Shown here one piece after another: positions 1 to 64,000 of a DNA stretch of 64,000 nucleotides. Made by a program: the position numbers and the translations under genes. Location: contig NZ_VIWO01000004.1 in the NCBI RefSeq assembly GCF_007829335.1, positions 372,001 to 436,000 on the forward strand, written 5' to 3'. The stretch's first letter is position 1, and each line of letters opens with the position of its first letter. The DNA comes from Chitinophaga polysaccharea (GTDB taxonomy: Bacteria; Bacteroidota; Bacteroidia; Chitinophagales; Chitinophagaceae). A model generated the notes under the pieces. That model worked only from the letters and a program-made list of their open reading frames with translations. It did no database searches and had not been told where the DNA came from.

Positions 1-443
1 AATCTTATTCCCCTGGGCATTTCCTGTGCGGCAGCCATTACAAAGCTGTTGATCGCACCATTGACAAATGCTTTTCCCGATGAACCTTTAGCAGGGAATT
101 CACCCATTTTCCCGGATATAAGCGTGATCGAACCATTATCCTTCAGGTATTTCATACCGGAAAGTACCAGGTTGATCTGTGGCCATAGCTTCTGCTGAAT
201 ACCCACCATGAATTGCGCTTTATCCATTGCTGAGAGGTTATCGGTGATGCTATCCCCTGCCGCGCAAATGATGGCGTCAACATCTGATACCCGCTTAAAT
301 AAACTTTCCAGAGCAGTTTCTGAAGAGATATCAGCTATAATAGCCCCGGTATTTCTTCCTACTGTGATGACCTCATGGCCTTTCAGCGCCGCTGTAACTA
401 TCTTGCCAATGGTGCCGCCCGCACCAATCATTAAAATTTTCAT
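1..443 (-). CDS. Short-chain dehydrogenase-like protein, 3' end cut by window
   Basis: The minus strand is open from an ATG at 443 to the window edge, giving about 147 residues. The N-terminus MKILMIGAGGTIGK is a Rossmann dinucleotide-binding loop, and the later stretches AIICAAGDS and SGKAFVNGAINSF fit the short-chain dehydrogenase/reductase fold. The usual Y-x3-K catalytic pair is not evident: the Tyr position reads as SSGKAFVNG, as in the short (about 200-residue) SDR-like proteins whose substrates are unknown. The gene is divergent from the AraC regulator at 530, with 86 bp between them, so that regulator may control it. This is inferred from position only. The C-terminal third lies outside the window. 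Confidence 0.8.
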   Translation of the reverse strand, partial: MKILMIGAGGTIGKIVTAALKGHEVITVGRNTGAIIADISSETALESLFKRVSDVDAIICAAGDSITDNLSAMDKAQFMVGIQQKLWPQINLVLSGMKYLKDNGSITLISGKMGEFPAKGSSGKAFVNGAINSFVMAAAQEMPRGIR

Positions 444-529
444 TGTAGTAAAATTTATATTGACAAAAATATACAAGACTGCTGTTATTATAGTTGTACA
501 TTATTGCGCTAATTTTGTATTTTTATAAC

Positions 530-1375
530 ATGGGGAGGGAAACTTTACACCAACAATATGAAATTGAATGGAAGGAATTGCAGTGCTTCGAAAAGCCGTT
601 AAAGCGCAATAATTTCTTTGAACTGATCTATGTGATGGAAGGAACCGGCGTACAGTTTGTCAATAATCACCAGTTTAATTACCGGAAAGGCAATTTGTTT
701 TTATTAACCCCACAGGATATTTACTCGTTTGATATCGACCAGAAAACCAGTTTCTTTTTTCTAAGATTTAATGAATCATACATTAGAGAAAAATCAGGCA
801 AGGATCAGGATACGGTAACGCATGTAGCGTATATTTTACAAAATGCCAGCCATAGGCCTGGGTGTATCTTAAAAAATAAAACAGACAAACCTTTTATTTT
901 TTCACTGGTAAATGCCCTCCTTGATGAACAGACCAGGCAACAGATCTATTATACGCGCATTTCAGCACAAATTGTTAGTACTATCATTACGGTTGTAGCA
1001 AGAAATATTGCGTTAAAACTGCCCAAGAATATAAAGGAAAATACAGGGGAACCTATTTTGGAAATATTGAATTATATACAGGTAAACATTTTTGAACCCG
1101 GGAAACTTAAAACTGAAAATTTAAGCCGTCATTTTAATATTTCAACAAATTATCTGGGCCGATATTTTAAAAAGCAAACCGGTGAAACATTGCAAAGCTA
1201 TATTACGCTTTACAAAGTCAGGTTAGTGGAAACCAGGCTATTGCACAGTGATATGCGTATGAGTGAGATAGCCTATGAGCTTGGATTTACGGACGAAAGT
1301 CATCTGAATCGTACTTTTAAAAAGTATAACAGGATAAGCCCTACGGAGTTTAAAAAGACGGGGAAAAGGATATAG
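530..1375 (+). CDS. AraC family transcriptional regulator
   Basis: This 281-residue protein has an N-terminal cupin-like sensing region (ELIYVMEGTGVQF, then YRKGNLFLLTPQD) and a C-terminal double helix-turn-helix (LSRHFNISTNYLGRYFKKQTG, then MSEIAYELGFTDESHLNRTFKKY). That is the standard AraC/XylS architecture. I start it at the ATG at 530; a longer frame from a TTG at 494 adds a non-conserved hydrophobic tail. A TAATTTTG box at 510-517 matches the Bacteroidota -7 element, though it lies very close to the start codon and no -33 element is clear. The divergent SDR-like gene is the likeliest target. The effector is unknown. Confidence 0.85.
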   Translation: MGRETLHQQYEIEWKELQCFEKPLKRNNFFELIYVMEGTGVQFVNNHQFNYRKGNLFLLTPQDIYSFDIDQKTSFFFLRFNESYIREKSGKDQDTVTHVAYILQNASHRPGCILKNKTDKPFIFSLVNALLDEQTRQQIYYTRISAQIVSTIITVVARNIALKLPKNIKENTGEPILEILNYIQVNIFEPGKLKTENLSRHFNISTNYLGRYFKKQTGETLQSYITLYKVRLVETRLLHSDMRMSEIAYELGFTDESHLNRTFKKYNRISPTEFKKTGKRI

Positions 1376-1390
1376 GTATAAAATGTAACA

Positions 1391-1456
1391 ATATCTTTAA
1401 GATAAATCAGCCGTTTCAGACGATCGTCTGAAACGGCTGATTTATCTTAAAGATAT
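1391..1456. terminator. 66-bp perfect palindrome, probable bidirectional terminator
   Basis: Bases 1391-1423 and 1424-1456 are exact reverse complements with no spacer; the outer arm begins ATATCTTTAAGATAAATC and the centre is CAGACGA/TCGTCTG. It lies in the 87 bp between the convergent ends of the AraC gene (1375) and the SusD-like gene (1463), where a terminator for both strands is expected. The stem is far longer than usual, the loop is essentially absent and neither side has a clean T-run outside the stem. Confidence 0.75.
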
Positions 1457-1462
1457 ATACTA

Positions 1463-3121
1463 CTACCAGCCCGGATTCTGCGATAAATTACCGGATGGAT
1501 ACAAGGCTATCTGTCCGCTGGGGATCGGCTGAAAATAGTTCTTGGGATCAATGAATGTGCGTTGAGCAGTGGTGGCGGTATAAGGCGTAATATAACCGTC
1601 GGCATCTCTCAGCACTTTTCCATTGTCGGGAACTTTAGCGCCGCGCCAGATGTCTTTATTGCTGGTATTCAAATAGCTGCCTTTGGCCCAGCGCATCAGG
1701 TCCTGGAAGCGGAAACCATCGAATAGCAATTCTGTTCTTCGCTCTCTCCTGATTTCCCAGATGAGGGAAGGTACCGTCGCATCTTTGGCGGGATCGGTAT
1801 AGGTGGCACCATTCACCGCTACTTGTTGTGCGCCTTTATACTGCAACGCAGGGATGGCTGCGCGAACGCGAAGCAGGTTAATGGATTTGTCGAGATCCGC
1901 CTGTGAAAAAGTGTATTGACCCAGATTGTCCAGCTCGGCCGCCGCTTCCGCGTAGTTTAGCAGTACTTCTGCGAGCCAGAAGAGGGGGGCGTCTGTATCA
2001 TTGTAGGGAGCCAGCACATTAGCTACAGCGGGTTGCAGGAATTTAGCAGGGCGATAGCCGGTACTGCTACTGCGGCCACTCACCAGGTTACCGTTGTAAC
2101 ATAATACCGTATCAATAGACTGAAGCAGGCGCTTATCCCTGTTGGCGCGGGTATTCGCCAGGTTGTCATCACCCTTGTAGAGAGGCGATAGTCCGATGGG
2201 TAATCCGTCTGAACAGAGGAATGCGTCAATGGCGGATTTACTGGGGCCTGCCATAGGCGTACTGCTGGTCAGGTAGCCTATTAAGGAGTGGGTAAGATAC
2301 CCGGGCAGATATTTTTTGTATAGTAGTACTTCTTTGTTACCGGCGAGGTCGAGCGAGTTGTAAGTGGTTACATAATCGGCATTTAATACGGCGCCGGATG
2401 CCATCACTTTTTCGCTGGCATCTTTGGCTGCCAGCAAGAATTTGGCTGCGCCGGCCAATTGCGGGTTGGTATGATATTTACGCCAGGTACCTTCGTACAG
2501 GCATATCCGTGACTTGAGTGCCAGGGCTACATTACGGTTGATGGTATTGTCCAGGTCTTTTACCCGGATATTGGCTGTGGCAAAATCCAGGTCTGCCAGT
2601 ACACTGTCCATCACCACGGTGCGCGGATCACGGGGTTTATAGATATAAGCAGTATCGCTGATATCCATCGATCTTCCTATCCAGGGCACATCCCCATAAT
2701 CTTTTACGCGGTTAAAATAAACGAGGGCCCGGAAAAAACGTGCAACGCCCTTCCAGTGATTTTTAGCTTCATCTGAAATAGGTACCTGGTCTATTCTTTC
2801 CAGCATGATGTTGGCTTTGCGGACGTCTTTAAAGTCCCAGGCAGCGGAGCTGGCGGGAACGTTTTGGGTGAATTTTGTGAAAGCCGTGCTGGCCTGGTCA
2901 TCGGAAAAAGAGGTGAAGTAAAAGTCGCCAAAGCTATTACCATTGCCATAGCCCAGGAAGTTTTCATAGAATGGCCAGTTGTACGACCGGATATTATCTT
3001 CCGACCGCCAAAAGGTGTTGTCATCAAACTGATCAGGTAAGCCTTTGTCTACATATTTTTTACAGCCAACGACTGTCATCAGGCTCGTTAGTATAACTGG
3101 TAAGAATATACGCTTGTTCAT
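1463..3121 (-). CDS. SusD/RagB family outer-membrane nutrient-binding lipoprotein
   Basis: This 552-residue protein begins with a lipoprotein signal (TSLMTVVGC, lipobox cysteine near residue 20). It has the SusD pattern of TPR-like helices with a late RRERRTELLFDGFRFQDLMRW motif and ends NLSQNPGW, the typical SusD C-terminus. SusD proteins sit on the cell surface as the lid of a SusC channel and capture oligosaccharides or other nutrients. It follows the SusC-like gene by 11 bp, so the two form one transcript that ends at the 66-bp palindrome. No glycoside hydrolase is adjacent, so the ligand cannot be named. Confidence 0.93.
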   Translation of the reverse strand: MNKRIFLPVILTSLMTVVGCKKYVDKGLPDQFDDNTFWRSEDNIRSYNWPFYENFLGYGNGNSFGDFYFTSFSDDQASTAFTKFTQNVPASSAAWDFKDVRKANIMLERIDQVPISDEAKNHWKGVARFFRALVYFNRVKDYGDVPWIGRSMDISDTAYIYKPRDPRTVVMDSVLADLDFATANIRVKDLDNTINRNVALALKSRICLYEGTWRKYHTNPQLAGAAKFLLAAKDASEKVMASGAVLNADYVTTYNSLDLAGNKEVLLYKKYLPGYLTHSLIGYLTSSTPMAGPSKSAIDAFLCSDGLPIGLSPLYKGDDNLANTRANRDKRLLQSIDTVLCYNGNLVSGRSSSTGYRPAKFLQPAVANVLAPYNDTDAPLFWLAEVLLNYAEAAAELDNLGQYTFSQADLDKSINLLRVRAAIPALQYKGAQQVAVNGATYTDPAKDATVPSLIWEIRRERRTELLFDGFRFQDLMRWAKGSYLNTSNKDIWRGAKVPDNGKVLRDADGYITPYTATTAQRTFIDPKNYFQPIPSGQIALYPSGNLSQNPGW

Positions 3122-3132
3122 GGGTTGTTAGT

Positions 3133-6100
3133 TTAAAGGGTGACCTGTAAGCCGAATGACCAGGTTTTTTGAAACGGCCATGTTCTGCCGAAAATGTTTC
3201 CTTCGCCGGTAGTGATTTCCGGATCCAGCGGCACGCCTACATTAGAAATAGTGGCAATGTTTTGTGCGCTGCCGTATATCCGTAGCCGTTGCAGGTGGAT
3301 TTGTTTAGTGATACTGGTGGGCAACGTATATCCCAGTGTGATATTCTTCAGGCGCAGATAAGCTAGGTTCAGCAGGTATTTCGACTGCGGATAAAAGTTG
3401 TTGCCACCGGATAATAAGCCGGAGATCTTACCATTGGCATTGCCGGGATATGGCCGCGGATAGTAGGCATTGGTGTTTGTAGGCGTCCAGTAATCCAGCT
3501 GGTGTTCATACATGATATCGCCGGCGCGATACAGGGGCAGAGTTACATCTCCCAGTCCCCAGTAATTTACTTTACCAACGCCCTGGAACAATACGTCGAT
3601 ATCAAATCCTTTGTAGGTACTGCCCAGGCGGAAGCTGTACTGGTAGCGGGGGAGAGAGTTGCCGAGCAGTTTCAGGTCACCGTGGTTGCTGCGGGTCACC
3701 TTTCCTCCGTCGATAACGCCGTTACCGTCCAGGTCTTTATACTTAACGTCGCCCGCGCCGAATACGAAGTTGCCGTCTGCCAGTTTCGACTGATCGGGTA
3801 GTTTACTAAGGTCATCATCTTTCGTAAAATAACGGTCTGTTTCAAAACCCCATATTTCTCCGAGCATCTTTCCTTTATAGTTCAGCGATAATAATTCAGA
3901 CGGGTTATTCCATTCTGTAAACATTGTTTTGCTGTCCCAGAAAGCAACGGAGCCATAGAATGCCCATTCTTTGGTGATATTGTAATTAGCATCTATTCCG
4001 ATTTCGTAACCGCGGGTGCGAAGAGCGCCATCATTTTCGCGGGGGGCATCTGTACCAAAGATAGCCGGTACCGCTTTGTTGGTAAGCATATTGTCGGTAT
4101 TACGCTGGTACCAGTCAACGGTAACGCCTATATGATTATTAAACAGGCTGATGTCGGTTCCAATATCGAGGGAACGTACTCTTTCCCAGGTAAGGGATGC
4201 TGCTACGGCACGCGGAGCGCCTACGCCAGAAGCATAGTTGCCGCCATTCATCCAGTTGACCTGGGTATTGGTGGTCATGGCCGGTACATACCATTTTCCA
4301 CCCATGTCCTGGTTGCCCAGGGAGCCATAAGATGCCCTGATCTTCATATCAGATAGTACCCTTTTGAAACGGTCCATGAAGTGTTCTTCTGTGAGGCGGT
4401 ATCCTACAGAGGCAGACGGGAAGAAGGCCCACCGGTCGGCCAGGGGAAAGGAGGAGGCGCCGTCGTATCTGCCATTCAGTTCCAGTAACCATTTGTTTTT
4501 GTAGCTATAGTTGATCCTGCCAAAAAATCCCGCATAGGCATTGGCCAGGTGGCTGCCCGATACCAGCTGGTCGCCGCTGGCCAGCGGAATTTCCGCTTTG
4601 GTAGGGTCTAATGGATTGCGGCGGTAGGCGCTGTAGTTCAGGGTATCTACATCTTCTGCATTGATGCCCGCAATAAATTTCAGCTGGTGGCTTGCGCTCA
4701 GTTTCTTATCGTAGGTAGCATACAGGTTAAATGTGTTCACCTTATAGTTGCCGGCGGCATAGCCCACCACATCTTGCGAGGCCGAGGCGATATTGCTAAA
4801 TGGCATACCGGCGGCCCAGAAGTCCCATGCCATTACCTTGCCGCCTACATCATGACGGGTAATATTATCGCGGCCGATCGTATACTCTGCCCGAACGTTC
4901 AGATCTTTTGTCAGCTTCAGGGTGGCGCCGAGGTTTACGCGGGTGTAATTGTCGGTAACGGTGCTGGTGTTGGCGTTTGCCAGGTATCCCGGTGTGTGGT
5001 GGAAATATTTTCCCTGGTAGGTGCCGTAGGGGAAGTACGCACCCCAACGCCACATATACTGAAAGTAGTTCTGGTATTGGTAGGGATAGTCGTATTCAAA
5101 GTTGCGGTACATCATGCGCACATCCATATCCAGCCATTTGGTGACAGACGCATTGACACTACCGGTGATGTTGTACTTTTTTACGTTATCCGGATTCATT
5201 TTCAGGATACCGCCGGAGTTGCTGTATCCGCCGGACATGTAGTAGGAAATTTTTTCACTGCCGCCCTGTACGCTGATGTTTTGAATTTGCTGTGGCGTAT
5301 ATTTTTTCAGCATCATATCTTTTGCGTCCCATACCCGGTAGAAATAAGCCGGGCCGCCGTTGGGATCAATTTCAAAATCTTCTCCCGGCACCATTTCAAT
5401 GCCTTTGCGGTTATTTGCATATTTCTGTTGCCAGTTTTGGATACCGTCGCGCAACTTGAGTAGTTGCATGCCGAACAACTCCGGCGACGTAGTGCCTGCC
5501 CGTACTCCGGCGTCGTATAGTCCTGTCAGTTCTTTTACGGGGTCTGCAAAGTTGGGCAGGGCAGTAGGGGTACTCCAGGCAAAGTTGTTGGAGTACCGCA
5601 CCCTGGTAGGCATGTTGCGGAGGCCTGTTTTCGTTTTGATCAGCACCACGCCGAAAGCGGCGCGTGCGCCATAGATAGAAGTGGAGGCTGCATCTTTCAG
5701 GACGGAGATGCTTTCGATATCATCGGGGTTGATCATGGTGAGGTCGGGCGTTTCTACGTTATCGACCAGGATGAGCGGGCGTCCGCTTCCATTCACAGAA
5801 CCAATGCCACGAATGTTGATGGCGGGCGACTGGGTAAGTCCTCCATTGGAATAGGTGATGTTGAGGCCGGGTACAATTCCCTGCAAGGCTTTGGATGGAT
5901 CTGTAATGGGTCTGCTTTGCATAGTTTTGGCAACATCTACGGTGGTTACAGCCCCGGTGAGATTGGCTTTTCGTTGGGTGCCATAGCCTACCACGACCAG
6001 CTGGTCCAGCGAATGTTCATCAGGATCCATGGCGATCCGGTATTCTTTTGTAGTGCTTAAAGGAAGCGTCTGTGACTTGTAACCTACAAATGTTACCTGT

Positions 6101-6300
6101 AAGGTAGTGATGCCGGCTGGTACCCGCAGGGTGAATTTTCCTTCTGCATTGGTAACAGTACCGGTTTTACCGGCTAAAATAGTGGCGCCTATAATAGGTT
6201 CCTGGCTGCTTTTATCTATTACGGTACCTGATATGCTCTGGGCCCAGGAACCGGCATAAAACAGCAGGAAGGCGAAAGTGATGAGTATCCTTTCTTTCAT
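3133..6300 (-). CDS. SusC/RagA family TonB-linked outer-membrane transporter
   Basis: The protein has 1055 residues. The signal peptide ends near GSWAQ (about residue 21). A carboxypeptidase-regulatory-like beta domain follows (SGTVIDKSSQEPIIGATI, about 22-105), then the TonB-dependent plug (LVVVGYGTQRKANLTGAV, with VPGLNITYSNGG and SVLKDAASTSIYGARAAFGV), then a large beta-barrel to the end. It lacks the STN domain found in the second SusC of this window, so it is probably not coupled to an anti-sigma factor. It imports a nutrient across the outer membrane with its SusD partner. The divergent DeoR regulator at 6603 is the likely local controller. Substrate unknown. Confidence 0.95.
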   Translation of the reverse strand: MKERILITFAFLLFYAGSWAQSISGTVIDKSSQEPIIGATILAGKTGTVTNAEGKFTLRVPAGITTLQVTFVGYKSQTLPLSTTKEYRIAMDPDEHSLDQLVVVGYGTQRKANLTGAVTTVDVAKTMQSRPITDPSKALQGIVPGLNITYSNGGLTQSPAINIRGIGSVNGSGRPLILVDNVETPDLTMINPDDIESISVLKDAASTSIYGARAAFGVVLIKTKTGLRNMPTRVRYSNNFAWSTPTALPNFADPVKELTGLYDAGVRAGTTSPELFGMQLLKLRDGIQNWQQKYANNRKGIEMVPGEDFEIDPNGGPAYFYRVWDAKDMMLKKYTPQQIQNISVQGGSEKISYYMSGGYSNSGGILKMNPDNVKKYNITGSVNASVTKWLDMDVRMMYRNFEYDYPYQYQNYFQYMWRWGAYFPYGTYQGKYFHHTPGYLANANTSTVTDNYTRVNLGATLKLTKDLNVRAEYTIGRDNITRHDVGGKVMAWDFWAAGMPFSNIASASQDVVGYAAGNYKVNTFNLYATYDKKLSASHQLKFIAGINAEDVDTLNYSAYRRNPLDPTKAEIPLASGDQLVSGSHLANAYAGFFGRINYSYKNKWLLELNGRYDGASSFPLADRWAFFPSASVGYRLTEEHFMDRFKRVLSDMKIRASYGSLGNQDMGGKWYVPAMTTNTQVNWMNGGNYASGVGAPRAVAASLTWERVRSLDIGTDISLFNNHIGVTVDWYQRNTDNMLTNKAVPAIFGTDAPRENDGALRTRGYEIGIDANYNITKEWAFYGSVAFWDSKTMFTEWNNPSELLSLNYKGKMLGEIWGFETDRYFTKDDDLSKLPDQSKLADGNFVFGAGDVKYKDLDGNGVIDGGKVTRSNHGDLKLLGNSLPRYQYSFRLGSTYKGFDIDVLFQGVGKVNYWGLGDVTLPLYRAGDIMYEHQLDYWTPTNTNAYYPRPYPGNANGKISGLLSGGNNFYPQSKYLLNLAYLRLKNITLGYTLPTSITKQIHLQRLRIYGSAQNIATISNVGVPLDPEITTGEGNIFGRTWPFQKTWSFGLQVTL

Positions 6301-6602
6301 ATTGGAAGGGTTTGAATTTTGGTTGAACAGGTGATTATGCTAACAAAAGGTTGATTTATAATATTTTATTTGCGTACAAGTTTAGATTTATTGGTCTACA
6401 GGATTCTCTTTCACGCTGCTTCGCTGCAATTTTGTTGCAGGTATTTGCGTTTTATTGCATGAATATAAAACACAAATGCGATATTTTGTATTAATATCTG
6501 TTTAAACGCGTTTTTATTATATTTGAAACATGCTAAAACACGCATAATCAGATTGGATTACTTTTTTTTAAATTTGTGCAGGTTTAAAAACACACGCCGC
6601 TA
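6301..6602. promoter_or_regulatory. Divergent regulatory region of susC-like and deoR-like genes
   Basis: This 302-bp AT-rich spacer has no gene. Repeated related motifs are visible: a palindrome AAACGCGTTT at 6504-6513, AAAACACGC at 6535-6543, AAAACACACGC at 6587-6597, AAAACACAAATGCG at 6467-6480 and, inverted, GCGTTTTA at 6447-6454. They could be DeoR-family operators. A TAAATTTG box at 6569-6576 is a good -7 element for the deoR-like gene. A short hairpin CTGCAA/TTGCAG lies at about 6424-6440. Function is inferred from position. Confidence 0.45.
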
Positions 6603-7352
6603 ATGTTGAAAGACGAACGTCAGGCCTTTATCATGAGGCAGATCAATCTCCACAATAAAGTATTGTCAACAGATATCAGCGCTATGCTGAACATTTCGGA
6701 AGATACGGTGAGGCGCGACCTGAAAGAGATGGCGGAGGAAGGGAAGGTATTAAAAGTACATGGAGGCGCTATCAGCCGCTCTTTTCACTATCCGTTTAAT
6801 GCAGATAATGCCGTGTATGCACAGTCGGCTAAGCAACAGATTGCTCAAAAGATCATTAAGCTCCTGAAGAATGACATGGTGATACTTACCGGTGGCGGCA
6901 CCACTATGATTGAACTGGCGAAAAGTATCCCCGACAACCTGCGCGCCACCTTTTTTACCATCAGCCCACTGGTAGCCCTGGAACTGGTGGAACACCGCAA
7001 TCTTACGGTCATCAGCATTGGCGGCCAGCTTTCACCCAGCTCTCATGTACATATGGGCGCAAGTGTGATCAACCAGCTGGCGGATATTAAGGTGGACCTT
7101 TGCCTGCTGGGCGCTAATGGCTTCTCGGTACAGGATGGAATGACGGATTCTGATTGGGAAGTGGTACAGGTGAAAAGAGCCATGATCCGCGCTGCCAAAA
7201 AATTGGCCATCATCAGCATCGCTGAAAAACTGAATTCTTCTCAACGTATGAAAGTGTGTGATCTTAACCAGATCAACTACCTGATCACGGAGCTGGCCCC
7301 GGATAATCATTTTCTTTCTCCCTATCAACAACTAGATATGGAATTACTTTAA
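6603..7352 (+). CDS. DeoR/GlpR family transcriptional regulator
   Basis: The protein has 249 residues. The N-terminal winged helix (RQAFIMRQINLHNKVLSTD, then LNISEDTVRRDLKEMAEEG) is the DeoR HTH, and KVHGGAIS follows it in the usual place. The C-terminal DeoRC sugar-phosphate sensor domain contains ILTGGGTTMIELAKSIP and LLGANGFSVQDGMTDSDWE. Regulators of this family usually repress sugar catabolic operons until a phosphorylated sugar binds. It is divergent from the SusC/SusD pair, which it probably regulates. Its stop codon overlaps the stop of the convergent AraC gene by 4 bp (7349-7352). Confidence 0.9.
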   Translation: MLKDERQAFIMRQINLHNKVLSTDISAMLNISEDTVRRDLKEMAEEGKVLKVHGGAISRSFHYPFNADNAVYAQSAKQQIAQKIIKLLKNDMVILTGGGTTMIELAKSIPDNLRATFFTISPLVALELVEHRNLTVISIGGQLSPSSHVHMGASVINQLADIKVDLCLLGANGFSVQDGMTDSDWEVVQVKRAMIRAAKKLAIISIAEKLNSSQRMKVCDLNQINYLITELAPDNHFLSPYQQLDMELL

Positions 7353-8224
7353 CTAATTTCCCGGAATGCCCGATACTGTTTTAAAAACTTGTTGGGAGGC
7401 AGTCCCTTTACCTCCTTAAAATGCTGGTAAAAATTAGAAAGGTTATTATACCCGCTTCGATAACAGACCTCTGATATATTATGGTTACCAGTCAACAATA
7501 GTTTAGCGGCATGAGAAATACGTATATCTTTTAAAATTTCGACAAATGTACTGTCTGTTGTTTTTTTTAAATACCGGCAAAAACCACTGGCCGTCATATG
7601 AATGACTGCTGCCACCTCCTCCAGGGAGATCGCATTCCTGAAATTCCGGTATAGATAATCGAAAACCTGCGTAATCCGCTGCTCCTGCGCAGCCGTTTTC
7701 CAGATTTTTGAGAGAGGTGAATCCAGCACCGTTTGGTCCTTTGAATTCGCCAGCAGATCCAGCAGCGCTATCATCCGGATAATTTTTAGAAAACCTGTTG
7801 CTTCCAACAGCTGCTGCAAAATTACCCGGGCCCGGATAATAGTATCTCCTGAAAACAGCATACCCCCCAGGGCCTTATCGAACAATATGTTCAACTCCCT
7901 GGCTTCCAGCGTTTCCAGGAATTCCTTACCAATAAAATAAGGGGAAAAGTGTACGATGTAAGCTGTTGGAAGTGGGGTATGATCTTGTTGCCGATGGGAT
8001 TGCCAGCAATGTGGCAGGTAGCTGCCCAAGAGTGCCAGCTGTGCTCCGTTAATATCAGCCATGTGATTCCCGATAAGGCTTCTTCCCCAGCAGTTCTCCA
8101 ATAATATAATTTCAAAGTTTAGGTGGCTTTGAAAGGTATTATACTCTGTCATTCCGAATGTATCTTTCTTTACAGTAAATGACTGATCTGGAGGAAATGT
8201 GAAACTTTCATATAAATATTTCAT
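7349..8224 (-). CDS. AraC family transcriptional regulator
   Basis: The protein has 291 residues from the ATG at 8224 (MKYLYESFTFPPDQSF). An upstream in-frame ATG at 8332 is rejected because that stretch runs through a terminator hairpin and lacks family-like sequence. The C-terminal half carries the two AraC helix-turn-helix units (ISLEEVAAVIHMTASGFCRYL, then ISEVCYRSGYNNLSNFYQHF, followed by KGLPPNKFLKQYR). The N-terminal half resembles the cupin sensor of the family. It lies directly downstream of the second SusC/SusD pair on the same strand, past a hairpin at 8253-8288, so it may be read at a reduced level from that locus. Confidence 0.85.
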   Translation of the reverse strand: MKYLYESFTFPPDQSFTVKKDTFGMTEYNTFQSHLNFEIILLENCWGRSLIGNHMADINGAQLALLGSYLPHCWQSHRQQDHTPLPTAYIVHFSPYFIGKEFLETLEARELNILFDKALGGMLFSGDTIIRARVILQQLLEATGFLKIIRMIALLDLLANSKDQTVLDSPLSKIWKTAAQEQRITQVFDYLYRNFRNAISLEEVAAVIHMTASGFCRYLKKTTDSTFVEILKDIRISHAAKLLLTGNHNISEVCYRSGYNNLSNFYQHFKEVKGLPPNKFLKQYRAFREIS

Positions 8225-8252
8225 ACTGATGGCTGATAATTTATGGAGCAAA

Positions 8253-8288
8253 CAAAGAAGCCGGTTCTGACTTGAGCCGGCTTCTTTG
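8253..8288 (-). terminator. Hairpin terminator after the second susD-like gene
   Basis: Twelve-base arms CAAAGAAGCCGG (8253-8264) and CCGGCTTCTTTG (8277-8288) are perfect complements around a 12-base loop. On the minus strand the stem is followed by TTTGC. It lies 51 bp past the SusD stop codon and 28 bp before the start of the AraC gene. Confidence 0.7.
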
Positions 8289-8339
8289 CGCGTGGCGCAG
8301 GCACTATCACTACATGCGTCAACTCCCATCACTCACGGA

Positions 8340-9941
8340 CTAGTAATTGGGATTTTGTTTCAGGTTTTTATTCAGGTCAATTTCCTTTTGAGGAATAGGC
8401 CAGAGATAGTGTTTGGCGGGATCGAAATTGCGTGGGCTGCCCACCATTATCCTCGATGACGGGTCGAGCGTCAATGCACCGGTATTGGGGTCTACGGTGC
8501 CTTTCAGGGAACCGGCTACTTGTCCCTTGATGACTTCTTCTCCAATCTTCCAGCGTTGTATATCATACCAGCGTAAACCTTCCAAAGCGAACTCCACTCT
8601 CCGTTCACGCCGGATCAGTTTCCGGAGGGTTGCCTGGTTGTTATAGCGGGTACGGTCTACAGTTGGCATGCCCGCACGCGTACGTACCTTATCGATGGCT
8701 TCATACACAGACGCATCTATTTGCCCTGCTTCTATTTTCGCCTCTGCATAGGAGAGAAGTATTTCTGCATAACGGATGACCATGAAGTTTAATCCCACAT
8801 TCCAGATATCATCAAAATCTTCTGAGAGGTGAGAGATAAATTTCTTGCAGATATAGCCGGTAGGTGGACAGTTACCGTTCTGGTAATAATCGGGTGACAG
8901 TTCACCCAGGGGATCGAAATAACTGTTTTCCCATTTTAAACCCGGACGCAGTATCGTAGCATCCAGTCGTGGGTCCCGGTTGATATAGGGTTGTGCCGGG
9001 TTGTAACCGGATGCCGGATCATCGATGGTCTTGCCGTTTTTCATCTCGTATGCATCTACCAGGTTTTGGGTGATGGCAACAGAGCTTTGCCCGCTCTTGG
9101 AATTAGGAGGCAGCACGCCGAGGCCATCAAAGGTATTGTACGTTTTCAGGTATTGTATATCGAGTATTACTTCGGCGTTACCCATCGCCAAAGGCCGGAA
9201 CAGATCACTGTAGTCGTTGTATAAATTGTAGGCGAAAGGAGCAGACATGAGCTGTTTGCAGGTGGCAATACAACCCGTGTAATCATTATTAAACAACTGG
9301 ATACGTGCGGCCAGGGCAAGTGCTGCTCCCCGCGTGATCCGTCCCTGGTCTGCACTGGCGTAGCTCAGTGGCAGATCCCCGGCAATGGCATTCATTTCCG
9401 CCAGCAGGAATTTTATTATTTCCTGCCGTGGTGTCTGGCGCACCAGGTTGGCGCTGTCTATGGATACAGTGTGCAGTACCAGTGGAACATCGCCATACAC
9501 CTGGCTCATAGCAAAATACTGGTAGTCCCGCAGGAACCTGGCTTCTGCTTTCATCCTCTTTTTCAATGCAGGATCGATAGGGGCATTGTCAATATTTTCC
9601 AGGAACCAGTTACATTTTTGAATGGTCTTATAGTCCCATCTATTGGCAGATCCTGTGTTTACCGGAGTGGCGTTGCCCTGTGTTACCGGCTCATAGCCTT
9701 CCCAGGGGTATTGATCGTATGCGTTGTCGGTAAAACAATCGTTGTAGATGACATTGTAGCCACTTTCCCAGCCAGCATAACAGCCGTTGAGTGCAGCAGT
9801 GGCATCGCTGACGGAAGTCCACAGCGTACCGTTGCTATAGGCATCCAGCGGCGCTTTGTTGAGAAAATCTCTTTTACACCCTGCCAGTGCCACTACAGCC
9901 ATGAATAAGCCAGCTATTATTTTGTTACGTTTCATGATCAT
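8340..9941 (-). CDS. SusD/RagB family outer-membrane nutrient-binding lipoprotein
   Basis: This 533-residue protein has the lipoprotein signal MKRNKIIAGLFMAVVALAGC. A SusD-like N-terminal region (NKAPLDAYSNGTLWTSVSDA) follows, and the late motif IRRERRVEFALEGLRWYDIQRW and the end NLKQNPNY are both typical of the family. The frame begins MIMK; the ATG at 9935 is equally possible. The gene follows its SusC partner by 12 bp. Together with the GH20 enzyme, sigma factor and FecR upstream it belongs to a glycan-use locus, so the ligand is likely an N-acetylhexosamine-containing oligosaccharide. That ligand is inference from the neighbouring hydrolase. Confidence 0.93.
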   Translation of the reverse strand: MIMKRNKIIAGLFMAVVALAGCKRDFLNKAPLDAYSNGTLWTSVSDATAALNGCYAGWESGYNVIYNDCFTDNAYDQYPWEGYEPVTQGNATPVNTGSANRWDYKTIQKCNWFLENIDNAPIDPALKKRMKAEARFLRDYQYFAMSQVYGDVPLVLHTVSIDSANLVRQTPRQEIIKFLLAEMNAIAGDLPLSYASADQGRITRGAALALAARIQLFNNDYTGCIATCKQLMSAPFAYNLYNDYSDLFRPLAMGNAEVILDIQYLKTYNTFDGLGVLPPNSKSGQSSVAITQNLVDAYEMKNGKTIDDPASGYNPAQPYINRDPRLDATILRPGLKWENSYFDPLGELSPDYYQNGNCPPTGYICKKFISHLSEDFDDIWNVGLNFMVIRYAEILLSYAEAKIEAGQIDASVYEAIDKVRTRAGMPTVDRTRYNNQATLRKLIRRERRVEFALEGLRWYDIQRWKIGEEVIKGQVAGSLKGTVDPNTGALTLDPSSRIMVGSPRNFDPAKHYLWPIPQKEIDLNKNLKQNPNY

Positions 9942-9953
9942 GATTTTTGTTGA

Positions 9954-12900
9954 TTAAAAGAGCACGTTGATCCCAACGGTATTGATTTTTACCTGGGGAT
10001 AGCTATAGCCTGATTCAGCCTGGGGAGCTTCCGGATCTACCCACTTATAGAAGTTGGAGAAAGTCAGCAGGTTTTGGCCGCTGTAGTAAACCTTGATATT
10101 ATTAAGCCCAATGCGGTGTACCCATGTTTTGGGCAGGTTGTAGCCCAGCTGCAGATTTTTGAGACGGAGATAGGACGCATCCCTTATCCAGAAAGATGAT
10201 GGCATATTGCTGGGTCCATTGTTTTTGTAAGAAAACCACAAGCGGGGGAAAGTAGTGGAATGATTCTCCGGCGTCCACCGGTCAAGAAAAGCGGTGGTGG
10301 GTTTGTTGCTGTTAGCGCCTACACCACCCAGCATGTTGGACTGTACATAGTTCTTTACGCCGAGCGCTCCCTGGAAGAAGGCGCCGAAGTCAAAGCCTTT
10401 CCAGTCGAGGTGAAGATTAAACCCGAAAGTAGTTTTAGGAAAATAGCTACCGAGGTAGGTCCGGTCGGCGCCGTCTATCTTACCATCGTGGTTAAGATCT
10501 TTATACATGAGATCTCCCGGAGCGATTACGCCGCCTGTTTGCTTGGCATGTTTGGCAACTTCTTCTGTTGTCTGGAAGATACCTTCACAAACATAACCAT
10601 AGAAAGCATAGATCGGGAAACCTACCTGTTGGAAAGTACCACCGCTGATGTAAGGGCCGCTTCCTTTAAGATCGGTGATCCGGTTATTGATAAAGGTGGC
10701 ATTGGCATTTATGCTGTAGTTGACCTCGTGTATATGTCCGTTGTAACCGGCAGAAAACTCCCATCCCTTGTTGGTGACGGCGCCGGCATTCTGGTAAGGC
10801 GCAGACAAGCTGTAAGGTGCTCCTATAGGCAATTGCAGCAAAATGCCCGTAGTGTTACGGATAAAGTAGCCTCCGCTGAAAGTTAATTTATGCTGTAGCA
10901 GGGACGCATCCAGGCCGAAGTCAGTAGTGTTGGTTGTTTCCCAGGTGATATCGGCATTAGCGCCGGTAACAGGAGCTATCCCGGAAGCGATGATGTGGTT
11001 GAAGGAATAATCCTGTCCGGGAGATACGGTTGAAATAGCGGGGTAGTTACCCACTACGTTCTGATTGCCCAGCTTGCCCCAGGTACTTCTGAGTTTCAGG
11101 TCTGAGATCAGTTCCCGCAGCGGGGCAAAGAAATTTTCCCTGGCAATGTTCCATCCACCGGAGAAAGAGGGGAACAGACCCCATTGATTCGATGGCGCAA
11201 ACCGGGAGGAGCCATCGTAGCGCAGACTGGCTTCAAACAGGTATTTTTCATCGTAGTCATAATTGAAACGTCCGAAGAACGACCGGAGCGCTACCTCGTT
11301 GGTTAGCCCTTTGCTGGTTTGTCCTGCTGTTGGTCCGGCATTTATCTGTGAAATGGCATTATTCAGGAAATTTTCCCGGTACATGGAATTTTCCCGGTAT
11401 GTGGTGGATTCCTGTGATCCTCCACCAAGTAAGCCAAGGTGATGAGCCCCGAAATACGTGGTGTATTCGAGTATCGCCTGCAGGTTGGTATAGGAGGTGT
11501 TGTCGTAGTTGTTGGTAAGGTTATTGGGCCCCTGGTATTTGGTTGGTCGTCCTGAGTTCGGATCGTAGAATTGGATATCCTTTACAAATTTTTCTCCCTG
11601 GTCTATATTGAGCCTATATCCAAAAGTGGGCTTGAAATGGAGCCCTTTCGCCAGCAGGATGTCTGCGCCGGCGTTTCCCGTAAGGGTATAACGCTGGGTG
11701 CGGTTGAACGAGCCTAATTCCAGAGAGGCAATGGGATTTCCATTGGGACCGTAACCATAATATCCATTGTCGAATTTATAAGGTACCACGTTGGATATCT
11801 GGTTAGCGACGAACGTGATAAGCGACAGGCTGGAAGCGCCCGGGTAGGAGCTGATCGGTTCATTGAACGGGGAGTAGAGATAACCAATGTTGGCAAATAC
11901 ACTGGTTCTTTTACTGATATTGGAACTGATATTTACGCGTGCGGTAAACTTTTTATTATTGGTTCCTTTGATGATCCCTTCCTGGTCGAGATATCCCAGT
12001 GAAACCATGTACTGCGTTTTTTCATCGCCTCCGTTCAGGCTCACGTAGTGGTTGTGTTGTATGCCGCTACCGCGGTACAGCAGGTCCAGCCAGTCGGTAT
12101 TGGGATGCGCGCCGGTTTTATCGCTACCGTCGCGGAACTGCTGTATATCTTTGTCGGTCCATTTCACCGGAGCGCCTTCATTAGCAAGGGCTTCATTGTA
12201 GAATGCGGCCTGCTGCCAGGACGGGAGATATTCGGGAAGCCTGGTGGCATGCTGTTTACCCAGGTAGGCATCGTACCGCACCTGCAGCTTTCCTTTTTTC
12301 CCTTTTTTGGTGGTGATGAGTACTACGCCGTTTGCTGCCCTGGAACCATATATAGCAGCCGATGCGGCATCTTTCAGTACAGAAACAGATTCCACATCAT
12401 TGGGATTTACATCGCTCATGGAACTGATCAGTCCATCTACCACTATCATCGGGTTGCTGTTACTAAGTGTACCAATCCCTCTTATTTTGATCGTGCCTTC
12501 GTCTTTTCCGGGCTGACCATTACTCTGCATAACGGTTACACCCGACATGGTACCTTGTAATGCGTTGGTGACATTGGTCAGTGGCCGGTTATCCAGTTCC
12601 CTGGAAGTAATCGCTGATATGGATCCGGTCAGGTTGGTTTTCTTTTGTTTGCCGTAGGCTACAATCACCAGTTCTTCCAGCGCCTGGCTGGCAGCGCTCA
12701 GGCGTATCTCCAGTGGTTGGGTAGCGCTATTCACATGTAGCTGCGCGGTGTATTTTCCAAAACCGATCAGGGATACTTCGATCGTGTAATCACCTTCGGG
12801 TACCTTCTCCAGGAGAAATTTTCCCTGAGCGTCGGCAGCCATCCCTTTCTGGAAATCTTTCCCTTTCAGCAATACAGAGGCGCCCACCAGGGCGGTTCCT

Positions 12901-13331
12901 TTTTGATCCGTTACTACGCCGGATACCGGGAAAGATGTACTGGCGGCGGCTGTTGGTGCCGCGGGCATTATTTTATCTGTATTCCTGTTTACCACAATTA
13001 CCTGGTTGGTGATCTGGTAAGACAACTGTTGGAAGTTCAGGCATTCCGATAGCACCTTCTCCAGTGGTGCATTCTCTTCGTGTAAGGTAACGGGTTGGGC
13101 ATTGTCGAGCAATACCTTTTCTACCATAAATGAAAGACCTGTTTGCTGCTTGATGCGTTCAAACACATCTTCCAGCTTACAGTTTTTTTTGTTGATGGTC
13201 ACCCGCTGGGAAAAGGATTTGGCGCTGATAGGTAGCGCGGCGGCCATTAGCCAAACAGTAAGTTTCATGATCGTCCATAGTTTTAAAGGCCAATGCGGGG
13301 AAACGCTTTGGCCTGATGCAGTAAACTTCAT
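9954..13331 (-). CDS. SusC family TonB-linked transporter with N-terminal STN signalling domain
   Basis: The protein has 1125 residues. After the signal region (MKLTVWLMAAALPISAKSFS) comes an STN (secretin/TonB short N-terminal) domain at about 45-115 (KNCKLEDVFERIKQQTGLSF, then LSYQITNQVIVVNR). A carboxypeptidase-regulatory-like domain (about 135-215), the plug (LVIVAYGKQKKTNLTGSI, SVLKDAASAAIYGSRAANGV) and the barrel follow. In characterised FecA-type receptors the STN domain contacts a FecR anti-sigma factor. The fecR and ECF sigma genes lie just upstream on the same strand, so a trans-envelope signalling circuit is well supported. SusD follows at 12 bp. Confidence 0.95.
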   Translation of the reverse strand: MKFTASGQSVSPHWPLKLWTIMKLTVWLMAAALPISAKSFSQRVTINKKNCKLEDVFERIKQQTGLSFMVEKVLLDNAQPVTLHEENAPLEKVLSECLNFQQLSYQITNQVIVVNRNTDKIMPAAPTAAASTSFPVSGVVTDQKGTALVGASVLLKGKDFQKGMAADAQGKFLLEKVPEGDYTIEVSLIGFGKYTAQLHVNSATQPLEIRLSAASQALEELVIVAYGKQKKTNLTGSISAITSRELDNRPLTNVTNALQGTMSGVTVMQSNGQPGKDEGTIKIRGIGTLSNSNPMIVVDGLISSMSDVNPNDVESVSVLKDAASAAIYGSRAANGVVLITTKKGKKGKLQVRYDAYLGKQHATRLPEYLPSWQQAAFYNEALANEGAPVKWTDKDIQQFRDGSDKTGAHPNTDWLDLLYRGSGIQHNHYVSLNGGDEKTQYMVSLGYLDQEGIIKGTNNKKFTARVNISSNISKRTSVFANIGYLYSPFNEPISSYPGASSLSLITFVANQISNVVPYKFDNGYYGYGPNGNPIASLELGSFNRTQRYTLTGNAGADILLAKGLHFKPTFGYRLNIDQGEKFVKDIQFYDPNSGRPTKYQGPNNLTNNYDNTSYTNLQAILEYTTYFGAHHLGLLGGGSQESTTYRENSMYRENFLNNAISQINAGPTAGQTSKGLTNEVALRSFFGRFNYDYDEKYLFEASLRYDGSSRFAPSNQWGLFPSFSGGWNIARENFFAPLRELISDLKLRSTWGKLGNQNVVGNYPAISTVSPGQDYSFNHIIASGIAPVTGANADITWETTNTTDFGLDASLLQHKLTFSGGYFIRNTTGILLQLPIGAPYSLSAPYQNAGAVTNKGWEFSAGYNGHIHEVNYSINANATFINNRITDLKGSGPYISGGTFQQVGFPIYAFYGYVCEGIFQTTEEVAKHAKQTGGVIAPGDLMYKDLNHDGKIDGADRTYLGSYFPKTTFGFNLHLDWKGFDFGAFFQGALGVKNYVQSNMLGGVGANSNKPTTAFLDRWTPENHSTTFPRLWFSYKNNGPSNMPSSFWIRDASYLRLKNLQLGYNLPKTWVHRIGLNNIKVYYSGQNLLTFSNFYKWVDPEAPQAESGYSYPQVKINTVGINVLF

Positions 13332-13402
13332 AACTTAGTATGGTTTTGGGTTGAAATGTGAAATAATCCGTTTTGTCATTTTGCGATTTGCCCGAAATGT
13401 TT

Positions 13403-13430
13403 GCCGGCGGTGAGTTCCAGTCACCCCGGC
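13403..13430 (+). terminator. Hairpin with T-run between fecR-like and susC-like genes
   Basis: GCCGGCGGTGA (13403-13413) pairs with TCACCCCGGC (13421-13430) with one bulged base and is followed by TTTTTT at 13431-13436 on the plus strand. Both neighbouring genes are on the minus strand, so the T-run is on the wrong side for them. It could stop antisense transcription or act as a structured leader of the SusC mRNA. Role uncertain. Confidence 0.4.
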
Positions 13431-13489
13431 TTTTTTATGGCATTTTGGTTGATTACCCTGTCATCTGTGTTTTTAGTTTGATTAGAAAA

Positions 13490-14668
13490 TTATTTTGGTC
13501 CCGGCATGACAATAATCTTTCTGCCATCGATTCTGAAATGAACATGGCGTGTCACTTCCAGTACCTCCAACAGTTGCGATACATTATGCTGCCGGGGAAT
13601 TACCCCGTAGAATTTATTTTGTGGAATGGCTCCCCGGTAAACAATCTCTACATCATACCAACGGGCCACTTGCCGCATAATAGAGGCGATATCGGTATCG
13701 TAGAAACGAAATTCTCCCTCTTTCCAGGCCAGCACTTCTTTCAAATCGGCTGGTACGATGTGGAAGTTGTTTTCACCGTTGGGTAAAATGGCCTGCAGGC
13801 CAGGTTTGAGCTGCTGGCTGCTTTCTTTACTGACAACTTTTACCACGCCGTCTATCAGCGTTGTTTTGATGCTGTTCTCGTCTTTATAGGCCATAATGTT
13901 GAAAGTGGTCCCCAGAACGAGTACCTGCATGGAGCCGGCATTAACTTCGAAAGGTGCTGCCGCATTTTGCGCTACTTCAAAGAAGGCCTCGCCATCTATG
14001 TCAACGTTTCTTTTATTGCCGGAAAAAGATAAGGGGTACCGGATAGAGGAGGCGGCATTAAGCCAAACACCAGTTCCATCGGGCAGGGTAACATGGTATT
14101 GGTTTCCCGGCGGAATAGTTAATGTATTGTAGGTATCACCCAATGTATCACTTCCGCTTCCTGTATAGGAGAGGGAGCCATCTTCGTTTTTTATTACCTG
14201 TAGGGTACCCTGCCTGGCTATGGTGCCGGCTGCCTGGTCATTGAGCAAGAGGTGTTCGCCATTGGAGAGTGTCAGCACAGCTTTGTTGCTCCCTGCTGTT
14301 GTAGTTACCAGCTTTGTGATAACCGGCCTGACTTCGGCAGTTTTGTGTGTCAGTAAACCAAGCCCCAGCAGCAACAACAGCGACGCTGCAATTTTCCCCC
14401 AGTTATTTTTCAATATCGTTACTACCCGACGGTTCGCCGCTCGTCCTTGTTTTTCCAGTATACGCATCAGTATGCCGTCTCCATCCACATCGGCCGTGGT
14501 ATCCTGCTCCGGAACATGATCCCAGGCAATTTTGATACTTTCGGGAAAGTTGGCGGTAGCATCCATGGCGCCTATCAGCGTCCAGAGTTCATCCAACTCC
14601 ACCGCAGTGATAGAGCCAGACAGGTATTTGTCGAATAAAAGATGTAAGCGTTCTTGTGGGTGGTTCAT
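13490..14668 (-). CDS. FecR family anti-sigma factor
   Basis: The protein has 392 residues. A cytoplasmic N-terminal part (about 1-100) is followed by one membrane segment (IAASLLLLLGLGLLT, about 103-117), a periplasmic FecR domain (PDGTGVWLNAASSIRYPLSF, GEAFFEVAQNAAAPFEVNA, VLGTTFNIMAY) and a C-terminal DUF4974 domain ending in SQLLEVLEVTRHVHFRIDGR. Such proteins hold an ECF sigma factor at the membrane and release it when the STN domain of the cognate receptor signals ligand. It lies between the ECF sigma gene (91 bp upstream) and the STN-bearing SusC gene, which is the standard order. Confidence 0.93.
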   Translation of the reverse strand: MNHPQERLHLLFDKYLSGSITAVELDELWTLIGAMDATANFPESIKIAWDHVPEQDTTADVDGDGILMRILEKQGRAANRRVVTILKNNWGKIAASLLLLLGLGLLTHKTAEVRPVITKLVTTTAGSNKAVLTLSNGEHLLLNDQAAGTIARQGTLQVIKNEDGSLSYTGSGSDTLGDTYNTLTIPPGNQYHVTLPDGTGVWLNAASSIRYPLSFSGNKRNVDIDGEAFFEVAQNAAAPFEVNAGSMQVLVLGTTFNIMAYKDENSIKTTLIDGVVKVVSKESSQQLKPGLQAILPNGENNFHIVPADLKEVLAWKEGEFRFYDTDIASIMRQVARWYDVEIVYRGAIPQNKFYGVIPRQHNVSQLLEVLEVTRHVHFRIDGRKIIVMPGPK

Positions 14669-14759
14669 GTTAAATTACCTTCTGTAAACATAACAGACGT
14701 AAAAAAGAGAAGGTGGTAGTATCGGGGTAAGAAAAAAAATGAATTTAAAGCGGGTAGGT

Positions 14760-15365
14760 TCAAAGAATATCCAGGATCATGCCGTCTACTCCCTGTTTGC
14801 GGAGGAATGCCCGGATGGATTTGATGGCATTGGACATTGTTTTTTTAACCGTGTGCGGCGACATACTTAATTGCCTGGCAATTTCTTCGTGTGTAAGTCC
14901 CTGTTCCCTGCTGAGGGTGAAAACGAGCTTGCGTTGAGGCGGTAATTGGTGAATGGCCTCGCGGAGCAATGCTTTATACTCTTTTTCTAACAGGTATCCA
15001 TCATTTATTTGGGAAGGGTACCGGGTCAGTTCTAGTGCAATTAATGCCTGTATCTTTTTTTCTTTTGCGGCAAAGCGGAAGAAATCAATAGCCCTGTTGT
15101 AGGTTACCTTAGACAGGAAGGCATCTACATTTCCGATGCTGGAGGCTACCGCCCTGTTGATCCAGAACCGGGTAAAGATTTCAGAAAGCAGTTCTTCGGC
15201 TGTTTCCCGTGATTTGGTAAGACGAAGGAGGTAGGTGAAAACCTTCCTCCAGTAACGTTGATATAATGCTGAGAATGCTCTTTCATCCCCCAACGCAATT
15301 CGTTCAAGCAGTAATGTTTCATCTGCCGGCACGTCTATCATACTATGTGGGGGATGTTCCTTCAT
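14760..15365 (-). CDS. RNA polymerase ECF sigma-70 factor
   Basis: This 201-residue protein has region 2 (ALYQRYWRKVFTYLLRLTKS, then ETAEELLSEIFTRFWINR) and region 4 (HQLPPQRKLVFTLSREQGLT, then HEEIARQLSMSPHTVKKTMS). Its length and domains match the Bacteroidota ECF family paired with FecR/DUF4974 anti-sigma factors. It is expected to transcribe the downstream fecR-susC-susD genes when released. It follows the GH20 gene by 25 bp, so the hydrolase and the signalling genes may share a transcript. Confidence 0.93.
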   Translation of the reverse strand: MKEHPPHSMIDVPADETLLLERIALGDERAFSALYQRYWRKVFTYLLRLTKSRETAEELLSEIFTRFWINRAVASSIGNVDAFLSKVTYNRAIDFFRFAAKEKKIQALIALELTRYPSQINDGYLLEKEYKALLREAIHQLPPQRKLVFTLSREQGLTHEEIARQLSMSPHTVKKTMSNAIKSIRAFLRKQGVDGMILDIL

Positions 15366-15390
15366 GATAATGATCTGTTAGCGGCGCGTA

Positions 15391-17484
15391 TTATTTTAGT
15401 TTATCGGCATTGTTCCAGACTTTCAAATCCTTGATTACGCCTTTGAAGGCGTGTGCGGTGTCTCCGATGTATTGTAGCGGAAAAAAGAGCGTTTGTACGA
15501 TGAGCATGGAATCTTTGGTACCCCGGAAGTTGCGCTTTTGTCCCTGGAGGCTTTGTACCAGTTTGTCATTAGCGTACAAACGGGTGCCTTTATGATCTCC
15601 GCTGATAGCCAGTCGCGTCCATTGATTTTCGGGCACTACATAATCAAACACATAGTCGTATCCTTCCCGCGAAAAACCAAGTTTTCCGGTTTGTTGCTGT
15701 TTGAGTTTAACGACAGCATTGGGAGAACTGAATAACACGGTGTTGGAAGCGTTACCAGTGGCTGGTTTGATGCTGAAGCTTACGGTATAGTCATAACCAA
15801 TTTCGGGAACGGGCATTTGTACGAAGCTGCGCCCGCCGTGAAAATGCAGCCCATCTTTTTTACGTATAGCTGCTCCTGTTATTTTGCCTGGTTTTACCTG
15901 GCTGTCGCTATTATCTTTATGTGCTGGCTTTCCCTGCTGGTATTGCAACACCAAGCCGTTTTTTCCGGGCAGTTTGCCACGCATATTTGCGCCGGGGCCC
16001 TCGCCGGTGTTGGCGGCGCCGGCAGCAAAAACAGCATAGGATTGCGTGCTGTCTGTACCTTTCCACATTTTTTGAGCGAGCACCTGCATGGCTGGGAATA
16101 CCCGGTCGTGTACATCTTTTTCGGTGATGCCGTTGCCAACACGATCGTTCCACACGGCAAAAGAACCTCCTTTAATTTGTGGATCGCCGTCTTTAAAGCG
16201 AACATTGTTTACCTGTACCGGTTCCCACTTATTGTATAACGATCGTAGGTTAAGGTAATCATAGTAATGTCCTGCCGCGGGTACGATGTATAGCCAACTG
16301 TCGGGTGTGGAAATAATGTTGTACCCGAGTTTTGTCATCTCCACCGGGTCGGCATAACCATTAAACCATATGTTCATGGTGACGTCTTTTACCTTAACAG
16401 GTGTATTGCCATGTGCATCCGTAAGTGCTCCCCATATGCGGGCTTTTTTACCATAGCTTTCTACCAGGCGGATATAATGATCCGTGAATGCGCGGAATTG
16501 TTCTGCAGCGCCGTCTGCATATTCGTCGGTCCCTATATGTACTTCCGGCCCCGTAAACACCGGGTTGGGGCCGGCAAGGTATTCCATGAATATGCTGTCG
16601 ATCACCTGGTAGGTAACCGGGTTGTCGAGATCGAGATGATCCATCCCATATTTTTTACTGCCAATTTCAGGGCGGAGTTTTGAAAAGGCAAGCGAATGTG
16701 CAGGTACATCAATTTCCGGGATAATGTTAACGCCATATGACATTGCCAATGACTGCAGCTCCCTGAATTCCTGTTTGGTGTATGATCCGTCCTTAGCTGT
16801 AAGGGCGGGATAAAAATCGCTCTGCAGGCGGAAGGCGGCGTAGGTGCTATCCCAGTTGCTCCCAAAATGTGGGTAAAAACCATTGTCGTTTAGATGGATG
16901 TGAAAATCATTCATTTTGTAATAAGACATGAATTTTACATACTGCCGGAGGAAATCAATGCTGAAAAATTTTCGGCCCACATCTAGTACGAATCCACGGA
17001 TGGCGTAACGGGGGTAGTCCTTCGCTATACCACAGGGAAAATGAGTATGAAGACTGTCGTGTTCCAATACTTGTAACAATGTACGGGTTCCCCAGAACAC
17101 TCCCTGGATTTCAGGTGCAGAAATGTGGAGGGTCTGTGGCGTTGCCACAAGCAGATATCCTTCTTTTCCCAGCGAAGTATCCGCTTTGTTTAGGCTTAAA
17201 AAGATATCGCCCGCTGTGGGTATACCGGTTTTTACCGGAAGAAGCGCTCCCTTTGTTAGCTGGAGCAGGTCTTGCTGTAGTATGTGCGCTGTGGCAGATA
17301 AGACTTTTGCAGATCCGGGTTCCAATACAATGGCGCTTGCCGGGAGAAGGGAGAATTGTGCAGTATTTCCTTGCCATTCCCGCAAGCCGGGAATAACAAA
17401 TGGCGGAGCGTTAACAGTTTGGGACCGTGCATCGGGCTGAAACAACCATAGTTGGAGAGTAATAAACAGGACGGCTTTTTTCAT
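15391..17484 (-). CDS. GH20 beta-N-acetylhexosaminidase with C-terminal LamG-like domain
   Basis: The protein has 697 residues. A signal peptide (FITLQLWLFQPDARS) is followed by the GH20 N-terminal alpha/beta domain (about 30-155) and the catalytic TIM barrel (RGFVLDVGRKFF, NDFHIHLNDNGF, IIPEIDVPAHS). The catalytic pair is D320-E321 in HIGTDEY, where most GH20 enzymes have HIGGDE. A C-terminal concanavalin/LamG-like domain (GLHFHGGRSFVQMP to GVIKDLKVWNN, about 540-695) could bind sugar. GH20 enzymes remove terminal GlcNAc or GalNAc from glycans by substrate-assisted catalysis. Next to the sigma/FecR/SusCD genes this makes a small polysaccharide utilisation locus for an N-acetylhexosamine glycan; the exact glycan is not shown. 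Confidence 0.92.
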   Translation of the reverse strand: MKKAVLFITLQLWLFQPDARSQTVNAPPFVIPGLREWQGNTAQFSLLPASAIVLEPGSAKVLSATAHILQQDLLQLTKGALLPVKTGIPTAGDIFLSLNKADTSLGKEGYLLVATPQTLHISAPEIQGVFWGTRTLLQVLEHDSLHTHFPCGIAKDYPRYAIRGFVLDVGRKFFSIDFLRQYVKFMSYYKMNDFHIHLNDNGFYPHFGSNWDSTYAAFRLQSDFYPALTAKDGSYTKQEFRELQSLAMSYGVNIIPEIDVPAHSLAFSKLRPEIGSKKYGMDHLDLDNPVTYQVIDSIFMEYLAGPNPVFTGPEVHIGTDEYADGAAEQFRAFTDHYIRLVESYGKKARIWGALTDAHGNTPVKVKDVTMNIWFNGYADPVEMTKLGYNIISTPDSWLYIVPAAGHYYDYLNLRSLYNKWEPVQVNNVRFKDGDPQIKGGSFAVWNDRVGNGITEKDVHDRVFPAMQVLAQKMWKGTDSTQSYAVFAAGAANTGEGPGANMRGKLPGKNGLVLQYQQGKPAHKDNSDSQVKPGKITGAAIRKKDGLHFHGGRSFVQMPVPEIGYDYTVSFSIKPATGNASNTVLFSSPNAVVKLKQQQTGKLGFSREGYDYVFDYVVPENQWTRLAISGDHKGTRLYANDKLVQSLQGQKRNFRGTKDSMLIVQTLFFPLQYIGDTAHAFKGVIKDLKVWNNADKLK

Positions 17485-17897
17485 ATCATTGTATCCTAAG
17501 GTTTCATTTTATTTGTTCACTAATAATTGTTCACTGTTCTTCCATTGACTCTGCAAAATGAAACGACTTTGGTTGATTGGGTAACAGCGGATTTGATGCG
17601 GCTGTAACGGGGCGTAAAGATATCAAATTCCGGATAGCGTGGGGGTGGCTTGTCAATATTGCATAGGTATTAGTCAATATAATTGAATTGCGGGATGAGT
17701 TGAAAGTGAGCGTTATGAACTAAAGTCAGGTTGGTTTATTTTGGTAAGTTTGTAGGAAAGGTAACAACACAACCTATAACATTAGCAATAACATATGAGT
17801 TTAAATAATAAAGCAATTTTGGGCTTTTGTCGTCGGTACTGAGATATAATTGCAGCAACAATCAAAATGGGATTAATATTTTAAAACTGAAATCAAT
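17485..17897. other. Intergenic region with a short direct repeat
   Basis: No gene is seen in these 413 bp between two divergent genes. Upstream of the GH20 start, TTGTTCACT occurs twice (17513-17521 and 17527-17535, period 14 bp), a possible operator or activator site. A TAAGTTTG box at 17745-17752 matches a -7 element on the plus strand, but it lies 145 bp from the methyltransferase start and has no clear -33 partner. Confidence 0.4.
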
Positions 17898-18536
17898 ATG
17901 AATTCACAGGATAAAATATTGCATTGCTATAACCTGGTAGCGGAAGACTATGCTGTGGAACGCTGGGACGAATTGTCCAAAAAGCATGTTGACCGGCTGT
18001 TGTTAACGGAATTTGCATCCTCGAATAAGGACGCGGGGCTATGTGCCGACTTTGGTTGCGGACCCGGACAAACAACAAGGTTTCTATATGATAATGGGCT
18101 AAAAAACATCGTCGGCATTGATCTTGCGCCGGCCATGATTAATGTGGCGCGGCGGCTTTCTCCTCAAATTGAATTTCAAACAGGCGACTTACTGCAGATC
18201 GCTTATCCTGCCGGACACCTTGGAAGTGTGCTGGCTTTCTACGCTATCGTACATTTTACACTTGACCAGGTGCGTGATTGTTTTGCAGAAATAAACAGGG
18301 TATTGAAAACAGGAGGCAACTTTTTATTTTCTTTTCATGTGGGAGAAGAAATTGTTCATTTTGACAAAGCACATGATAAGGAAATAGATGTGGATCTATG
18401 CTTCTTTCAGACAGCGGATATCCTAAAATTGCTGAGTGAAACAGGTTTTACCATGATTGATGCCATAGAGAGATATCCCAATGAAAATATGGAGTATGCC
18501 ACCAGGCGGGGATATATCTGGGCGGAGAAAAAATGA
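17898..18536 (+). CDS. Class I SAM-dependent methyltransferase
   Basis: The protein has 212 residues. The SAM-binding motif I is ADFGCGPGQTTRFL, followed by GIDLAPAMINVARR (motif II) and a LAFYAIVHFTLDQ segment and INRVLKTGGNFLFSFHVGE (motif III), which is the Methyltransf_11/25 pattern. The acceptor substrate cannot be told from the sequence. It stands alone on the plus strand between divergent and convergent neighbours and ends before a strong hairpin at 18652-18693. Confidence 0.85.
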   Translation: MNSQDKILHCYNLVAEDYAVERWDELSKKHVDRLLLTEFASSNKDAGLCADFGCGPGQTTRFLYDNGLKNIVGIDLAPAMINVARRLSPQIEFQTGDLLQIAYPAGHLGSVLAFYAIVHFTLDQVRDCFAEINRVLKTGGNFLFSFHVGEEIVHFDKAHDKEIDVDLCFFQTADILKLLSETGFTMIDAIERYPNENMEYATRRGYIWAEKK

Positions 18537-18651
18537 GTGCTAATCAAAAAAGACACAACCATTGTTTTTACCTATCATTGTGTATCTATTCGCTCTCCTG
18601 ACTGACTAAAGGGATCATCAGGCGTCCAACGCCGGAAATAATGTTTCCCGT

Positions 18652-18693
18652 TTAAAAGTAGGAGGAAAATGAAAGTGGTCCTCCTACTTTTAA
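18652..18693. terminator. Bidirectional intrinsic terminator
   Basis: A 15-bp perfect stem, TTAAAAGTAGGAGGA (18652-18666) with TCCTCCTACTTTTAA (18679-18693), encloses a 12-base loop. It lies between the convergent ends of two methyltransferase genes and has A- and T-tracts on both sides, so it can serve both strands. Confidence 0.85.
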
Positions 18694-18717
18694 TTGCCGC
18701 TGAGCATCCGGAGATTT

Positions 18718-19335
18718 TTATTCAACCGGCTTCCTGCCCACAAATCGCAATACAATGCCGCGGCCGTTATGAAAAATACCTTCGCCCTGCTCTACCTCCG
18801 TTTCTTCCAGCAGTTGTATATCGTAATGACCGAAGCATTGCAGCAGTTCCTCGGCAGAGTAGAGGTTTTCCGCTCCTTTTGGTCCGCCCGCAGTAGGATT
18901 GACTTGCTGGTATTTTACATGCTGTTTGCTGTATGCTTCGAAAATCAGGTAACCGCCGGGCTTCAGGCTGCGGGCTATCCGCTGCAGCAGAAAAGATTTC
19001 TGATCTGGCGGAAAATGGGCAAAGATAAGCCCTATGGCATCGAATGCTGATTCGGGGAGACTGAGGGCTGCGATGTCGCCCACCAGGTATTCCAGCGTAG
19101 TGCCTCTTTCAGCGGCTAGTTGCAGGGCTTTGTTACGACCTTCCTGGCTCAGATCGCAGGAGGTAACGGTCCAGCCGTTTGCCGCGGCGTGCACGCCGTT
19201 ACGGCCTTCTCCATCAGCCGGCATTAATATAGAGCCGGTAGGGAGTTGGGTTAGCTGTAATTTAAAAAATTCGTTAGGCTCTTTGCCATAAACGAATTCC
19301 TGTCTTGAGTAGCGTTCGTCCCACATGTTTTGCAT
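18718..19335 (-). CDS. Class I SAM-dependent methyltransferase (TehB/thiopurine-type)
   Basis: The protein has 205 residues and starts MQNMWDERYSRQEFVYG, the N-terminal signature of small methyltransferases often labelled tellurite-resistance or thiopurine-type. The SAM loop is ILMPADGEGRNGVHAA, followed by VTSCDLSQEGRNKA and IARSLKPGGYLIFEAYSK. Members of this group methylate thiols or oxyanions; the substrate here is unknown. A TAAATTTG -7 box is present on the minus strand at 19365-19358. The gene is convergent with the preceding methyltransferase but only distantly similar to it. Confidence 0.85.
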   Translation of the reverse strand: MQNMWDERYSRQEFVYGKEPNEFFKLQLTQLPTGSILMPADGEGRNGVHAAANGWTVTSCDLSQEGRNKALQLAAERGTTLEYLVGDIAALSLPESAFDAIGLIFAHFPPDQKSFLLQRIARSLKPGGYLIFEAYSKQHVKYQQVNPTAGGPKGAENLYSAEELLQCFGHYDIQLLEETEVEQGEGIFHNGRGIVLRFVGRKPVE

Positions 19336-19413
19336 CGTAGATAGTTATTGTTCTGTACAAATTTACCGGATGTATAGTGCCGGAGGTAGGACTAAAATCG
19401 GGATTAATAGGAC

Positions 19414-20274
19414 TTATTTGAAGTTGCTGCGAAAAGCTTCCGGGGAGAAGCCGGTGTGTTTTTTGAAAAAGCGTATGAAATAGGATACGTCCTCGTAACC
19501 CAGTATTGCGGCCACCTGGTTTACCTGGTTGGAGGTGGCGAGCAGTTGCCTGCGGGCCTCGAGGATAATCATGTCGTTGATGAGTGCGGAACAGCTTTTA
19601 CCCAACAGCGTTTTTGTAACGGTATTCAGCTGGTAGCTGCTGAGATGCAGTTCCGCGGCGTAGAAAGCCACCTGTTTATGTTCTGGTAGATGTTTTTCTA
19701 CCAATTCCAGTAACTCATCCAGCCTTTCCTGTATGTACTCCGGCCGCTCACCGGAGGGCTGCGAATGTCCACCCTGCCGCAGCAGTTCCAGGAACACCAT
19801 ATCCAGCGCAGATTTTATTGCCTGCTTATAGCGTTCCTGTTTTTCGGTGTATTCACGGTGAATGATTTCAAGCAGCTGGTATAGCCGGCTGAATGGCGCC
19901 TGCTCCATGGGGAAACAGTTCCTGGTGCTGATACTGCGTAATACTTGCCTGGCGGCCCTTTCAGCCGGGGAATAGAAATCATCTGTAAAATGGAGGAGGT
20001 AACCCCGGCTGCCATTTTCCAGGAATAGCTGATGTATCTGCCCTGGTCGCATAAAAAAGACCGTATTATCATTAACAGGGTAGGGCGCAAAATCGATCGT
20101 ATGTTCACCACTGGCTTTTTCCAATGCCAATACGTAGTAGAAGGTGTGCCGGTGCAGCGTTTGCAGCATATCCTGCCCTTCCATAAAGTCTTCCAGGGAC
20201 CGCATGCTGAAGCCGCCGGAGAACCCGGGTTCTTTGAGCGCTTCGTTGATATATCGAACCGGGATTTTGTGCAT
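19414..20274 (-). CDS. AraC family transcriptional regulator
   Basis: The protein has 286 residues from the ATG at 20274 (MHKIPVRYINEALKEPGF). Longer in-frame starts overlap the region just past the NmrA-like gene and look non-coding. The N-terminus is a cupin sensor (TVFFMRPGQIHQLFLENGS). The C-terminus has the AraC double HTH (AAELHLSSYQLNTVTKTLLG, then VNQVAAILGYEDVSYFIRFF, then HTGFSPEAFR). It is on the same strand as the NmrA-like gene, 99 bp downstream of it. Targets are unknown. Confidence 0.86.
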   Translation of the reverse strand: MHKIPVRYINEALKEPGFSGGFSMRSLEDFMEGQDMLQTLHRHTFYYVLALEKASGEHTIDFAPYPVNDNTVFFMRPGQIHQLFLENGSRGYLLHFTDDFYSPAERAARQVLRSISTRNCFPMEQAPFSRLYQLLEIIHREYTEKQERYKQAIKSALDMVFLELLRQGGHSQPSGERPEYIQERLDELLELVEKHLPEHKQVAFYAAELHLSSYQLNTVTKTLLGKSCSALINDMIILEARRQLLATSNQVNQVAAILGYEDVSYFIRFFKKHTGFSPEAFRSNFK

Positions 20275-20373
20275 TGTACCGCAAAATAGGGAAAGTTGTT
20301 TGATATAACAATTGCGGCACATGCACCCGAAAGCCCGCACACAGGCTGTTTGAGCGGCACATCCGGTTACAGC

Positions 20374-21351
20374 TCAATACGAAAGTTTTTTCCCATCCCA
20401 CCCCGTGCTGCGCAGAAATTGCTCCCAATTAAGGATAGCCGGGGCTATTTTCCTGCTCCATGTTAAGTCACGGTCTTCCCTGAAATATCCATATTCCACC
20501 GCGTATTCCACCATCCCTGTGAGTTCCTGCACCAGGAGTTCGTTGGAACCGAATGCCGGGAAGTGACTAAGGAGTTCTTCCCGTGAATAGGCGGAACTAT
20601 ATACTGCTTGCTTGCCGGTTACGCCGACAAATGTATCTACCATTTGCTGCGGAGAGATCATATCTCCGATAACAGGAAGGGATTGCCCTGCATACTGATC
20701 GGGATTGGAAAGGATTTCTAAGACAGCGGGCCCGGTGGCTGTAAGCGGATCCACAAATGGAGCACAAAAGTCTTTGGGTAAATAAATAGGAAATACAAGG
20801 GTATTGCCTTGTAAGATGGGCGTGTAAAATTCCATCAGGTTGGTGTAAAAGAAAGCCATGTAAATAAATGAACTTTTGACGGGCAGGGTTCTGATATAGG
20901 CTTCAATTTTAGCCTTGTCTGTGAAATGTGGCGCAAACTTTTTCCCGCCGGTACGTTCATCTACATTTTCCAGGCTGCTGAACACGATATGAGGTACTTT
21001 CGCTTCTACCGCGGCATCCGCCAGCTGTTTGCCCAATTCAAACTCATGGGTGGCCGGTGGCGCAATGTTGGGTGTCATCAGGAAAACTCCGTCAGACCCC
21101 TGGAATGCTTTCACAAATGCTGTTTTGTACCCGAGGTCAAGCGGGATACTCACCAGTTCAACTCCCTGCTGGGACAGCATAAGCGCTTCCGGGGAATCGG
21201 TACGACGTGTAATACCGCGCACCCGGTACATCCCGGAAGCCAGCAGGGTACGGGCTGCACTCCATCCCTGTTTGCCCAAAATACCTACAATTGTAATAAC
21301 CGGTTTATCTTTTAGTATGGTAGCACTGTTTGCTTTTGAATTGTTCATCAT
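20374..21351 (-). CDS. NmrA-like NAD(P)-binding protein (atypical SDR)
   Basis: The protein has 325 residues. A Rossmann loop appears as VITIVGILGKQGWSAARTLL, followed by RGITRRTDSPEA, GVFLMTPNIAPPATHEFELG and VPHIVFSSLENVDERTGGKK, all typical of the NmrA-like group of atypical short-chain dehydrogenases. These proteins sense or use NAD(P)(H), and many have no demonstrated catalysis. The gene is divergent from an HxlR regulator with interlocked promoters, a pairing common for redox-responsive NmrA/HxlR modules. Start MMNNSK at 21351; the second ATG is also possible. Confidence 0.87.
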   Translation of the reverse strand: MMNNSKANSATILKDKPVITIVGILGKQGWSAARTLLASGMYRVRGITRRTDSPEALMLSQQGVELVSIPLDLGYKTAFVKAFQGSDGVFLMTPNIAPPATHEFELGKQLADAAVEAKVPHIVFSSLENVDERTGGKKFAPHFTDKAKIEAYIRTLPVKSSFIYMAFFYTNLMEFYTPILQGNTLVFPIYLPKDFCAPFVDPLTATGPAVLEILSNPDQYAGQSLPVIGDMISPQQMVDTFVGVTGKQAVYSSAYSREELLSHFPAFGSNELLVQELTGMVEYAVEYGYFREDRDLTWSRKIAPAILNWEQFLRSTGWDGKKLSY

Positions 21352-21453
21352 GTTATGTATTTGTTAAACTATAAATATTATAGTTGCAAAACTATTTTTA
21401 GTAGGGTACATTTGCAATAACTATCCAAACAGATAGTGCCAAAAAACGATCGC
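21352..21453. promoter_or_regulatory. Interlocked divergent promoters and HxlR-type operators
   Basis: Plus strand: TTG at 21384-21386, 20 bp, then TACATTTG at 21407-21414 fits the Bacteroidota -33/-7 promoter for the hxlR-like gene. Minus strand: TTG at 21417-21415, 20 bp, then TAGTTTTG at 21394-21387 fits one for the nmrA-like gene. Each -33 box abuts the other promoter's -7 box. Inverted repeats AACTATAA/TTATAGTT (21367-21385) and ACTATC/GATAGT (about 21419-21436) flank this core and are candidate HxlR sites. Confidence 0.65.
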
Positions 21454-21831
21454 ATGAAAACTGAATGTATTAGTGATCAGATAAAGCTGAATGGCAAGCT
21501 TTACCCTTGTACGGTAAGTTTAACCATGGATTTGGTGGGTGGAAAATGGAAAGCGGTTATCTTATACCATCTAAAAGATGAAGCAAAAAGATATCATGAG
21601 CTCCGCAAAGAAATGCCGGCTGTCACGGAAATGACGCTGAGCTTGCAGTTAAAGCAGCTGGAGAAAGACGGCTTAGTGGCGAGAAAAGTGTATGGCAAAA
21701 AGCCGCCTATCAAAGTCGTTTACAGCCTGACCGATTTTGGCGAAACCTTTATCCCTGTCCTGGAAGCGATTACTAGCTGGGGAAACCAGGTGGTGAAAGA
21801 GAAAGGCGAGTTTGTTGCCACCGGGGAATAA
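21454..21831 (+). CDS. HxlR family winged-helix transcriptional regulator
   Basis: The protein has 125 residues from the ATG at 21454; a GTG at 21436 would add six residues. It has the HxlR core: a conserved Cys in KLYPCTVSLTMDLVGGKW, then YHELRKEMPAVTEMTLSLQL (recognition region), then KVYGKKPPIKVVYSLTDFG (wing). Several HxlR proteins sense electrophiles or quinones through that N-terminal cysteine. It probably regulates itself and the divergent NmrA-like gene. Confidence 0.92.
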   Translation: MKTECISDQIKLNGKLYPCTVSLTMDLVGGKWKAVILYHLKDEAKRYHELRKEMPAVTEMTLSLQLKQLEKDGLVARKVYGKKPPIKVVYSLTDFGETFIPVLEAITSWGNQVVKEKGEFVATGE

Positions 21832-22013
21832 ACAGGCCGGGAAATGCTTTACCGAACTACAGAATTACTTCAGAATTGTCTTTTAGTTTGCCGGGCGTAT
21901 AGCCATTAAATAAAACCACCATTAATCTACAGTTGTCTGTATACTAGCCATTAAGCCATCTTTATTAATCCCATTCATTTGTTTGCTCATATTGCTAAAA
22001 AGTATAAACAGAA

Positions 22014-22436
22014 ATGAATAGAAACGAATTTCTGGCTGCGTTAGGTATAAGTTCAGCGTCGGTGATCTTAACAACATGTTTGGGATGTTCTAAAAGTTCA
22101 GGAGGAATTTCCCCTTCAGATCCGCCGAGGAACATTGACTTTACATTGGATTTGACTGCATCTGCCAACGCAGCCCTACTTACTAACGGAGGATATCTCA
22201 CTTCCAATGGTGTAATAGTGGCTAAAACCTCTGCTGGTGCTTATATTGCAGTACAGCAGTCGTGTACCCATGAAAGTTATCCATTAAACTACCAGGCTTC
22301 CAGTCACCAATTTTACTGCAATAACCATGGCGCCACGTTCAGTGAGGACGGGAGTCTGTCTAATGGACCGGCAAGCCGTTCCCTCACGGTGTACAAAACA
22401 CAGCTCACGGGTACCTCTTTACGTATTTACGCTTAA
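22014..22436 (+). CDS. Exported Rieske [2Fe-2S] protein
   Basis: The protein has 140 residues. The N-terminus MNRNEFLAALGISSASVIL ends in a lipobox-like LTTCLGC, so it is exported and probably lipid-anchored. The Rieske cluster ligands are visible as CTH (about residue 83) and CNNH (about residue 102) in SCTHESYPL and FYCNNHGATF. Short Rieske proteins like this pass single electrons in the envelope. It is the first gene of a cassette with a thioredoxin, ApbE, DUF4266 and DUF3570 proteins (spacings 12, -8, 1 and 16 bp), which suggests one operon for periplasmic redox work. Confidence 0.88.
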   Translation: MNRNEFLAALGISSASVILTTCLGCSKSSGGISPSDPPRNIDFTLDLTASANAALLTNGGYLTSNGVIVAKTSAGAYIAVQQSCTHESYPLNYQASSHQFYCNNHGATFSEDGSLSNGPASRSLTVYKTQLTGTSLRIYA

Positions 22437-22448
22437 GCATTACATTAT

Positions 22449-22880
22449 ATGAAATTATTAATTTCCCTGTTATTGATTTTCGCTGGGCCTGGTGTGAATT
22501 GGTCAGAGAATTTCCCGGAAGCTCAGACCGCGGCACTCACTTCTCATAAACTGATCCTGGTTAATTTTTCAGGATCCGACTGGTGCGGCCCCTGTATCCG
22601 TCTCCGGCAGGAAATTCTGGAGTCGAAGGTGTTTGAAGATTATGCTGCTTCACATCTTTTACTCGTACGGGCAGACTTCCCCCGCCAGAAGAAAAATCAA
22701 CTAACTAAGGCGCAGGTACGGCTAAACGAAGCACTTGCAGATAAATATAACCCGGAGGGAAAGTTCCCCTATACCTTACTCATCGATGAAAATGGAAAGG
22801 TGTTAAAAGCCTGGGATGGGTTTCCGGGAGTGGCGCCTGAGAAGTTTGTAGGAGAAATAAAAGCCATCGTGCATGATTGA
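22449..22880 (+). CDS. Periplasmic thioredoxin-fold protein
   Basis: The protein has 143 residues with a signal peptide (MKLLISLLLIFAGPGVNWS) and a thioredoxin fold with the active site SDWCGPCIRLRQEI (CGPC, about residues 51-54). The KFPYTLLIDENGKVLKAW segment carries the cis-Pro turn of the fold. It probably reduces or isomerises thiols in the envelope, perhaps for the cysteines of the DUF4266 neighbour. Its last 8 bp overlap the apbE start, indicating translational coupling. Confidence 0.88.
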   Translation: MKLLISLLLIFAGPGVNWSENFPEAQTAALTSHKLILVNFSGSDWCGPCIRLRQEILESKVFEDYAASHLLLVRADFPRQKKNQLTKAQVRLNEALADKYNPEGKFPYTLLIDENGKVLKAWDGFPGVAPEKFVGEIKAIVHD

Positions 22881-23829
22881 TACCGGCTATCCGGCAAACG
22901 GGCCACAATTACACAGGCAGGTATTGAAGCTGATGGGTAATCGCTTCGAGTTCAGCGTGGTGTGTGATAATAAAGAAGAAGCCACCGCGCATATTCAGGC
23001 AGCCATTGCTGAGGTAAGCCGTATTGAAAAATTGCTGACCACCTTTAGTGATGATAGCCAGACCAGCGAAATCAACCGCTTGGCGGGAATAAGGCCGGTG
23101 AAAGTTGATAGGGAAGTATTTGACCTCATCAGGCGGTCATTGAAAATATCCTCGCTTACGCAGGGCGCTTTTGATATCACTTACGGTGGTATTGACAAAA
23201 GTCTCTGGAATTTCGATGTAAATATGAAGGCATTACCAGAACCATTACTGGCCAAAAAATCCGTTAGGTTGATCAACTATAGGAACGTGGTGCTCGATGC
23301 CGAAGAGGGAACAGTATTCCTGAAAGAAGCGGGGATGCGGATAGGCTTTGGTGGTATTGGGAAGGGATATGCAGCCGATCGTGCAAAAATGATGTTGCAG
23401 AGCAGGGGTGTTACAAGTGGTATCGTCAACGCTGCCGGGGACCTTATTACCTGGGGAACACAACCCAATGGTAAGCCATGGACAATTGCCATCGCCGATC
23501 CGGATCATTCCGGCATGCCATTCTCCACCCTCAATATCAGCAATATGGCTATCGCCACTTCCGGCAACTACGAAAAGTACGCCTTGATAGATGGGCGGAA
23601 ATATTCGCATACCATTGATCCTTCCACCGGATTGCCGGTAACGGGAATAAAAAGCGTCAGTATTATCTGCCCCAGTGCAGAACTGGCGGATGCGATGGCC
23701 ACGCCGGTAATGGTGATGGGTGTAAAAATTGGCCTCGATCTTATTAATCAGCTGCAACACATAGCTTGTGTAATCATAAACGAAAACGATCATATTTTTT
23801 GTTCCAATAATATAAACATCAAGAATTGA
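22873..23829 (+). CDS. apbE: ApbE-type FAD:protein FMN transferase
   Basis: The protein has 318 residues. It has the ApbE hallmarks: MGNRFEFSV near the start, TFSDDSQTSEINRLAG, GAFDITYGGIDKSLW, a glycine-rich GFGGIGKGYAADRA, GIVNAAGDLITWG, and SGNYEKYALIDGRKYSHTID with the metal-binding region. ApbE attaches FMN to a Thr/Ser of exported electron-transfer proteins. No clear signal peptide is visible at the chosen start, which is unusual for an enzyme working in the envelope, though the upstream ORF overlap leaves little room for another start. No acceptor motif of the usual S/TGAT type was seen in neighbouring genes. Confidence 0.9.
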   Translation: MIDTGYPANGPQLHRQVLKLMGNRFEFSVVCDNKEEATAHIQAAIAEVSRIEKLLTTFSDDSQTSEINRLAGIRPVKVDREVFDLIRRSLKISSLTQGAFDITYGGIDKSLWNFDVNMKALPEPLLAKKSVRLINYRNVVLDAEEGTVFLKEAGMRIGFGGIGKGYAADRAKMMLQSRGVTSGIVNAAGDLITWGTQPNGKPWTIAIADPDHSGMPFSTLNISNMAIATSGNYEKYALIDGRKYSHTIDPSTGLPVTGIKSVSIICPSAELADAMATPVMVMGVKIGLDLINQLQHIACVIINENDHIFCSNNINIKN

Positions 23830-23830
23830 T

Positions 23831-24052
23831 ATGTATAGAAGCGTTTGCCTGATACTAATTGCTGCCTCCCTCTCTTTGGTTCACAGTTCCTGTACCACGG
23901 TGAAGGCCTACCAGAAAAACAAGCTGAATGATACGGAAATGGACCTATCGGCACGAAAGTCACAGAAGTTTGAACAGAGCTTCCAACTGTATAGGGAAGG
24001 TGGATCTGGCGCCAACGGTGGAAAAAGCGGGGGAGGCTGCGGTTGTAATTAA
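23831..24052 (+). CDS. DUF4266 small lipoprotein with Gly/Cys-rich tail
   Basis: The protein has 73 residues. A lipoprotein signal (LILIAASLSLVHSSC) is followed by the DUF4266 core VKAYQKNKLNDTEMDL and a tail rich in Gly ending GGKSGGGCGCN. The two terminal cysteines could bind metal or be oxidised. Its function is not known; the family is seen next to DUF3570 and ApbE genes. It starts one base after the apbE stop codon. Confidence 0.85.
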   Translation: MYRSVCLILIAASLSLVHSSCTTVKAYQKNKLNDTEMDLSARKSQKFEQSFQLYREGGSGANGGKSGGGCGCN

Positions 24053-24068
24053 ACTTAAAATGTGGTAA

Positions 24069-25289
24069 ATGAGACGACTAAATTTTGGGATATTGGCCTT
24101 ATACCTGGGCATACTGACTTCACAGGCACAAGCACAGCAGAAACAACCGGCAGATACGTCTAACTATCAATCCCGGAAACTTACTTTAGATGAAGTCAAT
24201 ATTGTATCTGCCTACTACACACAAGATGGTAATAATTCCGCGGTAACAGGCGGTATCGGTACAGAGAAACTTACAGATTTCGCTAATACCTTTGATATAC
24301 AGCTTTCAAAATTTAACAAACAAGGACATAAGCATACCTTCCTGTTTGAATTAGGGATTGATCACTATACTTCTGCATCGTCCGACAAAATAGATCCTTA
24401 TAGTATATCTTCAGCCTCCAGTTCAGATACACGGATTTATCCATCCCTGAACTGGACTAATTCAAATGTAAAAACCGGTAACGCTTTTGGAATAACAGCT
24501 TCCTACTCTCATGAATTCGATTATCAGTCATTTGGTGGGGGCGTGAACATCACCAGGGTTTCAAAAGATAAGAACCGGCAATTTGATATCAGGTTGCAGG
24601 CATTCCTGGATAGATGGAAAGTAATATTACCTGTTGAGCTGCGGCCGCCTGGTTACGGTTCCGGGTCGGAAGGGGATCAACGTTCTTTGGATTATAAGCC
24701 CCGGAATTCCTTCAGTGCCTCGTTTGGCCTATCGCAGGTGATTAACGAGCGGACACAGGTAATGCTGGTGGTTGAACCATCCTATCAGCATGGGTTGCTG
24801 GCTACCAGGTACCAGCGAAATTACTTCACCGATGGGTCGGAAAGGATAGAGAACCTACCAGACAATCGTTATAAGTTGCCAATAGCTATCCGACTTAATT
24901 ATTTCCTGGCAGATCGTTTTATTATACGAACTTTCTACCGCTATTATATGGATAGCTGGGGAATCAGAGCGCATACCGCCGAAATTGAAGTGCCGGTTAA
25001 GCTGACCTCTTTTGTATCTCTGAGTCCATTTTACCGGTATAATAACCAGCAAGGCACACGCTACTTTGCTCCCTATGGTCAGCATAACCCCGGCGATACT
25101 TACTATACCAGCGACTATGATTTATCCACGCTTCATAGTAGTTTCTTAGGGGGCAATATCCGGTTATCACCTCCCAAAGGCGTTTTTGGCTGGCAACATT
25201 TTAACGCGCTGGAGTTAAGGTATGGCCATTATATGCGTTCCACCGGTTTAAATAGCGATATCGTAACATTAGCGTTAAAATTCAAGTAG
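24069..25289 (+). CDS. DUF3570 outer-membrane beta-barrel-like protein
   Basis: The protein has 406 residues. A signal peptide (FGILALYLGILTSQAQA) is followed by alternating amphipathic strands such as HTFLFELGIDHYTSASSDKI and SFGGGVNITRVSKD, ending in LRYGHYMRSTGLNSDIVTLA with LKFK at the C-terminus, as in outer-membrane barrels. It matches the DUF3570 family, whose role is unassigned. Gene order with Rieske, thioredoxin, ApbE and DUF4266 suggests a trans-outer-membrane electron-transfer or cofactor-export function; that part is inference. The operon ends at the hairpin 25347-25385. Confidence 0.85.
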   Translation: MRRLNFGILALYLGILTSQAQAQQKQPADTSNYQSRKLTLDEVNIVSAYYTQDGNNSAVTGGIGTEKLTDFANTFDIQLSKFNKQGHKHTFLFELGIDHYTSASSDKIDPYSISSASSSDTRIYPSLNWTNSNVKTGNAFGITASYSHEFDYQSFGGGVNITRVSKDKNRQFDIRLQAFLDRWKVILPVELRPPGYGSGSEGDQRSLDYKPRNSFSASFGLSQVINERTQVMLVVEPSYQHGLLATRYQRNYFTDGSERIENLPDNRYKLPIAIRLNYFLADRFIIRTFYRYYMDSWGIRAHTAEIEVPVKLTSFVSLSPFYRYNNQQGTRYFAPYGQHNPGDTYYTSDYDLSTLHSSFLGGNIRLSPPKGVFGWQHFNALELRYGHYMRSTGLNSDIVTLALKFK

Positions 25290-25346
25290 TTGTTTGCTAT
25301 AAAATGACCATCCGGAAAAGAAACACTGCCAGAAATTAAAACGAAT

Positions 25347-25385
25347 CGGCAAAGCCGGCAAATGTTTTATTTGCTGGCTTTGCTG
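25347..25385. terminator. Bidirectional terminator after the DUF3570 gene
   Basis: A 17-bp stem, CGGCAAAGCCGGCAAAT (25347-25363) with ATTTGCTGGCTTTGCTG (25369-25385), has two G-T pairs and a 5-base loop. It lies between the convergent DUF3570 gene and the small gene at 25443. Confidence 0.75.
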
Positions 25386-25442
25386 TTGTTGTGGCGCTGG
25401 AGTATTTGCACCTGCTGAGCGGATACGCCGCCGCTACTATGG

Positions 25443-25757
25443 CTAATTATAACCGTAAGCGACAGGGATATATATGGCTCTATCAGGCTGCCAGGTAAGT
25501 TGTCCGCTAACGACTACCTCATTAAAGTCCGGTCCAAAATAACGCTTGCTTCTGCGCGACCAGTACAGGTTGCCGGCTATCCAATACTGTAAAAATCCTT
25601 TTTTGTCGTCGATATTGCTAAAAGAGGTGGCCCAGTCAATTATCTTTTTTTCATGTTCCGGTTTGTATAAGGGACTGCATTTATACGGAAATGACTCATT
25701 GAGTTTACGAAGATAAAAGTGAAAGTCTGTTTGCTGAAGGTGGCCATTTGTGTTCAT
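25443..25757 (-). CDS. Hypothetical protein, 104 residues
   Basis: I do not recognise this protein. It is rich in aromatic and charged residues (FHFYLRKLNESFPYKC, LQYWIAGNLYWSRRSKRYFG) and ends WQPDRAIYIPVAYGYN; no signal peptide or membrane segment is visible, so it is probably cytoplasmic. It is a single minus-strand gene with its own terminator side and a divergent spacer to the universal stress gene. A TGA-N6-TCA site at 25821-25832 lies 64 bp upstream of its start, so it may belong to the same low-oxygen regulon as its neighbours. Confidence 0.6.
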   Translation of the reverse strand: MNTNGHLQQTDFHFYLRKLNESFPYKCSPLYKPEHEKKIIDWATSFSNIDDKKGFLQYWIAGNLYWSRRSKRYFGPDFNEVVVSGQLTWQPDRAIYIPVAYGYN

Positions 25758-25820
25758 CGTAGAAGAATGGCTATTGTTAAAGTGAAAGTTGCTACCTAAC
25801 TATGATGCCGGTTTGATCGA

Positions 25821-25899
25821 TGAAAATATTCATGTGCTATATATATTATATATTTTTTAATTTATATTATATGCGTTTTCGGCAATTTGATTCTGGTCA
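25821..25899. promoter_or_regulatory. Two Crp/Fnr-like sites upstream of the universal stress gene
   Basis: TGA-AAATAT-TCA (25821-25832, within ATGAAAATATTCAT) and TGA-TTCTGG-TCA (25888-25899) both have the FNR half-site spacing. They lie in the divergent spacer between the 104-residue gene and the universal stress gene. No strong TAnnTTTG box was found at the expected distance here. Confidence 0.45.
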
Positions 25900-25990
25900 T
25901 GTGACCTTCGATGACGAAAATCAGGGTATATGCTAACGCGTATCATATATTGCTTTTCGTTCTGTTGGTAATTTCGGGAAAAATGTTGCC

Positions 25991-26839
25991 ATGCAAAAGA
26001 TAGCAGCGATATTTGATGGTTTCAGATTTTCAGAAAGTACGCTTCACTATGCCATCTGGATAGCGGCGCATCAAGGGGCGCATTTGACCGGTGTTTTTCC
26101 GGATGATCTGACTTACAATAGTTTTAATTTATACCAGTTGTTGAAAGAGGGTACAGACCAGGCTATTATCGGGCAGCTGGAAGAGGAAGACGAAGAAAGA
26201 CGTAAGGCTGCAGCAGGAAAATTTGAAGCCGCCTGTCAAAAGGCCGGGATCCCTTATAGTGTTCACAGGAACAAAAATATTTCCCTGTTAAGCGCATTGG
26301 AGGAAAGCATTTATGCGGATTTATTGGTTATAGATGTTCGGGAGACATTTATGCACGATGTTAGTAAACCGCCCACTCGCTTTATCCGTGATTTGCTGAC
26401 CGATGTGCAATGCCCTGTACTTATCGTGCCTGCACAGATTTCGACGCCCCCGGTTTTTAGCAATGTAACGAATATGGTGCTTTTATATGATGGGGAACCA
26501 TCTTCTGTATATGCCATAAAAATGTACAGTTATCTTTTCTCTTCCTGGCAATCATTACCCACAACTGTTTTGTCGGTCAACCCGGAAGGAACCCACTTTG
26601 AGAACAAGCATTTAATAAAGGATTTTATCAGGAAACATTTCCCGGACGCAGTATATAAAATAATGGAAGGGGAACCGGAGGAGGAGATTGTAACCTATTT
26701 ACTGGGCCAACAGGAGGGAACCGCAATTGTGCTGGGTGCTTACAGGCGAAGCAGTGTGTCAAGGTGGTTCAGGCGGAGTATGGCGGATCTATTGATGCAG
26801 GCATTGTCATTTCCGTTGTTTATAGCGCATAACAAATAA
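25991..26839 (+). CDS. Universal stress protein, tandem UspA domains
   Basis: The protein has 282 residues made of two UspA-like halves. The first starts KIAAIFDGFRFSESTLHYAI and runs to about residue 150 (CPVLIVPAQ). The second starts NMVLLYDGEPSSVYAIKMYS and contains EGTAIVLGAYRRSSVSRWFR and the end SFPLFIAHNK. Tandem USPs of this size are common in Bacteroidota and often rise under oxygen or energy limitation. It precedes a zinc-ribbon gene and a second USP gene on the same strand (spacings 23 and 17 bp), so the three are likely an operon. Confidence 0.88.
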   Translation: MQKIAAIFDGFRFSESTLHYAIWIAAHQGAHLTGVFPDDLTYNSFNLYQLLKEGTDQAIIGQLEEEDEERRKAAAGKFEAACQKAGIPYSVHRNKNISLLSALEESIYADLLVIDVRETFMHDVSKPPTRFIRDLLTDVQCPVLIVPAQISTPPVFSNVTNMVLLYDGEPSSVYAIKMYSYLFSSWQSLPTTVLSVNPEGTHFENKHLIKDFIRKHFPDAVYKIMEGEPEEEIVTYLLGQQEGTAIVLGAYRRSSVSRWFRRSMADLLMQALSFPLFIAHNK

Positions 26840-26862
26840 TATTCGCACAAAAATAAATCATT

Positions 26863-27159
26863 ATGGAAAATAATATAATCTGCCAGAGTTGCAGCATGCC
26901 ATTGGATACAGCAGCGATTCGCGGTACAGAGAAGGATGGGGCTCCCAGCCGTGACTATTGTAAATATTGCTATCAACATGGCGAGTTTATACATCCGGAC
27001 TGGACGCTTAATGATATGAAAAAACACCTGACAGGGATAATGGAAAAAGAGGAAATGCCTGAAGATATATTGGAGACGGCGATTGGCCGTTTGTTGCATT
27101 TAAAAAGATGGACCAATAACAATGTAAACGTCGATCTGCATAAACAGGACGGGTTTTAA
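26863..27159 (+). CDS. Putative zinc-ribbon protein
   Basis: This 98-residue protein has the pattern CQSCSMPL followed by YCKYCYQHGEF, two CxxC pairs spaced like the PF12674-type putative zinc ribbon. The helical remainder (MKKHLTGIMEKEEMPEDILE) is conserved in that family. The role is unknown. It lies between two USP genes in a presumed operon. Confidence 0.82.
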   Translation: MENNIICQSCSMPLDTAAIRGTEKDGAPSRDYCKYCYQHGEFIHPDWTLNDMKKHLTGIMEKEEMPEDILETAIGRLLHLKRWTNNNVNVDLHKQDGF

Positions 27160-27176
27160 TAACAAAATATATAGCT

Positions 27177-27998
27177 ATGAAAAAAGTATTATTAGCCATG
27201 GATGGTGCGCATTTTTCTGCAGGCGCATTTGAATTTGCATCTCAATTAAATGAAATCGCGCCTTTACTCCTGATTGGTACTTTTTTGCCAAAGATGGATT
27301 TTTCGCCTTCCTGGAATGAAGCACTTCTTTCCGGTTCTGTTTTTGAGCCTACATTAGAAGGATATAGCGATGAGCTGGTAAATGAGAACATCGCTTTTTT
27401 CGAGAAGGAGTGCGTTCGGAAGCATATCGAATACCGGGTACATAAAGTCGCATATTACTCTTCTATACAGGATTTACGAAAGGAAACACGTTTTGCTGAC
27501 CTGCTGATACTGGGGAGTGAAAAATTTTATGAGAACCGGGGCACTGAAACTCCCAACGAATATCTGAAAATGGCACTACATAGTGCTGAGTGCCCGGTGC
27601 TATTGATTCCTGAGCATTCATATTTTCCTGAAAATATCGTGCTGGCCTATGACGGCAGTGAGCAGGCTACCTTTGCTATTAAATCTTTCTGTAACCTGAT
27701 GCCGGAACTTTCCCGGAAGAATGCTATTCTTGTGTATGCTGCAAATAAGGAGAATACTGAAATACCCGATATGCAACTGGTAGAAGAGCTGGTGGCAAGA
27801 CACTTTGCTAATTTCACTATTCACACGTTGAAAGGTACGTCTCCCAAGCACTTCGATACCTGGATGGCAGGAATTGAAAAACCTATGTTGGTATGCGGAT
27901 CTTATTCCCGTACAACGCTTTCAGAATTATTTAAGAAAAGCTTTGCTACAGAAGTAATAACCGGCCATGGGATGCCAGTTTTTGTTGCGCATGAATAG
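27177..27998 (+). CDS. Universal stress protein, tandem UspA domains
   Basis: The protein has 273 residues with two UspA-like halves: KKVLLAMDGAHFSAGAFEFA to CPVLLIPEHSYF, then NIVLAYDGSEQATFAIKSFC to GMPVFVAHE. It is a distant paralogue of the USP at 25991 with the same layout. It is the last gene of the plus-strand group and is convergent with the P-type ATPase gene; a weak AT-rich hairpin AATTTCAA/TTGAAATT (28038-28058) lies between them. Confidence 0.88.
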   Translation: MKKVLLAMDGAHFSAGAFEFASQLNEIAPLLLIGTFLPKMDFSPSWNEALLSGSVFEPTLEGYSDELVNENIAFFEKECVRKHIEYRVHKVAYYSSIQDLRKETRFADLLILGSEKFYENRGTETPNEYLKMALHSAECPVLLIPEHSYFPENIVLAYDGSEQATFAIKSFCNLMPELSRKNAILVYAANKENTEIPDMQLVEELVARHFANFTIHTLKGTSPKHFDTWMAGIEKPMLVCGSYSRTTLSELFKKSFATEVITGHGMPVFVAHE

Positions 27999-28060
27999 CA
28001 TAAAATCTCTTCCCCCTGTTATTGATTTTTATAGGCTAATTTCAATGTACTTGAAATTTA

Positions 28061-30763
28061 TCAGATAGTCCATTTCCACTTTTTTAAACACCTTATTATC
28101 ACTACAGGTAATATCGAGTACAATAATATAATACTCCAGTTTTGCCAGCTAATAGAGGTGATTTCAAGCGCTAATCGTACCGGCGTTGTCCAATAGGCCA
28201 CGAACGACAGGATAACGCAGCCCGCTATGGAATACCAGATGGCTTGATTGCGAAATACATCTGTCTTATGGAATGCTATTTTCCGGTTAAAAGTCATATT
28301 GAATACCTGCAATAGCTGTGAAAAAATTAAAGTATAGAAGAGAATATTATTATAAACTGCATATTTCTGTTCCTTGTCACGAAGAATTAAATAGCTGGTG
28401 GCCACAGCAGCGAGGGTCGTAACAGTGATTATAAGGGAATAAACAAGTATAGCCATCCATCTTTTTTTATCTATTATTGGCGTTCCTGGTGGATATGGCT
28501 TCCGTTGCATAATTTGATCACCGCTGTAGCTCACCCCCAGTGCCAATGCAGGCATGACATCTGTCACAAAATTAATAAATAGGATCTGTAACGGGAGAAG
28601 CTGGAAAGGAAGGTTAAATAACGCGCATACTGTAAATGTCAGCAACTCGCTTAAGTTGCAGGATAATAGGAAGATCACATATTTCCGGATATTTTCGAGA
28701 ATGATCCTTCCTTGCCTGACAGCGGAGACGATAGTTGTGAAGGCGTCATCTTTCAGGATCATGTCTGCTGCTTCCCGTGCTACCTGGGTGCCTCTTTGTC
28801 CCATAGCAACGCCAATATCAGCTTTTTTTAACGCCGGGGCGTCATTTACGCCGTCGCCCGTCATGGCTACTATCATTCTTTCATCCTGCAAAACGGCAAT
28901 CAGTTGCTGTTTTTGTTCAGGACTCACCCTGGCAAATACGGTACTGTTCAACCACTTTTCCCGATCAGAGACTGTCAGCTGGTCATAAGGTTTCATCGCG
29001 CTGCCAGGCATCACTTCTTCCGTGGGAGTGGAAATGCCCAATTGTAATGCAATATTCTTTGCAGTTTCAGGATGGTCGCCTGTTATCATTACGATCCTGA
29101 TGCCTGCTTTTTTGCATTCTTTGATTGCTTCCTTTACGCCCTCTCTCAGAGGGTCACTAAATCCAATAATTCCTGCCAGCGTTAAGTCATGCATGAAGTA
29201 CTGTTCGTAGGCTGATGTTTCCCGGTAGGCAAACGCCAACATTCGGAAACCGGATTGTGCATGTTTTGTGGCAATGGTTTTCCATTGTTCTCTTTCTTCT
29301 TCTCCCATTTGACTTTTCCCGTTTTCAGCTTCTACGGAAGTACAGTATTTCAATATTTCTTCCGCTGCGCCCTTGGCAGATACATAATACTGCCGGCGAT
29401 CTTTTTCCTTGTGACGTGTAAACATGACTCTCGTTTCTGAAGAGAAAGGCAATTCGTCAATTTTGCTGAATGCCTGCTGGTATTGTGTCAATTTTGCACC
29501 TGACGCATGCACCATTTTAAGCAAAGCGATCTCCAGTGGGGATCCGGAAGTAGTTGAAACATCCCCGCCCGGTTGATAAACCGCCGTATTGCATAATGCA
29601 GAAATTTTGCATAAATGGTCATAAGCAATTGCCCTGGAAATACAGTTGTTTTCCATCCAATGTATAGAAGTACCTGTAGCATCAATCTGGACATGCGCTG
29701 AAAGATCTGGAATATGAATAAGAGATACTTCAATATTATTTTTAGTAAGCGTACCTGTCTTATCTGTGCAAATAACATTTATTTCGCCGAGTGTTTCAAC
29801 GGCAGATAGCTTTTTAATGATGGCTTTATGTTTGGCCATTCGCAATACTCCAAAAGACAACACCAGGGTAGTTACAACGGGTAGTCCTTCTGGAATAGCC
29901 GCAACTGACAATGCTATTGCTATCTTTATTACTTTCGTGACAGGCGTTCCGTAAAAGAAGCTGCCGGTAAGGATTACAATAATTAGCGCCAACGTTATCC
30001 AAATCAGTTTTGTACTTAATTGGCGAACTTTTATCTCCAATGGCGTCGCTGTTTGTTCTGATTGCTGAACAATATCAGCCAGCTTTCCAACCTCAGTTTT
30101 TATTCCTGTATTTACAATGATGGCTAACCCATTTCCTTTTGTAACCAAAGTCCCTTTGTATAACATATTATGTCTTTCAACTAATGCTGTATTTGCAGGC
30201 AACGGGTAACATATTTTATCTGCTGGAAATGATTCACCCGACAGCATTGATTCATCGACCTGAAGCTGCTTGGAGTTAATGATTCTGGCATCGGCAGTTA
30301 CCATTCCACCTGTTTCAACGAAGAGCAAATCTCCTGGCACTAATAAGTCAGATTTTATTTCTACCATCTGTCCATCCCGGATTATCCTCGCATGGACAAT
30401 ATTTAATTTTTCCAGTGCTTTGATGGAGCGGTGCGCCTGGTATTCCATCAGGAATCCGACAATAATATTCAATATAATTACTATCAGTATCGCAAATCCG
30501 TCCAGCCATTCTCTGAAGAAAAATGAGAGAATCGTGGAGATGCCCAGTAATAGCGTGAATGGACTGGTAAACTGCCGCAGTAATATTAATAGCGCCTTGT
30601 TTTTTCTAGCGGTGATGACATTGTTGTAGCCATATCTGATCAACCTTTTTGCGGCTTCTTCCCTTGTTAACCCCGATGTACTATCTGTTGCACAAACTTT
30701 TGCAATAGTATCGGCATCCAACGCCCAATATTTGTTGTTTTCTTCATTTTGAGATGACAGCAT
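28061..30763 (-). CDS. P2A-type cation-transporting ATPase, Ca2+-like
   Basis: The protein has 900 residues. It has an N-terminal cation-ATPase domain (STSGLTREEAAKRLIRYGYN), the actuator motif LSGESFPADK, M4 with AAIPEGLPVV, the phosphorylation motif CTDKTGTLTKN, the P-domain MTGDGVNDAPALKKADIGVA, and M5/M6 with NLSELL and NFVTDVMPALALG. The PEGLP of M4 and the N-x-x-T-D of M6 match Ca2+/Mn2+ P2A pumps. Roughly ten membrane segments are present. Metal specificity is inferred from motifs. The gene follows the DUF302 gene by 26 bp on the same strand. Confidence 0.92.
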   Translation of the reverse strand: MLSSQNEENNKYWALDADTIAKVCATDSTSGLTREEAAKRLIRYGYNNVITARKNKALLILLRQFTSPFTLLLGISTILSFFFREWLDGFAILIVIILNIIVGFLMEYQAHRSIKALEKLNIVHARIIRDGQMVEIKSDLLVPGDLLFVETGGMVTADARIINSKQLQVDESMLSGESFPADKICYPLPANTALVERHNMLYKGTLVTKGNGLAIIVNTGIKTEVGKLADIVQQSEQTATPLEIKVRQLSTKLIWITLALIIVILTGSFFYGTPVTKVIKIAIALSVAAIPEGLPVVTTLVLSFGVLRMAKHKAIIKKLSAVETLGEINVICTDKTGTLTKNNIEVSLIHIPDLSAHVQIDATGTSIHWMENNCISRAIAYDHLCKISALCNTAVYQPGGDVSTTSGSPLEIALLKMVHASGAKLTQYQQAFSKIDELPFSSETRVMFTRHKEKDRRQYYVSAKGAAEEILKYCTSVEAENGKSQMGEEEREQWKTIATKHAQSGFRMLAFAYRETSAYEQYFMHDLTLAGIIGFSDPLREGVKEAIKECKKAGIRIVMITGDHPETAKNIALQLGISTPTEEVMPGSAMKPYDQLTVSDREKWLNSTVFARVSPEQKQQLIAVLQDERMIVAMTGDGVNDAPALKKADIGVAMGQRGTQVAREAADMILKDDAFTTIVSAVRQGRIILENIRKYVIFLLSCNLSELLTFTVCALFNLPFQLLPLQILFINFVTDVMPALALGVSYSGDQIMQRKPYPPGTPIIDKKRWMAILVYSLIITVTTLAAVATSYLILRDKEQKYAVYNNILFYTLIFSQLLQVFNMTFNRKIAFHKTDVFRNQAIWYSIAGCVILSFVAYWTTPVRLALEITSISWQNWSIILLYSILPVVIIRCLKKWKWTI

Positions 30764-30789
30764 TTTTCCTGTTTATCATTTTTATGACA

Positions 30790-31176
30790 TTATACCTTCT
30801 GTAGCACCCTGCTTAGTGATATACTGGCTGTTGCTGCAATTGTTTTTAGGCTGTCGTTATTACTTTGCCGGGCCATTTCTTCCGGATCTGCAATGCATAT
30901 CTCCACCTTCCCATCGTCATGTTGCTGTATTACCACATTGCAGGGAAGCAACAGGCCTATTTTTTCATCGGCACATAGCGCTTGGTATGCCAGCTGCGGA
31001 TTGCAGGCGCCCAGGATAGTATAATCTCTGAAATTAACGTCAATTTTCTTTTTTAAGGTGTCTTTTACATCTATGGTAGTGAGAACGCCAAAGCCTTCAC
31101 TTTTTAATGCTGCTGTTATTTTTTCAATAGCCTCGGTAAAAGATAAGGCAACCATTTTACATAGTTGTACATTCAT
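30790..31176 (-). CDS. DUF302 domain protein
   Basis: The protein has 128 residues. The DUF302 core reads ALKSEGFGVLTTIDVKDTLK, then YTILGACNPQLAYQAL, then GLLLPCNVVIQQHDDGKVEI and the ending helix. DUF302 proteins are small, widespread and functionally unassigned; many lie in redox or low-oxygen clusters. It is the first gene of a two-gene transcript with the P-type ATPase. A TGA-N6-TCA site lies 52-63 bp upstream of the start codon, and an AATATTTG box (31204-31197) is a weak -7 candidate about 37 bp from its centre. Confidence 0.88.
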   Translation of the reverse strand: MNVQLCKMVALSFTEAIEKITAALKSEGFGVLTTIDVKDTLKKKIDVNFRDYTILGACNPQLAYQALCADEKIGLLLPCNVVIQQHDDGKVEICIADPEEMARQSNNDSLKTIAATASISLSRVLQKV

Positions 31177-31227
31177 AAAATAACTTTTTTATTAGCCAAA
31201 TATTCAATAAACACGCCAGCTGCCCAA

Positions 31228-31261
31228 TGATTCCAATCAGCGTATCGGGTGATATCTGTCA
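31228..31261 (-). promoter_or_regulatory. Tandem Crp/Fnr-like sites upstream of DUF302
   Basis: TGA-TTCCAA-TCA (31228-31239) and TGA-TATCTG-TCA (31250-31261) have centres exactly 22 bp apart, two helical turns. The nearer one is centred about 36.5 bp from the 3' end of a weak -7 box, almost the distance seen at the nos promoter (37.5 bp). Confidence 0.5.
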
Positions 31262-31295
31262 GGAAAAAAAAGGGTATGTCTATTGTTATTTTTGA

Positions 31296-31318
31296 GGGCT
31301 ATTGTACGCCAATAGCCC
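31296..31318 (-). terminator. Hairpin after the lipoprotein gene
   Basis: GGGCTATTG (31296-31304) and CAATAGCCC (31310-31318) form a perfect 9-bp stem with a 5-base loop, 13 bp past the stop codon of the gene at 31332. It has no clear T-run on the minus strand. Confidence 0.5.
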
Positions 31319-31331
31319 CGTTGTCTTTATG

Positions 31332-32165
31332 TTAATTGCAGCTATACCGTATGTTGATAAACGAGTAGGTGCCTAGCTCAATGAAGTCGGCAAGTGAAGC
31401 TCCTGGATCCAGAACTCTGCCATTTTTTACTGGAGCGCTTATACCGAAGGCGAGCGGAAGCCCATGTTTATTATAGCTTTCCCCCTTTATGGGGTTGTTC
31501 AGGCTGTACATCCTGTCGAGGAATTGCCATACAGGATGTGTCAGATGCATGTTGACCTTATTATCGTAACCACTAATGATAAGGCTGTCTTCTTCAGGGA
31601 AAGTAGCTGACTGATACACCACCTTTACTAGATTTCCTTCCTGGTTATAGGTGTAGTACCTGGTAAGCCGACCGTAGATCCAGCCTATTGAGTCTATTGT
31701 TTTCGTTATTCTTCCCATTTCATCATATTCAAATGCTGCATAGCCGCGGATAAACTGATTAGGCGCAAAGGGAGAAGGCCTGGGAACTTCTCCCAGTAAA
31801 CCAAATTGAAAAATGCTGTCAAATACAATTCGGTTTCCACGGTAATAGTACCGATGCCAGGTCTCAAATTCATTACTGTTGGGGTATAGGGTAATGTAGT
31901 CTGTAAGCCGGTTATTTTTATCATACCTGAACTGGTAGTTAGGGAACCCGGTGCTTGGAAATGCCCTGGTGACAGTTATGGGATTACCTGCTATATTGTA
32001 GGAAAAGGACACGGTATCAATAGGCCCATTAAAGTTGCCGGTAATACTTAAAATATCGCAATGTGGTCCGGGAAAATGAATGCCCGGTTCTTTCCTGCAG
32101 CCGGTGTTGACGAAATTGATAATGGCAATGTAAATAAAGAGCTGTGTAAACGAGATTTTGGCCAT
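31332..32165 (-). CDS. Exported lipoprotein with YD/RHS-like repeats
   Basis: The protein has 277 residues. The N-terminus (FIYIAIINFVNTGC) is a lipoprotein signal. The body has loose repeats of the type FRYDKNNRLTDYITLYPNSN, FEYDEMGRITKTIDSIGW and YTYNQEGNLVKVVYQS, as in DUF4595/YD-repeat lipoproteins of Bacteroidota. The function is unknown. It stands alone, is divergent from the truncated haemoglobin gene and shows no clear link to the respiratory genes. Confidence 0.75.
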   Translation of the reverse strand: MAKISFTQLFIYIAIINFVNTGCRKEPGIHFPGPHCDILSITGNFNGPIDTVSFSYNIAGNPITVTRAFPSTGFPNYQFRYDKNNRLTDYITLYPNSNEFETWHRYYYRGNRIVFDSIFQFGLLGEVPRPSPFAPNQFIRGYAAFEYDEMGRITKTIDSIGWIYGRLTRYYTYNQEGNLVKVVYQSATFPEEDSLIISGYDNKVNMHLTHPVWQFLDRMYSLNNPIKGESYNKHGLPLAFGISAPVKNGRVLDPGASLADFIELGTYSFINIRYSCN

Positions 32166-32538
32166 AAAATGAAGTTTAATTGGGGTGTTAAATAACTGAA
32201 CCTGGCGAATAGCTGATTTCTCAATGGGCTGGCGTTGCTTTTCCGTGCGTTTGCAAAATTATAGTAGTATTAATAGGAGATAAATGATCCTGATCATGTT
32301 TGTGGTCAAATTTGGCCGTGGGAAGAAAAAAATATTACTTAATAAAGGATAAATTTGTCTTTTATTTTATTCCTTATTAACTTTGTATCATCCAAAGCAG
32401 GGAAACTGTTCTCAAAAGCATATGAATTAGCTTTTTTATTGTGACGAAGTGATGCCAAAAGAATAAAGGAGAGGAGGACAGTTGATATTCCGGTTGGAGA
32501 GAATTTTTGGTAATGATCAGGGAAAGTGCTACTTTATT
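32166..32538 (+). promoter_or_regulatory. Promoter and Fnr-like site for the haemoglobin operon
   Basis: This 373-bp spacer has no gene. TTTG (32354-32357), 20 bp, then TAACTTTG (32378-32385) is a near-ideal Bacteroidota -33/-7 promoter, placing the likely transcript start near 32391. A second -7-like TAAATTTG (32350-32357) overlaps its -33 box. ATGA-TCCTGA-TCAT (32284-32297) is a Crp/Fnr-type palindrome about 100 bp upstream of that start. Confidence 0.6.
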
Positions 32539-32934
32539 ATGAGTTTAAGAGCCAAAATAACCAATATAGACGATATTCAGTTACTGGTAGATAGTTTTTA
32601 CGCTGCAATCAGGAAGAATGAGCTGTTAGGCCCGATTTTCAACGGGATCATACAGGATCGCTGGCCGGCACACCTGGAGAAAATGTACCGCTTCTGGCAA
32701 ACGGTGCTGTTGGAGGAACATACCTATAACGGCAGTCCATTTCCACCCCATGCTACTTTATCAGTCAATAAACAACATTTTGATACCTGGTTGACCATAT
32801 GGCACCAAACCATTGATGACCATTTTGAAGGCGACATTGCGGAAGAGGCTAAATGGCGGGGTGTGAAAATGGCGGGAATGTTCCTTTCCAAGATTGAATA
32901 TTACAGCACCAACGGCGGAAGGCCATTGGTATGA
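32539..32934 (+). CDS. Group III truncated haemoglobin
   Basis: The protein has 131 residues from the ATG at 32539 (MSLRAKITNIDDIQLLVDSF); an upstream in-frame start adds 19 unsupported residues. It has the group III truncated globin pattern: YAAIRKNELLGPIFN, RWPAHLEKMYRFWQTVLL, then the proximal His in NKQHFDTWLTIWHQTIDDHF. These small globins bind O2 or NO and often protect against nitrosative stress. It is the first gene of a likely operon with the RIC protein, the Crp/Fnr regulator and a polytopic membrane protein. Confidence 0.9.
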   Translation: MSLRAKITNIDDIQLLVDSFYAAIRKNELLGPIFNGIIQDRWPAHLEKMYRFWQTVLLEEHTYNGSPFPPHATLSVNKQHFDTWLTIWHQTIDDHFEGDIAEEAKWRGVKMAGMFLSKIEYYSTNGGRPLV

Positions 32935-32977
32935 TATATACAACGCTCATAGTTTACATCAACTAAATAGAAGCATT

Positions 32978-33694
32978 ATGGATATCAATCAACAAACCAT
33001 CGTAGGAATGCTGGTAGCGGCCGACTACCGAACAGCAACCATTTTCAAAAACCGCGGTATTGATTTTTGTTGCAACGGTAACCGCAGTATTGCAGATGCA
33101 TGCGAGAAGAAACACCTGGATGCTGACAGGCTGATTTCCGATTTACAGGAGGTAGCCGCACAGACCAACAATGCCACTGCCGATTACAACACCTGGCCGC
33201 TTGACCTGCTGGTGGATTATATAGAGAAAAAACATCACCGGTATGTGCGGGAGAAAATCATGGAAATAGCGCCATTCCTCCATAAGGTGAGGAGAGTGCA
33301 TGGTGAAAGTCATCCTGAACTGAAAGAAATCGAGATCCTTTTCCAGGAGAGCGCAGAGGAGTTGACCGCTCATATGCATAAAGAAGAAGCAGTGCTGTTC
33401 CCTTTTATCAGGAAAATGGTAGCGGCAGGAGAAACTCCTCTTCATACCTCTTTTGGTACAGTGCAGTATCCCATTCATGCGATGATGCAGGAACACGAAA
33501 ATGAAGGAGAGCGTTTCCGCCTTATTGCTGCACTTACCAATAATTACACCCCTCCCGAAGATGCCTGTAATACCTACAGGGTTACCTATTCGTTGTTGAA
33601 AGAGTATGAAGCCGACCTGCATCTGCATATTCATCTCGAGAATAATATCCTGTTCCCCAAGGCCATTGCGCTGGAACAGAAGCAATTAGCCTAA
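32978..33694 (+). CDS. ric: RIC/YtfE/ScdA di-iron iron-sulfur cluster repair protein
   Basis: The protein has 238 residues from the ATG at 32978 (MDINQQTIVGMLVAADY). The N-terminal ScdA_N domain has GIDFCCNGNRSIADACEKK with its paired cysteines. The hemerythrin-like C-terminal domain supplies iron ligands in KKHHRYVREKI, RRVHGESHPELKE, LTAHMHKEEAVLFPF, MMQEHENEGERF and LHLHIHLENNILFP. RIC proteins repair [Fe-S] clusters damaged by NO or oxidants and can reduce NO. The surrounding haemoglobin, Crp/Fnr and nos genes fit a nitrogen-oxide stress role. It is 43 bp after the haemoglobin gene. Confidence 0.94.
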   Translation: MDINQQTIVGMLVAADYRTATIFKNRGIDFCCNGNRSIADACEKKHLDADRLISDLQEVAAQTNNATADYNTWPLDLLVDYIEKKHHRYVREKIMEIAPFLHKVRRVHGESHPELKEIEILFQESAEELTAHMHKEEAVLFPFIRKMVAAGETPLHTSFGTVQYPIHAMMQEHENEGERFRLIAALTNNYTPPEDACNTYRVTYSLLKEYEADLHLHIHLENNILFPKAIALEQKQLA

Positions 33695-33744
33695 TAGATA
33701 ACTGTTGCTTCAAAAAAAGTATTCTTTCGTATATCCCCAACTAT

Positions 33745-34338
33745 ATGCAGATAGACTACAATATACTGATTACGTATGGTGGCGTTGCCCGGAAGCTCCC
33801 CAAAGGCGCTATCATTTTTCATGAGGGGGGAACACCTCTTTTTTATTACCAGGTAGTGGAAGGGTCTGTAAAGATATTTACCAGCAACGCCGACGGCAAA
33901 GAATTAATACAGGGCATGTTTTCGGCTGGACAAAGCTTCGGCGAACCGCCCCTGATGGTGGGTAAATGTTACCCGACTACCGCACAAACCCTCACCTCAT
34001 GCGTGGTCATAAGAATTGCCAGGGAGAACCTGTTGGAGATTTTGAAAAACTATCCTGAGATTACTGAAAAGCTGCTCTTTACCTTCGCAGAACGTATTTA
34101 CAATAAAACAACAGCGGCCCAGGTATGGGTGAGCCCTACACCCGAAGAAAAGATCATGCTGTTTCTGAAACATTTGAATGTTCATCTTACCTCCGCTACC
34201 ACAGACCTGGTACCTTACACACGGCAGCAAATTGCGGACTTTACCGGGCTTAGGGTAGAGACCGTTATCCGAACGCTCGTCCGCATGAGCAAGAAAGGAA
34301 TGGTGAAAATCATCGATCACAAATTATATTACCAGTAA
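33745..34338 (+). CDS. Crp/Fnr family regulator without Fe-S cysteines
   Basis: The protein has 197 residues. The cyclic-nucleotide-binding fold runs LPKGAIIFHEGGTPLFYYQV to AGQSFGEPPLMVG, and the C-terminal winged HTH is PYTRQQIADFTGLRVETVIR with a recognition helix carrying the FNR-like Glu and Arg. Only two cysteines are present, in the sensor part, and none clusters at the N-terminus, so an FNR-type [4Fe-4S] oxygen sensor is absent. That resembles haem- or NO-responsive DNR/NNR regulators. Its position among haemoglobin, RIC and nos genes supports NO sensing. The TGA-N6-TCA sites in this region are its likely targets. Confidence 0.88.
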   Translation: MQIDYNILITYGGVARKLPKGAIIFHEGGTPLFYYQVVEGSVKIFTSNADGKELIQGMFSAGQSFGEPPLMVGKCYPTTAQTLTSCVVIRIARENLLEILKNYPEITEKLLFTFAERIYNKTTAAQVWVSPTPEEKIMLFLKHLNVHLTSATTDLVPYTRQQIADFTGLRVETVIRTLVRMSKKGMVKIIDHKLYYQ

Positions 34339-34339
34339 T

Positions 34340-35551
34340 ATGGACAGGCCGTTTGCCGGAAAATGGTTTCGATGGGGATTATTAAATTTGGCGATTGTAG
34401 CCCTGTACGGTACTCTAATGCGTTATAAAATTGCTTTTTCCCTTCCGTTCCTGGAGCAAAATAACTTGTTGCATGCCCATTCTCATTTTGCTTTCAGCGC
34501 GTGGATAGGCCATGTATTATACAGCGGGCTTGCGCTGGTGATCGCTCCCTTTGTTACCTCATCGCAGCAGAAAAGATACAGGCAATTGATTATGCTGAAC
34601 CTGGTATGCTCATTCGGTATGCTGATAGCATTTTCCGTGCAGGGGTATAAGACGGTATCTATTTCCTTCTCCACGTTGACTATTGTTATTGGGATGGCAT
34701 TTGCCGGTATCTTTCTCCGTGATGCAAAATATCTTCCTCTTAGACATCCTGCCAAACCCTGGGCAATAGCCGGCCTGTTACTGAACGTATTATCTTCCGC
34801 CGGACCGTTTTTCCTGGCCTATATGATGGCTACAAAAAATATTGACCATCGGTTTTATCTGGGTTCGGTGTATTATTACCTGCATTTTCAATACAACGGC
34901 TGGTTTTTCTTTGGAAGTATGGCGCTTGCGGCAGACCAGTTTCCTGCTGTTTTTGAGGGAGCTAAAAAGTATTTCCTGGTGTTTGTGATCGCTGTTATTC
35001 CTACTTTTTTTTTATCGATGCTATGGGCTAACTTGCCGGTCTGGCTATATGCCGTTACCGTTGCAGCTACTGTACTGCAGTTGTTAGCATGGATTATTTT
35101 TCTCAGGAAATCCTGGTTAATCTTCCGGCAGCAGCCATCAAGCTACCCCGGATGGATCAATTTCTTCTTCTGCGCGGCTACATGGGCGCTGACGATTAAA
35201 TTTCTATTGCAAACCGTTTCTGTCATACCATCCCTCAGCCAACTGGTGTTCGGATTCCGCCCGGTTGTCATCGCTTATTTGCACCTGGTTTTACTGGGCG
35301 TATACAGTCTTTTCCTCATTGGCTATATGCTCGCCCATGGCCTTATAAAAACGGGTAAACGCACAAAAACCTTTTCTTTTCTATTTTTTTCAGGGGTACT
35401 CTTCAACGAATTGTTCTTAGCAATACAGGGATTCGCAGCTTTTTTTTATATGCCGGTTCCATATATCCGTGAGATGTTATTTGTTGCTGCATTGATACTG
35501 TTGGGCAGTGCCACAGTGTTATTTGTTTCGCAAGCTGGCAACCGGCAGTAG
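34340..35551 (+). CDS. Polytopic membrane protein resembling haem-copper oxidase subunit I
   Basis: The protein has 403 residues and about ten to twelve membrane segments. Conserved-looking histidines occur in NLLHAHSHFAFSAWIGH (second segment), YYYLHFQYNGWFFFGSMAL and IAYLHLVLLGVYSLFL, patterns reminiscent of haem-copper oxidase/NO-reductase subunit I or NnrS-like haem proteins. It is too short for a full catalytic NorB or CcoN, so I do not assign an activity. It begins one base after the Crp/Fnr stop codon, so the two are translationally linked, and it may be a NO- or haem-related partner of that regulator. It converges with the second haemoglobin gene. Confidence 0.7.
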   Translation: MDRPFAGKWFRWGLLNLAIVALYGTLMRYKIAFSLPFLEQNNLLHAHSHFAFSAWIGHVLYSGLALVIAPFVTSSQQKRYRQLIMLNLVCSFGMLIAFSVQGYKTVSISFSTLTIVIGMAFAGIFLRDAKYLPLRHPAKPWAIAGLLLNVLSSAGPFFLAYMMATKNIDHRFYLGSVYYYLHFQYNGWFFFGSMALAADQFPAVFEGAKKYFLVFVIAVIPTFFLSMLWANLPVWLYAVTVAATVLQLLAWIIFLRKSWLIFRQQPSSYPGWINFFFCAATWALTIKFLLQTVSVIPSLSQLVFGFRPVVIAYLHLVLLGVYSLFLIGYMLAHGLIKTGKRTKTFSFLFFSGVLFNELFLAIQGFAAFFYMPVPYIREMLFVAALILLGSATVLFVSQAGNRQ

Positions 35552-35557
35552 CCGTGG

Positions 35558-35923
35558 CTATATCTTTTGTTGCATTACCGCCGCGATAGCTTTTGCACGA
35601 TATTTCATCTTGTCCGCATTAGGACCGGAGAAATGAGCATCAATGGTTTGGTCAAACAGCTCCAGCCACCGGCTAAAGTGTTCCGGTTTGGTTCGATGTT
35701 GCAAATGGATTTTACGATGTGTTTCCAGCGGATTCCCTTCATAATCGCCGGTGTAGAATAGTACATTTTCCCAGAAAGCACACATGGCAGGAAGATGCGC
35801 TTCCCAGTTAAAGGCCACCACTTTAGTAAAGAAAATACCCACTACAGGATCTGACTTTATCTTCCTATAAAATTCATCAACAACGACCCGGATGTCTGCT
35901 TTACTGGTGAGATCAGGTTTCAT
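35558..35923 (-). CDS. Group III truncated haemoglobin
   Basis: The protein has 121 residues with the group III globin pattern: VVDEFYRKIKSDPVVGIFF, WEAHLPAMCAFWENVLFY, then TKPEHFSRWLELFDQTIDAHF carrying the proximal His. It is a paralogue of the haemoglobin at 32539. It lies 30 bp past nosY on the same strand, which makes it the last gene of the nos transcript. A role in NO or O2 handling during N2O respiration is inferred. Confidence 0.9.
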   Translation of the reverse strand: MKPDLTSKADIRVVVDEFYRKIKSDPVVGIFFTKVVAFNWEAHLPAMCAFWENVLFYTGDYEGNPLETHRKIHLQHRTKPEHFSRWLELFDQTIDAHFSGPNADKMKYRAKAIAAVMQQKI

Positions 35924-35953
35924 TTTGGTTTGACATTTAGTTGTTAGGCAGCA

Positions 35954-36721
35954 TTATAAATCTCTTTTGTTGAATTTTCGCAGGGAAAAATAAAACGGTA
36001 CCACCACCCACAAAGCAAGCAGGGAAAAAGAGAGTAATAACCCCCAGCTGTTTCCGAAGAAATGCTGGAAAATAGCCCCGGTATAGCCCATCATGGCCGA
36101 TACATCCAGCCTTAGTAACATTAGTATGCGGCATAGGTCAACGGGACTTAATGCACTCAATATCACGATGGGCTTTTCGATCGGGTAATCTGAAAACTGG
36201 AAAAACAGGAATAATACTAATCCATCGAATAGCAACGCAAAGTATAGCCACAGCATAATGGAAATACCGATACCTTTTGCTTTATCTCTTGTAAGAATGC
36301 TGGCCAGGAATGCAATGGCCACAAAAATCACCGAGAGCAATGAACCCGATATGATCATGATCAGCGCCGTGCCCAGGTCCGTAAAGATGAGCAAGGGGAT
36401 GCCGATTCCTACGATGTAGGCCACTGTCATGCTTAGGGACAAGCCGGTGAACAGGGCTTTCCATATCATGCTTCGCTTTACAGGATGACTCAATAGCAGC
36501 TCAATGAATTCTGCGCTATTGTACACGTAAATGGTTGCAAATAGTACAGACACGAGGGGTACAGTCAGTAACACAATATTAAGCATCGTGACCAGCCCTT
36601 TGGCGGTATTGTCTTCCAGGCTAAAAGCGCTCCAGGAGAATAATGCCAGCATAATGGTGTAGGCGATCACAATTTTCGTTTTTAGAATATCCAGCGCCAC
36701 ATATTTTAATATACGCATCAT
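35954..36721 (-). CDS. nosY: NosY, ABC-type permease of the nos cluster
   Basis: This 255-residue protein has six membrane segments (IAYTIMLALFSWSAF, VLLTVPLVSVLFATIYVYNS, AFLASILTRDKAKGIGI and others). It is the ABC-2 type permease of the NosFY maturation transporter, which works with NosD to supply sulfur for the CuZ centre of NosZ. Its start overlaps the nosF stop by 4 bp. The motif around AEFIELLLSHPVKR matches the NosY family's cytoplasmic coupling helix region. Confidence 0.93.
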   Translation of the reverse strand: MMRILKYVALDILKTKIVIAYTIMLALFSWSAFSLEDNTAKGLVTMLNIVLLTVPLVSVLFATIYVYNSAEFIELLLSHPVKRSMIWKALFTGLSLSMTVAYIVGIGIPLLIFTDLGTALIMIISGSLLSVIFVAIAFLASILTRDKAKGIGISIMLWLYFALLFDGLVLFLFFQFSDYPIEKPIVILSALSPVDLCRILMLLRLDVSAMMGYTGAIFQHFFGNSWGLLLSFSLLALWVVVPFYFSLRKFNKRDL

Positions 36722-37428
36722 ACAGTCTGTGTTTTTAGCAGGTGAACAATGGACTGGGCGATCGTATCCTTGCCGGTGTCTCTTTTTAGCTCCATTGTAT
36801 TTTTATGTAACATCAGTTTGCCATCCTGGATGAAAATGACCTGGCTCACAATACCTTCCAGTTCGCTTAAAAAGTGTGAGGTAATGAGAAGAAGGCTGCC
36901 GGCTTTTTTGGCGGCAATGATCTTTGTTTTCAGGATTTCAGCCGCCACAGGATCCAGGCCGGCGGTGGGCTCATCCAGTATGAGTACCTCTGGCCGGAAC
37001 ATAAAGGTGAGGGTAGCGCTTACTTTTTGTGTGGTACCGCCGCTGAGTGTGCGCATTTTTTTATGGAGCATCTTGCCGATCTCAAATTGCTCGTACAGGT
37101 CGTTATCCAGTACTTCATTGCTGTTGCGGATGCCTTTTATCATATCAATTACCTGGCCGATGGTCATGTTTTCCGGGTAGCGGCCAATCTGTGGCATATA
37201 ACCTATATGCTTCCTGTATTCGTTATTATGCTTTATATTTTGACCGTTGAAGATAATGTCTCCTTTTTCGGGTAGCACCATGCCCAGGATGGATTTGATA
37301 AGTGTAGTTTTGCCGCAGCCATTGGGGCCGATAAGGGCAATACACTGTCCTTTTTCGAGCTTCAGATCCAGGTTGTCTAAAGCCTTTAGCTTGCCAAAAT
37401 GTTTGGTGATATGTTTTATTTCAATCAT
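36718..37428 (-). CDS. nosF: NosF, ABC ATPase of the nos cluster
   Basis: The protein has 236 residues. Walker A is GPNGCGKTTL, the signature is LSGGTTQKVSATL, Walker B is VLILDEPTAGLDP, and the switch His lies in LLITSHFLSELE. It is the ATPase partner of NosY in the NosDFY transporter. It overlaps nosD by 4 bp at its start and nosY by 4 bp at its end, so all three are translationally coupled. Confidence 0.95.
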   Translation of the reverse strand: MIEIKHITKHFGKLKALDNLDLKLEKGQCIALIGPNGCGKTTLIKSILGMVLPEKGDIIFNGQNIKHNNEYRKHIGYMPQIGRYPENMTIGQVIDMIKGIRNSNEVLDNDLYEQFEIGKMLHKKMRTLSGGTTQKVSATLTFMFRPEVLILDEPTAGLDPVAAEILKTKIIAAKKAGSLLLITSHFLSELEGIVSQVIFIQDGKLMLHKNTMELKRDTGKDTIAQSIVHLLKTQTV

Positions 37429-38681
37429 AATTTGTAAGGAATCATGCGTGGTGTATTATCCACGAAGTTTTCGGGGGTAAGGCTCGGCATTATTTTTTCT
37501 GATTTATCCAACAGGTTTACCATGAAGCTCTGATAGAGCAGCATGGCGGGCGGGTTCTTTTCTACAATCACTGCGTATAAACTGAGCGGATGAAAAGGAA
37601 CATCCCCGATTTTATCTTTATCCAGGTCATAGCCCTGGTATTTATCCCAGTAGTTTTCGCTGAAGTGATTGAGGGTCAATGAACCATTGGTAGTGACATC
37701 GAAAGTATTGCCGATGAAATTATTTTCCCTGATGATATTATCCATACAATTGGCTTGCATCCGCATTCCCCAGCCATTTGCACGGAAGATATTGTGTTCA
37801 ATGGTAATGCGGTTGGAGCCATCGAAGAAAATACCGGTAGTATTGCGTAGGAATTTATTGCCGGAGAGATAGCAATCTGTTAACTCCTTGAATAATACGC
37901 CATAGGCCGCATCTCCCCAATTTTCTTCAAATGTGTTGTTTATCATGGTCACTCTTTTGGTAAACATGACTGCTACACCGGCGCCGTTGTTTTTAAAATA
38001 ATTGGTGATATAGGCGTCGTCGTTGGAGAACATAAAATGCAGCCCATAGCGGAGGTTATGGTGAGAAATATTCCGCCAGATGACGGAGTGTGTCACAAAC
38101 TCAAAGTAAATACCATCTCTATGGCCGGCAATGCGATTGCCAATTATTTGCAGGCTGTCGCCCTTCCAGCAGTGGATGCCATTACCCGATTCATGTTCTT
38201 CTTTTTGAGAAGCCGTTATAACATTGTTTTTGATGGTACAGTGGGTGGCATATTGCAGGTATACGCCAAAGTAGTTATCAATTAAAACGTTATCTTCTAT
38301 CTGCACATTTTTTGCGTCGTACACTTTTATAGCACCGGGATCGCTCATAACGGCGCGTCCTGAGTGCTGGAGCTGGAACCCTGTAATCGTTACATCATTG
38401 CTTTTTACTGAGATAATTTCGTATTTCAATTCACCATCCAGCACGGGCATACCGGTGCCTGTAAAACAAATGGGTTTATCTATGATCAGATTGCCTTCCC
38501 GATAGATGCCTTTTGTAACGATAACGGTATCGCCATTTCGACAGGCAGCCAGCGCGGCTTTGATAGTGGGATAGTGCTGCCCTTTCCCCGCGTAGCGTGT
38601 AGCTGCCCATAAGCGTGAGGTGCCTGCATATAGCAGCATTATCAAAGCAAAGGAGCGATATAATTTACTGTTCATGACCAT
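37425..38681 (-). CDS. nosD: NosD, periplasmic copper/sulfur maturation protein
   Basis: This 418-residue protein has a signal peptide (LYRSFALIMLLYAGTSRLWA) and then a right-handed parallel beta-helix of PbH1/CASH repeats (VTITGFQLQHSGRAV, NVQIEDNVLIDNYFGVYLQY, CTIKNNVITASQKEE, ITIEHNIFRANGWGM). NosD receives a sulfur species from NosFY and helps build the CuZ site of N2O reductase. It overlaps nosF by 4 bp and the NosL gene by 17 bp. The frame starts MVMNSK; the ATG at 38675 is also plausible. Confidence 0.94.
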   Translation of the reverse strand: MVMNSKLYRSFALIMLLYAGTSRLWAATRYAGKGQHYPTIKAALAACRNGDTVIVTKGIYREGNLIIDKPICFTGTGMPVLDGELKYEIISVKSNDVTITGFQLQHSGRAVMSDPGAIKVYDAKNVQIEDNVLIDNYFGVYLQYATHCTIKNNVITASQKEEHESGNGIHCWKGDSLQIIGNRIAGHRDGIYFEFVTHSVIWRNISHHNLRYGLHFMFSNDDAYITNYFKNNGAGVAVMFTKRVTMINNTFEENWGDAAYGVLFKELTDCYLSGNKFLRNTTGIFFDGSNRITIEHNIFRANGWGMRMQANCMDNIIRENNFIGNTFDVTTNGSLTLNHFSENYWDKYQGYDLDKDKIGDVPFHPLSLYAVIVEKNPPAMLLYQSFMVNLLDKSEKIMPSLTPENFVDNTPRMIPYKL

Positions 38682-39714
38682 GATGAAGACTGCCTGAAGA
38701 AACAGCGGTACTTAATGTTTTCCAATCCACGGCGCTGGTCCCATACCTGGCGGCCTGTGCGTCGGCAGCAGATTTTGTGGCGAATGCGGCGATATTTCCT
38801 CCCATCGGGCTTCTCAGCGATTCATGTACTACATACCATGCAGTGGTGGCATCTATCAATTCATGCTCCTTTTCAAAGTTTCCGGTATAGTAGTTCCCGA
38901 TATACTCCTTTCCCAGCCCGGAGATGTAGCTTAGCAGGCAATGCATGTCGTCAAATTTATATACCCTGCCTTTCCGGGTAGTTACTTCTCCCATGAAGCG
39001 GCCGTCGGAGATAGACATTTTGCAGAAGTCGCAGGCATCTTTGTGAAGATTAATGGGGTCAGGGCCGTTATTGCTGCAGGAGGTCAGTATAAACAGGATA
39101 CTTACTGCGGCGGCTGCACTTTTGGGATTCCTGCGCAATTGTCCTAACACGCTGGCTTCCTTCAGAACCGCTATGAGCAGTAGCAGGCCTGCGCCAACAA
39201 ACAGCCATCCACCGATGTAAGGGACCGAGTAGGCGCCGAAGTTGAGTAATTGTTTAAAGCCGATCAGCGGTGGTTGATAAGCCATGCCCGGTACTTTGAT
39301 GGCAGCATTGGGATCGAGGTGGTGGCCGTAGTCATATTCCCATTTCCAGAAGTCAGCCATGGCAACAATGCCGAATAACACAAATGCAGCAAAAACGATA
39401 TATAATCTTCTTTTTCTGAAAAAGACAGCGGTGGTGGCAAACAGCAGTGCAAAAAACACAATGATGTATGGTAAAACGGTGAATTCGATGAAGTCGGCTG
39501 TATGCAATCTTTTCATCCCTATATAGTGGTTCAGACCATTAATAATATCTATATCCCCGGCTATTTTATTTGCCCATATCCGCAAACATAGCCCTTCCGG
39601 GTATTGGGGAGCATCCAGGTAAATACTCCAGATTGGCACAAACAGGGAAGCGGCCAGCGATAACGCTGCTGCAAAAAGCAGCATCCTGGATATGATTGAA
39701 GGTTTATTTTCCAT
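38665..39714 (-). CDS. nosL: NosL copper chaperone fused to an N-terminal membrane domain
   Basis: The protein has 349 residues from the ATG at 39714 (MENKPSIISRMLLF); a start at 39732 adds six residues. Residues 1 to about 195 hold about four membrane segments (LLFAAALSLAASLFVPIWSI, LPYIIVFFALLFATTAVFF, LYIVFAAFVLFGIVAMADFW, GWLFVGAGLLLLIAVLKE). A second hydrophobic stretch with a lipobox-like LFILTSC follows, then the NosL domain with DACDFCKMSISDGRFMGEV and YKFDDMHCLLSYISG; the Cu(I)-binding CxxCxM motif is clear. NosL delivers copper to NosZ. The first half looks like the separate membrane protein found in nos clusters of other Bacteroidota; the fusion is discussed in the findings. Confidence 0.9.
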   Translation of the reverse strand: MENKPSIISRMLLFAAALSLAASLFVPIWSIYLDAPQYPEGLCLRIWANKIAGDIDIINGLNHYIGMKRLHTADFIEFTVLPYIIVFFALLFATTAVFFRKRRLYIVFAAFVLFGIVAMADFWKWEYDYGHHLDPNAAIKVPGMAYQPPLIGFKQLLNFGAYSVPYIGGWLFVGAGLLLLIAVLKEASVLGQLRRNPKSAAAAVSILFILTSCSNNGPDPINLHKDACDFCKMSISDGRFMGEVTTRKGRVYKFDDMHCLLSYISGLGKEYIGNYYTGNFEKEHELIDATTAWYVVHESLRSPMGGNIAAFATKSAADAQAARYGTSAVDWKTLSTAVSSGSLHHGHEQ

Positions 39715-39774
39715 AAGTCTTTTTTTTTGCACTCTGTTGAGGCTCGATAGTCGTTACCGGAATAAAATCCGTTT

Positions 39775-39813
39775 AAAAAGGGCAACAGGTTAGTAATTCT
39801 TGTTGCCCTTTTT
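39775..39813 (-). terminator. Terminator or attenuator between nosZ and nosL
   Basis: AAAAAGGGCAACA (39775-39787) and TGTTGCCCTTTTT (39801-39813) form a perfect 13-bp stem ending in a T-run on the minus strand, 34 bp past the nosZ stop. It should lower expression of the nosLDFY genes relative to nosZ. Confidence 0.8.
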
Positions 39814-39846
39814 GTGGGGTAGGCCAGGATAGTAGATCTTACGTCA

Positions 39847-41835
39847 TTATTTGGTAGCCGTAAGGTTGTTTTTAAGTTTATCTCCGAGGCTATAAGTTAA
39901 CGGCACGCTGCTTCCTTTAGGTGAAACCCGTACGTATCCTTGCATTTCCTGGTGGAGGGCAGAGCAGAAATCGGTACAATAGATAGGGAATATGCCTGTT
40001 CTGTCGGGCGTCCACTTTAAAGTAGTGGTTTCACCTGGCATAACGAGTAATTCCCCATTGGCGGCGCCTTTAACGCCAAATCCGTGCGGCACGTCCCAAT
40101 CCTGTTCCAGGTTGGTGACATGGAAGTATACTTCGTCGCCCATTTGTATGCCTTCGATATTATCCGGGGCAAAGTGGGAACGTATAGCGGTGATATATAC
40201 GTGTACCTGGTTGCCCTGACGCACCACTTTGGCTTCCCCTTCTCCCTTGGTGGCATAAGGGTGTTTATTGCTGTTGATATCGAAAATCTTGAGCTGTTTA
40301 TCTTTTATCAGGGATGCGGGTACCGCCTGCGCATAGTGGGGTTCGCCGATAGTAGGAAAGTCGAGAATGAGCTGCATTTTGTCGCCGCTGATATCGAACA
40401 ATTGTGCGCTTTGCGATAACTCGGGCCCTGTGGGCAAGTAGCGGTCTTTGGTAATTTTGTTGTAAGCCACGAGGTATTTGCCAAACGGTTTTTTGGTATT
40501 ACCGCCCGGAATCATCAGGTGACCCACAGAATAGTAGGTAGGTTGCCTGTCTAATACTTTTAAATCTTTAATGTTCCATTTTACTACTTCTGACGAAACG
40601 AAGAAGGAAGTATAGGCGTTGCCGTTTCCGTCAAACTCCGTATGCAAAGGGCCTAACCCTGGTTTTTTCACTTCGCCGTACAGGGCAGCTTCATACTTTA
40701 TCACGGGTAAGCCGGCATATTTTTCAGGCTCAAATGCTTTGTCGGCAATGGCTTTCTGTATTTTATCGTAGCTGAAAACCGGTAGTAGGGCTGCCAGCTT
40801 ACCGCTGCCTACAATATATTCCCCGGTTGGGTCTACGTCGCAGCCGTGAGGGGATTTAGGGCAGGGGATGAAGTAAACAATATCGGGAAATTCGGATACA
40901 TCCAATACGGTTACTTCATTTTCCATTTCAGAAGTAGCTGTATGTGTTTCTTCATTGTATTTGTTGTGGGCGTATTTTATGGACTGTTTTTTACCTTTAC
41001 CCGCTTTTACATATTCTTCGGCCTTTTTCCAGTTAACGGCCATGATAAAGTCTTTATCCCGCTGGGAGGCATTTACTTCCAGCAGGGTATTAGCTTGCTC
41101 GGAGTTATAACAGCTAAAGAAAAACCAGCCATTTGATTTTCCTTTGCCGGCCCGGGCCAGGTCGAAATCTACGCCGGGGGTCTTTAGCTGGAAGGCAATG
41201 GCCATATTGCCGGTATTTTTATCTACACTTACAAAGCTGATATGACCTTTGAAATTTTCTTTGTAAGAGCTGATGGGCACATCACCGGCCTCGCCATCTT
41301 CTGGCACGCTAAAGCGAGTGCCGGCCACAATGTATTCTGAGTTTTCTGTACCAAAGGGGGAGCTGTGGTTGCCGGCGCTGTTGGGTAGTTCAATAATTTC
41401 GGTAGTACGGAATGTCTTCAAATCTATCCGGGCCAGTCGAGGCGTATTGTTACCATTTACAAATACCCATTTGCCATCTGCTACGCCATCAGTCATCGAC
41501 ATTTCCACGTGGTGCAGGTCGTCCCAGGGAACAAAGCCATGAGAGGTATTCAGCATAGGTTTGGTTTCTTCGCTGTATCCCCATCCTTTTTCAGGATCTA
41601 CGGAAAATACGGGAATAACACGCAGCAAACGGCCGCTGGGTAAACCGTACACGGCCAGCTGCCCGCTGAAACCCCCAGATACGAAGTTGTAAAATTCGTC
41701 GTATTTGCCGGGAGCTACGTAGGTTTTGGAAGCCGCATCGCCGCTTACTGAATTGCTGGTTCCTTTAGGCTTACATGAGGTGATGTACAGTGCTGCAGCG
41801 GCAAGCATACAGATGGACAAGTTTCTGGTAGACAT
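39847..41835 (-). CDS. nosZ: NosZ, nitrous oxide reductase, clade II (Sec-type)
   Basis: The protein has 662 residues from the ATG at 41835 (MSTRNLSICMLAAAALYI). The N-terminus is a Sec lipoprotein-like signal ending ITSC, with no twin arginine, as in clade II (atypical) NosZ. CuZ histidines lie in DDLHHVEMSM, SPHGCDVDPTGEY, LGPLHTEFDGNGNAY and GEPHYAQAVPA. The C-terminal CuA domain has YCTDFCSALHQEMQGYV with the C-x3-C-x3-H-x2-M ligands. It reduces N2O to N2 in the periplasm. It is 49 bp after the cytochrome c gene and is followed by a strong hairpin. Confidence 0.96.
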   Translation of the reverse strand: MSTRNLSICMLAAAALYITSCKPKGTSNSVSGDAASKTYVAPGKYDEFYNFVSGGFSGQLAVYGLPSGRLLRVIPVFSVDPEKGWGYSEETKPMLNTSHGFVPWDDLHHVEMSMTDGVADGKWVFVNGNNTPRLARIDLKTFRTTEIIELPNSAGNHSSPFGTENSEYIVAGTRFSVPEDGEAGDVPISSYKENFKGHISFVSVDKNTGNMAIAFQLKTPGVDFDLARAGKGKSNGWFFFSCYNSEQANTLLEVNASQRDKDFIMAVNWKKAEEYVKAGKGKKQSIKYAHNKYNEETHTATSEMENEVTVLDVSEFPDIVYFIPCPKSPHGCDVDPTGEYIVGSGKLAALLPVFSYDKIQKAIADKAFEPEKYAGLPVIKYEAALYGEVKKPGLGPLHTEFDGNGNAYTSFFVSSEVVKWNIKDLKVLDRQPTYYSVGHLMIPGGNTKKPFGKYLVAYNKITKDRYLPTGPELSQSAQLFDISGDKMQLILDFPTIGEPHYAQAVPASLIKDKQLKIFDINSNKHPYATKGEGEAKVVRQGNQVHVYITAIRSHFAPDNIEGIQMGDEVYFHVTNLEQDWDVPHGFGVKGAANGELLVMPGETTTLKWTPDRTGIFPIYCTDFCSALHQEMQGYVRVSPKGSSVPLTYSLGDKLKNNLTATK

Positions 41836-41884
41836 TGGTATATAATTAAGTATGAAGATTGAAATAGAAGGGTTCACTTTCTAT

Positions 41885-42382
41885 TTATTTTGCGCCATCG
41901 TTCTGGCGCATAAACTCAACGATATCTCGTGCCTCCTGCTCCGCCAGGTTTTGATTTGGCATACGCACCAAACAGATCTCCAGTTGTGCCTGTACTTCAG
42001 GGTCTTTGTTGATCATCGGATCGGGATTGGTGATAAAGTTCATGATCCAGTAGGCGGGGTGCCTGCTGGTAACACCTTTCCAGCCTGGTCCTACCAGTTT
42101 CTCTTCGCTGGTTTTGTGACAGGAAAAACACTTTGTTTCGGCGATCGATTTGCCTTTGGCAGCCATTGACGCATCGAGTGTCCCCACTGTAACATTGCTG
42201 GCGTCGTATTTACCTTCACCACGTTTGGGATCATAGGAGCCAGGATCGGTTGCAGCACTTTTAGGCTGTTCAGATGATGCGGTAGTAGTGGTGGCGGATG
42301 CAGATTCATGGCTGCTGCCTCCGCATGCTGCTATCAACAGCGCGGCTGCAATGCTTAGGGTTGTGATGATTTGCTTGTTCAT
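41885..42382 (-). CDS. Monohaem cytochrome c lipoprotein of the nos operon
   Basis: The protein has 165 residues. A lipoprotein signal (LSIAAALLIAACGGSS) is followed by a low-complexity linker and one haem site, CFSCHKTSEEKLVGPGWKGV (CxxCH at about residues 96-100). The sixth ligand Met is probably in LVRMPNQNLAEQEARDIVEF. It is the first gene of the nos operon and the obvious electron donor to NosZ. Its promoter carries a Crp/Fnr-like site (42433-42446). Confidence 0.92.
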   Translation of the reverse strand: MNKQIITTLSIAAALLIAACGGSSHESASATTTTASSEQPKSAATDPGSYDPKRGEGKYDASNVTVGTLDASMAAKGKSIAETKCFSCHKTSEEKLVGPGWKGVTSRHPAYWIMNFITNPDPMINKDPEVQAQLEICLVRMPNQNLAEQEARDIVEFMRQNDGAK

Positions 42383-42673
42383 TTTAGGTGCTTATTTTAT
42401 CCAAAAGTAGCCTGCGCCTGGCAGGTGGCTTTATGACTGAGATCATAACACTTCGGATATTTTGGAGGTAACTTGCTGCATTTTAACAAGTTTATAAATG
42501 CACCTTTCTCTTGAGATGGGGAGCGTTTGCATGAACGCTTGCAAGCGGACAATTACTGTATCAAAAACGCACATTTATTATTTTTATATATTTGTATATT
42601 ATTGATTTTTAGTTTAATAAGTTAATGGCATTTTTCTTGGCGCCAGGCTACGTCATTCTTGTTCAACTTTAAT
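42383..42673. promoter_or_regulatory. nos operon promoter with class II Fnr site; divergent promoter for permease
   Basis: Minus strand: TACTTTTG (42409-42402) is a perfect -7 box and no -33 box is present. ATGA-CTGAGA-TCAT (42433-42446) is centred about 37.5 bp from the end of that box, roughly -42 to -43 from the expected start, the class II activator position. Plus strand: TATATTTG (42587-42594) is a -7 box for the FtsX-type permease gene. Confidence 0.65.
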
Positions 42674-45085
42674 ATGATATCTGCGATGTTGAAAAACTAT
42701 TTGAAAACAGCCTGGCAAAATTTGCGTGGTAATAAAGCCTATGTCGCCATTAACACAATTGGGTTAGCGGTAGGCATCGCAGCCTGCCTGCTTATCTTCT
42801 TATTAATTCAATATGAAACAAGCTTTGATAATTTCCATAAAAACAAAGACCGCATTTATAGGGTGGTATCAGCTACCCAAACCCCGCAAGGCGTGAATTA
42901 TTCGAAAGCCAGCGCCTTTCCAGTGGCAGAGGCGCTGCAAATAGATTACCCGCAACTGGAACACGTAGCCCGCGTATATGGACGGGAGAATAAGCAGATA
43001 ACGTTGCCCAATGATAAAGTGGATGCTACGCAAAAGAAATTCAAGGAGAATGTATTTTTTGCCGAACCTGAATTTTTCGACATATTTAATTTTCCGTTCC
43101 TGGCGGGTGATGCAAAAACGGCGCTATCGGAGCCAAATACAGTGGTACTTACAGCGGAAAGAGCCGATAAGTATTTCGGGGATTGGCATACCGCTATAGG
43201 GAAGTTCATTAAGTACGATAATGGCCAGCTTTGTAAGGTAACTGGTATTCTGGCAGATATTCCGGTTAATACAGATTTCCCGTTACAGGTGGTGTTTTCC
43301 TTTAAATCTGCCGGCCAGGAAGACATTTTAAGGGACTGGGCAGGCCTTGACGGATCTTTAAACACGTTTGTCGTGCTGCCCAAAAACATGTCGGCACAGC
43401 AATTCGATAATGATCTTAAAACTTTTGTAAAAAGGCATACGCCTGTTGAATATGCCAACCAGGGCTATCAATTGCAGCCGTTGAGCGGTATACACTATGA
43501 CAGTGAATTCGGGACCTACACGAGGGGGACCTTCAGTAGGAAGCTGATTACTGCCTTGGCTTTAATAGGTTTATTCCTTTTAGTGATTGCCTGTATAAAT
43601 TTTATCAATCTTGCTACAGCCCAATCCATCACCCGTTCAAAAGAAGTTGGAATCCGGAAGGTATTAGGCAGCAGCAAAAAGCAGCTGGTGATGCAGTTTC
43701 TGAGCGAAACTTTTCTCATTACATTTGCTTCGGTCGTACTGGCCATCATCTTTGCATTCCTTGCATTGCCCTTGTTTAATAACCTCCTGCAAACACCATT
43801 GGCTGTACAGCCCAATTTCCAGCTGATGCTATTCTTATTCGGTATACTCATTGCCGTTACCCTGTTATCAGGCGTTTATCCTGCCATTATTCTATCAGGG
43901 TATAATCCTATCACCGCCCTGAAGAGTAAATTTGCCAGTACGAAGGCGGGCGGACTTTCGGTGAGGCGGGCGCTGGTTGTTTTTCAGTTTGCTACTGCGC
44001 AAGCCCTGATTATAGGAACATTAGTGGTGGTAAGCCAGATGAACTTTTTCCGGAACGCCCCCCTGGGTTTTGATAAGGAGGCCGTTGTGATAGTACCCAT
44101 GGCTAATGATACCGCACGCCTGTCGAAAACGGATGCATTGAAAATGGAGTTGGAGCAACTGCCCGGGATAAAGAGTGTGAGTGTCAGCGCGTTTAGCCCG
44201 ATAGATAAAGCGGGTTGGGACAGTGATTTTAAATTTGATAATGCAGTGAAGAAATCAGGCTTCAAAACGGAGTTTAAATGGGCCGATGCCGATTACTTTA
44301 AAACGTATAATATCCGGTTTGTTGCGGGGGCACCGTATACCCAGGCAGATACTGTAAATGGGTTTGTGGTAAATGAACTGATGGTGAAAAAATTGGGGTT
44401 TAAAAATCCGGAGGATGTTCTCGGGAAGAAAATAAGTTTTTTTGATGGAAATATGGTAGCGCCTATTGTGGGCGTAGTAAAGGATTTTAACGGCAGCTCC
44501 CTGGAAAAGGAAAGAACGCCTATCGCGCTTGGTTCTTACAAATTGGTATGCGGGTTAATGAATATAAAGATAGCACCGCAACGTGCGCAGGAAACGTTGG
44601 CAGCCATAGAAAGGATTTGGTCAAAAGCCTATCCCGATTTTATCTACGAGTACCAGTTCCTCGATGATAAGATTACCAGCCTTTACAAACGGGAAAGCCA
44701 GCTCTCTCAATTGTATCAAATATTTGCAGGCATCGCCATATTTATTTCCTGTCTTGGTTTATATGGCTTCGTGTCCTTCATGGCAGTGCGGCGCACCAAA
44801 GAAGTTGGTATCAGGAAGGTAATGGGGGCATCCGTCCTCAACATCGTTTATTTAATTTCTAAAGAATTTACCCTGCTTATTGGTATTGCCTTTTTAATTG
44901 CCAGCCCACTGGCCTATTATTTTATGCATCGGTGGCTGCAGAATTTTGCCTACAGGATAGAAATAGGCATTGGGATATTCCTATCTACTATTCTGATTGC
45001 CGAAATTATTGCATGGCTCACCGTGGGCTACCAGGCAATAAAGGCCGCAGTGGCCAACCCGGTGAAGAGCCTGAGAGCGGAATGA
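42674..45085 (+). CDS. MacB/FtsX-type ABC transporter permease
   Basis: This protein has about 803 residues; the ATGs at 42674 and 42686 (MLKNYLKTAWQNLRGNK) are both plausible and the TTG at 42659 is not. It has the duplicated MacB/FtsX layout of Bacteroidota: one N-terminal membrane segment (YVAINTIGLAVGIAACLLIF), a large periplasmic domain, three membrane segments, then the second FtsX half with CLGLYGFVSFMAVRRTKEVG and GASVLNIVYLISKEFTLLIG. Such permeases pair with a separate ATPase, not encoded here, and often export peptides, lipids or antibiotics. It appears to be a single-gene unit. Confidence 0.88.
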   Translation: MISAMLKNYLKTAWQNLRGNKAYVAINTIGLAVGIAACLLIFLLIQYETSFDNFHKNKDRIYRVVSATQTPQGVNYSKASAFPVAEALQIDYPQLEHVARVYGRENKQITLPNDKVDATQKKFKENVFFAEPEFFDIFNFPFLAGDAKTALSEPNTVVLTAERADKYFGDWHTAIGKFIKYDNGQLCKVTGILADIPVNTDFPLQVVFSFKSAGQEDILRDWAGLDGSLNTFVVLPKNMSAQQFDNDLKTFVKRHTPVEYANQGYQLQPLSGIHYDSEFGTYTRGTFSRKLITALALIGLFLLVIACINFINLATAQSITRSKEVGIRKVLGSSKKQLVMQFLSETFLITFASVVLAIIFAFLALPLFNNLLQTPLAVQPNFQLMLFLFGILIAVTLLSGVYPAIILSGYNPITALKSKFASTKAGGLSVRRALVVFQFATAQALIIGTLVVVSQMNFFRNAPLGFDKEAVVIVPMANDTARLSKTDALKMELEQLPGIKSVSVSAFSPIDKAGWDSDFKFDNAVKKSGFKTEFKWADADYFKTYNIRFVAGAPYTQADTVNGFVVNELMVKKLGFKNPEDVLGKKISFFDGNMVAPIVGVVKDFNGSSLEKERTPIALGSYKLVCGLMNIKIAPQRAQETLAAIERIWSKAYPDFIYEYQFLDDKITSLYKRESQLSQLYQIFAGIAIFISCLGLYGFVSFMAVRRTKEVGIRKVMGASVLNIVYLISKEFTLLIGIAFLIASPLAYYFMHRWLQNFAYRIEIGIGIFLSTILIAEIIAWLTVGYQAIKAAVANPVKSLRAE

Positions 45086-45174
45086 TGATGGGTGGATGCC
45101 AATATTTTGCCTAACAGTTTTTATTTTCCATGTGATATGTAGTAATTTGCGCCATCCAACTACGGTATAGCATT

Positions 45175-45954
45175 ATGGCACTGATAAATATCAATGGAAT
45201 CAAACTGAATATAGCTGTCAAAGGAACAGGTAGCCCTGTGATCCTGGTACACGGCGTGGGTGGCCAGCATGGACATCTGTCCTCCCTGATCGACCGGCTT
45301 TCTTCACAGTTCAAAACGATTGCCTTCGACTGCCGCGGGCATGGGGAGTCGGACAAACCCGCGCAGTATACCCTGGGAGATCATGTGAAGGATGTTATTG
45401 GAATAATGGACTATTTTGAATTGCCCGTTACCTCCTTACTGGGGATTTCTATGGGCTCTTATATTGCCCAGGGTGTGGGTATTGCCGCGCGGGAGAGAAT
45501 TGATAAGCTGATCCTGACGGTTCCTAAATCCAATGGCCTTACCTCGTCCGTGCACCGGCTGATGGGCGAACATGCTGCTGCGCTGCAGGGATTGAGTTTA
45601 CATGACATTTTTTCCTACCTCTTGCCGTATTTTACTTACGATGCGGAAGCTATGAGAGCGCATATGGAGATATTTGACACGCAGTTATCTCCAGAGGAAT
45701 TTGCGGTTGCCAACAAAGCATTAGCAGGCTTTGATTTTAGAGAAGAGCTGTACAAAGTCACCGCGGAAACATTGGTGATCAGCGGGAAATATGATGGACT
45801 CAATTCGCCGGAGGAAGGAAGAGAATGCGCCAGGCTGATTCCCCGGGCCAATTTTATCGAAATGCCCTATTCCGGTCATGCACCCATGTACGAAGAGCCC
45901 GAAGCTTACATGAAAGCAGTGGAAACTTTCTTGTTAAAGGCGCCGCTTCCTTAA
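45175..45954 (+). CDS. Alpha/beta-fold hydrolase
   Basis: The protein has 259 residues. The oxyanion-hole region is VILVHGVGGQHGHLSSL, the nucleophile elbow is LLGISMGSYIAQG (GxSxG), the acid is probably Asp in SGKYDGLNSPEE, and the catalytic His is in PYSGHAPMYEEPEAYM. The substrate is unknown; it could be an esterase, lactonase or C-C hydrolase. It is a single plus-strand gene between the permease and a bidirectional terminator. Confidence 0.88.
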   Translation: MALININGIKLNIAVKGTGSPVILVHGVGGQHGHLSSLIDRLSSQFKTIAFDCRGHGESDKPAQYTLGDHVKDVIGIMDYFELPVTSLLGISMGSYIAQGVGIAARERIDKLILTVPKSNGLTSSVHRLMGEHAAALQGLSLHDIFSYLLPYFTYDAEAMRAHMEIFDTQLSPEEFAVANKALAGFDFREELYKVTAETLVISGKYDGLNSPEEGRECARLIPRANFIEMPYSGHAPMYEEPEAYMKAVETFLLKAPLP

Positions 45955-46019
45955 TTTCCCTTTCTCGTAAATACTTTTCAGCAATACGAAAACAACCCGG
46001 TCTGCAGGAAATATACCGC

Positions 46020-46043
46020 CCCGGAAGGTGAGTGCCTTCCGGG
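46020..46043. terminator. Bidirectional terminator
   Basis: CCCGGAAGG (46020-46028) and CCTTCCGGG (46035-46043) form a perfect 9-bp GC-rich stem with a 6-base loop between the convergent hydrolase gene and the peptide-secretion operon. It marks the 3' end of that operon. Confidence 0.7.
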
Positions 46044-46054
46044 CATTTCGATTG

Positions 46055-47275
46055 TCATTTGCTCAAAATAAGTTCCTGTAAAGTATTGAATCCGTCAGTA
46101 CCATAGCCGCTGAAAATAATTTCACCTTTTTTATTAATAATCATGTAAGTGGGATAGTGTGTAATATCGAGTTCGCCTATAATGGTATTCTTATACTTCG
46201 ACATGTCGGCAAATACCTGCGGCCATTCTATCTTGTTCTTCAGAAAAATATCTTTTGCTTTATCTGTTCGTTCGGGTTTGTCGACGCATATACTAAGGAA
46301 ATTGAATTTGTCCCTTGTCTGATTATGTAATGCCTTTAATGCCGGCAGCTTTTCTATACATGGGTTACACCAGGTACCCCAGAAATCGACGACCAGCTGA
46401 TTGGAAGGGTTTTTGAAGTAAGGGGCAAGTATTTTTAGTGAATTTGGAGATAACTGTATGGGTTGCAAGCTATCTTTTAAACGATGTAAATATGCATATT
46501 GCCAGTTATGATCGATGCTGTCGATTCGATATAGTTTTGAGCTTACGCTGAATGTATCCCCTATTTTATACTCATCTTTGTAGCATACATTTTTTATTAT
46601 TTTGTTCTGATGAAATGCCCCATTCTCGATGATTTTAATATTTAAACCAATGCTATCGGGAGATGAATATTTTTGTTTGGAAAAGTAAAGATGGGCGTTG
46701 GAAAATTCGGCGATTCTCGTTTTTTCATAAGAAATAAATAGGGGCATTTGATTTAGCCGGTTGTCATAAAAAGTAAGATTCTTGTTCTTAATCGGCATAA
46801 GATAGAATTCTAATGGTACTTTTATTACCTTGTTATTGATGCAGTAAGGATAATTTATGGTTATTCTTGGGATGGCGCTGCCCGGGACGTTTTCCTTGGT
46901 CCACTTTTTTAAAGAGTCTATGAGATAAGATAAATTAATTTCCTTGTCAAGGTCAAGTAACGGGTTACAGCGCCTTAGCAGGGATACTGTTAATGTATCA
47001 TGTTGACGCCTGGTTAGAATATATAGTGCATCCGGGAGTTTGGGGCAGTTGGCCCGTTCCCTTTGCATCTCCCATTTCCACAGAATGCTGTCCGGCATTG
47101 AATTATCCGTTCCCCATATCTGATCTGCCTCTGTCATAAATATATTTAGTGGACCATCCTGGAGGTTTTTCAACGTATCCAACCGAATAGCCATTTCCGG
47201 ATATGTTTGCTGAGCCTTAGACGAAAAGCCACAGAGTACGGTGCCCAAAAATACTATGAATCTCAAATAATACAT
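46055..47275 (-). CDS. Exported TlpA/ResA-like thioredoxin, peptide cassette 1
   Basis: The protein has 406 residues from the ATG at 47275 (MYYLRFIVFLGTVLCGFSS), with a signal peptide ending near SSKAQQ; an upstream start at 47362 is rejected because the signal would be buried. A long N-terminal region of unknown fold precedes a C-terminal thioredoxin domain with VVDFWGTWCNPCIEKLPALK (WCNPC) and the cis-Pro ITHYPTYMIINKKGEI. It is the last gene of the peptide operon and lies 110 bp past the precursor gene. The counterpart in cassette 2 occupies the same place. A role in thiol-disulfide handling of the six-cysteine peptides is inferred. Confidence 0.85.
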   Translation of the reverse strand: MYYLRFIVFLGTVLCGFSSKAQQTYPEMAIRLDTLKNLQDGPLNIFMTEADQIWGTDNSMPDSILWKWEMQRERANCPKLPDALYILTRRQHDTLTVSLLRRCNPLLDLDKEINLSYLIDSLKKWTKENVPGSAIPRITINYPYCINNKVIKVPLEFYLMPIKNKNLTFYDNRLNQMPLFISYEKTRIAEFSNAHLYFSKQKYSSPDSIGLNIKIIENGAFHQNKIIKNVCYKDEYKIGDTFSVSSKLYRIDSIDHNWQYAYLHRLKDSLQPIQLSPNSLKILAPYFKNPSNQLVVDFWGTWCNPCIEKLPALKALHNQTRDKFNFLSICVDKPERTDKAKDIFLKNKIEWPQVFADMSKYKNTIIGELDITHYPTYMIINKKGEIIFSGYGTDGFNTLQELILSK

Positions 47276-47385
47276 TATTAATGGTGTTTTAGCTAGAAAA
47301 GTAAGCATCTTCTGTCTCTCAATAAATAAGAAACAAAAGATGCTGATGTAATGTTCAGACAAGATGATGCCTTATCATATACTGC

Positions 47386-47637
47386 TTAAGACTTACAGGT
47401 GTGCGAATCCCCATCACACTTTACACCAATGGTAAAGGTGTGAGTATCGTCCCAAATAAAGGAGCAATCTCCGGTGGGACTTGAACAGGAAACAGATCCA
47501 TTTGCACAGTTCTGTGTATAAGTGCAACTTCCCGTTCCACTGCCGCTTCCATCACCGCCCATTACATTTTTCAATTGTTCCCTGGTGAGCAGTTCTTTGG
47601 CGCCCAGATCCAGCGCGGTTAATTTCAATTTTTTCAT
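47386..47637 (-). CDS. Double-glycine leader precursor peptide 1, six cysteines
   Basis: The peptide has 83 residues. Residues 1-28 form a leader ending ...REQLKNVMGG, a C39-type cleavage site after G28, as in Bacteroidota GG-leader natural-product precursors. The 55-residue core starts DGSGSGTGSC, holds cysteines at 38, 44, 51, 58, 74 and 81, and has 18 Ser/Thr residues. There is no lanthipeptide, radical-SAM or YcaO enzyme nearby, so disulfides and possibly glycosylation are the expected modifications. The exporter with C39 peptidase and HlyD partner lie upstream in the same operon. The mature activity (bacteriocin, signal or other) is unknown. Confidence 0.85.
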   Translation of the reverse strand: MKKLKLTALDLGAKELLTREQLKNVMGGDGSGSGTGSCTYTQNCANGSVSCSSPTGDCSFIWDDTHTFTIGVKCDGDSHTCKS

Positions 47638-47735
47638 GTTTCAATTTTTTTGGTTTAAGAATAACGACGCGTTTTAAATGTGCGCCGAACAAATCTACAG
47701 GGTTTCATTCCGGTATATTCGAAACGAAAAAATTG

Positions 47736-48065
47736 TTACTCCTTGCAGATCTCAAAAACGGCTCCAGGTGAAAAGCAGAGATTTTCTACGGTGTTCATTG
47801 TTTTGAGTTGATTTCTTTCCAATACTTCTCCATACCTGAGAAATAAACAACTGATCATTTCCCCATCTTCCTCGTAAAAATAGGTCCTTTTAGTACGGTC
47901 ATATTTTATAGGAAAGCCCATGGCTTTCATTTCCATCAGGATTTCAGAGAGGGTAGTTTTGCTGATATTGTTCCGCCGGGCAAACGATTCGAGGTCCCCG
48001 GTGGCTTTATGCCGGATCACGTAGTCGATGTATTGTATTCTTTTGAAATGTTTTATGATTGCCAT
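47736..48065 (-). CDS. Small helix-turn-helix protein, peptide cassette 1
   Basis: The protein has 109 residues from the ATG at 48065 (MAIIKHFKRIQYIDYVIRH), chosen because the paralogue at 58583 starts at the same point. An HTH is visible in ATGDLESFARRNNISKTTLS and EILMEMKAMGFPIKYDR, followed by TYFYEEDGEM. It ends LCFSPGAVFEICKE, matching the end of its paralogue. It is likely a DNA-binding regulator of the adjacent precursor gene, which begins 98 bp downstream. Function is inferred from fold and position. Confidence 0.78.
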   Translation of the reverse strand: MAIIKHFKRIQYIDYVIRHKATGDLESFARRNNISKTTLSEILMEMKAMGFPIKYDRTKRTYFYEEDGEMISCLFLRYGEVLERNQLKTMNTVENLCFSPGAVFEICKE

Positions 48066-48089
48066 TTGCAATAATTTGTGGGTTGTTAA

Positions 48090-49442
48090 CTATTTCGAAC
48101 CAACGGAAGTATATTTGACTGCGTTGTTGATAAGACGGTCCATTAACCGGGTATTCCGGGTAATTACAATGGCCTGCGCCTGTAGCCCGGTTTTGTAAGC
48201 CACAGCCAAATGATTGTTGGTGACCAACCCATTGTCCAGCCTCACGGTTGCCATAAATCCACTGTCGGAGGCTACCTTTGATACATAGTTGACGGTAGCC
48301 TTTACAAAGCCGGCTTCCTGGTAGGGGTAGGCTTCAAAGCGTAACTGTACCGCCTGCCCGGTGTCTACCTTTCCGAGGTTGGCCTGTGGTAATTGCAGCT
48401 CCGCAAAGTATTGACTTCCCCCGGGGTCGATATAGCCAATTGTTTTTCCCTGGAGTAAGAATTGGTTTTCCTGCAGTGGGGTGGTATATACTACTTCCCC
48501 CGCGATGGGGGCTATAATGATATATTTTCTTTTCCACTCATCAACGATGTTTTTTAACGATTGTAAGGCTTGCTGGAAAAGTACTTTCTGCTGTAAATAA
48601 TCATGTTTTAACTGGTCCATCTCCTTTATTTTATCTCTTTTTTGGGCATCATTGGAAAGGAGGGTGATGTTTAGCTGGGGAATGCCCATTTTCTTGTTAA
48701 CCAATTTGCTTTTCTCAACTCTGAATTCTTCTTTGGCGATCACCTTACCCTCAAATAATTCCTTGTTCATATTAAAGCTTTCTTCCGCCAGTTGCTCATC
48801 TTGTTTCATTAATTCCAGCTGTTGCTGGAGTGTTTGCCGGGTCTGGTCCATCGTTTCCACATCCAGCTGCAAGGTGGCCGTTTTCCTGGCGTAGAATCCA
48901 TTAACAATATAGTCGTCAAATTTTTGCAGGGCTGTTATGAAATCGCCATACGGCTGTTGGATTTCACCCAGGTTATTATATTGCCTGGAGAAGCAATGAA
49001 CCACTTTCTCAAATTGCCCGCGGTTAAGTAAGGAGATACCGCTATCTATCTGCAACGATAGTTGCAGAATATCCTGGTGATTGGCATTACTTTCCATTAG
49101 CCCCAGCACTTCGTTTTTTAGCACTTTTTTCCTGTTGAAGGTTAACAGGGATACCAGTCGTCCTTCTTGCCTGACAATAATTTCCTTGGGTGCATTGGTG
49201 GCCGTTAATATGGCACGGGCCTCTATGATGTCAGGATATTTTATAAACCAGGTAATGGAGAACAGGAAAACCAGGATGAGCAAAAACAGGTATAATGCCC
49301 ATTTTTCCAGGAAGCCGGGTTTGCGGCTGATAATTTCCTGCACCATTTCCGAGCGCTGGGCGATGTGGTACACCGTTTCGCCCATGCCAGCGTCGGCGGG
49401 AAGAGCAGGTGTGGTATGATTGTTTAAGACTTCGTCAATCAT
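48090..49442 (-). CDS. HlyD-type periplasmic adaptor of the peptide exporter
   Basis: This 450-residue protein has a cytoplasmic N-terminus, one membrane anchor (KWALYLFLLILVFLFSITWF, about 50-70), a lipoyl/barrel-sandwich half (AILTATNAPKEIIVRQEGRL), a long coiled-coil region (about 170-310) and a second half (YIIIAPIAGEVVYTTPLQEN, then GQAVQLRFEAYPYQEAGF). It matches the HlyD family adaptors that link C39 ABC exporters to an outer-membrane channel. It lies 15 bp after the ABC exporter gene. No TolC-like gene is in the window. Confidence 0.92.
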   Translation of the reverse strand: MIDEVLNNHTTPALPADAGMGETVYHIAQRSEMVQEIISRKPGFLEKWALYLFLLILVFLFSITWFIKYPDIIEARAILTATNAPKEIIVRQEGRLVSLLTFNRKKVLKNEVLGLMESNANHQDILQLSLQIDSGISLLNRGQFEKVVHCFSRQYNNLGEIQQPYGDFITALQKFDDYIVNGFYARKTATLQLDVETMDQTRQTLQQQLELMKQDEQLAEESFNMNKELFEGKVIAKEEFRVEKSKLVNKKMGIPQLNITLLSNDAQKRDKIKEMDQLKHDYLQQKVLFQQALQSLKNIVDEWKRKYIIIAPIAGEVVYTTPLQENQFLLQGKTIGYIDPGGSQYFAELQLPQANLGKVDTGQAVQLRFEAYPYQEAGFVKATVNYVSKVASDSGFMATVRLDNGLVTNNHLAVAYKTGLQAQAIVITRNTRLMDRLINNAVKYTSVGSK

Positions 49443-49457
49443 CGTTCATGTTTTTTA

Positions 49458-51644
49458 TTACATACCTAGTTCCAACTGGTTTTTGACCAGCTCATAATAC
49501 ATTCCTTTGCTTTCTGTTAGAGAAGCATGGGTACCTTCTTCTACTATTTTCCCATTGTGGAGAACGATTATTTTATGCGCATTTTTAACCGTGCTGAGTC
49601 GGTGTGCCACTACCACCACCGTTCTGCCGTGGAAGAACCGTTCTAAATTTTCTACAATCGCTTTTTCATTGTTGGCGTCAAGTGCGTTGGTCGCTTCATC
49701 AAAAAAGAGATACTGTGGATTTTTATATATGGCCCGGGCTATTAAGAGCCGTTGCCGCTGGCCCTGGCTTACGCCTGCGCCTTCCGCGCCCAAAAGCGTG
49801 TTGAAGCCATTGGGCAAGGTTTCTATGAAGGGAAGGATATTGGCGATTTTGCAACTTCTGATTAACCTGTCATGATCAACATACTCATCACTCACCGCAA
49901 TATTCCGGGCAATGGTATCATTGAAAATGTATCCATCCTGTAATACCGCTCCGCATTGCCTTCGCCAGAAAGAGGGGCTGATATACTTGAAGTTATTTTC
50001 TCCCACTTTTATTTCCCCTTCGTATTGCTCATAAACCTTCAACAGTAATTTAATTAACGTGGTTTTACCGCTGCCGCTGGCGCCCACTATGGCGGTTACA
50101 CGGCCATCAGGGATAGTCAGGGTCAAATCTTCCAGTACAGGATCATTACCGGCGGCAGGATAGGTAAACGACAAGTGGTTGATTTTTATCGCATGCTTTT
50201 CCGGGAGCTCGGCGATAAATGATTTAGTAACAGGCTCTTCATCTTCCATATTATGTACCTCATTTAGCCGCTCCATACTTATTTTGGCATCCTGTATACT
50301 TTGTGATAACCCGATGAATTGTTGTACCGGTCCGCTTAATTGACCAATGATATATTGGATGGCGATCATAGCGCCAAAAGTCAGCTGCCCCTGTACCACC
50401 AGTTGCGCCACCGTAAAACTGATGATGATATCTTTTCCCTGGGTAATGAATAGTGCCCCGGCCGACTGCCACTGCCCATAATTGAGGCTTTTGAAGGTAA
50501 GCTTGAAAACTTTTGCCTGTATATTTTCCCATTCCCATCTTTTCAGGTGTTCAGCATTATTTAGCCGTATTTCCTGCATACCTTGCACCAGTTGCAGCGT
50601 AGCATTATTTTCCTTAGCAGAAATATGAAATGATTCATAGTTGATCTTCCGCCTTATCTTCATAAACAACCGGATCCAGAGGAAGTATAAGGTACTTCCC
50701 AGCGAAAAGATCAGGAATAACGGCACACTATAGGTGATCAGGATGATAGCATATAAGAAAAAATTGAACACAGAGAAGATGGTGCTCAGTGCCTGGCCGG
50801 TCAGAAAACTCTGTATTTGTTTATTGTCGCCAATGCGCTGGATGGTATCTCCCGTGTGATGGGCGTCGAAATAGGCCAGGGGGAGCCTGGTCAACTTTAT
50901 CCAGAAATCTGACAGGATGGAGATGTTCACCGTATTGGATATACGCAACTGCAACCGGCTCCTGATGAATTCTATCACGTTGCTGCTGAAAGTAAGCGTG
51001 AGCTGGGCTATAAGTACAATGGTGATGTATTGCATATTGCGGGTATTGATCCCTGTATCTACCATGCTCTGGGTAAGAAAGGGGAGTATCAGCTGTAACA
51101 GCGATCCGATTAACAGCGATATAAATACCTGGGTAATGGGCCACCTGCTGGAACGGAGATAACGGGTAATAATGCTCCAGTTCAGTTTATTTTCCTTTTC
51201 TCCCTCTTCTTCATAAAATGCTGTAGAAGGCTCCAGTAGCAGCACGGTACCAGCCTCTTCTTCTCCATTTTTCTTATTTGATAACCAGTAGGTTAGAAAT
51301 TCCTTATTGGAATAGTTAATGATCCCCCTGGCGGGGTCCGCAATCTGCGCTTTTCGCTTGTTGATAGATACCAGTACCACAAAATGGTTTTGGTTCCAAT
51401 GCAATATAGAAGGATGGGCTATCGTCAATAGTTTGTTGTGGGATATCTGAACGCCACGTGTTCTGAAGCCTATTTTTTCTGCAGTTTCGCTAATGCCCAG
51501 CAATGATACACCCTGCTTACTGAAGCCCGCTTTTTGACGAATGGTATCGGCATTGTAATGCCGGCCATAGTGTTTGGCTACCATTCGCAGGCAAGTGGGC
51601 CCACAGTCCATTGCATTCAGTTGTTTATAAAAGGGAAAACTCAT
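49458..51644 (-). CDS. C39 peptidase-domain ABC exporter
   Basis: The protein has 728 residues. The N-terminal C39 peptidase has its catalytic Cys14 (QLNAMDCGPTCLRMVAKHYG), His in NQNHFVVL and Asp in IADPARG. Six membrane segments follow (about 165-440). The nucleotide-binding domain has Walker A GASGSGKTTL, signature GVSQGQRQRLLIARA, Walker B YLFFDEATNALD and the H-loop VVVAHRLSTV. It should remove double-glycine leaders and export the mature peptide. It is complete in active-site residues. The adaptor gene follows directly. Confidence 0.95.
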   Translation of the reverse strand: MSFPFYKQLNAMDCGPTCLRMVAKHYGRHYNADTIRQKAGFSKQGVSLLGISETAEKIGFRTRGVQISHNKLLTIAHPSILHWNQNHFVVLVSINKRKAQIADPARGIINYSNKEFLTYWLSNKKNGEEEAGTVLLLEPSTAFYEEEGEKENKLNWSIITRYLRSSRWPITQVFISLLIGSLLQLILPFLTQSMVDTGINTRNMQYITIVLIAQLTLTFSSNVIEFIRSRLQLRISNTVNISILSDFWIKLTRLPLAYFDAHHTGDTIQRIGDNKQIQSFLTGQALSTIFSVFNFFLYAIILITYSVPLFLIFSLGSTLYFLWIRLFMKIRRKINYESFHISAKENNATLQLVQGMQEIRLNNAEHLKRWEWENIQAKVFKLTFKSLNYGQWQSAGALFITQGKDIIISFTVAQLVVQGQLTFGAMIAIQYIIGQLSGPVQQFIGLSQSIQDAKISMERLNEVHNMEDEEPVTKSFIAELPEKHAIKINHLSFTYPAAGNDPVLEDLTLTIPDGRVTAIVGASGSGKTTLIKLLLKVYEQYEGEIKVGENNFKYISPSFWRRQCGAVLQDGYIFNDTIARNIAVSDEYVDHDRLIRSCKIANILPFIETLPNGFNTLLGAEGAGVSQGQRQRLLIARAIYKNPQYLFFDEATNALDANNEKAIVENLERFFHGRTVVVVAHRLSTVKNAHKIIVLHNGKIVEEGTHASLTESKGMYYELVKNQLELGM

Positions 51645-51673
51645 TATCTATTTAATATTTGATATAGAAATCA

Positions 51674-52543
51674 TTACAACAGGCATTCTTTTAAAACATC
51701 TTTTTCGTTAACTGCCATCCAGATGATATTTAGCGGATTTAAATCCGTTAGAAACCTTTTCTTTTGTTGTTTTATATATTTAATCCTTTGGCGATATTCG
51801 TCATTTTGTATCATTTCGATCATACGCGCCGCCGCCTCCAGCGGCTCTTTTACGTTAACTCTGACAAATGCCCGTTCATCAATAAAGTTTTCCAGGTTCA
51901 GACATCCGTCATAAAAGCAGAGCGTTTCGGTAATAAGCGGGTCTACGATTTTTTCAGTGAAGTAGCCATTTTCAAAAGAGTTCTCGCTAATGAAGTGGTA
52001 TTTATAGGACCATAGCCCATCATATTTTTGTACGATTTCCCCTTTGTATTTGGTTAGCTGCTCATGAAAACTGCTACCATAATTTTTCCCCCATATATCC
52101 AGTCCCTCTTCAATGACCTGATCGAGGACATTGACCATTCGAAGACGATAAAAATGACCTTCCATGAAATTGAGGTCGCTGGTAACGCAGGAAAACAACT
52201 TAGTTTTCCGGATACGGATGCCGTTGCCACCGTGTTGACGGGGCCCATATATTTCCGCCGGCCAAAAGGGCAAGGGCAGGTACATGGCCTCCGTACGTGC
52301 GCAAGGGTTATCATGCCTGTTGGAAGACGCCGGGGGCTCTGTCAGGAAAGTAATGGCTTTCCTGCTGTCGTACCCCGGGAAGTCTTTATGGGGCCTGGTT
52401 AGAATAACCAGCCTGTCATAGTCGTCGTCTGCAACAAACTCCACATTTTTCCATGATAATTTTCCTCTGCCATACCGCTTTAATGTATCCAGGTAGTTTG
52501 TATCATGCTCCCAAAAACAGGTGACCCTTACTTTTATTTTCAT
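51674..52543 (-). CDS. GT10-like (fucosyltransferase-fold) glycosyltransferase
   Basis: The protein has 289 residues. The C-terminal half carries the GT10 donor-binding pattern YKYHFISENSFENGYFTEKI, followed by VDPLITETLCFYDGCLNLEN, as in alpha-1,3-fucosyltransferases (FxxEN..xDYVTEK type). The N-terminal half (FWEHDTNYLDTLKRYGRGKL) is the acceptor domain and is divergent. Such enzymes act on sugars or, rarely, on proteins in the cytoplasm. Being in a peptide operon, it may modify the precursor, but an envelope glycan remains possible. It lies 29 bp before the exporter gene. Confidence 0.75.
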   Translation of the reverse strand: MKIKVRVTCFWEHDTNYLDTLKRYGRGKLSWKNVEFVADDDYDRLVILTRPHKDFPGYDSRKAITFLTEPPASSNRHDNPCARTEAMYLPLPFWPAEIYGPRQHGGNGIRIRKTKLFSCVTSDLNFMEGHFYRLRMVNVLDQVIEEGLDIWGKNYGSSFHEQLTKYKGEIVQKYDGLWSYKYHFISENSFENGYFTEKIVDPLITETLCFYDGCLNLENFIDERAFVRVNVKEPLEAAARMIEMIQNDEYRQRIKYIKQQKKRFLTDLNPLNIIWMAVNEKDVLKECLL

Positions 52544-52573
52544 ATTATATTTTGAAATTTATTTCCTGATACA

Positions 52574-53191
52574 TTACAGGGGAATGTCGTATTCATTGAA
52601 TGCACGTCCCACAAATTCATCCTTATTACGGGGACTTGGAAAGTCGATGCCGTCGCCAAAAAGATCATAGCTATCGTGTATCAGGGCATGTTCTTTTACC
52701 TGTGGGTAGATCATTTGCGCCAGGAAGAGCTGATCGGTGCCTTTCAGACTCTTATAAGGGTATTGTGTTATTAAGTCTTTCATCCCCGCCATATTCCTGC
52801 ATCCCCACATGCCCCCCATGATATGTGCTGTGTGCTGGGGATGGTCCCGCATAATATGGAAGTGTTGGTCGCTGTTGAGCCAATGGGTAACTGCTTCGAC
52901 TTCTCTTTCAGATAACCTGGAATCTGTGTCCCGGCAAATCATAATGTCGGCATCTTCTGCGGCATAGAAACGCCAGAACAAGCCTGCAAATACGTCGGAA
53001 GGATCCATCAGCACTATTTCACAGTCTTCCTGCCAAATGTTTTTAATCAGGTCGGGTGAAGCGGAGCTATCTACATAGAAACGGCAAGTCCATCCGGGAT
53101 ATAGCTTTTTAGCCAGATGGATATTTTTTATGGCGCCGGTCCAATACATCGCATTATTGCCCCATAAAGAGAAGGAGATAACTTTCTTCAT
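52574..53191 (-). CDS. Glycosyltransferase-like protein (DxD motif)
   Basis: This 205-residue protein begins VISFSLWGNNAMYWTGAIKN and contains CRDTDSRLSEREVEAVTHWL, with a DxD motif suited to metal and nucleotide-sugar binding, and HFHIMRDHPQHTAHIMGGMW, a pattern seen in glycosyltransferase-like proteins of unknown specificity. It is short for a full GT-A enzyme. Its last bases overlap the GT25-like gene upstream by 4 bp, so it is translationally coupled to it. Confidence 0.68.
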   Translation of the reverse strand: MKKVISFSLWGNNAMYWTGAIKNIHLAKKLYPGWTCRFYVDSSASPDLIKNIWQEDCEIVLMDPSDVFAGLFWRFYAAEDADIMICRDTDSRLSEREVEAVTHWLNSDQHFHIMRDHPQHTAHIMGGMWGCRNMAGMKDLITQYPYKSLKGTDQLFLAQMIYPQVKEHALIHDSYDLFGDGIDFPSPRNKDEFVGRAFNEYDIPL

Positions 53192-53853
53192 ACTTTTTGT
53201 TTACTCAAATAACTATCATATACCTGCTGATACTTTTCCAACCTCGCAGAAGTGGCCCTGAAGTAGTTTGCAATCAGGCCCCTGGTATGATGGTTCCCCA
53301 CGGTAACGTCGGAATAGCCGAAATCTATTTGTACGGAAACAAATGGATAGAGCACCATTTTATGGCTTGTTATTTCTGATAACATACCATCAGCTGTGTC
53401 ATCATGCTGAAAGCCCGCATCCAGTATTTTCCTGAATATGGGCCGGTATAAAATGAGGAATTGGCTACACCAAAAGGCATCTATCCAGTACCGGTGCCTG
53501 GTAATGGGAAAGGCATGATTAAATCCGCCTATCCCTCCACTCAATAGTTCCGCACCCTGGCTTGCAGCCTCCACTATGTTTTTGAACAGGAAGTCCCTGT
53601 TGTAGGAAGTGGTGAAGGTGTGATCATCTTCACAGAGCAGAATTACATCCTCTTCCGTTTGTTCGGCCAGCTGTATCACTTTTATAATACTTTTCCAGAG
53701 GCCAACACGACTATTTTCATCCCTGCAGGCGCTTACTATTTGAAGGTGGAACTCCCTTTTTCCCTCAAACTGTTGTAGCAGGTGCTGTCGCCGGTCGGTC
53801 CGCTCTTCCAGGTTAATGGCATATGCCGGTAAAACGATATTGTCAAACTCCAT
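53188..53853 (-). CDS. GT25-like glycosyltransferase, intact metal motif
   Basis: The protein has 221 residues. It opens YAINLEERTDRRQHLLQQFE, the GT25/LpsA-type INLxxRxDR signature, and has the acidic motif at C74-E75-D76-D77-H78 (ILLCEDDHTF), the likely metal/nucleotide site. It then has the family segments HRYWIDAFWCSQFLILYRPI and HKMVLYPFVSVQIDFGYSDV. It is one of four GT25-like domains in this operon and retains the full motif. Sugar and acceptor are unknown. Confidence 0.78.
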   Translation of the reverse strand: MEFDNIVLPAYAINLEERTDRRQHLLQQFEGKREFHLQIVSACRDENSRVGLWKSIIKVIQLAEQTEEDVILLCEDDHTFTTSYNRDFLFKNIVEAASQGAELLSGGIGGFNHAFPITRHRYWIDAFWCSQFLILYRPIFRKILDAGFQHDDTADGMLSEITSHKMVLYPFVSVQIDFGYSDVTVGNHHTRGLIANYFRATSARLEKYQQVYDSYLSKQKV

Positions 53854-53856
53854 ATA

Positions 53857-54507
53857 TCAATGCGCAGTGTTGATGGATGAATAATATTCCTTCACCTGTT
53901 GAAGCGAGGCCAATTGCCCGGTAGGATCTCCATAATAAGGACTTGACCCGGGGATAGCGTTCTTTTTTGGTATTTTTTCGGTAACAGTGGAGATAAATGG
54001 ATACAGCAATAATTTGTTGACCAGAATAGACGACAGCACCCCATCTATGGCTATTTCTGTATTGTCTCCATCTATCTTGATGTTCAACAGGGCATTATAG
54101 CACCGCCTGAATAGGACGATAAATTGGCATCCCAGGAATTTGTCCAGCCAAAACAGGTGTTGATCTACCTGTACAGCTGATTCCATCCAGTTAACGGCGC
54201 CCAGTAATATATCTGCATTGCTTTTTTGCGCAGCGCTGATACCCGCCTCGAGGTAAGTAGCCGTATAGTGGGCCGTGAATTGATGCTGGGTGTTGGATAG
54301 GATAAGCAGATCGTCACCGGCCATTTGAGCGGTTAGCGTTAATGCCTTTAGTTCAGCCAGTGTCAGCAGGCGTGGCCCATTGGTAGGGTGAATGATAAAT
54401 TCAGGTCTGCCGGTGAACTGATCCGTTACGACAGCGTCTTCCGGGCTTCCGGAAAACAAGGCTACATTCCATTTTGGGCCATCAGGGTGTTGAGTTGCTG
54501 ACTCCAT
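53857..54507 (-). CDS. Degenerate GT25-like protein lacking the acidic motif
   Basis: The protein has 216 residues from the ATG at 54507 (MESATQHPDGPKWNVAL); a start at 54588 adds 27 residues without similarity. It aligns by eye to its neighbours through HLFWLDKFLGCQFIVLFRRC and NKLLLYPFISTV, but the INLxxRxDR opening is missing and the acidic motif reads S71-N72-T73-Q74-H75. Catalysis is therefore doubtful. It may be a scaffold or recognition subunit, or a decaying paralogue. The frame is intact and tightly packed between its neighbours (3 bp to the next gene). Confidence 0.65.
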   Translation of the reverse strand: MESATQHPDGPKWNVALFSGSPEDAVVTDQFTGRPEFIIHPTNGPRLLTLAELKALTLTAQMAGDDLLILSNTQHQFTAHYTATYLEAGISAAQKSNADILLGAVNWMESAVQVDQHLFWLDKFLGCQFIVLFRRCYNALLNIKIDGDNTEIAIDGVLSSILVNKLLLYPFISTVTEKIPKKNAIPGSSPYYGDPTGQLASLQQVKEYYSSINTAH

Positions 54508-54667
54508 AGCTGCGCTATTTTTTGTTTTCGTATGATATTGTGTGTATACATTTTCTTTGAGTATACCAACAGGTATCCCTCGTTGCAAACGATATGGTTG
54601 CTAAGTAGCCTGGCGTTGGTAATAATCTTTGAGCTGCAAACCTCCATATAACAGGTAGTTGATGATA

Positions 54668-55930
54668 TTAATGACTGTTTTCAGCATATCCGGCATATTC
54701 CCGGATAGTCAATAAACGCTTTTCTGTTGTGGGACTGGTCGTCGACACAAAAGGGCAAAGCACCATTTTGTTGCTGCTGAATGCCGATAAAATGTCGTTT
54801 TCGGGAGAGGTGACGTCATCTAAATAGACCAGTATTTTAGAGAACGCAGCTTTGAAGATGATCGTAAATTGAGGGTGATTAACCGATCCCACCCAAAACC
54901 TGTGTTCCGAAACAGGTACCACCAAACCAAAATCATTTCCTCCGCCGAAGAGAATATCTGCTCCTTGTTGATAAGCCTCCAGGATATTCCGGATTAAGTA
55001 GCCGCTGGAATAGGCGGGTGAAAACTGGTGATATTCATCACAAATGATGATGACATCATCTTCAGTAGCCGCAGCCGCTGTCATGATATTTTTTAATACC
55101 CTGGCAGATGACAGGAGATGGGAAGGGTGTTTATCATCGCTGTGAACCACGATAGGTACCAGTTCCGGTTTATCAGAAAAATGCCTGTCAATATATTGCT
55201 CAATATCCCCATTCGTTGTTTTTACGATGTACGTGGTGATACAGATATCCTGCAAGCTTATTTCATCCTGGGTGAGCGTTTTTTGACGGGCGGAATAATA
55301 CCTGGCAATATTTTTTAAGGTGGTAACGTTTGCCTCACTCGTTTTAAACAGCTCGTCCACTCTTCCTGCAGCATTGTTTTTGGCGGTTACATCTGAGTAA
55401 CCAAATTCTTTCTGAATAGATATAAATGGATAAATGAATAGTTTTTTGTCTGCCAGCGAAGATATTTTAAGATCTGCGGCATCGTTATCATTGAAAGGGG
55501 TATGCAATATGTTTTCGTAGAATTTTTTGAAAATAATGGTAAACTGTAAACCAGTATATTTTTCCGTCCAATATGCATGCTGGCTTAATGGTATCGCGCT
55601 GTTAAACCAGCTGGCACCTCCGCAGAGCACATCGGCGTGGTTGCTGACGGCGTCATGGACGGCTGCTGTCAATAACTGGATGCTATAGTGCTGCGTAAAT
55701 TGATGATCATCTTCACAGATAATAATATATTCTTCTTCGGCAGTATATGTTCGTATAATATATTGCAATGTTTGCCAGAGTCCCCTGGCGCCAATGGTAT
55801 CTTCGATGGCATCAACAATTGTTAACCGGAATTCTGGGCGCCCTTCGAATTCCTTTATAATATGGGCTTTCCGGTCGGTACGTTTTTTTAAATTGATAGC
55901 GATGGTTGGAATGGGTTTAAAACTATTCAT
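54668..55930 (-). CDS. Tandem two-domain GT25-like protein
   Basis: The protein has 420 residues, two GT25-like domains in one chain. Domain 1 (about 1-215) begins TIAINLKKRTDRKAHIIKEF and has C72-E73-D74-D75-H76. Domain 2 (about 225-420) shares HRFWVGSVNHPQFTIIFKAA and NKMVLCPFVSTTS but its acidic motif has become C297-D298-E299-Y300-H301. So one domain looks catalytic and the second altered. It is the second gene of the operon after the VKOR protein. Acceptor unknown. Confidence 0.72.
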   Translation of the reverse strand: MNSFKPIPTIAINLKKRTDRKAHIIKEFEGRPEFRLTIVDAIEDTIGARGLWQTLQYIIRTYTAEEEYIIICEDDHQFTQHYSIQLLTAAVHDAVSNHADVLCGGASWFNSAIPLSQHAYWTEKYTGLQFTIIFKKFYENILHTPFNDNDAADLKISSLADKKLFIYPFISIQKEFGYSDVTAKNNAAGRVDELFKTSEANVTTLKNIARYYSARQKTLTQDEISLQDICITTYIVKTTNGDIEQYIDRHFSDKPELVPIVVHSDDKHPSHLLSSARVLKNIMTAAAATEDDVIIICDEYHQFSPAYSSGYLIRNILEAYQQGADILFGGGNDFGLVVPVSEHRFWVGSVNHPQFTIIFKAAFSKILVYLDDVTSPENDILSAFSSNKMVLCPFVSTTSPTTEKRLLTIREYAGYAENSH

Positions 55931-56000
55931 AAGGCGGTTAATATATAATTTAGCTAATGCCTGGCTCAGCTCAGGAGCTGGTGGAAGTCCTCACGGCTGC

Positions 56001-57650
56001 CTATACTGCGAGGAAATATTTTAGATCGTCCACTGTATATATATCCGGCATCTGGTGGCCGTTTATAAAGAAAGTAGGAGTAGCCTTTATGCCGGTTTGG
56101 TCGCACCATTGGCGCATGGCGTCGATTTTCTCGTTCTGTTGGTTTAACGCTCCATTCATGGGGTATTTAGCTGCAAAGCGATCGTAGTCTTTTTCCTTTG
56201 CTTCGTACCAGTCGTCCAGCCCCTGTTTTATAAGCGCATGATCTTCCTTGCTGTTGTTGGCGATGGCCAACAGATGTTTGACCGGTTGGGCAGATTTATC
56301 TCCTTCGTTGTTACTGGCCGTGAAAATTATCTGGATCTGTATACCCGGATTGTTTTCGAGCAATGCTTCCAAAGGAGCGTGGGTCCGGGCACAGGGACCG
56401 CAGTAGGGATTACATACTTTAATTATCTTATGAGGAGCAGAGGGGTTGCCAAGAGTAATGCCCAATCCATCTGTAGGAAAAGCGATACGTTTTTGCTTAT
56501 TAAGCAAGGCCTCAAAAATTTCGGTATTATGCTTTAGCCGTTGCAGACGGACTACATTTTCCTTGCTTTCTTTCGCTTTTTTAAATACTGGCAGTAATGC
56601 TGCCGACAGCATAAAAGGAAGCACGTAGGCGGTGATGATGGCGGGTAGCCAGCCGATTGGGAAGGATACCGGTAGCAAAGCTTCCAGTCTTCCCGCCAGC
56701 AGGAGTATCGCAAACTGGATTAGCAGCAAAGCCTGTACAAAAACGCAAATAACGCACCATTGCCGGGCAACGCGCCATTGGTAGTAGAGGGAAAAGAAAG
56801 TATAGGGGAGAGCCAGTAAAGTGAGCCAGCCTGTAATTAAAAGTACCTGGGGACTGTTAATGCCGTTGAATAGCATGAGCAGCATGGTGCCTGTAAAATA
56901 AGTAAACCCGATTTTGCTCCAGCTTATGCCGGCTATTTTTGCAGCCCCCGATTGAAGTATCGCGTTACAGTTTGTTTTTTTGCCGGCACTGCACATTTGT
57001 TGCAACGCAGGGTTATGTTGATCGAGTTCGTACCACAACAACAGGAATCCAGCAGATGCCCCGGCGAAGCTCAATAGCGCATATAACAGCGAAAACCAAC
57101 TGCTAGCACCATATTGCAGCCACGTGGCCAGGCCGGCAATACATAATATGATGGGAAAAGTTATTATTCCCAGCTGGGATAAAGCGCTTTTCCGTTTTTC
57201 ATCTTTTGCTTTTTGTTCATAATCTCTTTCCCCGGCAAATTCCCTGGCTTCCGCCAGCAGGACTACCCCCATATATCGCTCAATAAAATCTTCCTTTCTG
57301 CTATGCGTCCATTTAAGCGCCACTGGGTCATAATAATTAATGTTGTTATCATCTACTTTTCTTACAATCGTGAAATAGTCAGGCTGCTGTTTTGTCCCCT
57401 TTATCTGGGTAATGAAAGGGGGAGGAGCCGTAAGCAGTTTGTCAGGATCGAGTCTTGCGGCAAGATTATCTACGCCAAAGCGGTGTAGCACATCACTTAT
57501 ACTCAACAGGCTGTTGAAGTCCGGATGCTCTTCCAGTTCTTTATTAATGGTGCCGGCGGTAACAGGTACATTCAGTTCTGCCAGCAATAGGCGGGTAATT
57601 TCAGGGCCGTTATTTTTGGGCTCAAATAGTTTTGCTAGAAATGAATTCAT
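56001..57650 (-). CDS. VKOR/DsbA disulfide-forming protein with inactive C39-like domain
   Basis: The protein has 549 residues from the ATG at 57650 (MNSFLAKLFEPKNNGPEIT). Residues 1 to about 135 form a C39-like domain (INYYDPVALKWTHSRKEDFI) with no active-site cysteine or His. A VKOR membrane domain follows, with MCSAGKKTNCNAILQSG and the redox pair WCVICVFVQALLLIQFA. The C-terminal thioredoxin/DsbA domain has KVCNPYCGPCARTHAPLE (CGPC) and cis-Pro in GIKATPTFFINGHQ. VKOR-DsbA fusions oxidise exported proteins using quinone, so this is the natural disulfide maker for six-cysteine peptides. It is the first gene of the minus-strand operon. Confidence 0.88.
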   Translation of the reverse strand: MNSFLAKLFEPKNNGPEITRLLLAELNVPVTAGTINKELEEHPDFNSLLSISDVLHRFGVDNLAARLDPDKLLTAPPPFITQIKGTKQQPDYFTIVRKVDDNNINYYDPVALKWTHSRKEDFIERYMGVVLLAEAREFAGERDYEQKAKDEKRKSALSQLGIITFPIILCIAGLATWLQYGASSWFSLLYALLSFAGASAGFLLLWYELDQHNPALQQMCSAGKKTNCNAILQSGAAKIAGISWSKIGFTYFTGTMLLMLFNGINSPQVLLITGWLTLLALPYTFFSLYYQWRVARQWCVICVFVQALLLIQFAILLLAGRLEALLPVSFPIGWLPAIITAYVLPFMLSAALLPVFKKAKESKENVVRLQRLKHNTEIFEALLNKQKRIAFPTDGLGITLGNPSAPHKIIKVCNPYCGPCARTHAPLEALLENNPGIQIQIIFTASNNEGDKSAQPVKHLLAIANNSKEDHALIKQGLDDWYEAKEKDYDRFAAKYPMNGALNQQNEKIDAMRQWCDQTGIKATPTFFINGHQMPDIYTVDDLKYFLAV

Positions 57651-58037
57651 CTTGTAGGGTTTGTATATCCGAATAACCAGGTAATAGTTGTCCTTAGCCG
57701 CTGCGAAGCAGGACCACCTATTTAAATCATATTTACATTGACTTTTCTTTCCTGACACAATCCAATACGTTGTCATACACAACAGGAATAACTATCCACC
57801 AATCGGTGGTAGCAACACATTGGATGTTGGGTTACCAGTTTTTAGTTAACTTTTTTGGTACTTTGTAAATAATGACCTAATGATGTCATCAGGTCCGGGA
57901 ATTCAGGTACTGTATAATATTACCTCAATACCAATATGTATTGTTTAAGAAAATTAACAAATGCTGCTATAAGGGTTTGCGTAATGATACTGAGGAAAGT
58001 CATTAGTCCGGGTATTTTGTGATAGTATAGTCAATAA

Positions 58038-58219
58038 CTAATATCTTATCGTGTTGTGGATTTTCCGGTATTAGTTGAGCGTCCTTACAAAACTAGAAGA
58101 GCATCGTACCTAAAACCACCACTATTTTGATCTGTTTTGCTGCTATTTTGATAGTATGCCCTTACTCACTTCCCGGCCCGCTTTATAAACCGCTGCAATC
58201 TTGCGGGTATTCATGATAT
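58038..58219. repeat. Imperfect direct repeat, copy A
   Basis: This segment matches 60964-61114 in order and orientation: shared CTAATATCTTATC (58038 and 60964), ACAAAAC and AGCAT blocks, and an exact 38-bp match (58162-58199 with 61057-61094). Copy A carries extra short insertions, including a second CTATTTTGAT. The pair brackets the second peptide cassette. Confidence 0.85.
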
Positions 58220-58283
58220 TTTTGTTGATGGAGACCCAGTTATTCTTTCCTTGTGGCAGATTTGCGGAATCAAAAAACAATAT
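58143..58283 (-). pseudogene. 3' fragment of an amidohydrolase gene
   Basis: On the minus strand this stretch reads 46 codons ending RKIAAVYKAGREVSKGILSK then a stop, against RKIAAVYKAGREVSKGVLSK at the end of the intact amidohydrolase at 61038. The residues before this (QGKNNWVSINKNIMNT) differ more, so it came from an older copy or a paralogue. An in-frame stop at 58284-58286 closes it upstream. No start or active-site part remains. Confidence 0.8.
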
Positions 58284-58582
58284 TTAAAGGTTAAGATAGT
58301 GGAGATTTTAAATCAGGTATTATTCTATTTTTATAAAGATGCTACGTCAGGAGCCCGGTGCGAAACTGGTATAACCACAGGATAGTCATTATAAAACCCT
58401 ATTAATAACCCATCTAATTTCTCAATGTAATGCAAACCTTACGTATCGTAAAGATCGAATTTACTTCAACTTTTTTGTAAGCGCAGTAAAACAGATATTT
58501 CCAACTGCCTGGAATTTACTGGTTAAATGGCCTGCAGTATTTTTTGTCAGTATTTAATAGTACCTGTAAAACGGTTAATTAA

Positions 58583-58915
58583 ATGGCGATTTTAAAGCAC
58601 ATAAAGCGATTAAAATACATCGATTTTATGATTAGGAGGAAGGCGACCGGGGACCTGGACAGTTTTGCCCGTAAAAATGGACTGTGTAAGCGGGCAATGA
58701 CCGGTATTATTAGTGAAATGAAGGAATTGGGTTTCCCAATCAAGTATGATAGGATGAAAAATACATACTATTATGAAGAAGAAGGACAGATGGTTAGAAG
58801 TTTATTTGTTAAAGAGGGGCAGCTGCTAACGAATGACCAACTGAGGAATATCGGTAATTATGATAGATTATGTTTCTCTGGAGTATATGTATTTGAGATT
58901 TGCAAGGAGAGGTAG
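58583..58915 (+). CDS. Small helix-turn-helix protein, peptide cassette 2
   Basis: The protein has 110 residues, paralogous along its whole length to the HTH protein at 47736: MAILKHIKRLKYIDFMIRRK, then ATGDLDSFARKNGLCKRAMT, GFPIKYDRMKNTYYYEEEGQ and the end VFEICKER. It probably binds DNA and controls the precursor gene 90 bp downstream. The same HTH-then-precursor order and similar spacing in both cassettes supports a functional link. Confidence 0.8.
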   Translation: MAILKHIKRLKYIDFMIRRKATGDLDSFARKNGLCKRAMTGIISEMKELGFPIKYDRMKNTYYYEEEGQMVRSLFVKEGQLLTNDQLRNIGNYDRLCFSGVYVFEICKER

Positions 58916-59005
58916 CATTTTTTTCATAGCAAGCATATTGCCATGAAGGAGGGTAGTTTTGGGCTGTTAATGAATTTTTTCATCAAGTAAAACAAATTTG
59001 AAAGT

Positions 59006-59215
59006 ATGAAAAAGCTAAAATTGAAAGCCCTGGATCTGGGCGCTAAAGAGCTGCTCACCAGGGAACAATTGAAAAATGTGATGGGAGGCGATGGCAGTGG
59101 TACCAAGGATTGTACTAACGATTGTGGAGAAGCATTGGGTGAATGCCCGGAAGGATTAACTTGTAAATCTCAGTTGTGTGACAACGGAGATTATTATGTT
59201 AGGGTGTGTGTGTAA
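59006..59215 (+). CDS. Double-glycine leader precursor peptide 2, six cysteines
   Basis: The peptide has 69 residues. The 28-residue leader differs from that of precursor 1 at one position (K7 for T7) and ends ...REQLKNVMGG. The 41-residue core shares only DGSG with precursor 1, then diverges: cysteines at 36, 40, 47, 53, 58 and 68, acidic overall, with five Ser/Thr. The matching leader means the exporter at 49458 can serve both, as no exporter is in this cassette. Three disulfides are expected. Activity unknown. Confidence 0.85.
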   Translation: MKKLKLKALDLGAKELLTREQLKNVMGGDGSGTKDCTNDCGEALGECPEGLTCKSQLCDNGDYYVRVCV

Positions 59216-59341
59216 ATGGTATTTATTACAGGGCGATCGACATTCGGTTGCCCTGAATTACAAATTATATTAAAGTTTGTTCCATTTGGATTTAAACAAT
59301 TGGAGCTTTATAGTTCATTCAATTTGAAGTGCTTTTTATCT

Positions 59342-60892
59342 ATGTCAGAAATATTTTCAAATAGCGATATTTGCCAGAACATTCAAAAGACACTTAATGG
59401 TATTGTCAGGATAATTTTGATCTTAGCATTTTTCAGGAATATTGCCTTTGCCCAGGTTCCAGTTCGAATGGGAACTGCCACTGCAGAGGAAATAGCGGCA
59501 GCAAAGGGCGTAGTGGAAGGGAATTTTGACAGTGTCAAGGCGCATAATGCCTATATTTATGCATTGGGCTTGAATAATCCTTTACTGGTAGACGAGTACG
59601 ATAGATGGATACAAAATAATCCAAAAAACAAGATTATTCCTTTGTCAATTGGCACAGCCTATTACAATGCAGAGATGCCTCAAGCAAGGAAGTTTTTGCT
59701 TGCGGCCAGCAGGTTAGATTCTAATAATGCCAAAATTTGGTTTATGTTGTCAGGGGATGCCTGGATGAGGGGCGAAACTGACTTGTCAAAAGAATATCTG
59801 CACAAAGCTGCGTTAGCTGATTCGTTGAATACTGATTATGCTGCTTATGAACTGATGTCGTCTCAAGACATTAAGGACAGTATTTACGAACGGAAGGTAA
59901 TCGATTTTGTTAAGCGCTTTCCTGACAATGGAAACGGTGCTAAGCTTCTATATTCATTGGCCGTACATAGTATGAATGTAAGTGACAAGGTCAATTATTT
60001 TGAACAACTTCGAAAGTACTATCCACCGAAGAAGTTTGATAGATCTGCAGCCGGGATGGTCATGTTAGCTGATATTTACTTGCAAACCGATCTTATTAAA
60101 GCAGCAGACTTGATAAATGAGATGGGAGAAAAAGGAGATTGGGGAGTCAGGAAGTTGCTTGTTCAGGGACTGATTAGAATAGACAGCCTTTCAAAAGTAC
60201 AGGATTATGGGCAGGTTAATACAGCACTTCAAAAGTTGCAACTTCCTGGGTTTAACTATCTGGAGAACTTCCTGGCATTGAAAAAATCGTACTTTTGGGA
60301 TAAAGCTGGTGAAGTAAGGCGTGCCTATGATAGTTTGATAGTTGTTTATGCGAAACTTCCTACTGACCAGGTTTATTCTGCACTTGAAACATACGGAAAT
60401 AAGATAGGAAAAGATAGGCATCGTTTGGATAGTGATATATCGATTATCAGGAATGAATCTGCGGTTGCTGCATATCCATTCGAACTTGCACGCTATTCAG
60501 GTAGTGGAAATTTGCGTTTAGGTGACCTGAAGGGTAAGGTAGTATTGTTAACGTTCTGGTATCCAGGTTGTAATCCCTGCAGATCCGAGTTCCCATATTT
60601 TGAAGCTGTAATTAATAAAGTAAAAGATAATAACCTGGTTTATATCGGCGTTAATGTAGTTCCGGAACAGGATGCAATTGTTCCGGCTATCATAAAAAAT
60701 AACAAATATTCATTCATCCCGCTTAGAGGCACATCAGCATTTGCCGATAAATATTATGGCGTAAAAGGGGTGCCGGAAAATTTCCTAATTGACAAGTCGG
60801 GAAGGATAATCTTCAAAAAGTTTCGTATTAATGAAACTAATCAGCGAACATTAGAATTGATGGTGACGTCATTGTTAGGCCGAAACGGCTAA
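59342..60892 (+). CDS. Exported TPR-thioredoxin (TlpA-like) protein, peptide cassette 2
   Basis: The protein has 516 residues from the ATG at 59342 (MSEIFSNSDICQNIQKTLNG). An ATG at 59216, directly after the precursor stop, is in frame but would bury the signal IILILAFFRNIAFAQ. A helical, TPR-like middle (PQARKFLLAASRLDSNNAKI, DLSKEYLHKAALADSLN) precedes a C-terminal thioredoxin domain with LTFWYPGCNPCRSEFPYF (CNPC) and KGVPENFLIDKSGRIIF. It holds the same place as the thioredoxin of cassette 1, but is only alike in the C-terminal domain. Base composition looks more AT-rich than the neighbouring amidohydrolase gene. Confidence 0.85.
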   Translation: MSEIFSNSDICQNIQKTLNGIVRIILILAFFRNIAFAQVPVRMGTATAEEIAAAKGVVEGNFDSVKAHNAYIYALGLNNPLLVDEYDRWIQNNPKNKIIPLSIGTAYYNAEMPQARKFLLAASRLDSNNAKIWFMLSGDAWMRGETDLSKEYLHKAALADSLNTDYAAYELMSSQDIKDSIYERKVIDFVKRFPDNGNGAKLLYSLAVHSMNVSDKVNYFEQLRKYYPPKKFDRSAAGMVMLADIYLQTDLIKAADLINEMGEKGDWGVRKLLVQGLIRIDSLSKVQDYGQVNTALQKLQLPGFNYLENFLALKKSYFWDKAGEVRRAYDSLIVVYAKLPTDQVYSALETYGNKIGKDRHRLDSDISIIRNESAVAAYPFELARYSGSGNLRLGDLKGKVVLLTFWYPGCNPCRSEFPYFEAVINKVKDNNLVYIGVNVVPEQDAIVPAIIKNNKYSFIPLRGTSAFADKYYGVKGVPENFLIDKSGRIIFKKFRINETNQRTLELMVTSLLGRNG

Positions 60893-60963
60893 ATAGATAA
60901 GGCAACATAATATGTTACAATGCATGACCGGAACGGATATCCGCCGATCGCTGGTAGCAATGG

Positions 60964-61114
60964 CTAATATCTTATCATGTAATGGATTAGTATAGTACTC
61001 TAACAAAACAAGAATAGCATAGTGCCTTAAGCTACCATTATTTTGATAGCACTCCTTTACTCACTTCCCGGCCCGCTTTATAAACCGCTGCAATTTTACG
61101 TATATTCCTGATAT
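60964..61114. repeat. Imperfect direct repeat, copy B
   Basis: This is the partner of 58038-58219. It spans the last 77 bp of the intact amidohydrolase gene and about 74 bp past its stop codon. The exact core is 61057-61094. Confidence 0.85.
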
Positions 61115-62357
61115 CTTTTGAAGGGTCGCCATCGAGCAGCAACAGATCTGCCACTTTTCCCTTTTCGATGGTGCCGGTATGCAGGCCTATATCCAGCGCG
61201 TTGGCGGCATTCTTTGTGGCGGCTGTAATAGCTTGCAGGGGCGTTAACCCCGCCTGTACCATCAGTTCCATTTCAAGGTGCTCAGAAAACCCTTGTGCAC
61301 GTACGGGTTGTGCGCCGGAGTCAGTGCCAAGCGCCACCGGGATACCTGCGTCGGCCACTTTTTTCACGTTTTTCATAGCCGTTTCAAAGGCGTGCACATT
61401 GCGTTGATACGATGGAGAGTGTTTAATATTATCCTGGTACTTTTCAGAGGTGATCATTTCATAAACGCCTGGTTCCAGGGACGCTTTAAAAAATGGATCA
61501 TTGATCCATTCCGGTTTACGGGCATAGATAAATGCATATTCATCGAGTGAGAGGGTAGGGATATATATCAGGCCGCGGCGTTTCATCTGTTGTAATGTGG
61601 AGGCGTCTATTTCTTTGTCACGTACGCTATGCGCCATGATGTCCAGTCCGTTATTAACCAGGCTTTGGGCATCTGTGAGATAGTAGAGATGGGAGGCCAC
61701 CCGGATATGATGCTGATGGGCACGCGCGATGATGGTTTTGTAAACGCTGCTATCCATTTTAGGGGCGCTGCCGCCGAAATCATCCACCCACATTTTGATA
61801 ACTGTAGGGTTAATAGACGCCAGGCTGTCAATTTCCCTGGCCGCCTGATCTGCTGTGGCAGGGTGGTAAATAAATGGCATCGCTGGTCCGCCTTTGGGCG
61901 CAGCAAAGCCATATCCTGCTGAGTAGAGCCGGGCGCCGGGTAATAAGCCGCTGACAGAAGAATCACGGAAGCCGGATTGGAAAAGCATCGGATGATCGGA
62001 ACCCATGACGAGTATGCTGGTAACACCATAGTTCATATATTTTTTCAGTTGGGCTAAGATATTGTCACGGGTATATGGATCTTTTGTAGCGCCGCCCATC
62101 ATTCCCACATGCACGTGACTGCTGATAATACCGGGCATAACGGTTTTGCCGGTACAATTGACAACCCTGGCGCCGGGGGCCTCCAGGTGAGCGCCAACGC
62201 CGGCAATAACTCCGCCCTTGATGAGAATATCTGTATGTGCTATGGGGGTACCGCCATTTCCATCAATCAGTGTAAGATCTCTCAGCAACAGGGTATCTGG
62301 CGAATGCAGGCCTGGGATGGGTGCCAACAGTAAAAGAAATAAGAGTACGTTTTTCAT
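61038..62357 (-). CDS. Metal-dependent amidohydrolase, imidazolonepropionase-like, exported
   Basis: The protein has 439 residues with a signal peptide (MKNVLLFLLLLAPIPGLHS). Amidohydrolase-superfamily motifs are TVMPGIISSHVHVGMMGGAT (HxH metal site), VIKMWVDDFGGSAP (position of the bridging Lys), HIRVASHLYYLTDAQ and DIMAHSVRDKEID (further His), and VALGTDSGAQPVRAQGFSEH (catalytic Asp). The end is KVADLLLLDGDPSKDIRNIR. Such secreted enzymes are often cyclic-imide or dipeptide hydrolases; the substrate is unknown. It is convergent with the TPR-thioredoxin gene. Confidence 0.9.
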   Translation of the reverse strand: MKNVLLFLLLLAPIPGLHSPDTLLLRDLTLIDGNGGTPIAHTDILIKGGVIAGVGAHLEAPGARVVNCTGKTVMPGIISSHVHVGMMGGATKDPYTRDNILAQLKKYMNYGVTSILVMGSDHPMLFQSGFRDSSVSGLLPGARLYSAGYGFAAPKGGPAMPFIYHPATADQAAREIDSLASINPTVIKMWVDDFGGSAPKMDSSVYKTIIARAHQHHIRVASHLYYLTDAQSLVNNGLDIMAHSVRDKEIDASTLQQMKRRGLIYIPTLSLDEYAFIYARKPEWINDPFFKASLEPGVYEMITSEKYQDNIKHSPSYQRNVHAFETAMKNVKKVADAGIPVALGTDSGAQPVRAQGFSEHLEMELMVQAGLTPLQAITAATKNAANALDIGLHTGTIEKGKVADLLLLDGDPSKDIRNIRKIAAVYKAGREVSKGVLSK

Positions 62358-62975
62358 AGTTTTAATATTGCGTGAAAAACAAATCGCTATCAGCGGCTAT
62401 TCTGCAAAGGTACTGATTCCTTATTGCTACTCACCAGGTTGAGCCTTTGTTGCTTTTGAATAAGTACTTTGGAGTATCTAGGTGTTTGATAATTGTTCGG
62501 CATCCTATTATTTTTGTTGAACGAAAATAATACCTGATTCAATGTGTGTTGAATAAGGTAAGAATACCCGTTTGTTAGTAATGCCCACTGAATTAATATT
62601 GCATGGGATTTTTGTAGAGGGGTGATTTCACTGAGGTTTTGGAGGCGTGTCCTTCTATATTATGGGAAATTTAATTTTTATTTTTTCTTGATAAGACTTT
62701 TTGCCGTTTCAAAATTATTCGTTTACTTTACTAATGAATACATTTCTACCACGAACTGAAACGTATTTATAACAAATAAGAATGCGTTGTTTCCACCACA
62801 ACTGTATTTCCTTTGAACCCTATTAATTGCTTATTTTATCAATCCCATGAACGTTTAAAAACTAATAGGAGATACAAGCACCAGGATTTGTACGTTTGCG
62901 TATAAAAGCTGTTGCCAGTAGGCCCTCAAAACCCGTTTAGAGAACCCATGGTTAAGCTGCAAAAGCTTGACTTAC

Positions 62976-63056
62976 ATGCTATGTATGTCGGAAAGAGAGC
63001 GTTTCCACAAAGCATTTAAGAAAGAAACTGTGCGTCTGGTTTCCCAACCTGTGTAA
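62976..63056 (+). pseudogene. Possible IS3-type transposase OrfA remnant
   Basis: A 26-codon frame contains MSERERFHKAFKKETVRLV and then stops. The pattern F-K-K-E-T-V-R-L-V after a basic start resembles the first helix of IS3-family OrfA proteins. It stops before the HTH is complete. The match is short and could be chance. Confidence 0.35.
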
Positions 63057-63071
63057 CTATCGTTACACAGG
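63048..63071. terminator. Perfect 10-bp hairpin
   Basis: CCTGTGTAAC (63048-63057) and GTTACACAGG (63062-63071) pair exactly around the loop TATC. There is no T-run after it, and it lies in the decayed region, so it may be a remnant of an insertion sequence end or a protein-binding site instead of a terminator. Confidence 0.4.
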
Positions 63072-63554
63072 ACTGGGCATACATACCATTTATATTTTGA
63101 GAAGCGGAACCGGAAATCGTGCTGCCATAGCTATCGCTACCCTACAATTGTCACACCAGGGAGTAAAAGTTGCATGCCTGCTATGCTGTAGAAAGCTGTT
63201 TAGATAAACATGCTTACTATAGGTGTATAGATGCCTTTTCTTTATCTGGATTTCCCTTTCATATGAACGAATGACTGTCGCACCTGCAAGGATATTTTTT
63301 CTTCCCTGCAGTGTAGAAGAAGTATTGTGTCAGCCAACGTAGAGTATGAACGCAACAGACAGTAAAATGAATAAAATAATAACGGATAGATGAATGGAAA
63401 ACAACTGTGTAAAATAGATGGATTTAGCCCGGACCTGTAGACACCAGAAGCATTATAACCCTCGTCCATTAAGAGAAAACACAGATTTTATGTAGCCATG
63501 ATTTTGTTATCCTGACGTACCATTTTAATAATTCATTCGAAAACCTAAGATGAG

Positions 63555-64000
63555 ATGATGTTATCTTCCCTCCAAAAAATCAGTGCCCTGATCGGCAATA
63601 CCCCTGTCGTAGAGCTTAATATGCCTGGCGTTTCCCTGTTTACCAAATTGGAATACAGAAACTATTCAGGCAGCATTAAAGACAGGGCTGCTTTTAGTAT
63701 TCTCTCCAACGCCATCCGCAGCGGCAGAATAAACAGTGATACACTCATTGTTGAATCGAGCTCCGGTAATTTTGCTATCGCACTGGCACGTATCTGTAAA
63801 GACCTCGGACTACGTTTTATCCCCGTAATTGATCCCAATATTAACCGGGAGAATGAAGCGATGTTACGCTTGTTCACCGATAGGGTAGTAAAGGTAGAAA
63901 GAGAAGACAGCACCGGGGGATACCTCCTCACCCGGATTGAAACAGTAAAGGAATTGTGTGCCCAGTATCCCAACAGTTTCTGGACGAACCAGTACGATAA
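63555..64000 (+). CDS. sbnA: SbnA-like PLP-dependent synthase, 3' end cut by window
   Basis: The first 148 residues are present, starting MMLSSLQKISALIGNTPVVE at 63555. The fold type II PLP motif is YSGSIKDRAAFSIL with the PLP lysine, followed by VESSSGNFAIALARICKDLG and FIPVIDPNINRENEAM. The SSSGN phosphate loop and PVIDPN segment are nearer to SbnA, the 2,3-diaminopropionate pathway enzyme that joins O-phosphoserine and glutamate, than to CysK cysteine synthases. SbnA normally lies beside SbnB in siderophore or peptide antibiotic clusters. The partner would lie beyond the window, so the assignment is moderate. Confidence 0.72.
   Translation, partial: MMLSSLQKISALIGNTPVVELNMPGVSLFTKLEYRNYSGSIKDRAAFSILSNAIRSGRINSDTLIVESSSGNFAIALARICKDLGLRFIPVIDPNINRENEAMLRLFTDRVVKVEREDSTGGYLLTRIETVKELCAQYPNSFWTNQYD

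Follow-up and report, generated by a model that had tools for sequence, protein, structure and literature searches.

The window, by which we mean the whole 64,000-nucleotide stretch of DNA that was analysed, carries Usp genes, a DUF302-ATPase gene pair, a Crp/Fnr regulator gene (33745, named after its first base) and a nos cluster, with copies of the palindrome TGA-N6-TCA in the spacers between them. The genes and the putative control sites are as follows.

25821..25832, plus strand: TGA-N6-TCA match, without box and without 22-bp partner
25888..25899, plus: upper member of the Usp1 array, with the next site 24 bp downstream
25912..25923, plus: candidate distal operator of the Usp1 tandem pair
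25934..25945, plus: candidate proximal operator, degenerate (TAACGCGTATCA), 22 bp below 25912
25969..25976, plus: -7-like box TAATTTCG, 5 of 6 bases, 33 bp from the proximal operator centre
25991..27998, plus: Usp, zinc ribbon and Usp genes
28061..31176, minus: DUF302 gene and P-type cation ATPase gene
31197..31204, minus: -7-like box AATATTTG, 5 of 6 bases, 33 bp from the proximal operator centre
31228..31239, minus: candidate proximal operator of the DUF302-ATPase promoter, in 22-bp register
31250..31261, minus: candidate distal operator of the DUF302-ATPase promoter
32254..32261, minus: -7 box TAATTTTG of the 32285 site
32285..32296, minus: single site with a perfect -7 box, pointing at the 31332-32165 gene
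33745..34338, plus: Crp/Fnr regulator with VETVIR as recognition helix and without Fe-S cysteines
34340..35551, plus: membrane protein, predicted haem-copper-oxidase fold
35558..42382, minus: cytochrome c, nosZ, nosL, nosD, nosF, nosY and globin genes, probably one operon to judge from gene order and strand
42402..42409, minus: perfect -7 box TACTTTTG for nos, centred 34 bp from the middle of the operator
42431..42448, minus: candidate nos operator, an 18-bp palindrome TTATGATCTCAGTCATAA with a TGA-N6-TCA core

An earlier note on this DNA had listed six TGA-N6-TCA sites in spacers (25821, 25888, 31228, 31250, 32285 and 42434), and every one lies where it was placed. The site at 25912-25923 had been overlooked, as had the degenerate TAACGCGTATCA at 25934-25945, and the 25.3-42.7 kb part of the window holds eight spacer sites. 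The window as a whole has 27 copies of the motif (100 dinucleotide shuffles: mean 15.9, standard deviation 3.9, largest 26). By our own gene list 10 of these fall in the 7,473 spacer bases and the remaining 17 inside genes, a density of 1.34 per kb of spacer versus 0.30 per kb of gene. The control motif ACT-N6-AGT occurs 10 times, twice in spacers. The near-equal box distances given in the earlier note are also real. They belong to two minus-strand sites, 42434 with its box at 42402-42409 and 32285 with its box at 32254-32261, and the 36.5 and 37.5 bp to the last box base equal 33 and 34 bp from centre to centre. The match at 25821, for which neither a box nor a 22-bp partner was found, is probably not an operator. 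A copy at 28052 lies where two convergent genes end.

The nos promoter and the adjoining regulator

The nosZ of the window is of the Sec-dependent, clade II type (927 bits against TIGR04246, cut-off 625), and the cluster gives profile matches to NosL, NosD, ABC_tran and ABC2 membrane. In the relatives' nos loci, the best 29 of 130 genomes with NosZ, a TGA-N6-TCA core lies within 300 bp upstream of cytc-nosZ in 28 cases and the extended form TATGA-N6-TCATA in 14; the palindrome at 42431..42448 is identical in the relative G261. Nos operators selected for having a box carry the extended form in 22 of 24 cases, with the consensus TTATGATTnnAATCATAA. When TATGA-N6-TCATA sites at nos and regulator loci were chosen blind to the box, and 5 or 6 of 6 bases counted as a match, the 96 oriented cases included 34 with the box at gap 23 and 7 with it at gap 24, every other gap giving at most 5. 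The Bacteroidota -7 box sits at -12 to -5 according to the part of the source used here (PMC9723704), and a gap of 23-24 to TAnnTTTG would put the nos operator at the class II position, with its centre near -41.5. As a genome-wide marker the extended form is useless (11 versus 11; 99 versus 98 with one mismatch).

The 33745 product belongs to the FNR/CRP superfamily (PF00027, PF13545, PF00325), with a cNMP-fold domain and a Crp-type HTH. Its recognition residues had been called FNR-like, and ETVIR is indeed found in every one of 19 aligned sequences, which include that of the window. The reported lack of Fe-S cysteines likewise stands, as no cysteine is conserved: Cys occurs only at 75 and 86 and neither is invariant across the 19; the N-terminal cysteine cluster of the FNR [4Fe-4S] oxygen sensor is absent. 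The relatives' loci bear out its linkage to the nos genes: 16 of the 29 have a 33745-like gene no more than 1.5 kb from nosZ, and a further 6 have one at a distance of up to about 11 kb. This is the linkage expected of DNR/NnrR (22 of 29), but the box-bearing nos operators do not have the FNR-box operator TTGATnnnnATCAA of DNR/NnrR. Of the 30 regulator loci, 24 have a relative of the 34340 gene next to the regulator; the 34340 protein of the window, for which a PDB sequence search gave nothing at E<=1, is predicted to be haem-copper-oxidase-like in fold.

All 6 loci from genomes without a 33745-like match at E<=1e-25 likewise have the nos core upstream of nosZ, and therefore a protein other than 33745 may bind it, although one of the six, G137, has a weaker 33745-like match adjoining nosZ. 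The ATGA..TCAT flanks occur in 3 of these 6 loci versus 20 of the 23 others. Comparison with 28 other Crp/Fnr proteins of this genome showed that at least three share the E--IR residues of 33745, and regulon calls from the core motif alone are thus misleading where at least four such proteins coexist.

Tandem promoters and their candidate regulators

The Usp1 and DUF302-ATPase promoters have candidate operators exactly 22 bp apart; 33 bp separate the centre of the proximal one from that of the -7 box, which would put the two at -41.5 and -63.5. Such exact pairs number 21 in this genome versus 0 for the control, and among 167 relatives' loci a spacing of 22 is found in 20 pairs, any other spacing in at most 3, and the control motif gives 1 pair. 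Of 77 oriented pairs selected without regard to the box, 24 have it at gap 23, and no other gap accounts for more than 4. Pair and box together occur in at least 119 public stretches (about 7 expected at equal base use), and 115 of the 119 listed bear Bacteroidota names. The genes behind them include Usp, cbb3 oxidase, 2-hydroxyacid dehydrogenase, Hsp20 and RIC, among others. TATGA-N6-TCATA flanks are found at only 2 and 3 of 129 tandem operators. A 22-bp pair is present somewhere in 18 of 30 Usp1 loci if TAA is allowed in the second site, and a perfect core in only 18 of 30 Usp1 and 7 of 30 DUF302 upstream regions. In the window itself the Usp1 pair is degenerate and both tandem boxes match at only 5 of 6 bases.

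A gene for a receiver-Crp fusion, with both domains united in one 352-aa protein, occurs in 27 of the 119 tandem loci listed (880 kb) versus 2 of 146 control loci (543 kb), and in this genome neither of the two copies is more than about 1.3 kb away from a tandem pair. The fusion is paired with a PAS histidine kinase in the two cases examined, this genome and L285 (where the PAS and kinase domains were identified by Pfam only). Among solved structures, the PAS domain of this genome's kinase best matches FixL; a histidine of the domain aligns with the haem ligand of FixL, while the arginine that senses oxygen there is not kept. As in FixLJ-FixK, a FixL-like kinase adjoins the response regulator in both cases examined; the union of receiver and Crp domains in one protein differs from the separate FixJ that activates fixK there.

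Receiver-Crp is not the sole linked regulator, because in this genome a tandem promoter lies between ccoI and the gene of a cysteine-bearing FNR-like protein. That protein might bind every tandem site, with receiver-Crp merely a neighbour; its recognition helix (TESAIR), the position of that promoter, and the typical low-oxygen character of cbb3, 2-hydroxyacid dehydrogenase and acetate kinase as targets all speak for this. However, FNR-like genes are found in just 5 of the 119 tandem loci listed (2 of 146 controls), against the 27 with receiver-Crp, and we consider this explanation unlikely, if still a serious one.

One regulon or two

The earlier note read its sites as a single regulon; on that view the 33745 product alone would activate the Usp and DUF302-ATPase genes as well as those for globin and nos. 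A TGA-N6-TCA core and class II spacing are indeed common to the nos, Usp1 and DUF302 promoters, and the regulator is linked to nos. However, the site classes differ in their flanks and tandem arrangement, and Usp1 sites are present in genomes without a 33745-like match at E<=1e-25, e.g. G106 of the same genus. A matrix built from box-bearing nos sites gives 42434 a score of 26.5, whereas 25912 and the DUF302 sites come out negative. Within the 36 kb compared, G261 has retained nos and the regulator but lacks the Usp-DUF302 block. A single regulon is therefore improbable; what survives of that reading is the Crp/Fnr operator type, the class II spacing, the regulator residues and the nos linkage.

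The 32285 site was considered as a conserved haemoglobin promoter and rejected, since in G261 the homology upstream of the globin does not extend up to the site but begins below it, and the box lies on the opposite strand. The site is absent from the closest relative, and a scan of the Glb1 or RIC upstream regions of L061, L062, L064, L065 and L066 gave no site-box composite. What precedes the globin operon in G261 is instead a promoter related to that of Usp1 in the window, so promoter and operon have been re-sorted.

That all the sites are chance matches in AT-rich spacers is scarcely credible, common as the motif is inside genes as well as outside, given the tandem counts above, 424 versus 30 single site-box composites across 59 genomes and conservation across many genera; chance is rejected for the nos, Usp1 and DUF302 sites taken together and may hold for 25821.

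The repeated marks appear to be genuine control sites for a low-oxygen switch present in many Bacteroidota. Because they are of two types, the adjoining regulator probably commands only the nitrous-oxide genes; most likely, as far as sequence comparison can tell, nos is under the control of 33745 and the rest under that of FNR-like or receiver-Crp proteins. We regard it as reasonably probable that there are two operator classes of Crp/Fnr activators, a single palindrome for 33745 at nos and tandem pairs for receiver-Crp and the FNR-like protein, both at promoters with the Bacteroidota -7 box TAnnTTTG. Class A would be one palindrome before cytc-nosZ, in its fullest form TTATGAYNNNNRTCATAA, with its centre at about -41.5/-42.5. 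Its binder is most likely the linked, cysteine-free 33745 protein, which would turn nos on when a nitrogen oxide is present. Class B would comprise operators 22 bp apart, or two helical turns, at -41.5/-63.5, in some cases joined by a third, in front of the genes for Usp, DUF302-ATPase, cbb3 and other functions in low oxygen or dormancy. With two dimers on the same face of the DNA, one would then work as a class II and the other as a class I activator. The likely binders are the PAS histidine kinase/receiver-Crp two-component pair and the cysteine-bearing FNR-like protein beside ccoI; receiver-Crp, the FNR-like protein and 33745 all share the E--IR recognition residues.

More tentatively, and with perhaps slightly less than an even chance of being right, the low-oxygen/dormancy programme of many Bacteroidota could be a condensed FixL-FixJ-FixK, from which a cysteine-free paralogue with a stretched operator split off for N2O reduction. 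The PAS histidine kinase would phosphorylate the receiver-Crp fusion, and two phosphorylated dimers, one at -63.5 and the other at -41.5 with a spacing of 22 bp, would drive the Usp, cbb3, lactate dehydrogenase, Hsp20, RIC and ATPase genes.

Comparison with known systems

Organisms with nosZ but without nir are mainly Bacteroidota and Firmicutes of nosZ clade II, according to the part of PMC4250227 drawn on here, and to that extent Bacteroidota matter as an N2O sink. Our literature search, which covered its sources in part, found no operator or regulator for Bacteroidota nos genes; at the level of titles or opening lines of abstracts, it found nothing on tandem Crp/Fnr operators in Bacteroidota or on receiver-Crp control of Usp genes. 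The present analysis yields a nos operator consensus with an exact promoter geometry for regulon prediction across Bacteroidota, and receiver-Crp as a regulator class that is a candidate for the tandem promoters.

The system resembles FNR/ANR plus DNR of Pseudomonas in having at least two Crp/Fnr proteins with near-identical recognition residues that share related palindromes, one of them linked to nos and NO genes. The Pseudomonas targets include cbb3, fermentation, Usp and RIC genes, as here. The recognition residues there are E--SR, with S replaced by I here, and the -7 box TAnnTTTG and tandem 22-bp register also set the present system apart. The nos operator here is TTATGAYNNNNRTCATAA-like and not TTGATnnnnATCAA, which is the FNR box consensus in the portion of PMC1274295 consulted.

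HcpR and HcpR2 of Bacteroides are NO-stress Crp/Fnr regulators of the same phylum, but differ in the HcpR2 motif GTAACnnnnGTTAC, with hcp the sole predicted target in most Bacteroides (PMC1274295, same portion). MalR-like Crp/Fnr proteins of Flavobacteriales and Saprospiraceae MAGs are homologues from related Bacteroidota that have been read differently, with carbon sensing predicted and regulation of denitrification not reported in the part of the study covered (PMC8510549). Nitrosophilus labii, of another phylum, has Crp/Fnr sites upstream of clade II nosZ with the consensus TTGA-N6-TCAA (up to two mismatches) and no tandem register in the parts covered (PMC11539149). FixL-FixJ-FixK shares with the present system a FixL-like PAS histidine kinase and a Crp/Fnr output linked to cbb3-type, low-oxygen promoters; the Fix system uses a separate FixJ that activates fixK, whereas here the receiver is fused to the Crp/Fnr protein itself.

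Putative operators in the window

The genome spans 7.6 Mb in 21 contigs, and the window genes relevant here, named by Pfam and NCBIfam, are as follows.

25991-27998, plus strand: Usp, zinc ribbon, Usp
28061-31176, minus strand: P-type cation ATPase and DUF302
31332-32165, minus strand: RHS-repeat protein
32482-35551, plus strand: globin, RIC iron-sulphur repair protein, Crp/Fnr regulator (33745), membrane protein without a family
35558-42382, minus strand: globin, NosY, NosF, NosD, NosL, NosZ, cytochrome c

The motif TGA-N6-TCA occurs 27 times in the window (15.9 in shuffles), at 1.34 per kb in spacers versus 0.30 per kb in genes. All six sites claimed by the earlier note are present; a further one at 25912 had been overlooked. 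Its site-to-box distances of 36.5 and 37.5 bp agree with the 33 and 34 bp measured here once half a box is added.

The putative operators are of two classes, nos and tandem. The wider form TATGA..TCATA is found in 22/24 nos operators, these having been picked for a -7 box (TAnnTTTG), but in only 2/129 distal and 3/129 proximal tandem operators. A matrix built from those 24 box-bearing sites of relatives scores 42434 at 26.5, 32285 at 13.2, 25888 at 10.2 and 31228 at -1.1, with 25912 (-4.5), 25934 (-4.9), 25821 (-8.1) and 31250 (-10.7) below these.

The nos operator

Nos loci were taken from the 29 best NosZ matches outside the own genome (L002-L030), of 130 NosZ genomes among 244. Within 300 bp upstream of cytc-nosZ, TGA-N6-TCA is present in 28/29 of these best matches, ATGA..TCAT in 23/29 and TATGA..TCATA in 14/29, and the site in relatives often widens to TTATGAYNNNNRTCATAA. 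When the 29 are split by a relative of 33745 in the same genome at E<=1e-25, the core is found in 22/23 with and 6/6 without such a match, and the ATGA..TCAT flanks in 20/23 and 3/6; in one of the six without (G137), a weaker Crp adjoins nosZ.

Among 96 oriented TATGA-N6-TCATA cases from nosZ and regulator loci, picked blind to the box, a -7 box matching 5 or 6 of 6 bases follows at a gap of 23 bases in 34 and of 24 in 7, with no other gap exceeding 5. In Flavobacterium psychrophilum, TAnnTTTG is placed at -12 to -5 (PMC9723704), and the nos operator would therefore be centred at -41.5 or -42.5. The composite TGA-N6-TCA-N23/24-TAnnTTTG occurs 11 times in the own genome versus 3 for the control, and a stricter TGAY form 424 times versus 30 across 59 genomes, the own included.

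Regulator 33745 and its neighbours

A 33745-like gene is present in 82/244 family genomes. Its distance from nosZ is no more than 1.5 kb in 16/29 nos loci and no more than ~11 kb in a further six (G119, G123, G108, G237, G146, G055); in G110 and G015 the two genes are on separate contigs, and five of the 29 nosZ genomes have none. Several relatives carry the regulator divergent from cytc-nosZ with operators in between, and a further operator between the regulator and membrane-protein genes. In G114 and G185, where the NosZ search was negative, an operator stands upstream of the regulator gene itself. This linkage to nos and the autoregulation pattern are taken as evidence for predicted binding of the nos operator by the 33745-type protein.

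The adjoining 403-aa membrane protein (34340-35551) gave no Pfam or NCBIfam match, and its relatives adjoin the regulator in 24/30 regulator loci. The fold predicted for it (pLDDT 89) matches haem-copper oxidase subunit I, with NorB and CcoN as the closest structures (TM by query 0.69-0.79). H47, H49, H182 and H315 are invariant; judged by the ligand roles usual in this fold, the catalytic site looks lost, as the helix VII region has no conserved histidine.

NosZ (39847-41877) shares 98% identity with the NosZ of G261, the closest relative seen, and 85-88% with NosZ from six genomes outside the genus, but its genus-mates G006 and G229 reach only 78% and 72%. This greater closeness to other genera suggests that the nos cluster has been exchanged horizontally.

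Tandem operators

Upstream of Usp1 (the Usp gene from 25991) and its orthologues (30 loci, own included), 23 TGA-N6-TCA sites occur versus 3.2 in shuffles, in 18/30 loci; upstream of DUF302 orthologues (30 loci) there are 14 versus 3.5, in 7/30. The layout read from these spacers is a site, a second (TAA or TGA-N6-TCA) 22 bp below, 23 bases and a -7 box. With TAA allowed, 18/30 Usp1 loci have a 22-bp pair somewhere in their 3-4 kb. The window has two such promoters, each with a box matching 5 of 6 bases.

Usp1 tandem promoter: sites 25912 and 25934, box 25969
DUF302 tandem promoter: sites 31250 and 31228, box 31197

The own genome has 21 copies of the exact pair TGA-N6-TCA-N10-TGA-N6-TCA versus 0 of the reversed control. 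These copies lie in groups on contigs C1, C2, C10 and C16, where Usp genes were found in both fetched stretches (L236, L238), and also at ccoI and in the ccoS-ccoN region, these genes being named from their translations. In 167 relatives' loci (892 kb), fetched for genes or a single site-box composite, spacing 22 yields 20 pairs, every other spacing up to 60 at most 3, and the control motif 1 pair in total. Among 77 oriented pairs chosen blind to the box, 24 have it at gap 23 and at most 4 at any other.

Across the phylum, the pair is present in 152/395 genomes, with counts peaking in this family, in its order and in some of the class's families; single matches mean little because several genomes give 1 or 2 control matches. 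Pair plus box was found in at least 119 stretches of named genomes. By title, 115 of the 119 listed carry Bacteroidota names; the remaining four are a Legionella, a Komeilibacteria and a Bifidobacterium MAG and a bacterium without a name. In the first 80 listed, a downstream frame was obtained for 79/88 oriented matches.

Families downstream of tandem promoters (n=79; figures from 25 listed of 72 families)
Usp: 9
D-2-hydroxyacid dehydrogenase: 7
COX1, FixS: 4 each
FixO, ccoI-type ATPase domain, cytochrome c: 3 each
CBS, Hsp20, ScdA_N, SprB: 2 each
Acetate kinase, PPDK: 1 each

By these counts, many downstream genes are thus not of the expected kind.

The globin operon

The 32285 site-box composite lies on the minus strand, towards the RHS-repeat gene. 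From nos to globin, the proteins of G261 are 85-98% identical, and homology upstream of globin begins only below the 32285 site. In G261, the globin operon is preceded by a promoter related to the Usp1 tandem promoter, and for this reason the operon may belong to the regulon there; a scan of the window gave no tandem promoter next to it.

The similar stretches lie at 14600-14850 of L232 (globin-RIC-Crp operon, G261) and 25896-25995 of the window (Usp1 genes); in the window, ~6.4 kb of intervening genes separate the two. Just above the globin gene, the block at 32335-32385, which combines a TAACTTTG box with a GGATAAATTT(G/A)TCTTTTAT stretch, is almost identical in G261. This block could hold a repressor site, with Rrf2/NsrR a guess at its type.

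Candidate binders

The own genome encodes 34 PF00027 proteins (loci listed for 30), and recognition residues were read in 28 besides 33745. The E--IR pattern is VETVIR in 33745, TESAIR in an FNR-like protein that is encoded beside ccoI and has a cysteine cluster at its N terminus, and TESLIR and KESLIR in two 352-aa receiver-cNMP-HTH fusions.

Full-length receiver-Crp genes are present in 17/80 tandem loci (589 kb) and 27/119 of those listed (880 kb), versus 2/146 control loci (543 kb; 1/29, 0/29, 1/29, 0/59), bases being the fair measure because control loci are shorter. The FNR-like gene is present in 5/119 tandem loci listed versus 2/146 control loci. In the own genome and in the fetched locus L285, the genes for the receiver-Crp protein and a PAS histidine kinase overlap; the own-genome PAS domain has FixL as its best match among solved structures. 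One tandem pair in L285 is boxed both ways, towards the kinase/receiver-Crp genes and towards a RIC-like gene.

Elsewhere in the genome (L237/L090, G000:C8:310852), a TATGATCTAAATCATA site has on one side a gene that reads in translation as a ClC-like channel and on the other two Crp/Fnr paralogues that bear cysteines and have the helices YETIYR and YETTFR.

Comparison with known systems

In the L236 stretch (G000:C2:66001-86000), four tandem pairs belong to a Usp/Hsp20/pyridoxamine-oxidase/kinase/receiver-Crp cluster whose gene content resembles the mycobacterial DosR dormancy regulon. The literature searched, with subscription journals mostly outside its coverage, contained no report of the exact tandem register, its phylum spread or the receiver-Crp linkage. 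Earlier papers already describe Crp/Fnr sites upstream of nos genes and boxes shared by FNR and DNR (PMC1274295, PMC11539149).
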